Shown: positions 1-64,000 of the stretch, in pieces
Numbering within the stretch: position 1 is the first letter of the stretch
How the letters are laid out: every line of letters starts with the position of its first letter
NCBI GenBank assembly: GCA_947568835.1
Contig: OX387611.1
Coordinates: 4,344,001 to 4,408,000 of the forward strand
DNA length: 64,000 bases
Reading direction: 5' to 3'
Origin: Protonemura montana
Taxonomy: Eukaryota > Arthropoda > Insecta > Plecoptera > Nemouridae
Notes under the pieces: model-generated
Told to the model about the DNA's origin: nothing
Seen by the model: only the letters and a program-made list of their open reading frames with translations
Databases searched by the model: none
Translations under genes and position numbers: made by a program

Positions 1-1
1 A

Positions 2-103
2 GACACAATTGAATCCAGAATCGAGCAACTTGTCTCTCGACAAAAGAGGGCATCCCTGGCGAGCATTGTTGTCTCGAAGGCTGCAACAATGGGCGCTCGC
101 TAG
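2..103 (+). CDS. Possible C-terminal end of a SNF2-type helicase (partial)
   Basis: The frame is open from the window edge to a TAG at 101-103 and reads DTIESRIEQLV followed by a basic, alanine/serine-rich end. A T-I-E-x-R-I-x-x-L segment close to the C-terminus is typical of SNF2-family ATPases such as SHPRH, Rad5 and TTF2 types. Only 33 residues are visible and no catalytic motif is in the window, so this is a weak call. An unrelated overlapping frame is open at 9-209 but begins at an internal methionine and resembles nothing I know. The upstream sequence would settle the matter. Confidence 0.25.
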   Translation, partial: DTIESRIEQLVSRQKRASLASIVVSKAATMGAR

Positions 104-545
104 AGAACAATGTGTCTTTCAGAGCGACTTCAGGCGCCCAGCGGTGCTAAAAGAGAAACGAACGATGGGTCTTCGCAAAGGTGGCCACACGCCAAGGATA
201 GTCGGGTGATAAACAATATTGGCAACAATGAAATGTGTAATGTGTACCTAATATTTTGCTGGGAGATTTGCTCGTGTAGTTTGGTCTTAGTGTAATTTTT
301 TTGATGTAAAAGGGATTATTACACAACATTTTTCAATGAAATTATGGTGTTGATACCAAAAATCAACTTCAAAACCTATTTCTGTCAATCGCCAAACATT
401 TTTTCAACATTTTGGGGTTATTTAAAAATGAAAACCAGCTAAAAACCTAATATAAAAGTTAAGTAACGTACTTGATTGGACTATGGCGTTATATTTAGAC
501 CCAGTGTTACAATATTTTTTAAATCATAGTAAAGCTCTTAACTCA
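104..545. other. AT-rich intergenic stretch, no gene seen
   Basis: I see no coding frame with family resemblance and no repeat structure here. If the call at 2-103 is right, the first part would be its 3' untranslated region. Confidence 0.5.
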
Positions 546-880
546 CAGAAACATCTGAATTTCATTGCATGTGATTGGAAGTCGTCATGGCAACAGTTTC
601 AACAAAATGTTCAACAATAAGTTGGATCTCTAGCTCACAGAAACTTCTGAATTTCACTGCATGTGATTGGAAGTCGTCATGGCAACAGTTTCAACAAAAT
701 GTTCAACTATAAGTTGGATCTCTAGCTCACAGAAACATCTGAATTTCACTGCATGTGATTGGAAGTCATCATGGCAACAGTTTCAACAAAATGTTCAACT
801 ATAAGTTGGATCTCTAGCTCACAGAAACATCTGTATTTCACTGCATGTGATTGGAAGTCGTCACGGCAATTGATTGAACT
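546..880 (+). repeat. 92-bp satellite array, about 3.5 copies
   Basis: The phrase CATCTGAATTTCACTGCATG recurs at about 551, 643, 735 and 826, a spacing of 91-92 bp, with few substitutions. Each unit also carries GGAAGTCGTCATGGCAACAG and TCAACAAAATGTTCAACTAT. The same satellite forms a longer array at 50,940-51,745 and a decayed single unit lies at about 49,010-49,065. Confidence 0.9.
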
Positions 881-1534
881 CTAACTTAAAATAACTGTAA
901 CGCAGGTAATAATATGGCTCTTGCAATATCTAATATACTGCAATAATATAATGCATACCCTATTATAAATGTATCGTCGATTTTTAAACTCGTCTTCATG
1001 AAAACAGCCAATCATATGCTTATATTTTCATCTCACATTCTAGTCGTCTTTTTCCCGCACTTTAAAACACTGACCATGAAACAAGAAACAAGCAAGCTCA
1101 CTTGCTAATGACCAGTTTCCGGTAGAAATTCAAACCAGAATGCCACCAGACACCATCCGGAGCCGACTTCTTCCAAGTGCTGCACGCGACCCTTCTCATC
1201 AATGTCGCGCTAATCGTCTCGAGACAAGACTATTTCACGCCGCAGACTTTTCTCTGAAATGCTCTTTGAATTCGTTTCAAAGTCGCCATGTAGTTTCGAG
1301 TGACAAAAGAGCGGTGCATGAGGTCCATCCATCATTTGCAGTGACTCGAAGAGAAGATAGATTGTTAGCAGAGGTTTGGATTGTAAAAGACGACCACAGG
1401 ATGTTTTCAAGTTTGTTCTCCAATGTGAGCAAATAACTAAGATATGCGTTGTTGTAGAAAGAAAAGTCTGTTCAGTGAGAGAAGCGCCATCGGTCGTTTC
1501 GAGGAGACGCAAGCAAGGCAGGTAAAGTTGCTGT
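881..1534. other. Intergenic stretch with an unassigned 98-codon frame
   Basis: A plus-strand frame at 1140-1436 (98 codons, starting MPPDTIRSRLL) is open and less AT-rich than its surroundings, but it matches no family I recognise and shows no signal peptide or domain. An overlapping minus-strand frame is equally open. I do not call either a gene. Confidence 0.4.
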
Positions 1535-1940
1535 ATTAACTTTCATCCCTCCAGCCTCTCTTCCGAACAGAACTGGTCATGTGTATGATGGTCACCCATC
1601 CAATACCTGACCCAGCGCAGTGTTGCTGAACTTTCATCCCTCCAACCTCTCTCCTGAACAGAACTGGTCATGTGTGTGATGGTCAACCATCTAATACCTG
1701 ACCCAGCGCAGTGTTGCTTAACTTTCATCACTCCAACCTCTCTCCCGAACAGAACTGGTCTTGTGTATGATGGTCACCCATCCAATACCTGACACAGCGC
1801 AGTGTTGCTTAACTTTCATCCCTCCAACCTCTCTCCCGAACAGAACTGGTCATGTGTATGATGGTCACCCATCCAATACCTGACCCAGCGCAGTGTTACT
1901 TAACGGCGATCTCATGAGAACCGTTTATTCTCATGTAATT
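1535..1940 (-). repeat. 5S-derived SINE: tandem 91-bp promoter units
   Basis: Four 91-bp units lie in tandem. On the minus strand each carries GTTAAGCAACACTGCGCTGG and GGTATTGGATGGGTGACC, which correspond to the A-box region and C-box region of 5S rRNA. The array ends at about 1900-1930 in a diverged copy of the 5S stretch GGTTCTCGTC-GATCACCG. The SINE body is missing, so this is a head fragment. Confidence 0.75.
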
Positions 1941-2305
1941 TTGTCTCTGTTTTTAGCTTCTGTTCTCAATGGAGGGATCGAGCATACATTCCCGATTATC
2001 CACGATTAACCAATAATAAAATCCCTGGAAGTCGTAAAAACCGTATAAAATCTCTAGCCATGAATGAACAAACTGATTTCAGACAGCTGATCGATAGATA
2101 ATGACGTCACGGTTGAAAAAAGACAAATTAGCATAATCAGGTGATAAGTGTGGACACCTGTTCTGCCGGCCAGCGGACCACACGCATTATATAGAGAAAG
2201 TGAGAGAGAGAGTCTTGATATCCTGAGAGTGGCTGACTCTGTGCGTGACTATCCCCATGCTAGCAAGAAGGCTCTTGAATAAAATTAGCTGAATGACACT
2301 GGTCT
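1941..2305. other. Intergenic, no gene seen
   Basis: There is no convincing frame or repeat, apart from a short purine run near 2195-2215. Confidence 0.4.
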
Positions 2306-2307
2306 GA

Positions 2308-3005
2308 CTGATTGATTGATTATTGTGTTTTAACGACGCACTGTTTTGACAACTGGCCATGTGGCACTGGTCTAATGGCGTCGGTGAATGAGTGGATGAT
2401 GATGAATCTAAACTACCCTAGAAGGAAGGTGGGGAAACACAGTGATAGCACGTAGCCTACTCCTGTCGAAGACCAAGGGGACCACCGGCTTAACGTCCCT
2501 TCCGAAGGACGGTACAACGCGAACAACAAGATTCCTCCACAAATCCATGCTGTCGAGAGGTTGATAAGCAAGGCGAATGAAGTTGCTGAACTAACTTCCA
2601 TCTTTCCGGCCTCTCACCAGAACAGAACTGGTAATGTGTATGATATTCACCCATCCAATACCTGACTCAACGCAGCGTTGCTTAACTTTCATCCCTCCAA
2701 CCTCTCTCCCGAACAGAACTGGTCATGTGTATGATGGTCACCCATCCAATACCTGACCCAGCGCAGTGTTGCTCAACTTTCATCAGTCCAACCTCTCTCC
2801 CGAACAGAACTAGTCAAGTGTATGATGGTCACCCATCCAATACCTGACCCAGCGCAGTGTTGCTTTACTTTCATCCCTCCAACCTCTCTCCCGAACAGAA
2901 CTGGTCATTTGTATGATGGTCATCCATCCAATACCTGACCCAGCACAGTGTTGCTTAACTTTCATCAGTCCAACCTCTCTCCCGAACAGAACTGGTCATT
3001 TGTAT
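2308..3005 (-). repeat. 5S-derived SINE, body plus about 5 promoter units
   Basis: The body begins (reading the plus strand) with TTTAACGACGCACTGTTTTG at about 2330 and continues through the ATGATGATGA-rich and GACCAAGGGGACCACCGGC segments. It passes at about 2590 into 91-bp units that hold the 5S A-box and C-box sequences in antisense. The right end stops inside a unit at about 3000, so the first part of the 5S head is truncated. Confidence 0.85.
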
Positions 3006-3680
3006 GTTTATGTTTTTTATTTGTATATTCTGACAATTTGCAGCGCCTATTTACCTAAAGGAAAATAAATACATACACATGAAGCTCCATGATTCTCATA
3101 TGATACCTTGGAGCCAGCCATTCCCTACTGGTAGCCGGCTTTCCCTGCTCTGGCAAAGACACCGCCAACAACAATAGTGACTGCCCCAGCACAGTAAAAA
3201 CACACGCAGCGCGTTGAAATCTCCATGTTGCGGCAAAATCCTACTCTCAGTGGCGGTGTGTCCTGTCAAATACACATACCATGACCATCTGCAAATCGTT
3301 TTTTACTTTTTTATTTACTTGTGATACATGGCATTGCAAACATGTGTACAACCTTGTGCGAATACAATTATATTAATGTTATTATAAGCATTGAAAACTG
3401 TGTTAATTGAAATTTTAAAATTATTTTTGGGTTTTTAGGTTTGATCAGAATACCAGTGGGTTTATTGGTAAGCCAGAGTTCCCGAACTGATACTTATTTT
3501 CACTAGGTTTATAAGTTCAACTACCACAAGCAATTGTAGTTGCTTTACTAAAAGGAGTAAGCCGTATTATTTTTCTTTTTTCAAAGTAATATTCCCCTTT
3601 TTGTTGCTAACTAGCTTTTACAACTATAGTTTACTCTAAAATAGTTTCTCTATGGTTGCGACCAGTTTGCTCGATGGACC
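3006..3680. other. AT-rich intergenic stretch
   Basis: No gene or ordered repeat is visible. It leads directly into the 70-bp array. Confidence 0.4.
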
Positions 3681-4380
3681 AAATGACCGCTCTAGGTCGG
3701 GGTTATATAATACCACCGGTCGTATTATGTAGCACCATGGTAGCACCGCCAAATGACCGCTCTAGGTCGGGGTTATATAATACCACCGGTCGTATTATGT
3801 AGCACCATGGTAGCACCGCCAAATGACCACTCTAGGTCGGGGTTATATAATACCACCGGTCGTATTATGTAGCACCATGGTAGCATCGCCAAATGACCGC
3901 TCTAGGTCGGGGTTATATAATACCACCGGTCGTATTATGTAGCACCATGGTAGCACCGCCAAATGACCGCTCTAGGTCGGGGTTATATAATACCACCGGT
4001 CGTATTATGTAGCTCCATGATAGCATCGCCAAATGACCGCTCTAGGTCGGGGTTATATAATACTACCGGTCGTATTATGTAGCACCATGGTAGCACCGCC
4101 AAATGACCGCTCTAGGTCGGGGTTATATAATATCACCGGTCGTATTATGTAGCACCATGGTAGCATCGCCAAATGACCGCTCTAGATCGGGGTTATATAA
4201 TACCACCGGTCGTATTATGTAGCACCATGGCAGCACCGCCAAATGACCGCTCTAGGTCGGGGTTATATAATACCACCGGTCCTATTATGTAGCACCATGG
4301 CAGCACCGCCAAATGACCGCTCTAGGTCGGGGTTATATAATACCACCGGTCCTATTATGTAGCACCATGGCAGCACCACC
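3681..4380 (+). repeat. 70-bp satellite, 10 exact-length units
   Basis: Ten units of exactly 70 bp start with AAATGACCGCTCTAGGTCGG at 3681, 3751, 3821 and so on to 4311. Differences between units are scattered single substitutions. Each unit holds GGGGTTATATAATACCACCG, a TATA-like core in a less AT-rich context, and TATTATGTAGCACCATGG. No frame stays open through the array. Confidence 0.95.
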
Positions 4381-5690
4381 AAATCGTTCTTGTCAATGTC
4401 AGTGTTTGCTTTATGAACTGTTTAATTTATTTCCATCGCCACTGGTAGGATTTTAGGTAACAATGGCTGAGGCTGAACGTCGAAGTCATTTGCCTTGAAT
4501 CTGCATGAACACAAACACACACGAGACCAGCGCCGGATAAACGGAGGCGGTCGCTTTGACAACTACTCACTAGTAGCATCGCGTGTGGCCTCCATTTGCA
4601 GCAGAAATAATTTAAAAGAAGTTTTGTTTCGCATAAAATTAACGAGACACTTTGACAAAAAGGACCGTTTTTTTATGTCCTCGTTTGTTGTTTTTTTAAA
4701 CCGTTGCTATGGTGTGAAATTTGGTAGGCAGTGGAATATTTTGTTTGGTGTGGCGGTGGAATGATATTAAAATCAAATGTTTTTCGCTGTTTTTGCTTTA
4801 AGTTTGACAGTTCTTAAGAAATTTTACTGATAAACATCAGTACAATCATTTTGAAGGAAGTAACTTGATAAACGGTTTGGGAAATTTGCCGAGTCTTTAT
4901 CAGTTTGTTTAAATATAGTTAACGGTCAAGAAGTGTGGTTAGTAGTTATCAATTTGGTTATGATATTTTTTTTAAGCTTTGAAAACTTCCCGGAAACTTG
5001 AGGTTTATCAGAAAATCCTGTAAGTTTATTAATTTTAATAAATATTATCACATCTTGAAATAACACATTTTTCAACCGCCCCAATATTTGGCTTATATGC
5101 TTCTTACTTATTGTCTAGAATTATAGCTATGAATTATTTTTTTAGCTATTCAAATCAGTGACAGCAAAAAATCAGTACCTAATTGGACCAATCAAATCAC
5201 TTTAAAACATATCTAAGAATGGCCAACTCGCAAGGTCGGATTGAAAACTAAAAAAAAAAAAAATAATAACCAGAAAGCAGGTGATAGAGAATAACCTAAC
5301 CAACTCTGCCTTGGACCTGAGAAATCATCTACAGCTTCATCATCATTAACTATTCTGTAACTGAAACGAAATTGATCTGAACATTGAGTAATGATCTCTG
5401 TTCCTGTGTCGTTCCATCTCCTACTCCAACTTTAAGATTTTAACAAAGCCAAGCTTAAAATCATCGCATTATCTTCTCAATGGTTAATTGTAATATTTTG
5501 CCAGCAGAATAATTCAAGCAATCAACGGAACCATGTTCTAATTGCATTTCTTAGCGCAGCGGGATAGTTTTTGTTGATTAATATATATCATTGATGTAAG
5601 TAGGTAAGACCTTTCGGATTTTAATAACGTCACCGAAATGAAACCAATAGAACTGAAAGGGACGATTAAATGTAGCTGCAAATCATAGTT
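4381..5690. other. AT-rich intergenic with an unassigned frame
   Basis: A plus-strand frame at 4495-4764 (89 codons) is open but has no recognisable domain and begins with a basic, low-complexity stretch. The rest is AT-rich, with a poly-A run near 5255. I see no supported gene. Confidence 0.4.
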
Positions 5691-5695
5691 AATTG

Positions 5696-6238
5696 ATTTT
5701 TTGTGTTTAACGACGCACTGTTTTGACAACGAGTTCTGTGGCACTGGTCGAATGGCGTCGGTGAATGAGTGAATTATGATGAACCTGACCTAATCTAGAA
5801 GGGAGGAGGAGAAACCCGGTGCCGGCACGTAGCCTACTCCTGTCTAAGACCAAGGGGACCACCGGCTTAACGTCCCTTCCGAAGAACGATACAACGTGAA
5901 CAACAGGATTCCTCCACAAATCCAAGCTGTCGAGAGGTTGATAAGCAAGGCGAGTGAAGTTGCTGTATTAACTTTCATCCCTCCAACCTCTCTCCCGAAC
6001 AGAACTGGTCATGTGTATGATGGTCACACATCCAATACCTGACCCAGTGCAGGGTTGCTTAACTTTCATCCCTCCAACCTCTCTCCCGAACAGAACTGGT
6101 CATGTGTATGATGGTCACCCATCCAATACCTGACCCAGCGCAGTGTTGCTTAACTTTCATCCCTCCAACCTCTCTCCCGAACAGAACTGGTCATGTTTAT
6201 GATGGTCACCCATCCAATACCTGACCCAGCGCAGCGTT
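5696..6238 (-). repeat. 5S-derived SINE, body plus 3 promoter units
   Basis: The plus strand reads TTTAACGACGCACTGTTTTG at about 5706, then the conserved body with GACCAAGGGGACCACCGGC near 5847, then three 91-bp units from about 5970. It ends at CAGCGCAGCGTTAATTATTG, so the 5S head is cut within the A-box region. Confidence 0.85.
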
Positions 6239-6240
6239 AA

Positions 6241-7009
6241 TTATTGTTTTATTGTTATGCTTTCTATTTGAAAATAGTTAAATAATGTTTTTTTTGCCAA
6301 AAAAACTTGACCGAGTTTTCAACACCGAGTTTTCTTCGCTATGTTAGAATAGGTACTTTTAAATTGTTAAAATCTCTGACCACGTGGAACTCTGATTGCA
6401 AACTGATTACAAATATTTTAGTAAATTCACACAAAATTAATCGGTGAAACTCTTTTTTAAACTAGAAAAAAATATAATGCCCGCCAGCAAGACCTGAAAC
6501 CAACTTGATTGGCAACTTTTCTTATACAGACAAAACGATGTGCAGAATAATCTACCATCAGGCAAACAGTAACAATATTACAACAACACAAAAAACATGC
6601 GCTATGCCACATGAAGCAAGCGCGACCAAAGATAATTAAGATTGAATTAGTCTCAATCAACTTCTTATTAAATTAATTCCCAACCTCGACCTGCCATGAA
6701 TCTTGCGTGCACTGATATGTGAAGTGAATCCAAGCATACGCAGCACAGTAATACATAGGGGAAAAAAACGCGGTTTTGGTGAAAAACAGGTATAACAGGT
6801 AAATAACATAAGTGAACAAGGTTGTAAAGTAATAAACGATTTAATTGGTTGATTCTGATCGCACAAAGTTATGACATGTGTAAGTAGACCACAGATGTTT
6901 GATTATTTAGGCAGCCACCTCAAACAAAACAGGATCAAAAGCTGATGATTCACGGAACCGTGATTTTAAACAGATTCAAAATGAAACCAAGTGAGTGGAC
7001 CGGAAAAGA
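6241..7009. other. AT-rich intergenic, no gene seen
   Basis: Short open frames occur on the minus strand (6457-6660 and 6657-6866), but they are hydrophobic or cysteine-rich by composition, resemble no family I know and overlap one another. Confidence 0.4.
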
Positions 7010-7870
7010 GCAAAGAAGCGGACACTCGCCGTCGCCTCTGTGCTGGACATTCCGTGACAGGGCGCTTGTTTCGCTCCACGCAAAGGAGCGGACACTCGCC
7101 GTCGCCTATGTGCTGGACATTCCGTGACAGGGCGCTTGTTTCGCTCCACGCAAAGAAGCGGACACTCGCCGTCGCCTCTATGCTGGACATTCCGTGACAG
7201 GGTGCTTGTTTCGCTCCACGCAAAGGAGCAGACACTCGCCGTCGCCTCTGTGCTGGACATTCCGTGACAGGGTGCTTGTTTCGCTCCACGCTAAGGAGCT
7301 GACACTCGCCGTCGCCTCTGTGCTGGACGTTCCGTGACAGGGCGCTTGTTTCGCTCCACGCAAAGGAGCGGACACTTGCCGTCGCCTCTGTCCTGGACAT
7401 TCCGTGACAGGGTGCTTGTTTCGCTTCTCGCAAAGGAGCGGACACTCGCCGTCGCCTCTGTGCTGAACATTCCATGACAGGGTGCTTGTTTCACTCCACG
7501 CAAAGGAGCGGACACTCGCGGTCGCCTCTGTACTGGACATTCCGTGACAGGGTGCTTGTTTCGCTCCACGCAAAGGAGCGGACACTCGCCGTCGCCTCTG
7601 TGCTGGACATTCCGTGACAGGGTGCTTGTTTCACTCCACGCAAAGGAGCGGACACTCGCCGTCGCCTCTGTGCTGGACATTCTGTGACAGGGTGCTTGTT
7701 TCGCTCCACGCAAAGGAGCGGACACTCGCCGTTGCCTCTGTGCTGGACATTCCGTGACTGGGTGCTTGTTTCGCTCCACGCAAAGGAGCGGACACTCGCC
7801 GTCGCCTCTGTGCTGGACATTCCGTGACAGGGTGCTTGTTTCGCTCCACGCAAAGGAGCGTACACTCGCC
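7010..7870 (+). repeat. GC-rich 70-bp minisatellite, about 12 units
   Basis: GACACTCGCCGTCGCCTCTG recurs every 70 bp from 7021 to 7791, with a last partial unit at 7861. Units share GTGACAGGGTGCTTGTTTCG and CTCCACGCAAAGGAGCG. The array is strikingly more GC-rich than its flanks. Several minus-strand frames stay open right through it because 70 is not a multiple of three and the unit has no stop in most antisense frames. The repeat peptides these give (ECPAQRRRRVSAPL and similar) are a by-product of the repeat. Confidence 0.95.
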
Positions 7871-8935
7871 ACCCACCAAAGTGGTGTCTGCAGCATTGCG
7901 GACTTAAAATTTTTCTAGTTACTCATAGCAGATTGGCGAAATTGAATGAGAATCACCAAGTACGTGGTAACTCCTCCCACAATCTGAAACAAAATACTTC
8001 AAGTGGCAAACGCTATGCAAATAGTGATCCGTTGAACATCTCGTTCCCTGCTACACCAAAGCTTGCGTGCCTGGATAGGGCAACCAGGAAGTCCTGGTGG
8101 CCAGGAGTCAGGAGAACTCACTGTATCCTGGTCATTTTCTGGTTTTATTACAGAAAATAGCATGGTTTACATATTTAAATGGGGAATTTTGTTTAGTTTT
8201 ATATATAAATATATTTACATAGTCTAGTTTTTAATAGCTGTTTGTCAATTAATACAAACCGACGGCTTTTAAAAAAAAATCAGAACGAATTGAAGATAAA
8301 ACTAACGTTTATAATATATGTTTAAGTTTTACTTTGAATCGGCTAAGAGAGAGATAATAAATTCATTTAAAAATTGACAGCTATCCAAATATATGGTTGA
8401 CCATTCAGGTATAGCTTGCTGATCTATATTTTAATAAAATTTGTCATTAATAATATTTATGATTATGGTTATGGTATATATAAAGTGTTGTTGTACAAAT
8501 GGTTGTGTAAGATGCAAATTGATGATTTAAGAACGGCAGGAACTGTTGAATCTAATATTGAGAATTGATTTCCTCACCGAATAAAGGAGTGTGGCGTCGA
8601 CCGGGAAGAAGCCGCAAGCCGTGAACTGGACTTTCCGGTGAAGAAGTTGCGACGAGAAAATGTTCATCTGCAAGACAATTTGTTGCGGTCGTGAAAACCA
8701 AAAGAAAACTATCGGAAAATTTGTCGATAACTATCGATAAACATCGGTTGATGCCAAGATGTGTCGATTAAATTGCCAAAGAGTGATGTTGAAATATTTA
8801 TCGGCGGGAAAAGTGAATAATTTACCAAGTAAAAATATTGTTCTAATCTGTGAAAGTGGCTAGAGTCAAACAAGACTTACATTAATCAATAATTTTGATT
8901 TTTTTCATATCATATTTTAAATGTTATTAAAGATG
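7871..8935. other. AT-rich intergenic, no gene seen
   Basis: A 75-codon plus-strand frame at 7933-8160 has no recognisable feature. The remainder is AT-rich and lacks ordered repeats. Confidence 0.4.
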
Positions 8936-8937
8936 AC

Positions 8938-9335
8938 GAACATACTAACAAAAACTATTTCAACTGGGTTTTGAATGCTAAGTAAAGGGCTACTAAATTT
9001 CTCGACGTTTCGCAACATGTACTAGTTACTTCTTCAGAGGTTAGAGCAGTCCTGTAATTATAGTTACTCATAGCAGATTGGTGAAACTAGTCAATAAATC
9101 TCTGTCTTTAAATTGAAACTAGTTATAAATGAATTTATTTGAGTATGGTGATATCGAAATAACTGCTCTAACCCTTGAAGAAGTAACAGGTACAAGTTAC
9201 GAAACGTCGAGAAATTTAGTTGCCTTTTGCTTAGCATTCAAAACCCAGTTGAAATAGTTTTTGTTAAAACTAGTGCTAAGTTTACATCAAGTACACATGA
9301 GTGTAAAAACCAGCATATGACGAACATACGTTTTT
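8938..9335. repeat. Penelope-like element ends, head-to-head pair
   Basis: A minus-oriented end (TTTTGAATGCTAAGTAAAGG, then CGACGTTTCGCAACATGTAC) faces a plus-oriented end (CTTGAAGAAGTAACAGGTAC, then GTTACGAAACGTCGAG) across a spacer of about 110 bp. The spacer sequence, starting AGTCAATAAATCTCTGTC, is found again at 11,200-11,275. The family is assigned through the Penelope-type reverse transcriptase remnant at 35.2 kb and the GAAG..ACGAAACGTC signature. Confidence 0.6.
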
Positions 9336-10244
9336 TATTTAGTGAAATATCCCAGACTGATATGAAAATACATCTCAGATTTCGTAGATTCCCTGAATTT
9401 CCATCTCCACCTTTGCTTGAGGTTGTAGTAAGAGCAGGGAATTATTGATATTTATACCAAAGAAGCTGGACTGGAAAACTGTGCAACTGAACCGGGATAC
9501 GAACCCGTGACCTCCAGTTTCGAAGTTCCAGTTTCCAGGTTTGGTAGCACATTTTTCCAGTCCTTTTCATCTTTCGCTTGCTGGTTACAGCTCCCTTTTG
9601 GAAACACCAGAAAAACCAAATAACTGGTAAGCATATGCATGCATCTGCATATTTTTCTGCTCCAACAACCTTCTTTTTATAGCAGAAATCAAATAAAATA
9701 CAAAATTTAGCAAATACAAAAAAATCCACTTATTTTTAATTATAGTACCTAAGCGATTGACATTAAGCATGTTTAGGGGCGTTGTAGACAAACGCTCAAA
9801 TGAAAATAAACACAAAAATATCCAGTTCTTTTAATGAAATCTGAAAGTAAACAACATTTTAAGAACAGGAATCCTTCAAAAATTATTTTAAGAAAAATCT
9901 CAATGAGATAAACGCAGATGAACGCGGTTTTTTAAAGTGAAAAAGTTTAGAATTTCAGTCCTTTTTTAGAAGTTATAACGAAAGACAGGAAAAATAACTC
10001 TGTACACAATGTAGCCAACACTTTTTTCTAGGTTGTGTAGTTAACAGCAAATCATTCTGAGCCAAGGGCTGTTTTCAGGAATTATTTCCATCGTCCTATG
10101 CGTTGTAATTTGTAGCGGAAACCGCTAGAAACTCGGCCTAGGATCGAGCTGGAAAATAATATAATACCGGAAAGCAAGTGGAATGTAATGATCGATTTGT
10201 GGTAGAAATGTTCAATTACCTGGTGATACTGTGATGGTTTTTAG
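9336..10244. other. Intergenic with a tRNA-like promoter fragment
   Basis: On the minus strand at about 9480-9545 the sequence GGAGGTCACGGGTTCGTATC fits the T-arm and B-box of a tRNA (GGTTCRANNCC class), with a 4-5 bp stem on each side. No complete cloverleaf can be drawn, because the bases 3' to the T-arm do not pair with a suitable 5' strand. I read it as a fragment of a tRNA-derived SINE. No gene is seen in the rest. Confidence 0.3.
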
Positions 10245-10566
10245 ACTCATGTCTACTTGATTTATCCTTAGCACTAGTTTTAACAAAAACTTATAAAAAC
10301 TGAGTTTGACTCAGTTTTAAACTTTTTCCAAACACATAATTAGTTAGTTAGTAAAAACGCCAATGTATTCGAGATCTTATTTCAGAAAATACATAATACA
10401 TTAGTTTTTAAGTTATTGACCCCGGTTATTTTATTTAGATGCATTTAGGAAGCTTGAACTTGGTAATTGTTATAATTTTATGTGGTTCTTTTGTTATTGG
10501 AAAATTGTCAGGACTGCTTTAACCCTTGGAGAAGTAACAGGTACAAGTTACGAAACGTGCATATAC
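10245..10566. repeat. Penelope-like element ends
   Basis: A minus-oriented tip (TTTTAGACTCATGTCTACTT then AGCACTAGTTTTAACAAAAA, about 10,238-10,292) is followed by a plus-oriented end from about 10,325. The latter carries ATTTAGGAAGCTTGAACTTG, GGAAAATTGTCAGGACTGCT and the GAAGTAAC...GTTACGAAACG motif, and breaks off at 10,558. Confidence 0.55.
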
Positions 10567-10992
10567 ATTTATTGTGCCATATGTTATATGATTGATAATA
10601 TTAATCATCTAAATCTGGGTAGCAGCTCACGGAACAATAGCACACGTAACTCACATATTTAAAAAAATGAGAAAACAAAATCAAAATACGACAAGAACAA
10701 TCCTTTTATGCTTGGAATATTAATTTATAACAAAATATTATCCATTTTTAGCATCAAAAAAACTAACAGAGATGACGAGGTGTTTAAAATGAATGTTAAA
10801 AAGTTTTTGGCAGATAACGCATTTTATTCTGTAAATAGTTTTTTAACCTTTAAGACTGTGTAATTATTATGTAATAGAATTAACTAAGTGAATATGTAAA
10901 TATAATATAATATGACTGAGTGTAAAACACGAATATATTGTAATGACATGTCTCATACCAAAGCTATTGGTCAATCGAGAATAAATAAAAAT

Positions 10993-11006
10993 TATTGTTA
11001 TTATTA

Positions 11007-11094
<88 letters not shown>
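10993..11094 (+). repeat. (ATT)n microsatellite
   Basis: This is a run of about 100 bp of ATT triplets with almost no interruption. The flanks from 10,567 to 11,875 hold no supported gene; a frame at 11,568-11,795 is hydrophobic but unrecognised. Confidence 0.95.
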
Positions 11095-11877
11095 GGAAAT
11101 TTAGTTGTTCTTTACTTAACTAAGTGATACTCTTTCATGTCAATTAATTAAAATATTTAAATACCCCACATAAACAATACCTGCACGCAACTCGAACCTA
11201 GTCAATAAATCACTGTCTTTAAATTGAAACTAGTTTTAAACATGAATGTATTTGACTGTGATGATAACGAAATAAGCTCGGCCGGCTGAACGGTTTGTTG
11301 ACTACCTTAGCGAACTTCGGTCGTCTTTGTGTGGTACATTCTTCATCTCTCAGTTTTAAAACAACATCTGTGTAACAGGACCGATCGCTTCGCTTCAGAA
11401 AAAAAATCGAAATTCAATAATCTACACATTTTATTCTTGGACGACGATAAGATCTTTGTGATCCCACTAATCTAGCTCGAGGTGCATACTTCAAACCAAA
11501 ACAATCCGCATGCATTTGTGTTACACAGGTAGAGAGAGAGGAAAGTAGTAAATTATAAGAGGGTCTTATGTCCCTTATACATTGCATCTGTGTACAACGC
11601 CATAAAAGCCAGAGAAATACAATTGGTTTATTTTGTATGATATTTAAATTAAATTTTAAGCGTATTACATATTTACTTTGTCTCGTATGTTGGCTAGAAA
11701 TCGCTGTCTTCTCTTTAACCAGCCATTCTTTAGTTTGCTTACCTGATTTCGTATCTCCACAGTCTTGCCTGAAGTCTGTAGTTCAGACACCGTGAACGCC
11801 AGCTCTTCAGACTGAAAAAACATCACAGTCTGAACTCTGAAGTGAACCTAATTCTGTAAGGGCGTATTTGCCCGAAG

Positions 11878-12762
11878 AGTGATTTGTGGGGGTTTTGACG
11901 ACAGGCCATGTGGCACAGAAATAATCGTGAAACAATTGATAGTAAGAATGATGATGGACCTAGCCTAGTGAATAAGAGACGAGGGGAAACCCGGTGCCGG
12001 CACGTAGTCTACTCCTGTCGATGACCAAGGGGACCACCGGCTAAACGTCCCTTCAGAAGGACGGTACAACGCGAACAACAGGATTCCGCCACAAATCCAT
12101 GCTGTCGAGAGGTTGATAAGCAAGGCGAGTGAAGTTGCTGTACTAACTTTCATCCCTCCAACCTCTCTCCCGAACAGAACTGGTCATGTGTATGATGGTC
12201 ACCCATCAAATACCTGACCCAGCGCAGTGTTGCTTAACTTTCATCCCTCTAACCTCTCTCTCGAACAGAACTGGTCATGTGTATGATGGTCACCCATCCA
12301 ATACCTGACCCAGCGCAGTGTTGCTTAACTTTCATCCCTCCAACCTCTCTCCCGAACAGAACTGGTCATGTGTATGATGGTCACCCATCCAATACCTGAC
12401 CCAGCGCAGTGTTGCTTAACTTTCATCCCTCCAACCTCTCTCCCAAACAGAACTGGTCATGTGTATGATGGTCACCCATCCAATACCTGACCCAGCGCAG
12501 TGTTGCTTAACTTTCATCCCTCTAACCTCTCTCCCAAACAGAACTGGTCATGTGTATGATGGTCACCCATCCAATACCTGACCCAGCGCAGTGTTGCTTA
12601 ACTTTCATCCCTCTAACCTCTCTCCCGAACAGAACTGGTCATGTGTATGATGGTCACCCATACAATACCTGACCCAGCGCAGTGTTTAACTTTCATCCCT
12701 CCAACCTCTCTCCCAAACAGAACTGGTCACGTGTATGATGGTCACCCATACAATGCCCTCAA
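11878..12762 (-). repeat. 5S-derived SINE with about 7 promoter units
   Basis: A degraded 3' end near 11,895 (GACGACAGGCCATGTGGCAC) leads into the conserved body and then the longest promoter array in the window. TCATCCCTC recurs at 12,150, 12,241, 12,332, 12,423, 12,514 and 12,605, giving a 91-bp unit, with a shortened last unit at about 12,694. Each unit carries the 5S A-box and C-box region on the minus strand. It lies just downstream of the first exon of the gustatory receptor at 13,746-12,811, in what would be its 3' intron. Confidence 0.85.
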
Positions 12763-12810
12763 TGATGCTTAGCTTTTGTATTTGGAATCAGTCAATATTA
12801 ATGGATCTAC

Positions 12811-13746
12811 CTCATCCTGAACCGACGCACAGTTCCGCGTCAAGACCACCAGATTCAGAATGCGTCGGCAGGTCTCCACGCAAAGAGATATCAAGAGCAT
12901 CTCGTGTATTTTATGGTCTTTGCTGACAAGATCCAAAAGTATGGTGGCCGCATAGTACAACGTTTGGACGAGTATCAGAAATGTCGTGGCCGTGATTATA
13001 ACGTTTTGACTGCCATACATTTGATCAACTTGCCGTGCCACGCAGAAAACATCTCTGTGCACTTCCGTCAGATCGGCAACGTCAACCGGAAATACGTCTA
13101 CGTAATGATGGGTCAAGTGTGTGTAAACTTTGTTTCCCCTTTTTAAGAGAATTTCAGATTTGAAATTTTCGTTTAGTGCTTTGTAAGCGATCGATACCGC
13201 TGTCACGAGACTGTTGCATTGAATAAAGCAAAGTTCGTTGCTAAAATTGAAAATCAAATGGACAAAAACGAAGAAGTCTTTCAAAAAAAGCCGTTGGTTG
13301 CCTGAATACCAGTATGGCACAGATCCGATAAGTAAAATTACAAAATTTACAAAAAGTTGTAGACAGGTGTTTTTTCGAAATCGAACGTAGACGCTTTTGG
13401 GTATGTTTAAAAAGGAACCAATCCGTGACAACTCGTGAATAATTTCTAGTTTTTCTGTTTGATTTTTGAAGAGATTATAATGAGATAGTGCGAACAAAGC
13501 AACTCCTGAGTACTCGCAGAATATCGTGACGCTGTTTATCAAATCGTGGATGATTACCACGATTAAAGCCGGCAGAAAGATGTTCACGATCAAAAAAACG
13601 GTCGACGAGAAGATAACACAGTAGGCGAGCGCTAATTTTGATTTTTCGTAACGGATTTTGGTGTTTTTTTTGTTGATCAAATACGGAGCTGTGCCGAATA
13701 TTTTAGATATTCTGATCAGTGGCTCGGTTGCTGTGTTGAAATCCAT
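12811..13746 (-). CDS. Gustatory receptor (insect Gr family), main exon
   Basis: Insect gustatory receptors are seven-transmembrane ligand-gated cation channels of sensory neurons. The start is ATG at 13,746-13,744. The N-terminus MDFNTATEPLIRISKIFGTA has the family form (hydrophobic residues, S/K, I/FG, APY). Several long hydrophobic segments follow, and the segment DLTEVHRDVFCVARQVDQMYG matches the 'H..LC.....N..YG' signature before transmembrane segment 6. The exon is taken to end at a GAG|GTAGAT donor, giving 312 codons and a phase-0 intron, as at conserved Gr 3' introns. The frame itself would run on to 12,769. The short C-terminal exon with the TYxxxxxQF motif was not found; the next 900 bp are a SINE array. 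It forms a same-strand tandem with the receptor at 14,597-15,574. Confidence 0.7.
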
Positions 13747-14596
13747 TTTGTGACTGTTTGACGAAGTTGTCTCTTAATCGTAGCACTTATAAAGTGTACG
13801 GATACAATTTAAAATGGTATGACTTTGTTGTTGTTTGCGTAGCTGTCGAAGATTTTATGCCATGCCACTTTCCTGAATGACACACATGTTTATAAAACAT
13901 GTGACCACTTATGAATATTGCTCGATTACATACAAAAAGTAAGGTGAATAGAACGAGCTAAAGTGCATTGCTCTTTTCATCTAGTCTACATATATGTACT
14001 TTTTTTTGCATTGCGCGAAGATTGCCTGTATTGGAAAACAAATTATTAGAGTGTTTTTTTGTTGTTGTTGTATTATTGATTATGTTATAATATGGAACAT
14101 TAAAAGTGTATCAGGAAAATATGAATTAATTTTAAAATAAACTTGGTTTGAAAATCTGTAATGAGTGTAAAACGAGAACTGTTAGTTTCACTTGTTCAAA
14201 AAAAAAGATACTGGTATGAGCTTTTTATTTATGTTTAATCGTAAGGTGTTTTTTTGTTGTTTCTTCGCGAAATGCTTCCATTTCAACAACATTTTCATGG
14301 CACTGAATTGTGTTTACAAATAAGATCCACTGTACTCATGTCTGAATTGAGAGCTTTTAGCCAGTTCAAAAACTCTTACTGCAACAGCGCAGCAAATGCG
14401 GAAACAGCATTGGTTCGTACCCAACCGAACTTACTGGAAGACGTTGACAGAGCTGGTTAAGGAGGTGAGGCGAGGAAGCAACACAAAAAATATTAACTAG
14501 CAACGCTCAGCTACACAGCAACTCAAATTGCTTTTTAAAAATCTGATTTGCCAAAACATCTAAAGAAAAACAAATCCATTAATAAAAACCAGTTAC
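13747..14596. other. Spacer between two gustatory receptor genes
   Basis: It should contain the 3' exon(s) of the upstream-transcribed receptor at 14,597-15,574 and the promoter of the one at 12,811-13,746. I read the minus strand for the family C-terminus (TYxxxxxQF) and did not find it. A poly-pyrimidine stretch and acceptor-like CTGTTGCAG on the minus strand near 14,390 is the only candidate splice site I noticed. Confidence 0.4.
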
Positions 14597-15574
14597 CTTT
14601 GTGACAGCCCGAGAGCAACACCACAAGATCGTCAACAACTTGGCGATCCGAAAACAGCAATCCAAGATGGTCGCCACTAAAATAATAGCTTCAATATTTT
14701 CATCTTCATTGTTCAAACCCAGAACAGTTTCGACCAACAAATACGAAGACTCAGTGATATTCAAAAATGAAGTTGCCACGGCCAAAATGTTCCTAAATCC
14801 AAATATCTCGTTCATGTGTTTCACGACCTTGCAGAGGTCGCCGTGTGTCTTGGAAAACGAGCTTAAGATTTTTGGAGAAACACGGATTTCTTTCGAATCG
14901 TTTTCGATTTTTCGTTGAAGTCCCAAACTTACATTAAACACTTTGCACTCACTTTGAACACTGTTATTTTCGCCTTTTTTTGCCGTTTCTGAATCGCACA
15001 TTTCTTGCAAACTCTGTGTTAGCCTTGCGAACAAGTCGCCAGTGACGTACGCGAAGTTACAGTATTGCAGATCAGTGAGTAGTTTGGGAATTTCAATCAG
15101 CACCAAAACAAACAAAACTTTCATCAGACACGCATAGCATCCGTCCATTACAACCAGAAACAAAACAAAGAAGAAAATTTGACAGGTAAACATTTTTCTG
15201 TATTTTTTGTAAACATCTGCAGTCACTTTCAAGTCTTTGCCAATGCGTTCTAGGTCCCCGAGGATGTCAAGAATACGTTCCCGGTTCCACAATGCCGTGA
15301 CGTAAGTTTGTAAAAACAAAAAATTGCCGGCAATCGTTTGCAAAAATTTGGTACCGTCTGTGATCGAACGCAAAGACATGAAATGCACCTGCGAGGTCAA
15401 TATCAAAGCGTAGACCACAAATATTTCGAGAAGAAAAACAAATATCGAATAGTAAGTCATGTTTGTTGAAGATCTGTACTTTCTGCGGCCGGATACGTTG
15501 ATCGCTACGTAAGGACCAACACCCCAGTACCTAAACAAGTCCATGAACGGTTCAATGGCGCTGAAAAACTCCAT
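14597..15574 (-). CDS. Gustatory receptor (insect Gr family), main exon
   Basis: This is a second seven-transmembrane gustatory receptor candidate. It starts at ATG 15,574-15,572 with MEFFSAIEPFMDLFRYWGVG, the same pattern as its neighbour (M-[DE]-F-x(3)-[AE]-x-EP). The diagnostic block is SKTHGDLCKVVKHMNEIFGF followed by a hydrophobic helix, the classic Gr region before transmembrane 6. An insertion rich in charged residues sits in the third intracellular loop (about residues 200-225). The exon closes with ACAAAG|GTAACT after 326 codons, phase 0. Reading through the donor would add only five codons before a stop. The final exon is not identified. Sequence identity to the neighbour is low, so the tandem is old. 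Confidence 0.7.
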
Positions 15575-16012
15575 TTCGGTTTAAATTACTTGCTGAACGC
15601 CTCTAGTAAAACAGCAGATTCACTCGAAATGGCGTGCTTTCTCTTTCAAGGTCAAGTAAGTTGTAACGGACGTTTGAATTCAAATATTTGACCCTATAAA
15701 ATTACGAGTAACGTGTGTCGATCGTCTGTCCGTGCCACAGAATGAGCTTGATCATTGTTTGGATTTGCTAGTAAGGGTGTGGTCACGCCGGAAGGAGGTA
15801 GTGACGCAGACAGGCTTGCAGGGAGATGATTAATTGCTGCAGTTCAGGTGTCAGGTGATGATGTCAAGGGATTTGACAGCTGTCAGCCATTAGGTATCGA
15901 TGTCAGTCGATTGTGCAATTAGTATATTGTTACAGGTTTGTTTTATTGTTAAAATGATTTATAAATATAAGCGGTGGGATGCGACAAGAGCGTGAATATT
16001 TAATTTATCAAG
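15575..16012. other. Upstream region of the gustatory receptor pair
   Basis: No gene is seen. The first 200 bp upstream of the ATG would carry the receptor promoter, but I cannot pick a confident core element. Confidence 0.35.
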
Positions 16013-16115
16013 GACTGCTTTAACTCCTGATAAAGTAACAGGTACAAGTTACGAAACGTTGGGAAATTTAGTTGTTCTTCACTTAGCATTCAAAATAGTT
16101 TTTGTTTTTGTTATG
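16013..16115 (+). repeat. Penelope-like element end fragment
   Basis: It has CAAGGACTGCTTTAACTCCT, then GATAAAGTAACAGGTACAAG and TTACGAAACGTTGGGAAATT, ending in the CTTAGCATTCAAAA block and a shortened TTTTTGTT tail. Confidence 0.55.
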
Positions 16116-16297
16116 TTCGTATTCCTGTTATTATCTTGAAAACAAAAACTCGGATTGGCTTCCAACATCTTTTTCTTTGTTGACAGGTGTATATTGCAGT
16201 GATGATTTAAAAATATAATTTTCAACTGTTTCTACCTTTTGACTGACTGTGCCTATCACTCATCCTTTAACGTTACTTTACATTTAAGCGTATTAAT

Positions 16298-16706
16298 TAT
16301 TTGTGGTGTTTAACGATGCACTGTTTTGACATCTGGCCATGCGGCACTGGTCTAATGGCGTCGGTGAATGAGTGGATGATGATGAGGATGATGATGGACT
16401 TAACCTAGGCTAGAAGGGAGGAAGAGAAACCCGGTGCTGGCACGTAGCCTACACCTGTCGAAGACTAAGGGGATCACCGGCATAACGTCCCTTCCGAAGG
16501 ACGGTACAACGCGAACAGCTGGATTCCTCCACAAATCCATGCTGTCGAGAGGTTGATAAGCAAGGCGAATGAAGTTGCTGTACTAACTTTCATCCCTCCA
16601 ACCTCTCTCCCGAACAGAACTGGTCATGTTTATGATGGTCACCCATCCAATACCTGACCCAGCGCAGTGTTGCTTAACTCTCATCCATCCAACCTCTCTC
16701 CCGATA
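16298..16706 (-). repeat. 5S-derived SINE, body plus about 1.5 promoter units
   Basis: The plus strand reads GTGTTTAACGATGCACTGTT from about 16,309, the ATGATGATGAGGATGATGAT run, the GGCACGTAGCCTACACCTGT body, and one full plus one partial 91-bp unit, broken at 16,703. Confidence 0.85.
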
Positions 16707-17164
16707 TAAGCGTGTACTGTGGTTTCAAAAAAATACATATCCTCTCTTTAAATAATTTTTAAAAGGTAACTGACAGGTAATTTCACAAATAAAACCACTT
16801 CAATGGCAGCCACTGACCTCTACCAAGGTGCAGCAAATTAAAAAAAAGGTCTGCATCACAGAAGCGTGCTCAGGCGTTGTTTTTTTTCCCATGTAAGAAC
16901 ACGCGCGTGCATCTTCTGCATTTCCAAGTGCAATTGCATCGAATGTATGCACCTGCATTTAAAGGTCAGACCGCCGCGGTGCACCTAGAGTGCAATTACA
17001 CGGGACATAATTGCAGACTACGCTTGAGAATGTGCTTTACGTTTGTTATTCAAAACAGGAGAGAGATTTACGTTGGTGAAATATTGCTTTTAACAACTTC
17101 GTAATCTGACCAAGTGCCAGATGTTAGTCAATTTGGCTATGATCATTTCTGAGAGGTTTTAAGG
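16707..17164. other. Intergenic, no supported gene
   Basis: A 75-codon plus-strand frame (16,877-17,104) is open but has no recognisable domain. Confidence 0.35.
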
Positions 17165-18800
17165 GCCGTTTGTGTATGAGTTTTGTAATTTTTTGGTTAA
17201 TTCTCTTTTTTTTTTAAAGTTTTTTAGACCTAAAATATCCTTTTTTCGACATTTTGGAAGAGATCGCTCAGCCATTTTCAGAGTAAGACTGATCAGTCTC
17301 AACTTTGGGACAAGTCCATTTTAGAGCTAAAAACCCTTAAAAAAAAGAGCATATATCGGAAAATCACAAGTCTCAATTTGACTCAAGTTTAATCTCAGGT
17401 CAGAGATGAAGTTAGATACACATACCCTTTTCACAATGTGCCTTTGTCAATCTAATTGTAGGATTTAATTTTTACCTCTGAAACACTTTGGCTGTCAATA
17501 TTTCTTGACCTAGCTGCGTTGTCAACCGTGATTTCTGAAAGACTTGGATTAGTGTTTAATTTAAGTTGATTTATGTGAGTTACATTATGTGAGTGAACGA
17601 GTTGGCAACAGGGCTATGATGTTCACCAAATCAAATTTTGATTACGCTATCATTGTTACTCAATTCAATATAGTTTAGCATTATTGAAGGGATTCTTGGT
17701 TATATTTGCAAATAAACAAATATCATTGAAAAACCGAGATTAAGTCACCTAAGTACAAATATGAGCATCATAGATACAACCACTGAGTTTATAGGTACAG
17801 TCAGAGGGTCTGCAAAATTTAACACTTTCTGCTGAGCAAACGTGCCGCCCGATGGCGCTTGCAACTACCCTCTTTATATCAATACATATCAATACATGCA
17901 CATCAATCAATAAGTGCAGTTATTATTAAGTTTAATTGGAGGTATGAGTTTAATTGGAGGTAACTATGACATTTCTAAACACTCGAAACGACTGCGATTC
18001 TATCTAGTAAAATCCTCAATATTTTTCAGCAAAGTAGTTATTTTGAGAACATAATTAGCAAAATCTATGTCAAACTTAATCTATGTTTGGGAACACAAAG
18101 TTTTGTGCAATTTCTGGTTTCCTTTGAGTGTTCGTCTGAAATACCAACTAGCAAGCAGCACAGAACAACTTTTTAAGAAACTGGACAACATTATAATGGT
18201 GTTTATTTCTATAACGCGCTGCCAAAGGAGATCCAAGAAATAAAAAATGTATACACTTTTAAATTTCATGTAAAAAATTATTGTCTGGAGAAAGAGTTTT
18301 ACTGTATTGACAAATTCCATAGGAAATGTCTCTAGATTGTAATTTACTTATAATTGTACCTACATGACGAAACATGACATTTTATTTAAACATTTACCGC
18401 TAATAAACATTATAATAATAATAATAATTATTATTATTATTAATGTTTCGTAAAACGATGCTTTTCTTTAAAAATGCAATACAGTGATTCTAAGATTAAA
18501 ACGCTAGGTTAGGTCATAAAGCTTTCTCGGATGCATAGTTTTCTGCAAGATTTTCTTTTTTTTTGATTTGGTTACTATTCTAATAGCATTTTTTTTTTTA
18601 AAGTTTAAAACCCCTTTTTAAAACCAAGCCAGAATTACCTCAAGCTGTGATTCCATAGGAGGCCTTAGAATGAAAGTAAGAGTAATACACTTCTTTAAGT
18701 TTGGTTTTTGTAACTGCAAAAAGCCGCATACGTTTGGAATTAGTACAATTATCGAGATATACACGAGAAGTAAAGATGTCTCCACTTTAGTCGTATTTCA
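17165..18800 (+). repeat. Long interspersed/segmental repeat, copy 1
   Basis: This 1.6-kb stretch is closely similar to 61,545-62,405 plus 63,285-64,000. Shared landmarks include GACATTTTGG.AGAGATCGCT, CTTGACCTAGCTGCGTTGTC, GAGTGAACGAGTTGGCAACA, CGTGCCGCCCGATGGCGCTT and GGTTAGGTCATAAAGCTTTC. In the other copy about 880 bp of further sequence sit between the two halves. The second half carries a LINE reverse-transcriptase C-terminus (18,070-18,335). Confidence 0.85.
18070..18335 (+). mobile_element. LINE reverse transcriptase C-terminal fragment
   Basis: In the plus-strand frame ending near 18,334 the sequence reads NGVYFYNALPKEIQEIKNVY followed by TFKFHVKNYCLEKEFYCID. This is the usual end of Jockey/I-type LINE ORF2 proteins ('LYN.LP.EI......FK..LK..L......F'). 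There is no catalytic domain, and the fragment starts abruptly. The better preserved copy is at 63,180-63,563. Confidence 0.65.
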
Positions 18801-18884
18801 CTCTTCCACACAAGTGCAATCTATAAATTTGGCAAAGATAAAATAAATAAAAATTTGTGCTGAAATATTATAAACCTCTTTTTA

Positions 18885-19375
18885 TGACAATCTTATCTCC
18901 TTAATCTCCTTAAACAGATATCCTATCGATAACGCTCGAACGCGAATCTGCTTCTATAAGAGAAGCTGGCTTACAGCGTTGTCAACTACTAGTAGGGTAC
19001 AGTGTAACTCCAATGGCGGGATATGAAATGATAAAAACAGAGTAGTAAAATGCATAATATTCTGTCGAAATCAAATGAAGAGAAGCAAAATTATGACAGG
19101 CAATGTGGTTTGTGATTGTAAATAGATTACAGTATGACCGTAAATCAGAGAGACCAAACGACTGTCGTGTTTGAACTTGCGCTAATATGTTTTACCCCAG
19201 AGATAATGTTAAAAACTACCAAACCATTTAAACTTGCCCAAAACAATAAAGAAATTTAGAGGAGTTTTAGGTTTTAGGCATAGGTTTTAAGCTTTTTAAA
19301 ACGTTTTTGAAATAAGAAAAAATTCGCGAATTAAAGTGCGAATATTAATTTAACTCCTTCCTTATCATCATCACA
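18885..19375 (+). other. Distal 5' flank of Ig unit A, conserved with B and C
   Basis: Starting at CTTATCTCCTTAA..ACAGATATCC (about 18,893) the sequence aligns, with gaps, to 28,430 and 37,430. Shared words are CAGATATCC and AATGGCGGGA. It is more diverged from B and C than they are from each other. Confidence 0.5.
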
Positions 19376-19829
19376 ACTTTATCTGACAGGCACTGTAGTT
19401 GTCACAGTTTTATCGGTGGTTGCAACAAGAGGCAACATTCTTTCCGTTACAGATCACGGTCCATTTGACAGTCACCCCGTGTACGTTGCTAGCATCGGCT
19501 GCTGTCTGCAAGTTGACCGACGAACCCAACGTCTTGCGGAAGATTATTGGACCAATCAGCGCTTTAAACAAAGAACAACAGGAATTGTTGTAGCAACAGT
19601 GTCAGCAGCGTCAACAGAAGAGTGTTGAAGACAATGTCACGACCGTGTGTATAGTTTAATAATTTAGGTGTGAATGCAGGGAGTGATCACATTGATTTGT
19701 TTCAAAGCAACCAAGAATATCTGTGATTTTGTCGCTTTGTGAAAGTTTGGTTTTGTGTGCACTGCAAGTTTATAAGTTCAGTTTGTAACGAAACAGTTTC
19801 CACGATAGTGTTGAGATTACATAAGGAAG
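19376..19829 (+). promoter_or_regulatory. Conserved 5' module and putative core promoter of Ig gene A
   Basis: About 450 bp directly upstream of the signal-peptide exon are strongly conserved in all three Ig units, including GTACGTTGCTAGCATCGGCT and AACAACAGGAATTGTTGTAG. TTTATAAGTTCAGTTTGTAA at about 19,770 contains TCAGT (19,778-19,782), a perfect arthropod initiator. Its A lies exactly 50 bp before the ATG in A, B and C alike. An open frame (19,416-19,628) in this module is discussed in the findings. Confidence 0.45.
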
Positions 19830-19893
19830 ATGGATTTCAATGTCACCGTTCTGCTGGCTGCAATATTTTTAATGGATATATCACGGAACGCAG
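19830..19893 (+). CDS. Ig gene A exon 1: signal peptide
   Basis: It encodes [22 protein letters not shown], a short hydrophobic signal peptide ending near small residues. The donor is GCAG|GTATAT, phase 1. The ATG context AAGATGG is conserved in the three units. Confidence 0.75.
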
Positions 19894-22800
19894 GTATATT
19901 AAGTTTTGAAAAGAGTGACAACACCTTAGTGGCAAGTGCTGGTGGTGTGGTTTGGAGGGGAGGTATGACAGGAGAAATATACTCCGTCGAAAGTGTTATA
20001 GTTTCTGCTGCTGAAAAAGTGGGGCTAATTGGACGAAACCGTTTATTTTACGCATCGAATTTTTTTCAAGAGTAAACACTACCGGCTTAGAATGAATTCT
20101 TAATTAAATTGCAAACTCTTGCAATGCGCGGGGTATTTTATTATTATCAACACTATAACCGTCTCAAAAATTGATGCCCAAACGGGCATCGGGGTTCGAG
20201 TCCGCGTTTGGGCATCAATTTTTGAGACGGTTATAGTGTTGATAATAATAAAACACAACCGACTCTTTTACATAAGCGAAATTATAAGCAAATTTGGCAA
20301 ATTATGGTTCAATCGGGTCATTTTTATAGCACAAACATAAGATATGTTTTGAAGTAATTAATATTTGTTAGAATTTGCGCATGAAACCAAGAAATAGGAA
20401 TTTTTTAAAATGTATATAATTATTATTTAGTCTAATGTTTAACAAGACCAAAGTTGTCAGCTTCGAGCTCTCCTGAGAAATCTTGCACAATCATTTAAGT
20501 GCTACAATAACCAGCAATTATTGTTATCGACTTATTTACAAGTGCACCAATATCTAACAAAAACTATTTAAAATGGGTTTTGAATGCTACGTAAAGGATA
20601 ACTAAATTTCCCGACGTTTCGTAACATGTACTAGTTACTTCTTCAAGGGTTAGAGCAGTCCTTGAAGAAGTAACTAGTACATGTTACGAAACGTCGGGAA
20701 ATTTAGTTGTCCTTTAATTAGCATTCAAAACCCCTTTCAAATAGTTTTTGTTAAAACTAGTGCTAAGGATAAACCAAGTAGACATAAGTCTAAAAACCAT
20801 CATACACCAATATCTGTTGATTATATTTAACAATGATCTTTGTTGCAGGTGTTTTCAGTTTTAAAATAATCGCTGGTCCCGTATACATAGACGATATGAA
20901 AACCAGGCAAGTCACAGCAAGATGCACTGCAGATCCCAGGCAGCCGATAACCGGGTGTCAGTTCAAGGTCTGGTACGTTGACCAACAAGAGCAAGGAGTG
21001 CTGCTCAACGTGTCGGGGAGTGAAAACATGAAGACCGTCACGGTATCGAATCCTTACAACAATGGTACCAGCTACACTGCTCACTTCTGGGCAGATGTTG
21101 ATATTTTCAACGCTGGCATTTGCGCAGTGCGGTTCTATGGCCTGCAAGGAGATCACTTACTGCTTGGCTGTAAACTTGCCAACAGCTCCGGGCAATCTGC
21201 TGTCGAAACAACGCCTGTCTTTGTTCATGATGGTAAGCTCACTCAAGTTTGAGATTATGTTGGATGAGAAAAAAAAAAATGAAATTTATTGGGTGAAAAA
21301 ATATTAACTTTGGTAAAACATAGAGATACCTTTTTTTCGTAAGAATTAGTTAATTTCAAGTTGAATTACTCTTCGCTCGCTTTACTCATCAATCATTTTT
21401 TTGAAGAAATTAGGTATTTAAAAAATTATCATCCATAAATGTCCCGTAATGTTAATGTACATATTACATTTTTCTTGCATAAGGTAATTTTTTTCACAAA
21501 AAAGTGCCTGAAAATTAACCAATAAAATCCTTTGGTGACATCAAAGAGGCGGACAACTCGATGGTTAGTTTCCTAACCTATTTTTGGATTATTTTTAATT
21601 AGGTGAATCCGACTGGCTCTGACTTACAGAAACAATTTAGACAATAAAAGGTCGATTTCACCAACGCTGTTTAAATCTCCGGCGTTTTAGAGAGGTTTTA
21701 GGCCAAACTTGATTTTTCCCGCTTAGCCAACATTTTGATAAATTTGAGAGAGAATGTAATGATAAAAACACAAAAAAAAAATTAAACTTAAATTTGAATT
21801 TGGTGATGATTCAAGAAGGCCTTGTCCTGTCACATATAAGAAATTTTATTTAGCAGCCGTCACTATTTTCTCTCTGTCCAAATCACCGTTTAATATTTGA
21901 ACCTGGAAGGACGGGGTTCAACTTTTAAACTGTCATTTGGAGGTCAAAGTAAGAAGTCACATTGATATTTTGTTTATATTTTCAAGTCACCAAATATTCC
22001 GTTTCGAAGCAAACACATTGTTAAAAACTAATTTTTTCTTATTCTTCGTGTGTTGTCTTGATTTTTTGATTTGCAATTATAAAAATATAATTGTTTTAAA
22101 GCAAATTAATGCGCCGGCTAAAATCGCCCCTGAACGGCGTTAAAGAACGCTTTTAATGGCGTGGGTGAAATCGGCCCAAAGTTTGTTTTGGCCAAACTTG
22201 ACGTTTAAGTTATAGCTACGTTACGTAAAGTCTCGTTCTCATGTTTTTTGTAACTATACTAACAGAAATCAATATCAAAACGTTTAAATTTATTGCAATG
22301 TCAATGTTTTAATTAAGTGAAAGGTGTTTGAATTGTAGATGCTACATCAGTCTAAAAAAGTGACTTTATATATAAACATCTTGCATATCTCGCATCGCTT
22401 CAAAGGATGCTTTAATTTTGTTTGTTGCTAATCATTTATATGATATTTTAAATATTGTTTGTCCATTTAAAACTTACAACACTCATTTAAACTGTTGAAC
22501 TCTTAAGTTACAGTCGCCCAGATGCATCTGAATTCACTCAGCGAGCAGCTGAATGTCGATCAAGGAGGAAGCGTACACATATTATTGCACACAATATCTG
22601 GAGGCACGATTAACTATTGCTCTTCAACATTGTCAAATAAGGACCGAATTGTCATCACTTACGGTCACAGTGGTTATTCCAACAACGTGATCGCTGTCAA
22701 TGGGAAGATCGCCACCTCTCGTTACACCTCCTATGGTGGACAGTTGGCTCAAGGGGAGTGTGGTTTTACCATCAACAACGTCACGGACAGGGATAACGGA

Positions 22801-25800
22801 GTCTTCTTTGTTCTGGCTCACGGGCAAGATGGAAGTGTTGCGGCCAAAGCTGTCACGTTAGTGGTCAAAAGTGAGTAATTTTCCAAGAGTGGAATAAATT
22901 CACGAGATAAGAAAAACTATTTGAAATGGGTTTTGAATGCTAAGTAAAGGACAACTAAATTAAATTAAATTCAACTAAATTTAGTTGTCCTTTACTTAGC
23001 ATTCAAAACCCATTTCAAATTGTTTTTGTTAAAACAAGTGCTTAGGATAAATCAAGTAGACATGAGTCTAAAAACCATTATTAATTTACGAAATATTCTA
23101 AAATTTTCATCCAAATTTTAAAATATATTTCTTGTTTTGTAAGCTCATATCGCCAAAAGATTTGCTACGCGATAGTGTAATCTTATAAATCTTGAACTAT
23201 ATGCTGAACATATTATTCCATATAGTGCTATCTGCCAACAACTTGAAAAAATAAAATAAAGTTGGTAATAGGCTTTGTTTAAACTGACTTGCGGTCCAAA
23301 AAAGGACCTAAAAAATGGACGTTTTGTCAGCGTTACAAAAATCTTCACGGTGTAATACTGTGAGAATTAAGAGAGATTTTTTTTAACAAACTCCTTTTGT
23401 TTCTCCGAGGTATTAAGATGACGTTCTCCAAGAAAGCAGGTGAATACTTTGAAGGTGACAACTTGAATGTCACGTGCACGGCACGTGGAGTAGGTCATCA
23501 GGACACCAGGTGGAGCTGGTGGTTGGGCGATGTTAACATAACATCTGGAATAATGGAAAAACCCCAACGTCAACCTGTTGACGGCTGGAGTTGGCCTTGG
23601 GAGGACACAGACGTCACGCAGAGCATCACGTTGAACTTGACTCAGAAGCATCATGGAAAGACTCTGAGTTGCTGGGTTCAGGTCGTCGGCCATTCCTTAC
23701 CATTTCTGCATGTTGCAAAATTGATCGAGATTCGTCAAGTTAATTCCTCTAGTAAGTACGAAATAATGAGCGACTGGAAAATTTATTTTTATTTTTTACA
23801 CAATTGTATTTTCAAACATTTGATTTTTGCATTTTTTGATACAATTGTGTGGCATACCTTTAACGTAGAAATAAGAAAAATGGCTATGAAATGGAAAAAT
23901 AATAATTATTGCTGTATTCAGCAAATCTGTAAATCAGCAAATCTGTGTATACGTAAAACAGAGAAAGTTTAACCCGTACTTTTAAGGAATTTTTTTCAAA
24001 CTTTGGCTTCGTGAACGCAATTTAAGTTCCATTGTAAGATGAGCCTAGCGAAATGTTGGGTTTAAAAACAATGAAATCTTGTCTTGTTGTAGATGAAAGA
24101 AAAACAGACAAAATAAACAAAATAAATCCAGGAATAAAGTCAATAAAATATGAATGTAAAAAAAGAGAGAAATAAAACAGATACGGGCTTAAAAACTTCA
24201 GAAACTCATAAGTGAGATTTTTGATTGAAAAAGTGGAACTGTAGACTTCGCTCTGCTTTCTACGCTCATAAATTAATTTAATATTTCTAGTATTACTATT
24301 TTTTTAAATGCTTGTTCGCCATGAAATGAGCGAAGCAAGCGAAGCTATTGCATACTTGATCTTAGGGCAAACATATTTCAAAGAAAATAAGGGACGAGTT
24401 ACTCTTTTTAGGACCTTCACTTCCACACACGAAAAAATGTTTGAAGAAAACACATTCACACAATTTGCACGTGCCATTCTTGGAAATTTTGAAAATTAAA
24501 AAAAAGTGACAATTTTCGATTCCAACATCTTGGTCACTACTGGATTAATTTGTATGATTCTTTGAGGTTTTTAGATTGGAAAAGTAGTGCACAACAAATT
24601 GCTTTTATAATATTTTTGATATCTCCTTAGATTTGTTAAAAATCGTGTTTTTAATAAAAACCATTCCTAAATAGGAGTGAAAAACAATTATGCATTGGGT
24701 TATTTTTATACATTTTTGGGCCAAATGTTCAGGGAGATGTCCTCAAGATGTCTCCTGCAAAATTCAGCTTGCTACTATTTTTGTCCAACCCAGGTCTAAA
24801 AACTAGCTAATTCTCCTGAACTAATGAGTGATTTAACAGATACTAAAAAAAACATGAACAGTTATATTTTCATCTTATTTTCTAATTTCTTCCAGCAACT
24901 CATCTTCCTGCGGTCACACTAGCTCCAGCAAGAGCACCGGCGCTATCGACACTGGCACCACCAGAAGCTTCTACACTACCAACTTCACCAACTTCATCAA
25001 CTTCACCAACTTCACCAACTTCACCAACTTCACCAACTTCACCAACTTCACCAACTTCATCAACGCCACAAACGTCACCAACTTCACCAACTCCACCAGC
25101 AAGCCCAGAAATTCCACCAGAAAGTCCAGCAGAAAGTCCAGCTGAAAGTCCAGCTGAAAGTCCACCAGAAAATCCAGCAGAAAGTCCAGCAGAAAGTCCA
25201 GCAGAAAGTCCACCAGCAAGCCCAGAAATTCCACCAGAAAGTCCAGCAGAAAGTCCAGCAGAAAGTCCAGCTGAAAGTCCAGCTGAAAGTCCAGCTGAAA
25301 GTCCACCAGAAAGTCCACCAGAAAGTCCACCAGAAAGTCCAGCAGAAAGTCCAGCAGCAAGTCCAGCAGAAAGTCCAGCAGAAAGTCCAGCAAATCTACC
25401 AAAGGCTGAAGATCTTAAAATCAGCGAAAAATACGGTAAGAAAAAAAAACCTACATGTCGATCAATAATCCTCAAATTAATTAAAAGAAAACAGAAGCTG
25501 ATGACGCGAAACGCGTTTTTGAGTACAGAAATAAAAAAAGTAGGATAAATTGTAGATTTTGTATTATTTCCTCATATCGGAGAATAATAGTGCAACATAA
25601 AAGAAGATCCTGCGTGGTTTAGGTGATAAGAGAACGGGTATTTTAAGTTTGCAAATTTATTAAAATAAATTTTAATTTTTCCATACACATAATTGGTTTG
25701 TTTGTAAAAAACGCCAATTTGTTCGGGATTTTATTTCAGAAAATACATAATATATTAGTTTTTAAGTTATTGACCTTGATTATTTTATTTAGATGCATTT

Positions 25801-26926
25801 AGGAAGCTTGAACTAGGTAATTGTTATAATTTTGTGTGGTTCTTTTGTTATTGGAAAATTGTCAGGACTGCTCTTACCCTTGATAAAGTAACAAGTACAA
25901 GTTACGAAACGTTGGGAAATTTAGTTGTTCTTAACTTAGCATTCAAAACCCAGTTGAAATAGTTTTTGTTAAAACTAGTGCTAAGTTTACATCAAGTAGA
26001 CATGAGTCTAAAAACTATCGTTTAAATCGATTTTTATTTCTAAATGCTTCAAAGTTTCCCACTTTTATCAACAGTTGCAACTGCTCTCAATAGGAAAATC
26101 TACTTAAGATTATTATTTAATTATTATCATTGTGTTCAAATACGAATTCAAAATAAAATCTGAAGTATTTTTTTTTTTTATAATCCGATCATAACTTTTC
26201 TATTTATATTTGTTTTAAGAATGGCTAAAATATGAATTCTCGTGGCGGGATTAAAACGGGCTGTGATTAACTACAGGTAGTTCTGACGTCATTTTGTTGT
26301 TTCCTTTGCGTTCGCTTCTGTTTCTTGACGTCATACTGACGTCAGATTTCACTTCATGTCATAAAAAATGGCGACCCTCGTTTTCGTACGAGATTCAAAC
26401 GCAAACATTTTAAACAGAGATATTTTATTCAAAATTGGTTTAAAAAGAAAACAAAAAAATATGTGTTCATTATTTTCTCACAAAAAAAATAGTTTCAAAT
26501 TTAAAGAGATTTCCCCATTATAGCTGTGTACGTTTCCTTGTTTTCGTCACTCCCCGATGACTAAATTAACGCTATTACCCCAGCCAATTGTCCTCTTGCT
26601 ATTTTTCTTAGCTATACAAATTAATTCATTTGTCAATTACACGACTTGCATTATTAACTTACAGACGCAAAAATCGAGAAACACTTCTGGTTCCTCATCG
26701 GGTTCGTGACAGCAGCGCTCCTGGCGGTGGTGTTCGTCATCGCGTGCCTCTTGGTCACGCGCTACAAAAAGCTGGCATCTTCCAAAGGTAAGAATCTTGT
26801 TATCTTTTTTCTTTATAATTTTAGTTCTTGTTCGTTTTGTATTAAATTCGTTTTATTAAAATTTCAGACCACGACGCTGAAGTGCTATCCCTGTGCAATC
26901 CAATATCTTCGGAAGGACCAGATTAG
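19830..26926 (+). CDS. Ig gene A: three-Ig transmembrane receptor with short tail
   Basis: This is a predicted cell-surface Ig-superfamily receptor of 622 residues. Exons are 19,830-19,893; 20,849-21,232; 22,514-22,870; 23,410-23,751; 24,896-25,435; 26,665-26,787; 26,868-26,926. All introns are phase 1 and the joined frame is open. Residues 1-21 are a signal peptide, about 22-149 Ig-like domain 1, 150-268 domain 2, 269-382 domain 3 (C2-like, with VTC, W and LSCW), 383-562 a Ser/Thr/Pro stalk, 563-603 the transmembrane exon and 604-622 the tail. The tail ends at a TAG where gene C continues with a glutamine codon, so A lacks the ITIM region. It could be a decoy, a partner of an adaptor, or a gene losing its signalling part. 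The transmembrane helix has no charged residue, which argues against adaptor pairing. Family: I cannot assign a named family; function is inferred from architecture. Confidence 0.75.
20136..20253. repeat. Perfect 49-bp inverted repeat with a B-box in its loop
   Basis: The arms 20,136-20,184 and 20,205-20,253 are exact reverse complements (ends TTTTATTATTATC...AAACG and CGTTT...GATAATAATAAAA). The 20-nt loop reads GGCATCGGGGTTCGAGTCCG and holds GGTTCGAGTCC, a consensus tRNA B-box (RNA polymerase III) sequence. The left flank and arm (ATGCGCGGGGTATTTTATTA onward) recur at about 55,530-55,597 without the right arm. Confidence 0.9.
20555..20810. repeat. Penelope-like element ends, head-to-head dimer
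   Basis: The minus-oriented end (about 20,560-20,665) and plus-oriented end (about 20,655-20,805) abut at GGGTTAGAGCAGTCCTTGAA with almost no spacer. The plus copy reads CTTGAAGAAGTAACTAGTAC, then ATGTTACGAAACGTCGGGAA, and runs to TAAAAACCAT. Confidence 0.65.
20849..21232 (+). CDS. Ig gene A exon 2: Ig-like domain 1
   Basis: The acceptor is TTGTTGCAG|GT and the donor CATGATG|GTAAGC, both phase 1 (128 codons). Cysteines lie in TARCTAD, ITGCQF, AGICAV and LLGCKL. The second part (YNNGTSYTAHF, LLGCKLANSSGQSA) looks like strands E-F-G of an Ig fold with an N-glycosylation sequon NGT/NSS. It is the least conserved of the three domain-1 exons. Confidence 0.75.
21233..22513 (+). other. Intron 2 of Ig gene A
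   Basis: AT-rich; I see no coding sequence or ordered repeat. A hydrophobic frame at 21,937-22,143 is chance composition. Confidence 0.5.
22514..22870 (+). CDS. Ig gene A exon 3: Ig-like domain 2
   Basis: The acceptor is AAGTTACAG|TC, chosen because the resulting VAQMHLNSLSEQLNVDQGG aligns without gaps to the same exon in B and C. The donor is CAAAA|GTGAGT, phase 1 (119 codons). It carries NYCSSTL and [10 protein letters not shown] as the two cysteine strands, and [15 protein letters not shown] is a typical Ig E-F region (D-x-G-x-[YF]). The reading frame into the intron stops after two codons (SE*). Confidence 0.75.
22871..23409 (+). other. Intron 3 of Ig gene A with a foldback repeat
   Basis: At 22,912-23,080 two truncated Penelope-like ends face each other (GGGTTTTGAATGCTAAGTAA and TTACTTAGCATTCAAAACCC) around a short AT spacer and can form a hairpin. 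The ribozyme-like motif is deleted here. Confidence 0.6.
23410..23751 (+). CDS. Ig gene A exon 4: Ig domain 3
   Basis: It encodes 114 codons, phase 1 at both ends; the donor is CTCTA|GTAAGT. The domain has VTCTARGV (B strand cysteine), TRWSWWLG (core tryptophan) and KTLSCWVQ (F strand cysteine), the best Ig fold of the three. The segment [20 protein letters not shown] is almost identical in gene C. The acceptor inferred from alignment to C is TTTCTCCGAG|GT, an unusual GAG instead of CAG/TAG. Confidence 0.75.
23752..24895 (+). other. Intron 4 of Ig gene A
   Basis: No coding sequence is supported. A 63-codon frame at 24,308-24,499 overlaps the recurring GAGCGAAGCAAGCGAAGC-type motif and resembles no protein I know. 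Confidence 0.5.
24896..25435 (+). CDS. Ig gene A exon 5: Ser/Thr/Pro repeat stalk
   Basis: The acceptor is TTCTTCCAG|CA and the donor AATACG|GTAAGA, phase 1 (180 codons). It begins HLPAVTLAPARAPA, then has about nine TSP/TSS triplets (25,000-25,090), then about 28 tetrapeptides of the PAES/PPES type with two PASPEIPPES punctuation units, ending ANLPKAEDLKISEKY. This is a mucin-like or rigid extended stalk, probably O-glycosylated. The homologous exon in C is only 41 codons. The antisense strand is also open (Gly/Leu-rich) only because of the repeat. Confidence 0.75.
25436..26664 (+). other. Intron 5 of Ig gene A
   Basis: It contains a plus-oriented Penelope-like end (25,675-26,022). The rest is AT-rich with no coding sequence seen. 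Confidence 0.55.
25675..26022 (+). repeat. Penelope-like element end, long form
   Basis: It runs from TTTTTCCATACACATAATTG through TAAGTTATTGACCTTGATTA, GGAAGCTTGAACTAGGTAAT, GGAAAATTGTCAGGACTGCT, GATAAAGTAACAAGTACAAG, TTACGAAACGTTGGGAAATT and the CATTCAAAACCCAGTTGAAA block to AAACTAGTGCTAAG. This is the fullest plus-oriented copy in the window. Confidence 0.65.
26665..26787 (+). CDS. Ig gene A exon 6: transmembrane helix
   Basis: The acceptor is AACTTACAG|AC and the donor CCAAAG|GTAAGA, phase 1. It encodes AKIEKHFWF and a hydrophobic helix LIGFVTAALLAVVFVIACLL followed by the basic stop-transfer VTRYKKLASSK. No charged residue lies inside the helix. Confidence 0.8.
26868..26926 (+). CDS. 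Ig gene A exon 7: short cytoplasmic tail
   Basis: The acceptor is AATTTCAG|AC. The tail DHDAEVLSLCNPISSEGPD ends at TAG 26,924-26,926. It aligns in frame with the start of the long tail of C ([19 protein letters not shown]); the TAG sits where C has CAA. No tyrosine remains. I could not find ITIM-like remnants in the next 300 bp. Confidence 0.7.
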
Positions 26927-28129
26927 TCCCAGACATTCATAAACCCAATCCCACTTTCATGGGACAAATGGGCGCTCTAGGGCCGGAATCATGAAGGAGA
27001 GTTTAAGCTTAACCTTCTTCTATTGGGGCTAAAATTGTTAACACTATGGTAACACCAGAAAATCTGTAAACACTTTTGTGATTAGCTTATCATATGTAAC
27101 CTGTAGAGTAAATCTTTAACTCATCTTTGGGATGCCACCCATGAAATGTAAGGCTTATTAAAACATTAATACGGGTCAAGTTCAATTTTACAGCATCATC
27201 TGAATTTGATTTTAAAACGTGTGCCTAGAGGTTGCCAAGGCAGCTTTGACAACAACAACTTTATCTAGTGGAATTGTAATTCCGGTTTAACCTGTTAATG
27301 TTGGATTCATTTGTCAGAAAATTCAGATATAGACACAATTATTGTTGACTTTTCTTGCTGCGATTTGCCCCCACCTCCTCCACAACCATCGCTAGACTCG
27401 ATAACATAGTTTAAAAATCGGTCAAATAAACTTGAAACTACATACAAATTTACTTGTATTTTTTTTAGATATTTTATAACCGTATTGGAGCTGTAGCGCC
27501 AAAAATATTAAATATTTCTGTCGCCAAACTTTTGCAAAGATGTGAAATACATCAAAGTTAAGTTGTTTTCAAGTTTTCGAGCCAGTTTGTGTTTTCTTAC
27601 TCTTTTTATTCACACATTTTTTCGAATATATTTGTGAATTTTGGCTGTTTTACTTTGATCCATACAAAAGATCGGCTTTTAGTTTGATCATCATTAAACA
27701 TTACTACGCTCATTCATGAAGTTCTAGTTCTAGATTCTTAGTTTACAATTGGTCTGTTTTTCGGCCCTTATCTTTGTACACTTTTCACTGCAAGTCGATC
27801 AAGTACTTCAAGGGTGTTAGCTGTTTATTGCCAGAGTAATATTGCAAGAGAGAATATAAAGCTGGTTGTTACGTGATTTGAGTTGTGCCGGACTTTTTTT
27901 TAGCTGGATGAGCTCTCACAAGAGATATTAAAAACTTGTGTAGGGGTAAATATTAGATAGAAATAAAGTTAAAAAGTGATTTCTTAAGTTAAGTGAAAAT
28001 AAGGCCCATTGTCAGAGCTCGGTGCTTCTCAGTTAATGGGATTTTGTATGACTACATAAAAGTAGATTCAACAAATATCGTATTAATTTCAACTTGAAAA
28101 ATAAAATAAACAGACACTTTGGTTGTTGT
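26927..28129 (+). other. 3' flank of Ig gene A
   Basis: A possible polyadenylation signal AATAAA is at about 27,425. No other gene is seen before the SINE fragment at 28,130. Confidence 0.4.
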
Positions 28130-28258
28130 GGACGAATAATACCTGGATGAAATAGGCCATCATTCTCGCATTCGTCGATGGCATCAGAACAGTGCCACAT
28201 GGCTCAAAGTCAAAACAGTGCGTCGTTAAACACAAATAATCAATCAATTGATACGCGC
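28130..28258 (+). repeat. 5S-derived SINE, 3' end only
   Basis: It reads GATGGCATCAGAACAGTGCC, ACATGGCTC, and CAAAACAGTGCGTCGTTAAACACAAATAATC, i.e. the last 100 bp of the family in plus orientation. It is followed by TACGCGCGTATGTTTATTAA, which is shared with unit C at 37,260 next to another SINE 3' end. Confidence 0.75.
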
Positions 28259-28879
28259 GTATGTTTATTAAATCTAGAGTAACCCGGAGGTAAACAAAAT
28301 GTGAAAAAAGCCTCTTCTATCATGACATTTCAATATTTTATTTGAAAGTAATCTTTCAATTTGGCAAAGATTCAGTAAAACCCCACAAATAAGAGCTCAA
28401 CTGTAATGTAAGACACCTCTTTTTTTTATAGCCTTATCTCCGTCTAAAACAGATATCCGGCCGGTAAAGCTAGAAGGCGAATAATGCTCATAAAAGAGAC
28501 CTTGCTATCTGTACGGTATACAACGAGTCAGTACAGTATAACCCTAATGGCGGGAGATACAATCATGAAATATTGTCACAAAATAACCATTGACACAGAA
28601 AAATCAATTAAACAGTCGAGGAATTATGCATTTTTTTACAATTTTTTAAACTGCCAGACATTTAAATTGCAGTTTGACTATAAATTTAAGAGATCAGACG
28701 ATTGTTTTGTATTAAAAAGGCACGACAGTGTCTCACACCGGTGATATTTTTAAATGCTTCATATTTTTAAAACTAGTGGTTTTGGTATGGTTTTGGAGCG
28801 CACTCTTATGATTTTGACAACGGAGAACACCATGAACTAAAATCCAACCATTCCTTCTTTCCTTCCTTATCGCCGGCGC

Positions 28880-29327
28880 AAATTTATCTGACATGCACGG
28901 TAGTTGTCACAGTTTTATCGGCTACCGTCGATACTCGGCGGTATTTTTGGGACAATCACGGTCCATTTGACAGTCACCCTGTGTACGTTGCTAGCATCGG
29001 CTGCTGTCTGCAAGTTGACCAACGAACCCAACGTCTTGCGGAAGATTCTTGGACCAATCTTTGTAACAAAGAACAACAGGAATTGTTGTAGCAACAGTGT
29101 CAGCAACGTCAACAGAAGAGTGCTGAAGACAATGTCACGGCCGTGTGTAGAGTTTAGGAAGTTAGGTGTAGATGCAGGGAGTGATCACATTGATTTGTTT
29201 CAAAGCAACCAAGAATTTCTATGATTTTGTAGCTTTGTAAAGGTTTTGTTTTGTTAGCACTGCAAGTTTATAAGTTCAGTTTGTAGCGAAATAGTTTCCA
29301 CGATAGTGTTGAGATTGAATTACGAAG
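28880..29327 (+). promoter_or_regulatory. Conserved 5' module and putative core promoter of Ig unit B
   Basis: This is the homologue of the module upstream of A and C. The initiator-like TCAGT is at 29,276-29,280, again with its A 50 bp before the ATG. The open frame seen in A and C is broken here by a net 4-bp deletion (about 29,058-29,066). The flank from 28,260 to 28,880 is also shared with C. Confidence 0.45.
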
Positions 29328-29391
29328 ATGGATGTCAGTGTCACCGTTCTATTGGCTGCAATACTGTTAATAGAGCTTTCGACAAATTCAG
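29328..29391 (+). CDS. Ig unit B exon 1: signal peptide
   Basis: It encodes [22 protein letters not shown]; the donor is TTCAG|GTGAAT, phase 1. Confidence 0.7.
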
Positions 29392-32300
29392 GTGAATAAG
29401 AGATTGATTAAAAAATACTATTTCAACTGGGTTTTGAATGCTTAGTAAAGGACTACAAATTTCCCAACGTTTCGTAACTTGTACTGGGTACTTCTTCAAG
29501 GGTAAGAGCAGTCCTGATAATTTTTTGATAGCAAAAGAACCACACAAAATGTAAGGTGTTTCTCTTCTCTCGGAGTCTCGCCAATCTATCTACTAACTTC
29601 CCACGTCTCTCCCCAAAGAGATTCTTTATGATTGTTTTTTAACTCATATCTACTTGATTTAACCTTGAAACGTTGGGAAATTTAGTTGTTCATTACTAAG
29701 CATTCAAAACCCAGTTGAAATAGCTTTTGTTAAAACTAGTGCTAAGATTAAATCAAGTAGACATAAGTCTAAAAACCATAAAAAAGAATATCTATGGGGA
29801 GAAACGTGGGAAGTTAGTAGATAGATTGGCGAGACTCCGAGAAAAGAGAATCACCCTAAATTTTGTGTGGTTCTTTTGTTATAGGAAAATTGTCAGGACT
29901 GCTCTTACCCTTGAAGAAGTTACCAGTACAAGTTACGAAACTTTGGGAAATTTAGTGGTTCTTTACTTAGCATTCAAAAACCCAGTTCAAATTGTTCTTG
30001 TTAAAACTAGTGCTAAGGTTTAATCAAGTAAACATGAGTCCAAAAACAATCAAGCGGTTGATTATCGACAACTCCTGAGCTGCAAATGCTATTTTTTTTT
30101 TTTTTTTTTTTTTTTTTTTATTTATTTATTTATTTTTTTTTTATTTAACATTTTATTCATTATACAAAAAAAGTATATGATTACATTGAACATATTTGCA
30201 GGTAAATGAAGCCCACATAAGGCAAGCTTGTGTGTGGGCTGTGTAAAAAGTGTTTATTTTAAATCAAAAACAAGATGGCTTAAACAAAAAATACAATTAC
30301 TGAGAGAAAGAAAATACTAATAATAATAATAATAATAGCTACAATTGTTTCTGAATTAAATTAGCATAGAGGTTTCTACCATTTTTATGCAGCCAAACAT
30401 TTATTTTGTCTTTGTACCTTTTTACATTTTCCTCTTCCTTGATATGGCTATGCAAATACAATTTGGTAAAGGGGTGTAGTAAAAAAAAGGGGGGGGGGGG
30501 TTGGGATAGGGGCATAGGACATAAGGGGACGATTAGTGTCACCCAATGCAAACCGTGTCAAAAGCCATCACTAGGGAATGTTAATTTTACTGAAAATTGT
30601 ACACAATGGAATACGAAACTAGGCTTAATAACGATAACGATAAGCCGCAAAGTTTCTTTTTTCAGAAATTACTGATAAGAATAATTTGGATATAAAACCT
30701 ATCAAGATGTTGTTCCCCCTGGTAAAGACATTATTTCGTATAATGATGCATAAGCAAGCATTTCTGAGAATCGAGTTTTTTTGCTGTTTACAACCCTTGT
30801 GTGACGATATGTGAATTAAACTCAATTATTGCTTACTTTTAGGTGTGAAGAGTTTTAAGATTATCACCCACCCTACATACAATCGAGCTAATAAATCGCA
30901 AGGAGTCGGTGTAAAATGCACTGCAGATCCCAGTCAGCCGATAACCGGGTGTCAGTTCAGGGTCTGGTTCGTTGACCAACAAGAGCAAGGAGTGCTGCTC
31001 AACGTACCAAAGAGTGAAAAGACAGAGACTGTCTCGGGACCCAACTCTTACAAAAATCGTACCACCTACACTGCTCAGTTATATGGGAGTCAATTCAACA
31101 ATGGATCTTGTGCAGTTCAGCTCAATGGCTTGCAAGAAGACCACTTGCTGATTGGCTGTAAACTCTCCATCAGCTCTGGGCAATCTGCGATCGCAACCAC
31201 GCCTGTGTTCATCTATGATGGTGAGTTCAACTGTCTTAAAGACATGTCACTAGAGGATAGTAAAATCATTTATTTTAGTTTGTAGTATTTTAGTTTATTT
31301 AAGAACTTGATTCACTTTACCTGACAAGCGGTTGACCCAAATTTTTACAAAAGTTGTCGCACCTCTACTTGTTCGCTTTGTCTCGAAAAAGAACCATTTT
31401 TTCAGTGAGTTACGGATTGAAGTGAAGTCAAAATGCAACAAAACCAGTCGCAAAATGGTGAATGTTTTGGTTGTAAGACATAGTATAACATAGGAATTAA
31501 TGGGCTTTGTGGGTCAGTTGCTTCTTTAGTGCTGAACATTCTAAAAAAAAAAATTTTTTTTAAATGTAAAATTTTTACAATGGGACAATTTCTATGATTT
31601 TTAACCAAATAAAATTAAGAAACTTTTTTAGTGTTGATGTAAAAAAAGATGTTGCTGGTTATCGAACATGCTGGCCAATGTTGCTAACAACACATTATGT
31701 AAATGTTCAAAACGCATAAATGAATTGTGAAAATTTCATCAAAATTTTAGCAGCTGTTGAGCTGGGTACACAAATACCACAATGTTAGTTTTTTATTTGC
31801 GTTGCTACATTCGCTCGCTACGCTCATCAAATAATTATTTAGAAAATAATTGATAAAATATTTTACGGCGAGGACAAGAAATCTATACTTTCTAAACTTG
31901 GTCATTGGTGTCGTTTGGGCAGAAAACAACGACTAAGCCAAACAGTTCGTTTTAAAACTTAGTCTTTACTGATGTTGCTTCGCTTTCTTCACTTAAATCT
32001 AAACGATTCATATTTTTGACCAGATTATAAAACATGTACTTTGTTTTTTGGGTACAATTTCACAGTTTGACCATCGCCTGTCAGGTCGTTACTTTGTCAT
32101 TGGACCAACACGTGTATTTGTGTTTGTTGTTTTCTTAAAAGATATGTTTTTGTCACTCGCTACGCTCATCTGAAGTTCCAGATATTTGTGTCCTCTGTTT
32201 CAGGCCATTATTTGCTGCTAGAAACGCACAGCGAAACGTTGTTTGTCGAGCAAGGAGAGAATGTAAACGTATCACTACATAATGATAAACATTTTTATCC

Positions 32301-32563
32301 TCTAAAATCTTGCTCTTCTACACTCGTCAACGGAGACAAGATTATTAACACCCGTTACAACCAGCAAACAGAAAACAAGGTTACTTTTGTCAATGGGAGC
32401 CCCGCCTATCCTCGCTACACTCCTTATGAAGGAACGCTGTACACGGGAGAGTGCGGCTTCACCATCAACAACGTCACGGAGCGGGACAACGGAGTCTTCT
32501 TTGTCCTGGCTCACGGGCAGCACGGAGGTGTCGGAGCCAAGGCATTCACCCTCGTTGTTGCAA
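29328..32563 (+). CDS. Ig unit B: signal peptide plus two Ig-like domains, no own membrane exons
   Basis: Exons are 29,328-29,391; 30,843-31,220; 32,204-32,563. All splice sites are canonical, all introns phase 1, and there is no stop or frameshift in the 267 codons. It is clearly a duplicate of exons 1-3 of unit C, with the same upstream module. No homologue of exons 4-7 exists between 32,564 and 38,416. Three readings are possible: a secreted two-Ig protein made by reading two codons (SE*) into the last intron; an alternative 5' cassette spliced onto exon 2 or exon 4 of C, which the matching phases permit; or a non-functional partial duplicate. The intact frame argues mildly against the last. 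Confidence 0.65.
29405..30055. repeat. Penelope-like element ends, three fragments
   Basis: A minus-oriented end (29,410-29,560) lies opposite two plus-oriented ends (29,655-29,790 and 29,865-30,055). CTCTCGGAGTCTCGCCAATC at 29,574 and its complement near 29,830 are also inverted, so the fragments and their flanks form a nested foldback in intron 1 of unit B. Confidence 0.55.
30056..30842 (+). other. Remainder of intron 1 of unit B
   Basis: It has a poly-T run (about 30,090-30,140) and a poly-G run (about 30,488-30,500). From about 30,450 it aligns to intron 1 of C (38,530-38,890). No coding sequence is seen. Confidence 0.5.
30843..31220 (+). CDS. Ig unit B exon 2: Ig-like domain 1
   Basis: The acceptor is ACTTTTAG|GT and the donor ATGATG|GTGAGT, 126 codons. 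It shares [19 protein letters not shown] and LLIGCKL with C, but differs in blocks: ITHPTYNRANKSQGVG against [16 protein letters not shown], and SGPNSYKNRT against [10 protein letters not shown]. Confidence 0.75.
31221..32203 (+). other. Intron 2 of unit B
   Basis: It aligns in two blocks to intron 2 of C, which has about 2 kb of extra sequence. It contains TTCGCTCGCTACGCTCATCA near 31,810 and CACTCGCTACGCTCATCTGA near 32,154. No coding sequence is supported. Confidence 0.5.
32204..32563 (+). CDS. Ig unit B exon 3: Ig-like domain 2
   Basis: The acceptor is CTGTTTCAG|GC and the donor TTGCAA|GTGAGT, 120 codons, phase 1. The cysteine strands are LKSCSSTL and [10 protein letters not shown]. The segment after VNVSLH (NDKHFYP) differs almost completely from C (RTVYYYDVT), while the following 60 residues are nearly identical. 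Confidence 0.75.
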
Positions 32564-33015
32564 GTGAGTAACTTTAGTGGAATAAGAACAGAGCAAAAAG
32601 TTGTACATTTTTTAATATTAATTTTATTGCACAATAGATTCTGAAATCATACTTTTCTGTCACAATTTAAAAAAGCAAGAATCAATGCTTGAGCCGTGAT
32701 AACACGGACGGGGATTTCGTTCAATTGATCAATTCATGAGTCGAAATCTTCTAAAAATTTTCTTAAATTTGTACACTTTTTTCCGTTCAATCACCTTTAG
32801 GTTGCCGCCCCTGATATTTTGCTATTTTAAGCCAGAAGGTTCTGATAGCACTCTTATCTGCATGAACAACAGAAGTATTGTGGAAGGAACTGTAACTTAA
32901 CTGCTCGTGGTAATGATAGACAACGAACTAAATTGGAAAAGTCATAACAACATGCTATGTAAAAGATAGCAAGCAATTGTTTTTTTTATCAAAACATTTA
33001 ATGGATGTAGTATCG
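32564..33015 (+). other. Downstream flank of unit B exon 3
   Basis: Homology to C continues for about 130 bp past the donor (to about 32,710), then stops. No exon-4 homologue follows. Confidence 0.5.
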
Positions 33016-33526
33016 CTACTTGGCTAGTTAAAGTGGTTTATTTCTCCCTTATCCAAGCAATACTCGGATACGGCATAGCACTTTGGGGATGGTCTCCTTA
33101 CACAGAAAGGCATTTCAAATTACAGAAGCGAGCGGTCAGAATATTGGTAAAGACTAGTCGAGATCCATGTGCGGAATTTTACTATAAGGACCCGTGTGTT
33201 AGGTTTAAAATATATGTTATTTTAACTTTGCCGTGTTTATATATTATGTACCTATGGCACAATAATATATCTCATTGACAATTGTAGCAATAAACATACC
33301 GTTGCACGATCATTATGTAAGTAATAAGAACGACGAAAGGCAAAACACGCATAAAATAGATGGTAAATGGTCTAGAGGAGCAACCGAAATGGGCGCTAAA
33401 TTATTTAATAGATTACCAGGAAAGATTAAATGTAAAGATGGCCTGGCTTTTAGAAATGCACTAAAAGAATTTTTATTAAACAATTGTTTTTATTTGTTTG
33501 ACGCCTTTTTAGAACACAAAGAGTAA
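33016..33526 (+). mobile_element. LINE (Jockey/I-like) ORF2 C-terminal fragment, frameshifted
   Basis: The first frame reads YFSLIQAILGYGIALWGWSP, then HFKLQKRAVRIL, the block that follows the reverse-transcriptase thumb in Jockey-type LINEs. After a stop and frame change near 33,278 the second frame has GATEMGAKLFNRLPGKIK and AFRNALKEFLLNNCFYLFDA, the protein's usual end. The element is dead and 5'-truncated. Confidence 0.7.
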
Positions 33527-34689
33527 ATCAGGTATTGAAAATATACATTTTAAGTGGCTTATGTATTTTAGTATCTGACTTTCCAAATGTTTAATTGTGT
33601 AACCAATTGTGGAAGAAAATACAATACAATATAATACCATTGATCACATTTATTATGGACATTGTAATTTTAACTGGCATTAAAATTATTGAAAACACAA
33701 TAACAACAAATATTTATTTTTTACCACTAGACATTGATTTAAGACTCTTTTGTTTTGTTTTAAATAAAACATTCAAGGGACACGCTGGAAAATAATTGCA
33801 TTTTTTGTAATTTTCTCCTTGAAAGCAACATCACAAATTGCCACAACGACGGTGAAAAATGAATTAGTTATTTGACAAGATGACTTGAGCTCCATTAGTA
33901 GCGGGAAAACTGCTGCAGCGTTCTTTATTTGAACATGGATGAGGTTTTGAGGCGAGACAGTGTCGGTGATAACATTACATTTGACTTGCAGTGAAATGGT
34001 TCATATTTAATATCTTGCAACAAAACTAGCATGAGTGTTGGTATGAACACAAGTTTTATTTTTAATTAATTATGAAATGTGGTTACTTATTACACTCAAT
34101 CTCCTGCCTGGCGAGCCTAGGAGCGGCTAGAGATACGTGAAACCGCCCATCCTGACTGAAAGGGAAACGACGCAAGTGACTTATAATTGTCGTTAATCCT
34201 GGCCAAGCTAGGATATCAAAACGTTTGACAGTTTTCTGGCTATTTTCTTATTTTTTATTTACTATCAATTGCTATTTATGTAAAAAATATGCAAAATTTG
34301 TGCTTTGCAAAATATTCCCCCATATGTCAACAATGGGACAATTTCTATAATTTTTGACTAAACTATGTGTGCGGACTTTTTTATAATTAAAATGTAAGCA
34401 GATGACTTTTTAGGGCGCGTTTAAACACCTGAATCTGCGTTCTTGTTTTCTTCAGATCTGTTGGTAGGTGATTGAACATTAAGGAGCTGGTGTAGGCATG
34501 GGGTGCTTTCTCGAGATTTTCAACTTGAAGATAGGAACTTTAAAGTCACTGGCGTCTCTCGTTTCGTGGTGGTATCTAGAGCAGTTCACTATATTGGTAT
34601 AATTTTGCAGGACATTCAGGATGGTCAGGTGTATATAGATGATACATATTTGATATTTAGATATTTGGATATTGTATATATAGACATTT
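33527..34689. other. AT-rich stretch between units B and C
   Basis: I see no gene. Short frames at 33,595-33,795 and 34,503-34,691 lack any recognisable feature. Confidence 0.4.
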
Positions 34690-34985
34690 GAACTTGGTTT
34701 TGAATGCTAAGTGAAGAACAACTAAATTTCCCAACGTTTCGTAACTTGTACCTGTTACTTTATCAAGAGTAAGAGCAGTCCTGACAATTTTCCAATAACA
34801 AAAGACCCACAAATAATTAGAACTATAACTTAGTTCAAGCTTCCTAAATGCATCTAAACAAAATAATCAGGGTCAATAACTAAAAAACTCACGTAAATTG
34901 TATTTTATGAAATAAAATCCCGAACAAATTAGCGATTTTTACTAACTAACCAATTATGCGTGTGGAAATATTATGTGTTAGAAAA
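34690..34985 (-). repeat. Penelope-like element end
   Basis: A minus-oriented copy: GGTTTTGAATGCTAAGTGAA, CCCAACGTTTCGTAACTTGT, ACTTTATCAAGAGTAAGAGC, CTTCCTAAATGCATCTAAAC, AATTATGCGTGTGGAAA. Confidence 0.65.
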
Positions 34986-35184
34986 ATTATAAAAAGTGTA
35001 TATGTGGGTATATACAATAATTTTATATATTGTACATGTTATTATTTTTATTATTTTTATTATTATTATCATATATATATGTATTTTTTTTTTAATAATA
35101 TAATAATACAACGTTTTTAATATATTATCTATTATTAATATATTTTTATAGATTGAAATCACATAATTTTATATTTTGTGTCTG

Positions 35185-36535
35185 GCAGGTAAGAGCGTTT
35201 TAGAAAAGGGATTCAATTTTGCAATAGCCCCAAAAAGGATTCCAGTAGAACCAATAATAGCATGGGGGTAGAAGATGCAGTTAAACGGTTACCTTTCAAA
35301 TAAGCAGATGCCATCAGACAGGATGTACATTTCAACAGGACACTTTAAAAAAGGGAAAAAAAGAAGAGTTTAAACAAAACACAGAACCAGACGAGACTGA
35401 AGCTTTGAGGATATTGAATAAAAATAATAACGTAGTCATTTGGAAGGCAGATAAGGGGAATGCAACAGTTATTATTATACTGAAGATAATAAGAGGCAAA
35501 TGGATGAAATAATTCAATCAGTAGATTAATAAAGCTACAACAAAATTTAAGAAGAGTATAACAGAATGCTAAGCGAAGGCGCCAATAGAAGAAAAGTTAA
35601 AAAGGTGGTAAGTTCTGAAATAATCAATCATTCCGAAAGCTTAAGGGTTACCAAATTTCACAAAATAAATTAGGAAAAGTAGAAAGATAGTTTAGAAGAG
35701 ATACAATTGCCAATGCGACTAGTAATCAGTTCAATAGGTGCACCAGCACATGAAATAGCTAGAACGATAGGAAAGGTCTTAAGATAACAAGTAGTGAAGA
35801 ATTAATAATAATTTATGAAGAATTCTCAAGACTTTTTATCAAAGGTAAAATAGGTACATTTAGAAGAAGGAGACATGCTCGTTAGTTTAGATGCTGTTGG
35901 ACTATGAAGTAACATTCCGTTTAACGAAACGAATAAAATTTTGAGAAGACAAATAGTAGTAAGGTTTGGTTTCCAATATCTTTGATCAATCTTCTAGAGG
36001 AATGTTTAAAGTGCAATTATTTCTTATAGGATGGTCACATCTATCAGCAAAAGGAGGAATAGCATCGGGGTCACCTTTATCTCCAATATTAGCGAATATC
36101 TTTAAGGAAAATCTAGAGACAATAGTGTTGTAGAGTGCAGAACTAAAACCCAGGTGCTTCTTTAGAAATCTAGATGGCACTTTTTTGGTTTGGCAATATA
36201 GAAGGGAAAATTTAAATTCATTTTTAGAACACATGAATAGACACCATGATAGGATAGATAGGATCCATAGACAGCATGACTATGGAGGTAGAAGGGAATA
36301 GATGTTTAGCTTTTCTTGATGTTTTGGTTATTAGAAAGGAAGATGGGTCATTAGGACGCACAGTCTACACTATACAGAAAGAAAACAAACACAAACAGGG
36401 TCTTACACGCAGATTCAATTCATCATCGTAGTCAAAAACAAGGGGTTCTAAACACATTAGCGACTAGATCAGCGAGATTAACAGATGAGGAACACTACTA
36501 CGCAGGAGAAAAGGAAACACTTAGGACAATTTTTC
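35185..36535 (+). pseudogene. Penelope-like retroelement reverse transcriptase, degenerate
   Basis: Conserved Penelope-family blocks appear in order but in shifting frames: FNFAIAPKRIPVEPIIA near 35,205; WKADKGNATVII near 35,440; ISSIGAPAHEIARTIGKVLR near 35,725; an EEGDMLVSLDAVGL block near 35,865; IASGSPLSPILANIF near 36,060; LDGTFLVW near 36,165; LNSFLEHMN near 36,210; FLDVLVIRKEDGSLGRTVY near 36,310. The catalytic [YF]-V-D-D is replaced by N-L-D-G, and several stops and frameshifts interrupt the frame, so it is inactive. No GIY-YIG endonuclease is recognisable. It establishes that Penelope-type elements occur in this genome. Confidence 0.75.
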
Positions 36536-36739
36536 AGCATAGTGCAAATAGTGAAGTTAAGATGTATGTCATTTTGCCAATGCATTTTGACTTCTTTAAA
36601 ATTATCTGCCTTTGCGTCATTTCATTTTCTACGCAATAACTTTCCCGGAAAGTTGCCAGAAAATTGACGGTGCCTTTCAATTTTACAAATTTATAATTTA
36701 ATTTCATACGTGATTTCAGTACGAGGAATTTAAATGGAT

Positions 36740-37262
36740 TATCGTGTTAAAAACACTGGTTCTCATGAGATCACCGAAGTTGAGCAACACTGCGCTGAGT
36801 CATGTATTGGATGGATGACCATCATACACATGACCAGTTCTGTTAGGGAGAGAGGTAAGAGGGATAAAAGTTAAGCGACACTGCGCTGGGTCAGGTATTG
36901 GATGGGTGACCATCATACACATGACCAGTTCTGTTCGAGAGAGAGGTTGGAGGGATGAAAGTTCGTACAGAAACTTCACTCGCATTGCTCATCAACCTCT
37001 CGACAGCATGGATTTGTTGAGGAATCCTGTTGTTCGCGTTGTACCATCCTTCGGAAGGGAGGTTTAGCCGGTGGTCCCCTTGGTCTTCGACAGGAGTAGG
37101 CTATGTGCCGGCACCGGGTCTCCCCTCCTCCCTTCTAAGCTTAGTTAGATGTATCATCATCCTCATCATCATCCACACATTCATCGAAGTCATCACAACA
37201 GTGTCACATGGCCTGTTGTCTAAACGGTGCGTCGTTAAACACAAAAAATCAGTCAATCGATA
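36740..37262 (+). repeat. 5S-derived SINE, complete, plus orientation
   Basis: The head ACTGGTTCTCATGAGATCAC then CGAAGTTGAGCAACACTGCG is 5S rRNA-like. Two 91-bp promoter units follow (from about 36,780 and 36,872), then the body (TTGTTCGCGTTGTACCATCC, GGTGGTCCCCTTGGTCTTCG) and the 3' end AACGGTGCGTCGTTAAACAC at about 37,224-37,243. It borders the start of the duplicated unit C. Confidence 0.85.
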
Positions 37263-37939
37263 CCCGCGTATGTTTATTGAATCTAGAGTTACCGGAGGTA
37301 AGTAGTAAAAAAGCTCCTTTTTCGTGATATTTCATAATTTGTATTTAAATGTAGTCTTACAATTTGGTATTAAGTAAAATTCCCCACAAATTAGAGCTCA
37401 ACTGTAATGTTCCACACCTCTTCTTTGATCGCCTTATCTCCATCTAAAAAAAGATATCCGGCCAGTGACGCTAGAAAGCAAATAATGCTCATAGAAGGAA
37501 ACAATGCTATCTGTACGGTATACAACGAGTCAGTACAGTATAAATCCAATGGCGGGAGATGCAATCATGAAATATATGCACAAAATAACCGTTATCACAG
37601 AAAAATCAATTTTAAGGTACTGGAATTATGCTTCTTCAATTTTGTTTTAAAACTACACGACATAGATTAAAATATATTGCGAATTGACTATGAATGTAAG
37701 AGATCAAAAGATTGCTTTGTATAAAATTGCACGAAAGTGTCTCACACCAGTGAGATATTTAAACACTTCATATTTAAAAAACCAGTGGTTTTGGCATGGT
37801 TTTGTAGCGCATGGTAAAGACTTTGATAACAGTAAAGAGCCATGAACTAAAATCCAAACATTCCTCATTTTCACCAATAACAAAATGACCCGCGCATTGC
37901 AAGCGTTTGCAATTTAAATAAGATTTCAACTAAATTCCT
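37263..37939 (+). other. Distal 5' flank of unit C, shared with unit B
   Basis: It aligns to 28,259-28,880 over most of its length (for example CAACGAGTCAGTACAGTATA and AAATAACCGTTATCACAGAA). C carries an insertion with CCCGCGCATTGCAAGCGTTT at about 37,890, the same sequence (antisense) that borders the hairpin in intron 1 of A. Confidence 0.55.
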
Positions 37940-38416
37940 CATTTCCTTCCTTATCGCCGGCGCAAATTTATCTGACATTCACTGTAGTTGTCACAGTTTT
38001 ATCAATCACCGCAAAAAGTCGGCAGAATTTCCGTGACAAATCACGGTCCATTTGACAGTCACCCTGTGTACGTTGCTAGCATCGGCTGCTGTCTGCAAGT
38101 TGACCGACGAACCCAACGTCTTGCGGAAAATTATTGGACCAATCAGCGCTTAAAACAAAGAACAACAGGAATTGTTGTAGCAACAGTGTCAGCAACGTCA
38201 ACAGAAGAGTGCTGAAGACAATGTCACGGCCGTGTGTAGAGTTTAGGAAGTTAGGTGTGAATGCAGGGAGTGATCACATTGATTTGTTTCAAAGCAACCA
38301 AGAATATCTTTGATTTTGTCGCTTTATGAAGGTTTTGTTTTGTGTGCACTGCAAGTTTATAAGTTCAGTTTGTAACGAAATAGTTTCCACGATAGTGTTG
38401 AGATTGAATTACGAAG
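37940..38416 (+). promoter_or_regulatory. Conserved 5' module and putative core promoter of Ig gene C
   Basis: It is strongly conserved with A and B. The initiator-like TCAGT is at 38,365-38,369, its A 50 bp before the ATG, preceded by GCAAGTTTATAAGT. An open frame at 37,988-38,215 parallels the one upstream of A (shared DSHPVYVASIGCCLQVDRRT). Confidence 0.45.
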
Positions 38417-38480
38417 ATGGATTTCAATGTCACCGTTCTATTGGCTGCAATACTGTTAATAGAGCTTTCAACAAATTCAG
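38417..38480 (+). CDS. Ig gene C exon 1: signal peptide
   Basis: It encodes [22 protein letters not shown]; the donor is TTCAG|GTAAAT, phase 1. Confidence 0.75.
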
Positions 38481-41400
38481 GTAAATAAGAGGTTGAATAT
38501 TGACTACACCTGAGCTGAAAATGTTATGCGAATACAGTTTCGTAAAGGGGTGTAGCAATGGGGGGTGGGGGGATGGATAGGGGTATAGAGCATAATATTT
38601 TATAGCATATTTTAACTTTACTGAATATTGTTCACTATTGAATACAAAACTAGGCTTAATAACGATTAATGGCCGCTTTATTACAACGCAAGCCGCAAAG
38701 TTATGTTTTGCAGAAATTACTGATGAGAATAATTTGAATATGAAACCAATCCAGATGTTGGTCACTGGTCAAGAAGCATTATTTCGAATAATGATGCATA
38801 AGCAAGCATTTCTGAAAATCAATTTTTTTTGCTGTTTACAACCCTTGTGTGACGATATGTTAATTAAAGTTAATTCTTTCTTGCTTTTAGGTGTGAAGAG
38901 TTTTAAGATTATCTTCGACCCTACATACATTCAAGTTAGTAAATCGCAAGGATTCAGTGTAAAATGCACTGCAGATCCCAGTCAGCCGATAACCGGGTGT
39001 CAGTTCAGGGTCTGGTATGTTGGCCAACAAGAGCAAGGAGTGCTGCTCAACGTGCCATGGAGTGAAAAGACAGAGACTGTCACGGTACAGAACCCTTACA
39101 ACAATCGTACCAACTACACTGCCCACTTATATGGGAGGCAATTCAACACTGGATCTTGTACAGTTCATCTCTATGGCTTGCAAGAAAGCCACTTGCTGAT
39201 TGGCTGTAAACTCACTAACAGCTCCGGGCAATCTGCGATCGCAACCACGCCTGTGTTCTTTCGTGACGGTGAGTTCAACTGACTTAAAGACACGTCACTA
39301 GAGGATAGTAATATAATTTAATTGAGTTTGTTTTATTTGGGTTTCTTTATGAACTTGATTCACTTTACCAGACAAGCGGTTGACCCAATTTTTCACAAAA
39401 ATTTTATGCATTAATTTTTATTGTTCGCTTCGTCTCGAAAAAGAAAACGGTTTCTTCAGTGAGTTGCTGATCGAAGTGAAGTCAAAATTCAACAAAACCA
39501 GTCTCAAAATGGTGAAGGTTTTTTTAAAACATGTTATAACACAGAAATTATCGGAAGTCAGGCGCTCCTTTGGTGCTTCATATTCTCAAAATATCGTCAT
39601 ATTTTAAAATGGGACAACTTTTTTGTTTTTTAACCAAAAATTATTTAAATTCGGTTAAAAGTTGAGTAGCAGTGCACCCGCTGTGGACACTGCTGCCATG
39701 TGTGAAGGGACAGATAAGAGTGATGTGCTTAATTTGAGTTGATTTCAGCAATTTCATTACCAAGAAAAGATCTTTTCGAGGGTTACACTGAAGAAAAGGT
39801 TGACCCTCTTTCTTAGTTTTAAGGCTTAGACTCAATGACCAGGTTCAATCTCAGTCAAATCCAACTCCTGTGCTGCTTAATTTGGACCTTCTTTGCTTGC
39901 TTTTAGGTGAAGAATCTTTGTCCATATAAGTGTGTGATTAATGTATTGAGTGATAATAATTATCTTAAAGATAATGATCCCGTGGAAAACAATCTAATTG
40001 AGGTTTTTTGCACTGCTCAATTTTCAACCACTTTAATCAGATTCAGTTCTTATTTACACGATTCGATTCCACGTTCGATTTTGTTTTAAGAATAAACCAT
40101 AAAAAAAATGCCAATAGTTGAAGGAAAGGAACCAAATTTTCAGGAATGCCGTGAAAAGTACGAAAGATAAGGCATCTGATAAACATCTGAGAGGTAACTT
40201 GATATCGTCACCAGCTCCGCATTCTGTTGCACTTCATCCCAATTGTTTAAATTAAATAATTGCGTATTTAATATAACACACATTGAAACTGCAATGCTTA
40301 AACTAATTACTTTGTATTTGAAAAACCTGTTGCAAATTCACGGCATGCTTGAAAATTCTAAATTTTTCCACGGCTTCTTCAGTCGATGCAAAAGAATTCT
40401 CATCTGTTTTTGCAATCTCTCACTCAAAATCATGTTTAGTCTAAATAATCTCTAGAAAACTTATTTAGTATCTTTTGGTTGTTGAAAAATCTGTGTTTCA
40501 TGCTAAGGGTGCTTGCGATACTAGGTTAACTCATATGTGATTTGCATAAAGGTCAGAAATAACATTTACGTTTGAAATTGGTAGTGGAATCTTGTCTAGG
40601 CTGGGGTTAAAGAATACGCGTTGAATTTAAACAATGTCTCAGCAATAAAGCATTTAGTCGGCATGATGTTTATAACTTTATGACCGTAGCGACACCACGC
40701 TCATTTTAATGCTATTTGAAGCACATTTTTTGTTGGTAAGTGCAGAAAAATGGCATAAAACAGATTTTTCTGTGTGTTTTTTCATGAATTTATGCTATTT
40801 TAATCCGCAAAAAGATGTCGCATTAGATTTTAACTTAGGTGACAGTACTTTTGGGTTAATTTCGAGTAAAAACTTGAAATTTCAAATGAGTTAAACCTCC
40901 GCCAACCTTCGCTCAAAACTATTAAAAGTGTGTAAAAACACACTTCATTCAACACGGTTCATTCCTTAAAAGTGTGGAATTGCACTTTGATATTTGATAT
41001 TAAAATAATTATCCGGCCCCACGGCGTCCCAAGTCGATGAAAGACATCTGTCAAAAGTTTTTTTTATCTGTCACTCCAAATCTAGTTTTGGCAAAATTAT
41101 TGATGAAAAAAAAACTCCTTAGGTGTGTTTTGGCTGTTGAAAAAAAAAACTATAAAATGGTCTTAAAAGCTGGCCTTGTCTAGGCTGAAAAATGGAGAAA
41201 ATTCCTCGTATTTTGACCGATTTCTCGCCTTTCGAGCACTAAATCAGTACGTTTTATGACCGTAGAGACAACGCGCTCATGTTGACGATACTTTTTACCT
41301 GCTGACTGTGTTGTGACCCGCAAATAGCGGTCGTATTGCATTTCACTTTGCCGTCGGGTGATCCTCGCTTAATTTTATTTAATTATCATTCAATCGTTGA

Positions 41401-43839
41401 AGCATTTCCACAATTAGCACAAATTGGCTAAGAATGGCGTAGACACTTTCAATGTGTCAAAGTTTTCCACCGACCGACCCACGTGGTAACCAAGGTAACC
41501 AAATTAGGGATTTGGTTAAAAAAATGTTGCTGGTAATTAAGCATGCTAGCCAATGTTGCTAAAAACAAATGAGGTAAATGTTCAAAACGCAATAATTAAT
41601 TCTGAAAATATCATCAAAATGTGGAGCAACTGTTGAGCTGGTACCCACATAGCACAGTGTTCTTGTTTTTTATTTGCGTTGCTACCTTCGCTCGCTACGC
41701 TCATCAAATAATTAGACAAGAATTGATGAAACATGTAAGGCCAGGATCAAGAAATGCATACTTTCTAAACTTGGTCATTGGTGTCGTTTGGGCAAAAGAC
41801 AACGACTAAGCCAGCTAACAGTTAATTTTATAACTAAGTCTTTACGGATGTTGCGTCGCTTTCTTCACTTAAATCTAAACGATAAATTAAATCATATTTT
41901 TGACCAGATTAAGAACAAATACTTTGTCTTTTGTGTACAATTTTACCGTTTAACCAACGCCTGTCTGGTCTTAACTCAGTCTCTAGTTGTTGTGTTTATT
42001 GTTTTCTTAAAAGATATGTTTTCGTCACTCGTTACGCTTATCTGAAGTTCCAAATATTTCTGTCTTCAGTTTCAGACTTTGAATTGCTGCTAAAAACTAA
42101 CAGCGAAACGTTGTTTGTCGAGCAAGGAGCGAGTGTCAACATATCATTACGTACTGTTTATTATTATGATGTTACTTTAAAATCTTGCTCTTCTACACTC
42201 GTCAACGGAGACAAGATTATTTACACCCGTTACAACCAGCAAACAGAAAAAAAGGTTACTTTTGTCAATGGGAGCACCGCCTATCCTCGCTACACTCCTT
42301 ATGAAGGAACGCTGTACACGGGAAAGTGCGGCTTCACCATCAACAACGTCACGGAGCGGGACAACGGAGTCTTCTTTGTCCTGGCTGACGGGCGGCACAG
42401 AGTTGTCGGAGCCAAGGCATTCACCCTCGTTGTTGCAAGTGAGTAACTTTAGTGGAATAAGAACAGAGCATAATTTTGTTCATTTTATAATTGAAATTTT
42501 ATTGCACAATAGATTTTGAAAACATACGATTCTGCCACGTTTTAAACAATCAAGAATCAATGCTTGAGCCGTGATTACACGGGCCAATATTTATTACATC
42601 AAAACATTAGTCAAAATCTTGAAAGACGGAATGTTTTTAAAAAGGTGTTGTAGAGATATTTTCAAGTGATCAAGATTAACAAATTCAAAATTAAATTTTA
42701 ACCTGTAGAAAGATTGAAGTTACAAAAATCTAAAACACATATTTCGGGTACAAAATCAATAATTATTTGTTAATCACCATTTATTATGTAAAATACGTGA
42801 GCCAGACTTCGAGAGGCGTTATATTGACAAATTAATTACTGTGATCTCGATTGAAAGGTGTCGAAATGTATCTTTCTAACGCATTTGACAAAAACTTCTG
42901 ATAAAAACCCTGTAAACTCACCATAAGAATATTGCGTTTGGTCAATTGCACTTAAAATGAACAAATTTTACCTATTCCCAGTCGTTTTCAAACAATTATC
43001 TTAAATTCTAGAAATGTGTAATTTGACAAGTGAATGGCATGACAAGTGAAACGTACCAACATCAACACTAAGTCTGACATGACATCATAAAGAATCCTCT
43101 TCTGCTCAATCAAAATCAACCAATCAAGTGGCTGCATAGCGAGCTCATCTGAAATGTATACTTAATTTTGATGTATTACACATTTTGCATAGGGTAAAGT
43201 GCCAGTTTTGGATAGGGTTGGGAATATAATTAATTTAACTCAGTAAATATCATTTTTAAAATCCAAAAAAAAGGTCATCATTTGACAATATAGACAAAGC
43301 AACAGAATAATAAAATTTGTGATTTTTCAGAACTTTTTAGTATTTAAAAAAAAATATTGAAAAAACCCTGTTATTATCCATAACCGGGCACTGGTGCCAG
43401 TTTTGGATCAAAATTAATTTTCAATCAGAATTATAATATATTATTGCCCCATGTTTTTGAAACATTTATATGAAAGGCGCATAAAGATATAAAAAAAAAC
43501 GCAGAAGTTATTAATATTTAAGTACATGGTAGTTTAGTGCCAGTTTTGGATCAAAAAATAAAATTAGGCTTATTTACACTGCAAACAGAATACCTGCTTC
43601 CTCTTTGAAAAATTTGGGAGCCCTTGGCATGTCAGGTGGTACCACACTTAACATTTCACACATGAAAACCAATTCTCTCCATTACAGTCCATGTCAAATG
43701 TTTTGATACACTCGCCACAGGGCGTCGCAAGATCTCCAGCCGCGGAATAAATAAATATCAATAAAAAAAAAAATTATTATTATATAAATATATAAATACA
43801 TAAATAAATAAATAACACAAAAAAAAAAAATACATAATA

Positions 43840-43879
<40 letters not shown>

Positions 43880-46800
43880 CTTAACATCATTACACCCACA
43901 TCTTCATCTAAATGGTAGGGGAGGAGGGGTCTAAAAGTCTCAGGGGCAAGTTGTCTCAGTGCTAAAATCTCGACTCCAAATGGTACCAGAAGCAAAATAC
44001 TGATCCGGATTAATTCGACGACTAAATATCTTACTATTCTGAACATTTCATTCGTTTCGGTGCATAATTCACACTCCTGGAAGAGATTTCTTGCTTTGAT
44101 AGGTGGTTGGTAACTTTCAGTATCTTTCAGTAAAAGTTCATTTTGTTTGTTTTGTAAGTAATTGATTTTTTTTTTACTTTTTACAGAACTAATTTACAAA
44201 AATTTACCAATTACGAGTTTATAACGAGTTTATAAAAAAAAAAAAACTCTTCGCGGGCTGGTAGCACCCGATGTCATGTTACGCGCTGCTCAATTTGTGT
44301 TGCAGGAAAAAATGGCAAAATATTTTGACATAAATTATCAAACATTGACTCGGTATTGTCATAAAGTAACTGATGCAGATTTTAATTAAATTAATTATAT
44401 GAACACAAGACGAATTTTCTCACCGAGACAACTAGACCCACACGTGGGGTTAAAAGTCTCAAACATTTCTCAACTGACGGTCTAATAAATCGCAGAAAAA
44501 AATCACATTATAACCAAATGTGTATTAATCTATAAAAAAAATTAAAACATAAGAATAACTTCATTTTTCTAGAAGATATGCACACATAGGTAGATTTTGA
44601 GACAACTAGACCCCTCCTCCCCGACCCATATAACCTACGATTTTATTTCTTTCTGCAAACGGTCAGTAAGCTTTCAAAAGCCTATGAAAAAAATCAAATC
44701 AAATCTTCAGTGTTTCAGGAATACTCTCAAGAAAAATCAATATTGTAGTTGACATATTACTTTAGATATCGATATAAATCCACTTCAGTGTACACCAGGT
44801 GTAGTTTGGAAATATCACCTTCATCAGGGATGACACTAAATATATTTTTTAGACGAATCCATGACCGCTGTCTAATGGCATCCTAGTGCACAACACTCGT
44901 CAAGGATGTGGCAATCACTTCAGTTAGTGGCGGTCTCATAACTTAACATTTGGTACTAATTTTCAGTTCATTTAAAAAATGATCCAAAACCGGACACTGA
45001 TCCAAAACTGGCACTTTACTCTAGTTAAGTGAAAAAATATCCAACACTTTTGCGATATGACTCCAAAAAGCTAGCAAAAAAGCTGAAAATTTTCGTAAAT
45101 TTTGAATAATTTTAAAATAATTTTAAAGATTTTGTTGAAAATGCATGAGGTCTGCTGACTTCAAAAATATGATCTGAAAATTTCGTAGCAGACTTTTTGC
45201 CGCTCGAGCACGAAGGAAAACGCGAAAAATACAAAATCCTTTTTTCTGGGATAATTGATATTGAAGATTTCGCTACGCTCGCTTAGCTCAAAACAGAGTT
45301 TAAAAAAATACAGAAATACGTTATAGTTCTCTCTGGTGGTTTAAATTGAAAGAGTAATTTAGATCTACGAGATTTTTTTTTTTTTTTTAAAGCGACGGAA
45401 AAGTACATTCCTTAATAAATTTCACATTTGAATTCGAATATACTATTCGAATATTCTCGAATATTCTATTCGAATATTTTTGAGAAAATACCAGGAAAAA
45501 TGAATTGAAACTATAAACCTAGATAAACTCGATGGTGGTAAACCTTACCTTGACAGGAGTCAGTTGATATGATATTAAAACTAGTTTAACGCGTGCAGGT
45601 CTCAAGATGGCGTTCTCCAAGGAAGCAGACGAGTTCTTTGAAGGTGAAGTTGTTAAAGTCACGTGCACGGCACGTGGAGTTCGCGATCTTGACACCAGGT
45701 GGTACTGGCTGTTGGGTAATGAGGACATAACATCCCGAGCAATGAATCAACCCCAAGTTCAACCTGTTGACGGCTGGAGTTGGCCTTGGGAGGACACCGA
45801 CGTCACGCAGAGCATCACGTTGAACTTGACTCAAGAGCATCATGGAAAGACTCTGAGTTGCTGGGTCAACGACTCGGAGAATTTTAAATATTATATGAAG
45901 AAAGAAAAGCAAATTAAGATTCAACAAAAGGAGCCAAATGGTGAGTACGAAATAAGCGAATATAATTTTGAAAACACATTTGATATATATATTATAAACT
46001 GTTATTTTTTGTGGATTAATTTTTTATGCATATGTGATGTTTTCAAATTATTTTCATTTCGGTCTAACATAATTGTAAAATATTGTTTTTGCAAAATTTA
46101 AATGTTTAAGATTCGATATTATGGTTGGCTGATGTCTACCTGACCCCAATTTAGCAAAAATATTGCTCCCAACAGGGGTCGGATAAACAAAGGAAAGTTT
46201 AAGTTAAAACTCAAAGTTTTGATCGCAGTCTATGTTTCCAGATTTACAACGGTTGATATTTTGGTGACACCAACTTAACACGTAAATGTTTGAAGTAAAG
46301 CTTAACTCCATGCTATATGAATACTGACCCAGGGGTATTAATGACCATTTACAACCCATACCTTGACTGAACATTTTCAGTAAAATCAAAAATTTTCAAT
46401 TTTTGGAATCATTAACACATAAAATTAAACACATTCATAAATGGCTGTCTTCATCAAAAAGTGGCTTGGACAGGAAAAAAATGTCTCTCTTAAAAAAACT
46501 AAATAATACTAATTATATCCGACTAAAATCATAATTTCTTCGCACATTTTAGACTTATTTTCTTGAGATTTTTCACTATTTCTGTGAAATCAGGCTTACC
46601 CCTTCACCCAACTGTTGCTAAGCCCACTTTTTTCACGGTTATTTTGGCTTTTTTTCGGTGAAAGTTACAAAATAGAAAGGTTTTTCGGTCACTAATATTC
46701 CCGACACACACCATTTCTTTAAGTCCGATGAGAACGCGTGCCAAGTCACAGAAAGTGAATTTTTAGTAGCCTTTAAAGATTTTTATAATCATTTCTACTT

Positions 46801-48935
46801 TATATAACCTGGGCATTAGTTTATAAAACATGTGTTTCTTTAATGGTTAGTTAATACAACTTTTTTCGACTTCCGCATCTAATGCGCAAATTGTTGTGCT
46901 TCAGCTGAAACCACTTCATCAACGACAGCGATGGCAGAATCAAATCCACCAAGTCTACCAATCGCAACAACTCCTGGCCAAACGGCGCCAACATCGGAAA
47001 CCAAAAATGCTGATCGAACGTCTCAAGGTAAGGCAAGAGAACAAGCGAGCCATTTCATGAAAACTCGGGCAAAGCAAAGTTAACTCTTCAGTTAGTGCAA
47101 AATGAAATATTTGCTTAATTTACAGTATTCAAAATTATACATCAAACAACGATTTTGTGATTTTGTGTCGGTACAAACGTCGATATATTATATTTACATA
47201 GAAATAGAACATGTTATTGACTGATATCAAGTTTTATTTTTAGGAAAATCCATTCATGAAAATCATATTTGCTTGGTTTCCTGGGAACTCAATGAAATTT
47301 ACTAATTTGATATCATTTCTTTTACATTGGTAAACAATGCCAATGAAAAATTGGCAAGCAATCTGAAAATCAAAACACTGTCTAGTCAGAGCAAAGTGTG
47401 AATTTCTTTGTGCAAATCCTATAAATCGAGTATAAAAAAACAACATGCATGTGGTCCTTTTGTAAATGTTGTTGTCTATAATTGTTTTTAGACTCATGTC
47501 CACTTGATTTAGCCTTAGCACTAGTTTTAACAAAAACTATTTCAACTGGGTTTTGAATGCTAAGTAAAGAACAACTAAATTTCCCAACGTTTCGTAACTT
47601 GTACCTGTTACTTTATCAAGGGTAAGAGCAGTCCTGACAATTTTCTGATATTTATTTATAATCATTATAAAACCACTTGCCACTGATGTACCACTTGCAT
47701 ATATATTTGAAGACTTATTTGATTGATTGCATGTCACAGGCAGCGGCTCTAAATGGTTGACCTACGGGCTCATTACAGCAGCCGTCGTGGTCGTGGTGAT
47801 CATCATTGCTTGCCTCATTGTCGCGTTTTACCACAAGTTGGGCTGCTTTAAAGGTAAATCAAGACCCACCCTAAATTGTTGTCTGACTTTAATATTTAAA
47901 TACGTTTTTTTTTTCGAATAGAAACAACTACTTAAATCGTTAAATAAACACGTAATTTAATTTGAATATTCAGTAATATTATTTAAAATAATATATACAA
48001 TTTACGTTGAAAAATCACACTCAGATGATAGATATTATGGCTTTATCACTGATGCTACTTTGTCTAGGCTGATCACTAGTTTAAAATTAAATAATTTACT
48101 ACTGGCTTTTTGAATGCTAAATAAAAACAAATTTAGTTTTCCGACCGTTGTTTTAATGACTGTAACTTTATCAAGAGTGCTTACAGTTTTGAATCCAATC
48201 AAAGTAAAAACTGTGTAAAAACTGTGTAAAAACACTGGAAAAACTCGGATAAAAAAAGCACACACACAGATTCTTGTCTAGATAACGTTTAAAACATTTG
48301 GCAAAAAAAAATGTGTTTATTAAAAATATATAGTCATTTTAAAAACTAATGTATTGAACGGTATTGACAAAAAATAAGCCTGGAAAAGAGAACTGTTTAT
48401 ATTTTTGTGCTCCCTTTCAAATCGGAGAAATGTCACAACTTCTGTCACTTTTGAAAAAGTAAAAAAAAAGTCAGAAAACTAAAACCCAGTTTTAAATCCC
48501 GTCAATTTTTTGTTCAAGAGAAATATTTAATTTTTTCCATCTTCAAAGCAAATTATTTCAATTTCAGACCACAACGCTGAAGCTCTAGTCCAGTACAACG
48601 CCAACTCTGCGGAAGAACAGGACCAAACCCAAGTCATCATAGCCCCGAACCTTCAGTCTAGGATGCCTAAACCCAAGCCACGTACCCAGAACAAACCTAC
48701 ACATGAGAAGCCAACACCGAAGGCACGACCATCAAAGAATGCTAAACCCGACCCTCAGGAAGGACAGGCGCCGCGCACACAACCAAAAACATTCGCTGCG
48801 CAGTCCGATTGCGCAGCCGGCAGCGACCACGTGCAATACGCTGAGTTGGCGAATATAAAAAATGTGCCATTGTTGCAGAAGAAGCCGACTAGCGACGAGG
48901 AGGTTGCTTATACTCAACTTCAATGGGAAAAATGA
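38417..48935 (+). CDS. Ig gene C: three-Ig receptor with two cytoplasmic ITIMs
   Basis: This is a predicted inhibitory-type cell-surface receptor of 583 residues. Exons are 38,417-38,480; 38,891-39,268; 42,076-42,438; 45,599-45,940; 46,905-47,027; 47,740-47,853; 48,568-48,935, all introns phase 1 and the joined frame open. Layout: signal peptide 1-21; Ig-like domains 22-147, 148-268 and 269-382; Ser/Thr/Pro stalk 383-423; transmembrane exon 424-461; tail 462-583. The tail is basic and proline-rich, then has VQYAEL (Tyr552) and VAYTQL (Tyr576), both fitting [IVLS]-x-Y-x-x-[IVL]. In vertebrate receptors such pairs recruit SH2-domain phosphatases when phosphorylated. The ligand is unknown; I cannot assign a named family. 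The 24-residue tyrosine spacing is too wide for a classical ITAM. The gene is on one strand with A and B and shares their upstream module. Confidence 0.8.
38891..39268 (+). CDS. Ig gene C exon 2: Ig-like domain 1
   Basis: The acceptor is TGCTTTTAG|GT and the donor GTGACG|GTGAGT, 126 codons. It has four cysteines (VKCTAD, ITGCQF, GSCTVH, IGCKL) and sequons at NRT, NYT and NSS. It begins [11 protein letters not shown], one of the most divergent stretches relative to B. Confidence 0.78.
39269..42075 (+). other. Intron 2 of Ig gene C
   Basis: The first 250 bp and last 550 bp align to intron 2 of B. The middle (about 39,600-41,500) is extra and has no recognisable gene. Recurring short motifs of the type CGACACCACGCTCATTTTAA (40,690) and CACTCGTTACGCTTATCTGA (42,026) are present. 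Confidence 0.5.
42076..42438 (+). CDS. Ig gene C exon 3: Ig-like domain 2
   Basis: The acceptor is CAGTTTCAG|AC and the donor TTGCAA|GTGAGT, 121 codons. Conserved strands are [12 protein letters not shown] and [20 protein letters not shown]. The variable stretch RTVYYYDVT and the end ADGRHRVV differ from B. Confidence 0.78.
43191..45022. mobile_element. Inverted-repeat DNA element, about 1.8 kb, noncoding
   Basis: The left end AGGGTAAAGTGCCAGTTTTG and the right end (antisense AGAGTAAAGTGCCAGTTTTG) are inverted copies of about 23 bp. Inner echoes GTGCCAGTTTTGGATC occur at about 43,392 and 43,540, and the right end has the doubled form CCGGTTTTGGATC. No transposase frame is visible, so it is a non-autonomous (MITE-like) or decayed element. 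The superfamily is not determined. Confidence 0.6.
43918..44622. mobile_element. Nested inverted-repeat element, about 0.7 kb
   Basis: The ends GGGGAGGAGGGGTCTAAAAG and GACAACTAGACCCCTCCTCC are inverted with three mismatches in 24 bp. It lies wholly inside the larger element at 43,191-45,022. An internal AACTAGACCC..GGGGTTAAAAGTCTC block near 44,430 repeats the motif. No coding capacity is seen. Confidence 0.5.
45599..45940 (+). CDS. Ig gene C exon 4: Ig domain 3
   Basis: The acceptor is GCGTGCAG|GT and the donor CAAATG|GTGAGT, 114 codons, phase 1. It has [16 protein letters not shown] and KTLSCWVN. The central block [20 protein letters not shown] is shared with A, while the last 25 residues ([20 protein letters not shown]) differ. 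Confidence 0.78.
45941..46904 (+). other. Intron 4 of Ig gene C
   Basis: AT-rich, with no coding sequence or ordered repeat seen. Confidence 0.5.
46905..47027 (+). CDS. Ig gene C exon 5: short Ser/Thr/Pro stalk
   Basis: The acceptor is GTGCTTCAG|CT and the donor CTCAAG|GTAAGG, 41 codons, phase 1. It encodes [20 protein letters not shown] and [20 protein letters not shown]: low complexity, no cysteine, probably O-glycosylated. It corresponds to the 180-codon repeat stalk of A. Confidence 0.7.
47488..47645 (-). repeat. Penelope-like element end in intron 5 of gene C
   Basis: A minus-oriented copy: TTTTAGACTCATGTCCACTT, ACTGGGTTTTGAATGCTAAG, CCCAACGTTTCGTAACTTGT, ACTTTATCAAGGGTAAGAGC, ending at TTTTCTGATA. 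A very decayed copy is at about 48,100-48,190. Confidence 0.65.
47740..47853 (+). CDS. Ig gene C exon 6: transmembrane helix
   Basis: The acceptor is ATGTCACAG|GC and the donor TTTAAAG|GTAAAT, phase 1. It encodes SGSKWLTYG and the helix [20 protein letters not shown], then YHKLGCFK as stop-transfer. There is no charged residue in the helix. Confidence 0.8.
47854..48567 (+). other. Intron 6 of Ig gene C
   Basis: AT-rich with the decayed Penelope-like fragment near 48,100-48,190. No coding sequence is seen. The branch/polypyrimidine region precedes TTTCAATTTCAG. Confidence 0.5.
48568..48935 (+). CDS. Ig gene C exon 7: cytoplasmic tail with two ITIMs
   Basis: It encodes 122 residues to TGA 48,933-48,935. 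It starts [19 protein letters not shown], homologous to the A tail, continues with a basic Pro/Lys/Arg/Gln-rich linker ([20 protein letters not shown]) and ends with [10 protein letters not shown] and [12 protein letters not shown]. The two tyrosines are 24 apart. A membrane-proximal YNAN does not fit an ITIM. No canonical AATAAA is seen within the next 190 bp. Confidence 0.8.
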
Positions 48936-49004
48936 CCAACGGATCTCTCGACTGTAGCGCTCTGAAGTGTATGGCAATAGGTACCGAAACTTCGGCTACA
49001 ATTT

Positions 49005-49070
49005 TATTTTCAAGCTCACAGAATCATTTAAATTTAATTGCATGCGATTGGCAGTCACTATGGTTTATAA
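49005..49070 (+). repeat. Single decayed unit of the 92-bp satellite
   Basis: CAAGCTCACAGAATCATTTA, AATTTAATTGCATGCGATTG and GCAGTCACTATGG are recognisable as a diverged monomer of the arrays at 546-880 and 50,940-51,745. Confidence 0.5.
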
Positions 49071-49117
49071 AATAACCAACACTTTAATTCTTGGAGACAG
49101 AAGTTGGTTAATTATTA

Positions 49118-49560
49118 TTATTATTTGTGGTGTTCAACGACGCACTGTTTTGACAACTGGCCATGCGGCACTGGTCTAATGGCGTCGGTGAATGAGTGGA
49201 TGATGATGAGGATGATGATGAACCTTACCTAGCCTAGAAGGAAGGAGGGGAAATCCGGTGCCGGCACGTAGCCTACTCCTGTCGAAGACCAAGGGGACCA
49301 CCGACTTCACGTCCCTTCCGAAGGACGGTACAACTCGAACAGCAGGATTCCTCCACAAATCCATGCTGTCGAAAGGTTGATAAGCAAGGCGAATGAAGTT
49401 GCTGTACTAACTTTCATCCCTCCAACCTCTCTCCCGCACAGAACTGGTCATGTGCATAATGGTCACCCATCCAATACCTGACTCAGCGCAGTGTTGCTTA
49501 ACTTCGGTGATCTGACGAGAACCGGTGTTTCCAACACGCCAAACCGTTCGGTCCAGAAGG
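49118..49560 (-). repeat. 5S-derived SINE with complete 5S head
   Basis: The plus strand starts TTATTATTTGTGGTGTTCAA at about 49,116 and runs through the body to one full 91-bp unit. It then continues as CTTCGGTGATCTGACGAGAA and CCGGTGTTTCCAACACGCC. Read on the minus strand this is GGCGTGTTGGAAACACCGGT then TCTCGTCAGATCACCGAAGT, collinear with 5S rRNA upstream of the A-box. It is the best view in the window of the undivided 5S head. Confidence 0.9.
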
Positions 49561-50930
49561 CGGTTAAACCGGTCGTGACTGGATTTATTTGCCAGAGAAA
49601 TCCACAGGACACATTCGCTTAGTCAGTACATTTGTCTGCTCTGATAGTGTTCGGTATTAACAAATTGTATACACCTTTGTCGAAAAAGTAAGCAAGGCTG
49701 TTTGTTTATTAGCAAAACCAAGCTCTAGTTTTCTACGCTAGTCGTAATTCTAGCCAGTTTTTAAAGTCTTCACCTTAACCAAAGATTGGAATTAATATAT
49801 TAAGTGGTATATTAATGTATATATATATAAATATGTATAGTCAAACCGTTGAGTGTGCAGGTTCTAGGTAGAGACAGAACGTTAATGTTAAACCGTTGAG
49901 TGTGCAGGTTCTAGGTAGAGGCACAACGTTAATCTAGAATATGATATATTTTGTAAATATTTATTAATTTTGTATAATTTGTGCATTGTATGCAGTTTAA
50001 CTTCAGTTTAGCCAAAAAAGATCTGTTTTTATAAACTTTGAACTGCATCAACCTTAATGATGAATATTAAATTTCAAAGTATATTTTTATTAAAATATAA
50101 TTATAATATTAGTTATATTTACTATAGTTGATATTTACTATTGCTTGAAATAATAATTGTTTAAGACAAAAATAACCAATTATTAAAATTTTAGAAATGA
50201 AGTTTAGAATGTATTGAAAAGAAACGTCATTCCATACCAAGATATTATAAAATTTATATTTTCTGTTTTAAAAAAAAAATAAAAAAATTCGGTGATATTA
50301 AAAAAAGACAAATATTAATAAGACTCACTCACATGTTAGCTCATGAACATTAGATATTTTGCCAAATGTATTCTTGATAAATGTATTTTGTATATTTTAA
50401 CCTATAAATTATGATATTTACATTTTCTGATTAAAAAAAATATATAAATATATATATATATATATAAGAATGATAATTAATTAAGTTGATATTTCAAAAT
50501 ATATTAAATTATAAAAAATATCAAAAATATGAAAAATATTAATTTGATTTATACTCACATGTTAGTTCATGAATATGATTTATTTTGCCAAATGTATATT
50601 CGCTGTTTTCAATTATTTTAATTTTTCAGCACTGTGATTCCTGTTGACAGGTTTTATGAACTTGCATAAAAAAATATTATACTGAAAGATTTACAAAAAA
50701 ATAAATATTATACGCCATTGAATTTATTATTTCTACTGGACAACACTCACATTGAAAAAATCAAAATATTGCTAAATAAGCTTTTATTTCCGCTAGAATT
50801 ATCGTGTAAAATGTTATTTTCACAAATAAAGATTGCTTCTTAAAAATGTCAGCAGCCTTGTGAATTGAATTCCAGTCTTTCCCTTCCGCTACCTGTTGCC
50901 CCCTGTCAGGTTTTACCAATATGTTCAACT
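49561..50930. other. Very AT-rich intergenic stretch
   Basis: It has a 46-bp direct duplication at 49,846 and 49,892 (CCGTTGAGTGTGCAGGTTCT), a (TA)n run near 50,447-50,466, and a loosely repeated CTCACATGTTAG.TCATGAA motif at about 50,330 and 50,555. No gene is seen. Confidence 0.5.
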
Positions 50931-50934
50931 AAAG

Positions 50935-51745
50935 GTGGATATCTAGCTCACCAAAACATCTGAATTTCACTGCATGTGATTGGAAGTCGTCATGGCAACA
51001 GTTTCAACAAAATGTCCAACTAAAAGTAAGATCTTCAACTCACAGAAACATCTGAATTTCACTGCATGTGATTGGAAGTCGTCTTGGCAACAGTTTCAAC
51101 AAAATGTTCAACTATAAGTTGGATCTCTAGCTCACAGAAACATCTGAATTTCACTGCATGTGAATGGAAGTCGTCATGGCAACAGTTTCAACAAAATGTT
51201 CTACTATAAGTTGGATCTCTAGCTCACAGAAACATCTGAATTTCACTGCATGTGATTGGAAGTCGTCATGGCAACAGTTTCAACAAAATGTTTAACTATA
51301 AGTTGGATCTCTAACTCACAGAAACATCTGAATTTCACTGCACGTGATTGGAAGTCGTCATGGCAACAGTTTCAACAAAATGTGCAACTATAAGTTGGAT
51401 CTCTAGCTCACAGAAACATCTGAATTTCACTGCATGTGATTGGAAGTCGTCATGGCAACAGTTTCAACAAAATGTTCAACTATAAGTAGGATCTCTAATC
51501 CTACTCACAGAAACATCTGAATTTCACTGCATGTGATTGGAAGTCGTCATGGCAACAGTTTCAACAAAATGTTCAACTATAAGTTGGATCTCTAGCTCAC
51601 AGAAACATCTGAATTTCACTGCATGTGATTGGAAGTCGTCATGGCAACAGTTTCAACAAAATGTTCAACTATAAGTTGGATCTCTAGCTCACAGAAACAT
51701 TGGAATTTCAGTGCATACAATTTGAAAATCGCCATGGCAATATAT
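50935..51745 (+). repeat. 92-bp satellite array, 9 copies
   Basis: ACATCTGAATTTCACTGCAT recurs near 50,956, 51,048, 51,140, 51,232, 51,324, 51,416, 51,513, 51,605 and 51,697. Spacing is 92 bp except for one unit of about 97 bp with an inserted repeat of ATCCTACTC. It is the same satellite as at 546-880. Confidence 0.92.
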
Positions 51746-51989
51746 TTCCAATAACACTTCAACTAGGACGCGAGATTAAAAAAAAACCGGACCTCATTAT
51801 CATAATTAGTATCAGTATATTTGATGAGAATGACGAATCTCCAAGGAGTAGAACCAAGAGGCTGTGAATACTCACAGTCACTCTGATTCTAGTGACGCTA
51901 TATCACGTCACAACCTGTCAAACTCGAATAACTCCAATTTGACGTTGAATGCGTCGTATATAACTCATCTCTCACTACCATTGCATTTC

Positions 51990-52115
51990 GTGTTTAACGA
52001 CGCACTCTTCTTACAACTAGCCTGTAACACTGGTCTCAAGGCGTAGTTTAATTAGCGGGTGATTAACGGAATGATTGTGAACCCAAACTAGTCTAAAAGG
52101 GAAAAGAGATAACCC
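51990..52115 (-). repeat. 5S-derived SINE, decayed body fragment
   Basis: GTGTTTAACGACGCACTCTT, ACTGGTCTCAAGGCGTAG and AGAGATAACCCGATGT follow the body order of the family with many differences, and no promoter units follow. Confidence 0.55.
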
Positions 52116-52204
52116 GATGTAAGCTTAGGGATTCAGAATAAGCAAACATGAAGATAAATAACAGTGCATAAGCAAGGATAAGAATAGCACAAGGTAGCAT
52201 AAGC

Positions 52205-52638
52205 CTATTATTATTTGTGGTGTTTAACGACGCACTGTTTTGACATCTGGCCATGCGGCACTGATCTAATGGCGTCGGTGAATGAGTGGATGATGATAAG
52301 AATGATGATGAACCTATCCTAGCTTAGAAGGGAGGAGGGGAAACCCGGTGCCGGCACGTAGCCTACTCCTGTCGAAGACCAAGGGGACCACCGGCTTAAC
52401 GTCCCTTCCAAAGGACGGTACAACGTGAACAACAGGATTCCTCCACAAATCCATGCTGTCGAGAGGTTGATAAGCAAGGCGAGTGAAGTTGCTGTACTAA
52501 CTTTCAATCCTCCAACCTCTATCCCGAACAGAACTGGTCATATGTATGATGGTCACACATCCAATACCTGACTCAGCGCAGTGTTGCTTAACTTCGGTGA
52601 TCTAACGAGAACCGGTGAACCCGCCATACCATTCGGTT
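52205..52638 (-). repeat. 5S-derived SINE, complete, with possible target-site duplication
   Basis: The body runs from about 52,207, followed by one 91-bp unit and the 5S head CTTCGGTGATCTAACGAGAA then CCGGTGAACCC. It is flanked by GGTAGCATAAGC (52,192-52,204) and GGTAGCATACGC (52,639-52,650), consistent with a target-site duplication with one mismatch. The flanks are a loose AGCATAAGCAAGCATAA-type repeat. Confidence 0.85.
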
Positions 52639-52899
52639 GGTAGCATACGCAAGCATACGGATATAATTGAGGGCATAAGCAGGCAAAAAGGTGACTTAGG
52701 TGAGTATAAATAATGGTTAGCATAATAGATAATCAGCAAGCATAATGGTAGCACAAGGGTTGAAAGTCAAGCATCAGGGTAGCAAAAATGAGCTGAAGGG
52801 ACCATTAGAGTAGCTCATTAGGTATCAAAATGAAAAATAATGAATTTAGCCTGAAAAGCATTTATTTGTCTCTCAGACTTTGACTTTTAACAAGTGTTT

Positions 52900-53130
52900 A
52901 AGGAACACGGTTTTACATAGTCGGTGTAATTGACTCTCTTAAAGTTGTCTCCGGTTATTTCGTCCGAGTCTTCATCCTGCACGTGCTGGTCAGCGGAAGG
53001 CGCACACGCAATCACGCATCTGCACGCGCCGGAAGTGCGTAGCGGAGACAATATGTGTGTCACCTCGAATGCTGCAGGTGACCGATGGACCGGAACCGGA
53101 ACCGGAACCAGTATCCGGTGCAGGTAAATG
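52900..53130 (-). other. Possible coding exon, unassigned
   Basis: This island is markedly GC-richer than its surroundings. The minus strand is open for 111 codons (53,222-52,887) and ends VNYTDYVKPCSLNTC. The plus strand is open too and closes at a donor-like GTGCAG|GTAAAT. I recognise no family on either strand and cannot decide the direction. Confidence 0.2.
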
Positions 53131-53349
53131 ATGCAGTCTGGACATGTTTTTCGATGATTGCATGATAAAAAGTTGGAGTGAGATATCACTCGACTCTTTT
53201 GTGTGGTGAGTGAAAGATGCAATTTTGATGTAAATTTGACTGGAGTTTTATTTCTGAATTTTATTTTTAATCGAAATTAAACACATTTTTTTTTCAAAAA
53301 GAAACCATTAAAATGTAAAACTAATATGACAGGGACATTTTGATGATGG

Positions 53350-53998
53350 TCAGTGGTCACCCATCCAATACCTGACCCAGCGCAGTGTTGCTTAACTTTC
53401 ATTCCTCCAATCTCTCTCCCGAACAGAACTGGTCATGTGTATGATGGTCACCCATCCAATACCTGACCCAGCGCAGTGTTGATTAACTTTCATCCCTCCA
53501 ACCTCTCTCCCGAACAGAACTGGTCATGTGTATGATAGTCACCCATCTAATACCTGACCCAGCACAGTGTTGATTAACTTTTATCCCTCCAACCTCTCTC
53601 CCGAACAGAACTGGTCATGTGTATGATGGTCACCCATCCAATACCTGACCCAGCGCAGTGTTGCTTAACTATCATCCCTCCAACTTCTCTCCCGAACAGA
53701 ACTGATCATGTGTATGATGGTCACCCATCTAATACCTGACCCAGCGCAGTGTTGCTTAACTTTCATCCCACCAAACCTCTCTCCCAAACAGAACTGGTCA
53801 TGTGTATGATGGTCACCCATCCAATACCTGACTTAGCGCAGTGTTGATTAACTTTCGTCCCTCCAATCTCTCTCCCGAACAGAACTGGTCATGTGTATGA
53901 TGGTCACCCATCCAATACCTGACCCAGCGCAGTGTTGCTTAACTTCGGTGATCTAACGAGAATCGATTTTTTCCAACACGCCATACCGTTCGGTAGTC
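53350..53998 (-). repeat. 5S-derived SINE head with about 7 promoter units
   Basis: Tandem 91-bp units run from 53,355 to about 53,935 and continue into the 5S head CTTCGGTGATCTAACGAGAA, TCCAACACGCCATACCGTTC. The body is absent, so this is a 3'-truncated element or an array that spread on its own. Confidence 0.85.
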
Positions 53999-54102
53999 GA
54001 TCTTATGAGAAAATTTTGTGAGAAGGCTGTATGTCGGTTTTTTTTGTCAGTGGTTCCTACTAAAAAAAAAAATTAATTACCTATGTGATCGTTACTTACG
54101 GG

Positions 54103-54360
54103 CAAGATAATGGGGATACTTAATTGGGCCTGCACCGGATGACACCACATGACCATAAACGTCCAGAAATTTCCTCCCATAATGTTTATTGCCACAAAAC
54201 CGTCAAAATAACAATAAAATACTTGCATTTGGTGAATTTGTGAACCATAAACATTTCGTTTAAAACCTATCCTGGATTTTCCGCACATTTCCAGAAACAC
54301 ATGCTTTAGGTTGGCCGTCAATGATGGCATCGTAATTTCTAGCAAAATCACACCCTAAGG
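54103..54360 (-). other. Possible coding exon(s) of an unassigned minus-strand gene
   Basis: A minus-strand frame (54,351 downward) is open to a donor-like TTGCCC|GTAAGT at about 54,103 and is preceded by a pyrimidine-rich TTTTTTTAGCCTTAG acceptor-like site. It contains hydrophobic stretches (DGFVAINIMGGNFWTFMVMW). A second frame over the same bases is also open. With the hydrophobic segment at 55,225-55,332 it could form a membrane-protein gene, but I recognise no family. Confidence 0.2.
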
Positions 54361-55224
54361 CTAAAAAAAAACTATGCTATAGTCTGTCCCGAGGTAATAA
54401 CGGCAGTACTGTAATAGTTTTCAAGTAGCAATGAGGAGTGTCTATTTTTAATCATATTCATCTTCATAATTGTCTACTAGGCAGACTTGCGAACCTTTTT
54501 GTGAGTTTTAAAGTAGCGAAAAAAATGAAATCAAAATCAAATAAAATTCGCTTCATTAGCTACCAAATTCTTATAACCAAACGTAAATTTCAAAACTACT
54601 TCCAAATAAAAGTCAAATCACCACTTAATCTTCCAAAAAACCGAATAAACATAAGGCAAGAAACCTTTTATTAAGAACAGTTTTTTTTTTTACCATGATT
54701 AAAAAGTGTTTACCATGAAAAAATTCTGATTTTTTTTCTTCAAATTATCATAAGAACGTCGAGTTAGGTCAATCTCACAAATAACAGTAAAAATTAAGTG
54801 CATTTAGTTAAAGTAAATTCACTTACGTAGCCAAATCAATCATTCGGGACAGCTGTGCCAAACTTTAATAGCAATATATTACAAGTGTTTTTTACTCAAA
54901 TTTAGCATACATTTTAAATTCATAACGCATAACGCAATCGGTATAAAATAAGTTTAAATCCAACTCAGATAGTTCCAAATGAATGAGCGAGTCGGGCACA
55001 ATTGTCAACTCTGTCATAACTTTTGTCTAACCGCACAAAAAGCTAATTACAGCGCGAAAAAAGCCTAATTTCTAGCTAAAAGACCTTACACTTTTATTCA
55101 TCTCCAACTTTGGGACACACCATAAATGCTACTTTCGGTTTTAACCTTAAAATAAACTACGATACGTCGCTAGGGATCTGACCGCTAGGGTAGGGTTGGT
55201 GGACGACCCTAATAAACAACATCC
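54361..55224. other. AT-rich stretch, no supported gene
   Basis: A 13-codon minus-strand segment (LAQLSRMIDLAT) before a CTAC|GTAAGTG donor-like site near 54,827 might be a mini-exon, but the support is slight. Nothing else is seen. Confidence 0.3.
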
Positions 55225-55332
55225 AGGAATTCATAAAGCATCGAAACGGCGCTCATAAAGATCGCACCCAGGATGTGGGCGAAAATGTGGGTGCCTATTT
55301 GGTGGGGAAATGTGTATGGGTAACACCTGTAA
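55225..55332 (-). other. Possible membrane-protein exon, minus strand
   Basis: After an acceptor-like TTGTTATTTTACAG on the minus strand the frame reads CYPYTFPHQIGTHIFAHILG then AIFMSAVSMLYEFLDVVY and stops. The helix ending LYE loosely resembles the first membrane segment of copper transporters (CTR family), but the M-x-M or M-x-F-x-F parts and a donor are not evident. Confidence 0.2.
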
Positions 55333-55529
55333 AATAACAATACAGCAATGGGGTTGGTCTTTTAGGGGCTGTTCTGTGTTTATGATAGAAAGGCAGGTTT
55401 TTTTTTTAATTATTTTAAGGTGATTGCTAAATTGTGTGTCATTTTGAGAAAGTTTGGTTTTGTAGTTTTATTTCGTCTATCCCGTGATACCTTGGTATGA
55501 ATTTGTGTCGACTTCGTTGAAATCTGATT

Positions 55530-55600
55530 TAAATTGCAAACGCTTGCAATGCGCGGGGTATTTTATTATTATAAACCGTCTCAAAAATTGATGCCCAAAT
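55530..55600 (+). repeat. Half copy of the intron-1 hairpin sequence
   Basis: AATTGCAAACGCTTGCAATG, CGCGGGGTATTTTATTATTA and AACCGTCTCAAAAATTGATG match 20,107-20,180 apart from a small deletion. The right arm is absent, so the hairpin cannot form here. Confidence 0.75.
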
Positions 55601-56337
55601 GGGGATATGTTCTTCTGGCAAAAAAGTGTGTAGTGGCCTTTTTTAAGGTCTCTGACTAATTATAATGCTGCTCTTTTCTGCTGTTTTATGAAGTTTGGTG
55701 ATTTTTAGGGTTGATTGAAGAAAAAAACGTATATAACTTGTTAAATATTTGACAAACGTTTATATGCATTTAATATTTGGTATGTTTTAAAGGCTATATA
55801 TGATGTAAAATATAAGAATAAAACGAAAAAGAATGGCAAAGTTGAGCACTTAAACTGTACCTAAATATATCTTTAAACTTTTGTAGAGAAGCAAGAAAAT
55901 AAGGATGTAGAAGTCGCAGGACTGACACTCAAATCCTGAAAATTTGGTAGATAATTTGTTATCGCTATGGTAAAAAGTCGTGAATATCAGTACCCTTGTG
56001 TAATAATTAAAATAGCATTACAATATTTATGCTAAGATATTATTTTCCACTGCACTAGTTTTGCTAAAATCAATGTTCTTTGCAATACTTTCAATGGTAG
56101 GTACTGAAAGGGTTTGAAAATAAAATTATCCATTTCGATTTTGCATGATAATTATGATCATTTTACTGACGTTTTAATGACGTTTAATGATTTTTATGGT
56201 TTGTTTTAGACATTTTTTAAGTCGCTTGTTTAATATTTGACATGCAATTATATGCATTTGATATTTGGTAAATTATATGCGTTATAAACGTTATATGCCT
56301 TAGAATATAATTTTAAACGAGGATAGAAAGATACAAT
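55601..56337. other. AT-rich intergenic, no gene seen
   Basis: No convincing frame or ordered repeat. Confidence 0.4.
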
Positions 56338-56738
56338 AAAAAATATTTCAACTGGATTTTGAATGCTAAGTGAAGAACAACTAAATTTCTCGACGTTTCG
56401 TAACTTGTACCTGTTACTTTATCAAGGGTTAGAGCAGTCCTGACAATTTTCCGATAACAAAAGAACCACATAAAATTACAACAATTACCTAGTTGCCATT
56501 ACCTATTATAAATACCTAGATGCTTGAACTAGGTAATTATTATAATTTTATGTGGTTCTTTTGTTATCGGAAAATTGTCAGGACTGCTCTAACCCTTGAA
56601 GAAGTAACTAGTATATGTTACGAAACGTCGGGAAATTTAGTTGTCCTTTACTTAACATTTAAAACCCAGTTGAAATAGTGTTATTAAAACTAGTGCTAAG
56701 GATAAATCAAGTAGACATGAGTCTAAAAACAATCATAA
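56338..56738. repeat. Penelope-like element ends, head-to-head dimer, long form
   Basis: A minus-oriented end (56,340-56,500) and a plus-oriented end (56,525-56,738) meet at ATTATAAATACCTAGATGCT. Both carry the GTTACGAAACGTCG-type motif and the GAAAATTGTCAGGACTGCTC block. It is the most symmetrical pair in the window. Confidence 0.65.
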
Positions 56739-58425
56739 AGAAAGATACAGGTTTTATAAAAAACTTTACAAATGCAAAGAATTTAGAAGCATTTGAAAGC
56801 GTTCAAAAAATTTCAATCAATATCCACTTTGTGTATCTCTAGTACCACTTACCAGAAACCACTCAAAGCAATACCGTGTTGTATCGGTGTTGTCCATCTG
56901 GTCAATAAATCCACACGGAAGAAATCCGATCTAATCAGGTGAGTTTCACAATGTCTTGCATATTTTGAGAGCAGCTGCTCTAGGATTTTGTGACCTCGGG
57001 CATTGAAATGAATTGATTGAACAAGTTATAACGACTATTATCTATTTCCTAGAGTAGATTGATTATCTATCGATGGTCATTGAACACGATATCGGGAGTC
57101 AATCTAACTTCTGCTATGATTATCATATAGGTCATCATTGGGCATGGTTACACAAATTTGTAACCAGATTCTTTTAAAACATCAACGCTGACTAGTTAAT
57201 TAAGTAATTAAATGGCTACGTCTAAGAGATTGTTTATGATACTTTTGATTGAATAATTATTGGAGACGAATGAGAATTATTTCTGATGTTTGTAATTAAA
57301 TCCGTCGATGTCCTTACATGTTTAGGTGGTCCGAAGATATAACAAGAACAAGACCAACGCATCGAGCCACGCTTTGTGTGGTTTACAAAGAATTAAAGTT
57401 ATGGTCAACTTAACTATAAAACCAGTGGCTTCTGAAACGCTTAGAATTCATTTTACTAGGGTTTCGTGAACGTAATTTGAGTTGCGTTGTTTGATGAGCG
57501 TAGAGGTCATTACACTACATTTGACTAGAGTTTTCAAATACAAAAAATATATATATAGAAATATATATTTAATAAGCAATGTTATAATAATACGAACTCT
57601 AAGAGTAAATTCATTACTTTACCAAATTTGCAAAACCTATTTTACTCTTGGATAAGCCACATGTGGCATACACTTTAAGACCAAACAGCATTGCGACGTA
57701 AAACCACGTAGAGTTAGCACTGATAAACGCGAAGACAGCAAGTTTTTTTTTTTATAATTGTCTTGAAATCTTCAAAACTTCTTCCTTTAAGCTCGTGTCT
57801 CGATGGCAGGTCAATGCCAAAGACTAAAAACAAGTGATAGGTAAGTTTATTTGACCAACTCTCTGACTTTTACGTGTTTTTGCAGACTGCCTATAGTTAG
57901 TTCCACAAAACGCAGGTGTAACATATTTAAAAAGTGTTACAAGTTTTAGATTAGGGCGGTTTGTTCGATACATGTTTATTTTGTTAGATCCGACTATCTT
58001 AGTTTCCTTAAGATGGTCGTTACTTAATTAATTAATTACTAACATAACTTAAATTATCATAAAAAACTTAGTAAGTTAGTTATCAATCGTTTGATTTTGA
58101 TTATCAACCTGGATTGAAAGTTAAAACTGATTCTACATATGAATAAAATAACGTGTTAGTGAATTGCCGTGCGGGCAAAAAGTAAAATATTTCATTTTTC
58201 CATCCCCTGCCGCTAGGCGTATGAAAAAATAAATAAAAAACCGGGGTTTTATATCTGGTTTTCTAGGCCTTCTGTAAATATCGTCAAATTCTGAGATAGT
58301 GAAGGTTTTGAGTGACGGGCACTTGATATGGAGTGACCCGATAATTTAACGAATGTAGCAGCTTGTTTTTAAAGAACCACGTCACAAAATGTTAAGGAGA
58401 GACAAAATTGTAACCTTTAAAGCGG
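56739..58425. other. Intergenic, no gene seen
   Basis: No frame has family resemblance and no ordered repeat is visible. The base composition is typical of the intergenic regions. Confidence 0.4.
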
Positions 58426-58792
58426 GTGAATCGACGTTAGAGTCACCGGCGATGGCTATCTGGGTGTTTTGTGGTCATAACGCGATGATACAAACTCAAG
58501 TACTACCTATCTGTGGTACTACTTCAAGTTTGTCGAAGAAAAGTCTGAATAGCCGGTGAAGTGCTGTCACTATTATCGTATTTGAGAGGCACGGCTTTCA
58601 TTTGGCACCGCAACGTTCGAAATCGCCACCGACGCTGAACGACGCAATGTCAGGAATTGCGATAATGTTCGCTTGGCAGTCGACTTGGAATAAATAGCTA
58701 CTTTATAGCCTCGTTTGACATTCCTGATTTTGGCACAGATAAGAGCGTAGCCGAGGATATGCATTCATCTTGCCTATCTTGTTTTCGTTCTG

Positions 58793-59192
58793 TTTGGGAG
58801 AGAGGTTGGAGGGATGAAAGTTAAGCAACACTGCGCTGAGTGAGGTTTTGGATGAGTGACCATCATACACATGACCAGTTCTGTTCGGGAGAGAGGTTGG
58901 AGTGATGAAAGTTAGTACAGCAACTTCACTCGCCTTGCTTATCAACCTCTCGACGGCATGGATTTGTGGAGGAATCCTGTTGTTCGAGTTGTACCGTCCT
59001 TCGGAAGGGACGTTAAGCCGGTGATCCCCTTGGTGCTCTTAGACATGAGTAGGCACCAGGTTTACCCTCCTCCCTTCAAGACTAGATTGGGTTAATAATA
59101 ATCCTCATCATCATCCACTCATTCACCAACGCTATTAGACCAGTGCCGCATGGCCAGATGTCAAAACAGTGCGTCGTTAAACACTAAAAATA
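58793..59192 (+). repeat. 5S-derived SINE inserted in the LINE remnant
   Basis: It starts inside a promoter unit (GAGAGAGGTTGGAGGGATGA at 58,798), has one full unit (GTTAAGCAACACTGCGCTGA, then GATGAGTGACC), the body, and the 3' end AAACAGTGCGTCGTTAAACA at about 59,164, followed by an A-rich tail. Confidence 0.85.
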
Positions 59193-59275
59193 AATAAATA
59201 AAATACATTTTTTTCTGATGCTTCCCGTGTTCGGGCTAAGGGTAATATTTTTGTTGCCTTTAGTTATTTTTGGTG
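59193..59275 (-). other. SINE tail to LINE endonuclease junction
   Basis: A short A-rich tail (AATAAATAAATAAAATACAT) is followed by sequence leading into the endonuclease-like block. Confidence 0.3.
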
Positions 59276-60121
59276 CTACTTGCCGGGGCATGTCTTTATC
59301 CATTCGATTGTCAGTAATAGAAATTCCTTATGTATCACGTTTGTAGGTATATGGTCCTCTTCGATGTTTTCACCAATTAAGTAGGGTGATTTGCATTGCT
59401 TGCTTTTCCTCCTTTGTCGGCCATGTTCTGTTGGCCTTAGTTGAATGAGCCGGAGTCTTGGCTGGTTGCTATTGCACATTGGGAGACACAGGTAGACACA
59501 TAATACAGGCAGGCATCAAGTTTAACAATGCAATACCTCTGTGTATGAAATCAATTAAAGCACCAGAAGTGTTTTGATATATAATTGAAAGCCTACTTTG
59601 TTGGCAAATTGCTACTCCAAGATGAATTATTACTGTCTAAACTTGTAATATATCGTTTCGAATGTATCCAAAATACTGTACATATTTAAACACCTGACGT
59701 ACCAATTTCATGTTCTATGCTGATTAATCTGGTATTGAGAATTTAATAAATAAATAAAAAATCAATTGTACGCGATCCCGGATCGAAGTTGGTAAGTGGC
59801 TTGCGGGATAAATTTGCATTCCCTGTTTCTAGTCTCATGGTTAGATGCTATAACGTTAGTTATGTAATATTAGTTATATTAGTTAAAGTGCTAGCAGAGA
59901 CTATTGTCGGGGTTTGAGCAAATTACTTGTGCAGTTGCCAAACAATCGTGTACCTCATGGCACCGCGCGCATTTCATGCAAACTTGGTTGCGGGTGCAGG
60001 TCCTTGTCACGTGATTCAGGCCCGAGCATTGAAAACACTGCCTAATATTTACATGGTCGGGTACTCGATGTCGGCGGCAGTGCACATTGACCTTACCCTT
60101 CCACTAGCAAACCAAGCCTAG

Positions 60122-61544
60122 TGTGCGGTTCGGTTTCCCCAACAATAAATGACCTATACTACTTACGTTTAACGGTGGTAATGACCGTGAGAAATTGTTA
60201 TCGCTGAGAGTCGGGTTGTTTTGGGATTTTATTGATTCGCATATGTCAAATGTTTTGTCGTCTTGGTCTAGATCCATGATTTACAATCTAGGCAGCAGTT
60301 TCGGTGTTATTTCGGATATATATTCATCTCCAAGAGTTGCTGTTATTTCTTTCACTTAGAGATTTAGCCAAGGCGGAATGTGCGCACTCTTCTCAGCACA
60401 GTCGCTTGTTTGTTCGGACGTACGTTAGAGGGACCAATCTGCAGTTTCGCGGGGTTAATATGCTACGTCAAGTCGTCGTTTATTGACCATGCGATTTAGG
60501 TCTAACGCAATACCAGCTCGCTCTTCCTCCTACTGGCGACAGTTGCACAACTGGGAATAGTCTCCGTTAGGTCGATATGAAATGCGGTAGTTCCCAATCC
60601 GTCCTTGTTAAATTGTCTTATAAGCCACATATTTTTGTTTCTGACAGTACACTTCACTTACCTAACTATTTATATAATTATTCTCTCATTTCCATACTTT
60701 AATCATCGAATATATGTACCTACATCTAATTCAAACATTACTATTATTATCTAAACTATCATCTATAATATAATGTTTTATCTAGGCTTGACAACTGAGA
60801 CAACCTAGCCATTTACTATGTTATTGTCCTGGGTTTATATAAATAAATAAACAAATATGTTCCCCTAGGAAGCTGGTTATCATGAGCAGTACTTCCTGAA
60901 AATTAAAAGACTTTCCGAGAATAGGCAGCTCACCTGTCATCTCGTCTATTGGTCGGTGATGTTGAATTTGCAGGGTCGCCATCTTCGATCTGATCGTCGT
61001 TGTTTGCCCATCTTTGAAATCACTGATGCTTATTTAAGGCAACGCGCACTTGCAATGGAAGCTGGCCTGGCATTTTACACACGTTACACCATTTGACAGC
61101 TTTCAACTACATCTAAAACACTTTTAACTTGATATTCAACGGGAGCCTAGTTTCACCGTGACCGTCACGTCTACCATATTGGATCTCTACTGAACAATTC
61201 ATTTGAGTTTGCCATTCTCTGGGGTTCACATACCAACCTAGAAAATATGATACCATGATGCTGTTGTTAACTATCCGATTTAAAAGCAGCGAACGTATCT
61301 TTTTCTTTGCTTGACACGTTTATTAATTTCAGTAACAAGAAATAAATTGCAACAAAAATTATTGTGACCTGCCAGGTCCTCAAATAAGACAAATTTGTCA
61401 AAACTACATTCTGAGTGTCAAATATCGTTGAAAAGTTTAAAAGGTTAAACGTTGAACTTGACATTAGTTTTAGTAAACATTTCTAAGTCCGAGCGAAGCC
61501 GGGTATAGAATACTTGTATAATAGGATGTATATGTATAATATTG
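60122..61544. other. LINE-related and unassigned intergenic sequence
   Basis: 60,150-60,500 probably holds more of the minus-strand ORF1, without clear motifs. At 60,640-60,860 the plus strand ends TGTCCTGGGTTTATATAAATAAATAAAC, which looks like a Jockey-type LINE 3' tail. CCGAGCGAAGCCGGGTA at 61,488 is a common transposon-associated sequence. No gene is seen. Confidence 0.35.
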
Positions 61545-62729
61545 TGTATGAGTTTAGTAATTTTTCGGTTATTCCTTTTTTTTAAGTTTTTTAGGCCTAA
61601 AATATCCTTTTGCCGACATTTTGGCAGAGATCGCTCAGCCATTTTCATGGTAAGACTGATCAGTCTCAACTTTGGGACAAGTCCATTTTAGAGCTAAAAA
61701 CCCTTAAAAAAAAGAGCATATATCGGAAAATCACAAGTCTCAATTTGACTCAAGTTTAATCTCAGGTGAGAGATGAAGTTTGGCACACATACCCTTTTCA
61801 CAATGTGCCTTTGTCAATCTAATTGTAGGATTTAATTTTTACCTCTGAAACACTTTGGCTGTCAATATTTCTTGACCTAGCTGCGTTGTCAACCGTGTTT
61901 TTTGTTTTAGTTGAGTTGATTTATGTGAGTTACATTATGTGAGTGAACGAGTTGGCAACACGGCTATGATGTTCACCAAATCAAATTTTGATTACGCTAT
62001 GATTGTTACTTAATTTAATATAGTTTAGCATTCTTGAAGGGAATCTTGGTTATATTTTCAAATAAACAAATATCATTGAAAAACCGAGATGAAGTCACAT
62101 AAATACAAATGTGAGCATCATAGATGTAACCACTGAGTTTATAGATACAGTCAGAGGGTCTGCAAAATTTAATACTGATCAAACGTGCCGCCCGATGGCG
62201 CTTGCAACTACCCTATTTAACAAACAATTGACTTGAAATTATACATATCAATACATGCACATCAATCAATGAGTGTGGTTATTATTAAGTCTAATTGGAG
62301 GTGAACTATGACATTTCTTAACACTCGAAACGAATGCGATTCTATCTAGTAAAATCCTCAATATTTTTCAGCAAAGTACCTAGTTATTTTGAGGACGTAA
62401 TTAGCAAAAACAATTTAAAATAAGCACTGTATTGGTACTTTATAGCCTGTGTCTTGTTACAAAACCTGATCTAAATAACGTTTTCGGTGACTAGGCCTGA
62501 CCGTAAAAGATTTAAACTAAAAGAGACATTCCTGTTTCACTGACCATTCACTCTAGAAATCTATTGAAAAGATCTCAGATAAAATTTGTCCGCAACAAAC
62601 GTATCGTGTTTTGTGGTAGATTCCCGTTTGTACTAGTGGTTGAAACTTGACACCGAGTTTACTGGTAACTGGTGCTGAAGCCACGTGCCACTATCAGCCT
62701 GACAAAGAACAGACGTCTGAACGCATTAG

Positions 62730-62885
62730 CTAGTTGAGTTAAGCAACCCTGTGCCAGGTCAGATTTGTGGATGGGTGACCACTGATCGGTTTGGCGACAA
62801 GGAGCTTGTATATGTGTTGGCGGTTTGGCGGGCAGGCTACGTGCTGGCATCGGGTTTCCCCTTCGCCCTTTTTTGCTGGGAAATG
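62730..62885 (+). repeat. Second type of 5S-derived SINE head
   Basis: GTTAAGCAACCCTGTGCCAG and GTGGATGGGTGACCACTGAT are the 5S A-box and C-box region in plus orientation. They are followed by CGGTTTGGCGACAAGGAGCT and GGCATCGGGTTTCCCC, which differ from the main family's unit and body except for the last few bases. The head is not tandemly repeated. Confidence 0.6.
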
Positions 62886-63179
62886 TTTCACATTATCCTC
62901 AATATCAATTTCAACTTCCAAATTATTGACCGACTCCATATTTTATTGTATCTTTATTTGTACATAATCACACGGCTTACATTCGAGGAATAAAAGAATG
63001 TAGACTCGTCAAAATTAAAAATACATAATGATTACAAATTAAAAATAAATTGCAAAAAACAAAGTCAATGCGCAATACTAAAATACTCCAGTAACAGCAG
63101 TCACACCTTTGTCCAATCATTCGTGTTTAATTTATAAAATTCGTCAATATTATAAAAACCTTTGTATAATAACATGTTT

Positions 63180-63563
63180 TAAATAGTGCGTCAAAACTTT
63201 GATAAATCAGCTATTGTAGCAAAATTGTCAGGAAGGTTGTTAAAAAGTTTAATACCAAGATAAAATACGTTGTCTTTAAAATAACTTAATCTATGTTTGG
63301 GAACACAAAGTTTTGTGCAATTTCTGGTTACATATGAGTGTTCGTGTGAAATACCAACTAGCAAGCAGCACAGAACAACATTGTATGCAACTGGACTACA
63401 TTTTAATGGTGTTTATTTCTATAACGCGCTGCCAAAGGAGATACAGGAAATAAAAAATGTATACACTTTTAAATTTCATGTAAAAAATTATTGTCTAGAG
63501 AAAGAGTTTAACTGTATCGACGAATTCCATAGGAAATATATCCAGATTTTAATTTACTTTTAA
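63180..63563 (+). mobile_element. LINE reverse transcriptase C-terminal fragment
   Basis: The plus-strand frame reads NLCLGTQSFVQFLVTYECSC, then GVYFYNALPKEIQEIKNVYT and ends FHRKYIQILIYF. It is the same protein end as at 18,070-18,335 with more upstream sequence (degenerate SGRLLKSLIPR near 63,225). A short 3' tail with ATT repeats follows near 63,620. Confidence 0.65.
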
Positions 63564-64000
63564 TTGTACCTGCATGACGAAACATAACATTTTATTAAAA
63601 TGTATACTGCTAATAAACATTATTATTATTATTATTAATGTTTCGTAAAACGATGCTTTTCTTTAAAAATGCAATACAGTGATTCTAAGATTAAAACGCT
63701 AGGTTAGGTCATAAAGCTTTCTCGGATGCATAGTTTTCTGCAAGATTTTTTTTTTTTTTGATTTGGTTACTATTCTAATAGCATTTTTTTTTAAAGTTTA
63801 AAAACCCTTTTTTAAACCAAGCCAGAATTACCTCAAGCTGTGATTCTATAGGAGGCCTTAGAATGAAAGTAAGAGTAATATACTTCTTTAAGTTTGGTTT
63901 TTGTAATCATATTTCTTGATTTAACGATTCTAATTAATCAATAGAAAGCCCCATAAGTTTGGAATTAGTAAAATTATCGAGATATACACGAGAAGTAAAG

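Follow-up and report, generated by a model that had tools for sequence, protein, structure and literature searches.

Layout of the locus and gene models

Does a tandem cluster of immunoglobulin superfamily (IgSF) genes in the stonefly Protonemura montana encode recognition receptors of the paired type, and from what kind of gene would such a cluster have descended? We examined this in a 64,000-nucleotide stretch of contig OX387611.1 (the window), in which an initial annotation had placed three units, A, B, and C, sharing an upstream module, a signal-peptide exon, and two Ig-like exons (D1 and D2). This shared layout was recovered by blastn, tblastn, and open reading frames in all three units. 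Splice models likewise bore out the proposed addition of a third Ig exon (D3), a stalk, a transmembrane (TM) helix, and a tail in A and C. Unit B retains the signal peptide, D1, and D2 only: tblastn queries from C (D3, stalk, TM) and from A (D3, TM) had no match in it. Units A and C comprise seven exons each, every intron being GT-AG and of phase 1. The coding length first given for A was exact (1,869 nt, 622 amino acids plus stop). For C, the 583 amino acids originally counted hold if exon 3 takes the second of two in-frame acceptors, which B also has; with the first acceptor, the total is 1,758 nt, or 585 amino acids plus stop. The shared 5' module spans ∼520 to 550 nt with exon 1 counted in. 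Repeats are present in introns of the units.

TABLE 1 Features of units A, B, and C (positions within the window)
Feature	Position	Strand	Evidence or remark
A shared 5' module, promoter/5' UTR candidate	19355..19829	+	blastn, 90.8% to C module over 523 columns
A exon 1, signal peptide, 21 aa	19830..19893	+	gene model
A exon 2, D1, V-type Ig	20849..21232	+	65% aa to C D1
A exon 3, D2, V-type Ig	22514..22870	+	gene model, tblastn
A exon 4, D3, C2-type Ig	23410..23751	+	Pfam Ig_2 under cut-off, E 0.0039
A exon 5, stalk, mostly 9- and 12-bp tandem repeats (TSP, ESPA)	24896..25435	+	
A exon 6, TM helix	26665..26787	+	50% to C TM, tblastn E 3e-6
A exon 7, 19-aa tail DHDAEVLSLCNPISSEGPD, without tyrosine	26868..26926	+	gene model
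B shared 5' module	28850..29327	+	blastn, 92.3% to C
B exon 1, signal peptide, 21 aa, open	29328..29391	+	
B exon 2, D1	30843..31220	+	78% aa to C D1
B exon 3, D2	32204..32563	+	80% aa to C D2
C shared 5' module	37931..38416	+	blastn, 94.7% to P, 94.4% to E, 91.9% to D
C exon 1, signal peptide	38417..38480	+	gene model
C exon 2, D1, V-type Ig, second cysteine pair	38891..39268	+	
C exon 3, D2, V-type Ig without usual B-F cysteine pair	42070..42438; alternative start 42076	+	
C exon 4, D3, C2-type Ig	45599..45940	+	
C exon 5, Ser/Thr/Pro-rich stalk	46905..47027	+	gene model
C exon 6, TM helix, GCFK at end	47740..47853	+	gene model
C exon 7, 122-aa cytoplasmic tail + stop	48568..48935	+	gene model
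ITIM 1, VQYAEL, C tail	48831..48848	+	
ITIM 2, VAYTQL, C tail	48903..48920	+	tyrosine 24 residues past that of ITIM 1

The three units are real, but the family proved larger than a cluster of three, with at least five neighboring copies (A to E) plus a further one, P. Three of these, D, E, and P, are full-length copies on the same contig outside the window; E lies on the minus strand and P is ∼350 kb away. All six copies (A, B, and C within the window; P, D, and E outside) have open D1 and D2 frames, D3 is open in five, and both frames and splice sites are open in the five full-length copies. Since the D1-D3 frames are open across copies and all indels in these exons are multiples of three, in contrast to gaps of 1, 2, 4, 5, and 40 nt, among others, in intron 1 of C, P, D, and E, the gene models reflect more than chance. 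We predict, with evenly balanced confidence, that this clustered family expanded recently and encodes type I membrane receptors in which a flexible stalk carries the V-V-C2 ectodomain.

Ectodomain folds

The ectodomain has three Ig folds in the order V-V-C2, which places it in the IgSF. The three Ig-like domains originally called were thus recovered by profile search and structure prediction, with V-type models for D1 and D2 and C2-set_2 matches for D3. In Pfam, C2-set_2 matched 11 of 15 D3-type sequences, and 1,345 PDB sequences matched the D3 profile, SIRP-alpha third and SIRP-gamma also among them. The predicted D2 model was nearest to JAML, nectin-1, and TIGIT among tied V domains. Foldseek gave no match at an E value of ≤0.001 for the D1 model; its first rows were mostly V domains, with two bacterial CopC chains within the first ten. 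PDB profile searches returned weak V-domain matches for D1 (best CAR, 0.018) and D2 (best scFv, 0.0016). None of 11 D1-type sequences matched a Pfam Ig family; of 9 D2-type sequences, 4 matched Ig_3 and 2 matched V-set at E ≤ 0.1. Searched as single sequences against Pfam, A and C gave only matches under the cut-offs, and the whole C protein matched TCR gamma (E 0.02) and one unrelated chain in the PDB.

Selection on the ectodomain

Pairwise comparison of the recent copies (B, C, P, D, and E) gave Ka/Ks above 1 in 9 of 10 pairs for D1, in 9 of 10 for D2, and in all 6 for D3 (without B). Exons were also set against flanking introns in two pairings, which leave out B, are mutually nonindependent, assume a nonsynonymous share of 76.5% of codon sites, and are limited to blastn-aligned intron stretches: in D2, pN was 0.149 and 0.160 versus 0.075 and 0.068 in the introns (Fisher 3e-8 and 9e-12), D1 showed an excess that was weak in one pairing (p 0.11 and 0.005), and D3 showed none in either. 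In site models, run on in-house codon code without recombination and open to inflation by gene conversion among copies, the likelihood ratio (LRT) of M2a over M1a was 21.2 for D1, 34.2 for D2, and 11.4 for D3. None of the null simulations reached the observed value (0 of 60 for D1, 0 of 40 for D2), and without B, over three topologies, the LRT was 9.2 to 12.6 for D1 and 33.3 to 36.9 for D2. With one omega for all sites, the estimates were 2.28 (p 0.01), 1.55 (p 0.08), and 1.42 (p 0.47) for D1, D2, and D3, respectively, only that of D1 being significant.

When sites were mapped onto the predicted D2 model, 18 of 22 positions in the top (CDR-equivalent) loops were variable, compared to 5 of 23 in the bottom loops and 30 of 76 elsewhere, with loop bounds drawn after the sites had been seen and on a model of moderate confidence. 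The same loop bias was tested for in D1 and was absent. Because a straight rod would point the top loops of D2 at D1, they may mark a hinge rather than a free tip. Together, these comparisons of sequence suggest that the ectodomain, D2 above all, is under diversifying selection, as in a paired-receptor or recognition locus.

Cytoplasmic tails and TM helices

The tail of C fits the pattern [ILVS]xYxx[LIV] behind a single TM helix, with two ITIMs against a mean of 0.053 in shuffled sequences (P 0.0008). A second copy of its tail exon was not found in the genome at E ≤ 1, so that the ITIM tail was seen in C alone, and tblastn for a C-type TM and tail in the P, D, and E regions yielded nothing under E 0.1. 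The ITIM tail that had been attributed to the cluster therefore stands for C but does not extend to other copies: neither the P and E tails nor that of A contain an ITIM. P and E instead carry YEEI, YIIP, and YQQV, and D has only YIIP and YQQV, having lost the YEEI tyrosine. The D tail also stops early because of a 2-nt gap in its last tail exon, the multiple-of-three rule failing outside D1-D3, and a tyrosine replaces a cysteine in its D2. The tails of P and E are identical at all but 2 of 115 residues, a conservation for which recent ancestry would account, no extra constraint being indicated.

A charged residue within the TM helix together with a short tail is the usual mark of activating paired receptors. 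On reading of the TM sequences, no charged residue was present inside the helix in A, P, D, or E; an Asp in the TM region of P and E sits at the cytosolic border only, and A combines a short tail with no charge inside its helix.

Possible relationship to Fasciclin III and the adhesion alternative

The family, which the initial annotation did not recognize, turned out to be a fast-evolving branch of a larger V-V-C2 gene set in the same genome. Drosophila Fas3 combines a V-type domain, whose cysteines lie in the C and E strands, with a C2-type domain and has CF at the end of its TM helix. With approximate Fas3 query segments, phmmer matched D2-type (best 1e-11) and D3-type (best 6.4e-7) exons of relatives, and only the D2 of A (0.0016) among the cluster's own Ig exons. 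The Fas3 C2 segment also matched general Ig loci (best 0.0016). The Fas3 TM segment had matches at 7e-5 to 0.008 to the corresponding exons of D, E, P, and C, which are hydrophobic and can be compositional. The ectodomain is thus perhaps Fas3-like, and the family perhaps derived from Fasciclin III-like adhesion genes. Compared with Fas3, which the wider family appears to resemble in its D2-, D3-, and TM-type exons, the cluster adds the N-terminal V domain D1, a stalk, ITIM or YEEI/YIIP tails, and rapid ectodomain change.

These resemblances, and the CF motif found at the TM-cytosol border of several relatives, would also suit ordinary Fas3-like adhesion molecules of the nervous system or epithelium that were duplicated in this lineage, with tyrosine motifs as developmental Src/Csw links and ITIMs of no immune meaning. 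Constrained adhesion genes, however, are not expected to show Ka/Ks above 1 and loop-centered change, and the Fas3 segments matched just one of the cluster's Ig exons; we regard this explanation as unlikely, if still deserving weight.

Comparison with known receptors and proposed mechanism

Vertebrate paired receptors (SIRP, LILR, KIR, and the nectin-TIGIT group) are likewise clustered, contain V and C2 domains, and combine similar ectodomains with ITIM or other tails. In contrast to them, the stonefly genes lack a charged TM residue for an ITAM adaptor, and the non-ITIM tails of P, D, and E bear tyrosines of their own. The parallel to paired receptors and allorecognition loci first drawn for the cluster is partly supported: it is strengthened by the copies outside the window, which share the ectodomain but have other tyrosine-bearing tails, and by diversifying selection on the ectodomain, above all D2; ITIMs were seen in C only. 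Our preferred reading, with a probability of roughly 0.5, is that adhesion genes gave rise to a recognition family resembling paired receptors, with a putative immune or allorecognition role.

In this scheme, the D1-D2 region would bind variable ligands (self/non-self, microbial, or gamete). Ligand would cluster C, a Src-type kinase would phosphorylate its ITIMs, and these would then engage Csw, the insect tandem-SH2 phosphatase, to damp signaling. Csw is a relative of SHP2. P, D, and E may see the same or competing ligands and, via the tyrosines of their tails, engage kinases or PLC-gamma; A and a secreted form of B are possible decoys. With an ITIM-bearing C, other tyrosine tails on P, D, and E, and decoys A and B, the family would operate as vertebrate paired receptors do and would have evolved independently of them. 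A more specific version, a germline-encoded paired immune-receptor locus of an insect, with inhibitory ITIM and activating-type members, diversifying CDR-equivalent loops, and an independent origin from a Fas3-like adhesion family, is tentative and somewhat doubtful. If true, it would represent a separate arthropod origin of the natural killer receptor design: differing tails with loop-centered selection in an insect cluster would show that this design had emerged once more, in a lineage believed to lack it. The A-C cluster provides a concrete locus for tests.

Recognition receptors encoded at a single locus are reported to carry ITIM tails in mammals, in Botryllus (a tunicate), and in Hydractinia (a cnidarian) (PMC12065747); the Botryllus fester co-receptors (FcoR) are one-locus IgSF receptors whose tails carry an ITIM, a hemITAM, or a core Y-x-x-I/L/V, and ITIM/ITAM motifs are also reported in Hydractinia. 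The fester co-receptors and Hydractinia Alr thus resemble our family as IgSF receptors of one locus with ITIM-type tails; they differ in being chordate and cnidarian, in the sushi domain of FcoR, and in their tie to allorecognition. Arthropod Dscam also combines IgSF domains with tyrosine motifs in the tail; an ITIM can reportedly be included in Daphnia and was not found in shrimp and crab (PMC6851185), and a recent review names Dscam splicing as the arthropod route to receptor diversity (PMC13428168). Compared with Dscam, the family has three Ig domains and seven single exons without alternative arrays, its diversity coming from gene copies; a Pfam scan of A and C found no FN3 at E ≤ 1, and neither the Dscam-type array of Ig and FN3 domains nor alternative exon clusters are seen in A and C. 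Among the literature matches listed, Dscam was the sole arthropod case, and no cluster of ITIM-bearing Ig genes from an arthropod appeared.

Other explanations

Receptors for gamete or mating recognition, another setting of rapid diversifying selection, would be served by the same Ka/Ks, site-model, and exon-versus-intron data; ITIM and SH2-type tails would be unusual there, and this assignment appears improbable. We give little credence to a mixed set in which A, B, and unspliced unit forms serve chiefly as decoys or opsonins in soluble form. The D2 donor, GTGAGTAA in 6 of 6 copies, would if unspliced read through to Ser-Glu-stop, and such ends are present in the A, B, and C frames, but a donor consensus followed by a stop may be a coincidence preserved through common ancestry. 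Decaying tandem duplicates with no protein product, to which the truncation of B, the lost D2 cysteine and early tail stop of D, and the intron repeats might point, are highly improbable given five full-length copies with open frames and splice sites, D1-D3 indels all in multiples of three, and a significant departure from the neutral site model.

The genome, arthropod-like as initially proposed, reads as pancrustacean and probably as that of a winged insect, which is supported by tRNA-Leu(UUR) between cox1 and cox2, in a mitochondrial gene order that disregards two minus-strand tRNA calls overlapping cox1, and by 129 scored odorant-receptor (7tm_6) matches.

Organization and extent of the receptor family

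The window spans positions 4344001-4408000 of C14, one of 34 contigs in a genome of 258 Mb. Units A and C, two of the three immunoglobulin (Ig) receptor units on its plus strand, were rebuilt from the DNA with 7 exons apiece and GT-AG introns in phase 1 throughout. The exon chains of the initial annotation were thereby reproduced: predicted proteins have 622 aa (A) and 585 aa (C), the latter shortening to the 583 aa originally given if exon 3 takes its second acceptor. In unit B, the signal peptide is open and the two V-type domains, D1 and D2, are present; tblastn detected no C2-type domain (D3), stalk or transmembrane segment (TM) there. By eye, the DNA downstream of B where D3 is expected (window 33000-36550) resembles broken retroelement sequence. 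Units of 9 and 12 bp form a coding minisatellite that makes up most of the A stalk (window 24978-25392); its length could differ among individuals.

Searching the genome with each C domain revealed three more units on C14, termed P, D and E. The proposed cluster of A, B and C stands, and the family exceeds three members. P, D and E are 79-91% (D1), 68-81% (D2) and 89-94% (D3) identical to C, and each could be read from the DNA as nine exons with AG acceptors, GT donors and a single open frame, yielding predicted proteins of 592, 553 and 592 aa, respectively. The shared upstream module, exon 1 included, recurred as claimed, with 90.8-94.7% identity to that of C across the other five units.

Features on contig C14
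Feature	Location	Strand	Basis
Unit P	~3.999 Mb	+	genome search with C domains
Unit D	~4.409 Mb, just past window	+	genome search with C domains
Unit E	~4.440 Mb	-	genome search with C domains
Two ORFs matching chemoreceptor family 7tm_7	window 12769-15580	-	E 1.8e-13, 8.9e-16
91-bp tandem arrays	window 1536-1904, 2592-3006, 5968-6238, 12144-12754, 36777-36963, 53354-53945		
5S rRNA matches	window 49433-49551 and 53873-53994 (-)		

Selection and variable surfaces in the ectodomain

Pairwise comparison of B, C, P, D and E gave Ka/Ks above 1 in 9 of 10 pairs for both D1 and D2, and in 6/6 pairs for D3 (B left out). Against A, values of 0.26-0.67 were obtained in all three domains, as expected from an older divergence. 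For two pairings of units, change per nonsynonymous site was also compared with change in the introns adjoining the exon concerned, within the same pairs. The D2 exon gave 0.149 and 0.160 versus 0.075 and 0.068 for introns (Fisher 2.9e-8 and 9e-12), and the D1 exon 0.080 and 0.090 versus 0.065 and 0.059 (Fisher 0.11 and 0.005); D3 showed no excess in this comparison. Fitted with one omega per domain, D1 gave 2.28 (p 0.01), D2 1.55 (p 0.08) and D3 1.42 (p 0.47). Codon site models with a class >1 improved on the neutral model with likelihood ratio test (LRT) values of 21.2 (D1), 34.2 (D2) and 11.4 (D3), as computed with our own codon code under a recombination-free model, where recombination among copies can inflate such values. 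Neutral-model simulations reached at most 5.3 (D1, n=60) and 5.9 (D2, n=40), and without B the LRT over three topologies was 9.2-12.6 (D1) and 33-37 (D2).

In the D2 model, 18/22 residues of the BC, C'C'', DE and FG loops varied among the five copies, compared to 5/23 in the opposite-end loops (Fisher 6e-5) and 30/76 in the rest of the domain, with loop bounds set from predicted strands after the sites had been seen and pLDDT <50 over part of the DE loop. The same four loops held 6 of the 9 D2 sites with posterior >0.9 (hypergeometric 0.001). On the predicted structure, the variable loops are the CDR-equivalent ones. Since they would contact D1 in a straight rod, the variable surface may form a hinge between D1 and D2, of the kind present in KIR and LILR. 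D1 exhibited no significant loop bias (top 6/22, bottom 11/26).

Transmembrane exons and cytoplasmic tails

P, D and E share their ectodomain type with C, but differ from it in TM exon and tail. Their TM exon reads GSGF...RRCCFK (E ends CCFE instead), followed by a three-exon tail comprising DKRRQSSQPEPAYEEIDE, an EPDYIIPDAPD stretch and a KYQQVYKYF stretch. In unit D, the tail has KPDYIIPDAPD, has lost the YEEI tyrosine, and carries a 2-nt gap and then a stop at EYQQV. The tails of P and E differ at 2/115 residues, as expected because the surrounding DNA is 93-98% identical. YEEI and YIIP would be expected to suit the SH2 domains of Src and PLC-gamma.

The predicted ITIM tail was found in C alone among the units: 122 aa with VQYAEL and VAYTQL, their tyrosines 24 residues apart (at least two ITIMs occurred in shuffled C tails at a frequency of 0.0008). 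A genome search with this tail matched no second copy at E<=1. The A tail opens similarly (DHDAEV versus DHNAEA in C) and ends after 19 residues.

Genes, domains, tails and selection form the established part of the mechanism that we propose for a paired-receptor-like recognition family. The D1-D2 region would bind variable ligands and C would signal inhibition, while P, D and E might activate or compete, and A and B could act as decoys. Passages of published work describe ITIM, hemITAM and core motifs in Botryllus FcoR tails and ITIM/ITAM in Hydractinia (PMC12065747), and a Dscam ITIM whose inclusion is optional in Daphnia and which shrimp and crab lack (PMC6851185). For arthropods, the system named in part of PMC13428168 is Dscam; the ITIM in a passage of PMC11999971 concerns LILRB. 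No published counterpart of the locus was found in the literature searched, whose coverage was thin for subscription journals.

Distant relatives in the same genome

Many distant V-V-C2-type exons (D1 identity 24-36%) occur on C1, C11, C12, C15 and other contigs. The TM ends in a cysteine-phenylalanine motif in L019, L044, L047, L052, L054 and L072, loci of such relatives; the motif is absent there from L043, L045, L053 and L056. Approximate Drosophila Fas3 segments matched the relatives' D2-type exons (best 1e-11) and D3-type exons (best 6.4e-7, with general Ig loci also matching from 0.0016). They also matched TM exons, among them those of units D, E, P and C (7e-5 to 0.008). Within the cluster itself, D2 of A was the only Ig exon matched (0.0016). 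These matches are a lead toward a putative Fas3-like origin, not a membership test.

At L039 (C1:25286988 region, 1-3219), reading by eye places D1-D2-D3-type exons ahead of trypsin-like protease exons on the same strand, which carry GGEDAEPGEFPWHAG, AAHC and GDSGSG and start ~0.5 kb past D3; the locus possibly encodes an Ig-protease modular protein. Three relatives on C15, at 2809124 (+), 3156526 (-) and 3902951 (-), are closely alike. The DNA following the first runs beyond a stalk-like exon into another set of Ig domains, a TM exon with ACFK at its end and a short frame that resembles a tail and closes with RYPLYECESI. At L019 (C2:3118602), the 1.5 kb after a D1-type exon hold a TM exon plus a long tail-like exon with tyrosines in ALYANATEL and AEYLNV.

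Genomic setting

The arthropod-like character of the genome was corroborated by 4.3 kb of mitochondrial sequence from contig C34, whose order I-Q-M-nad2-W-C-Y-cox1-Leu(UUR)-cox2-K-D is the pancrustacean pattern, and by 129 matches to the odorant-receptor family 7tm_6 among scored candidates, a family that points to an insect. The 7tm_7 ORFs sit upstream of the Ig-receptor cluster. By eye, the 91-bp arrays resemble part of 5S rRNA, and the second 5S rRNA match overlaps one of them. A mitochondrial cox1 copy with the same profile score as that on C34 lies within a chromosome-size contig (C4:5760925-5762262), and is either a nuclear mitochondrial insert or an assembly artefact.
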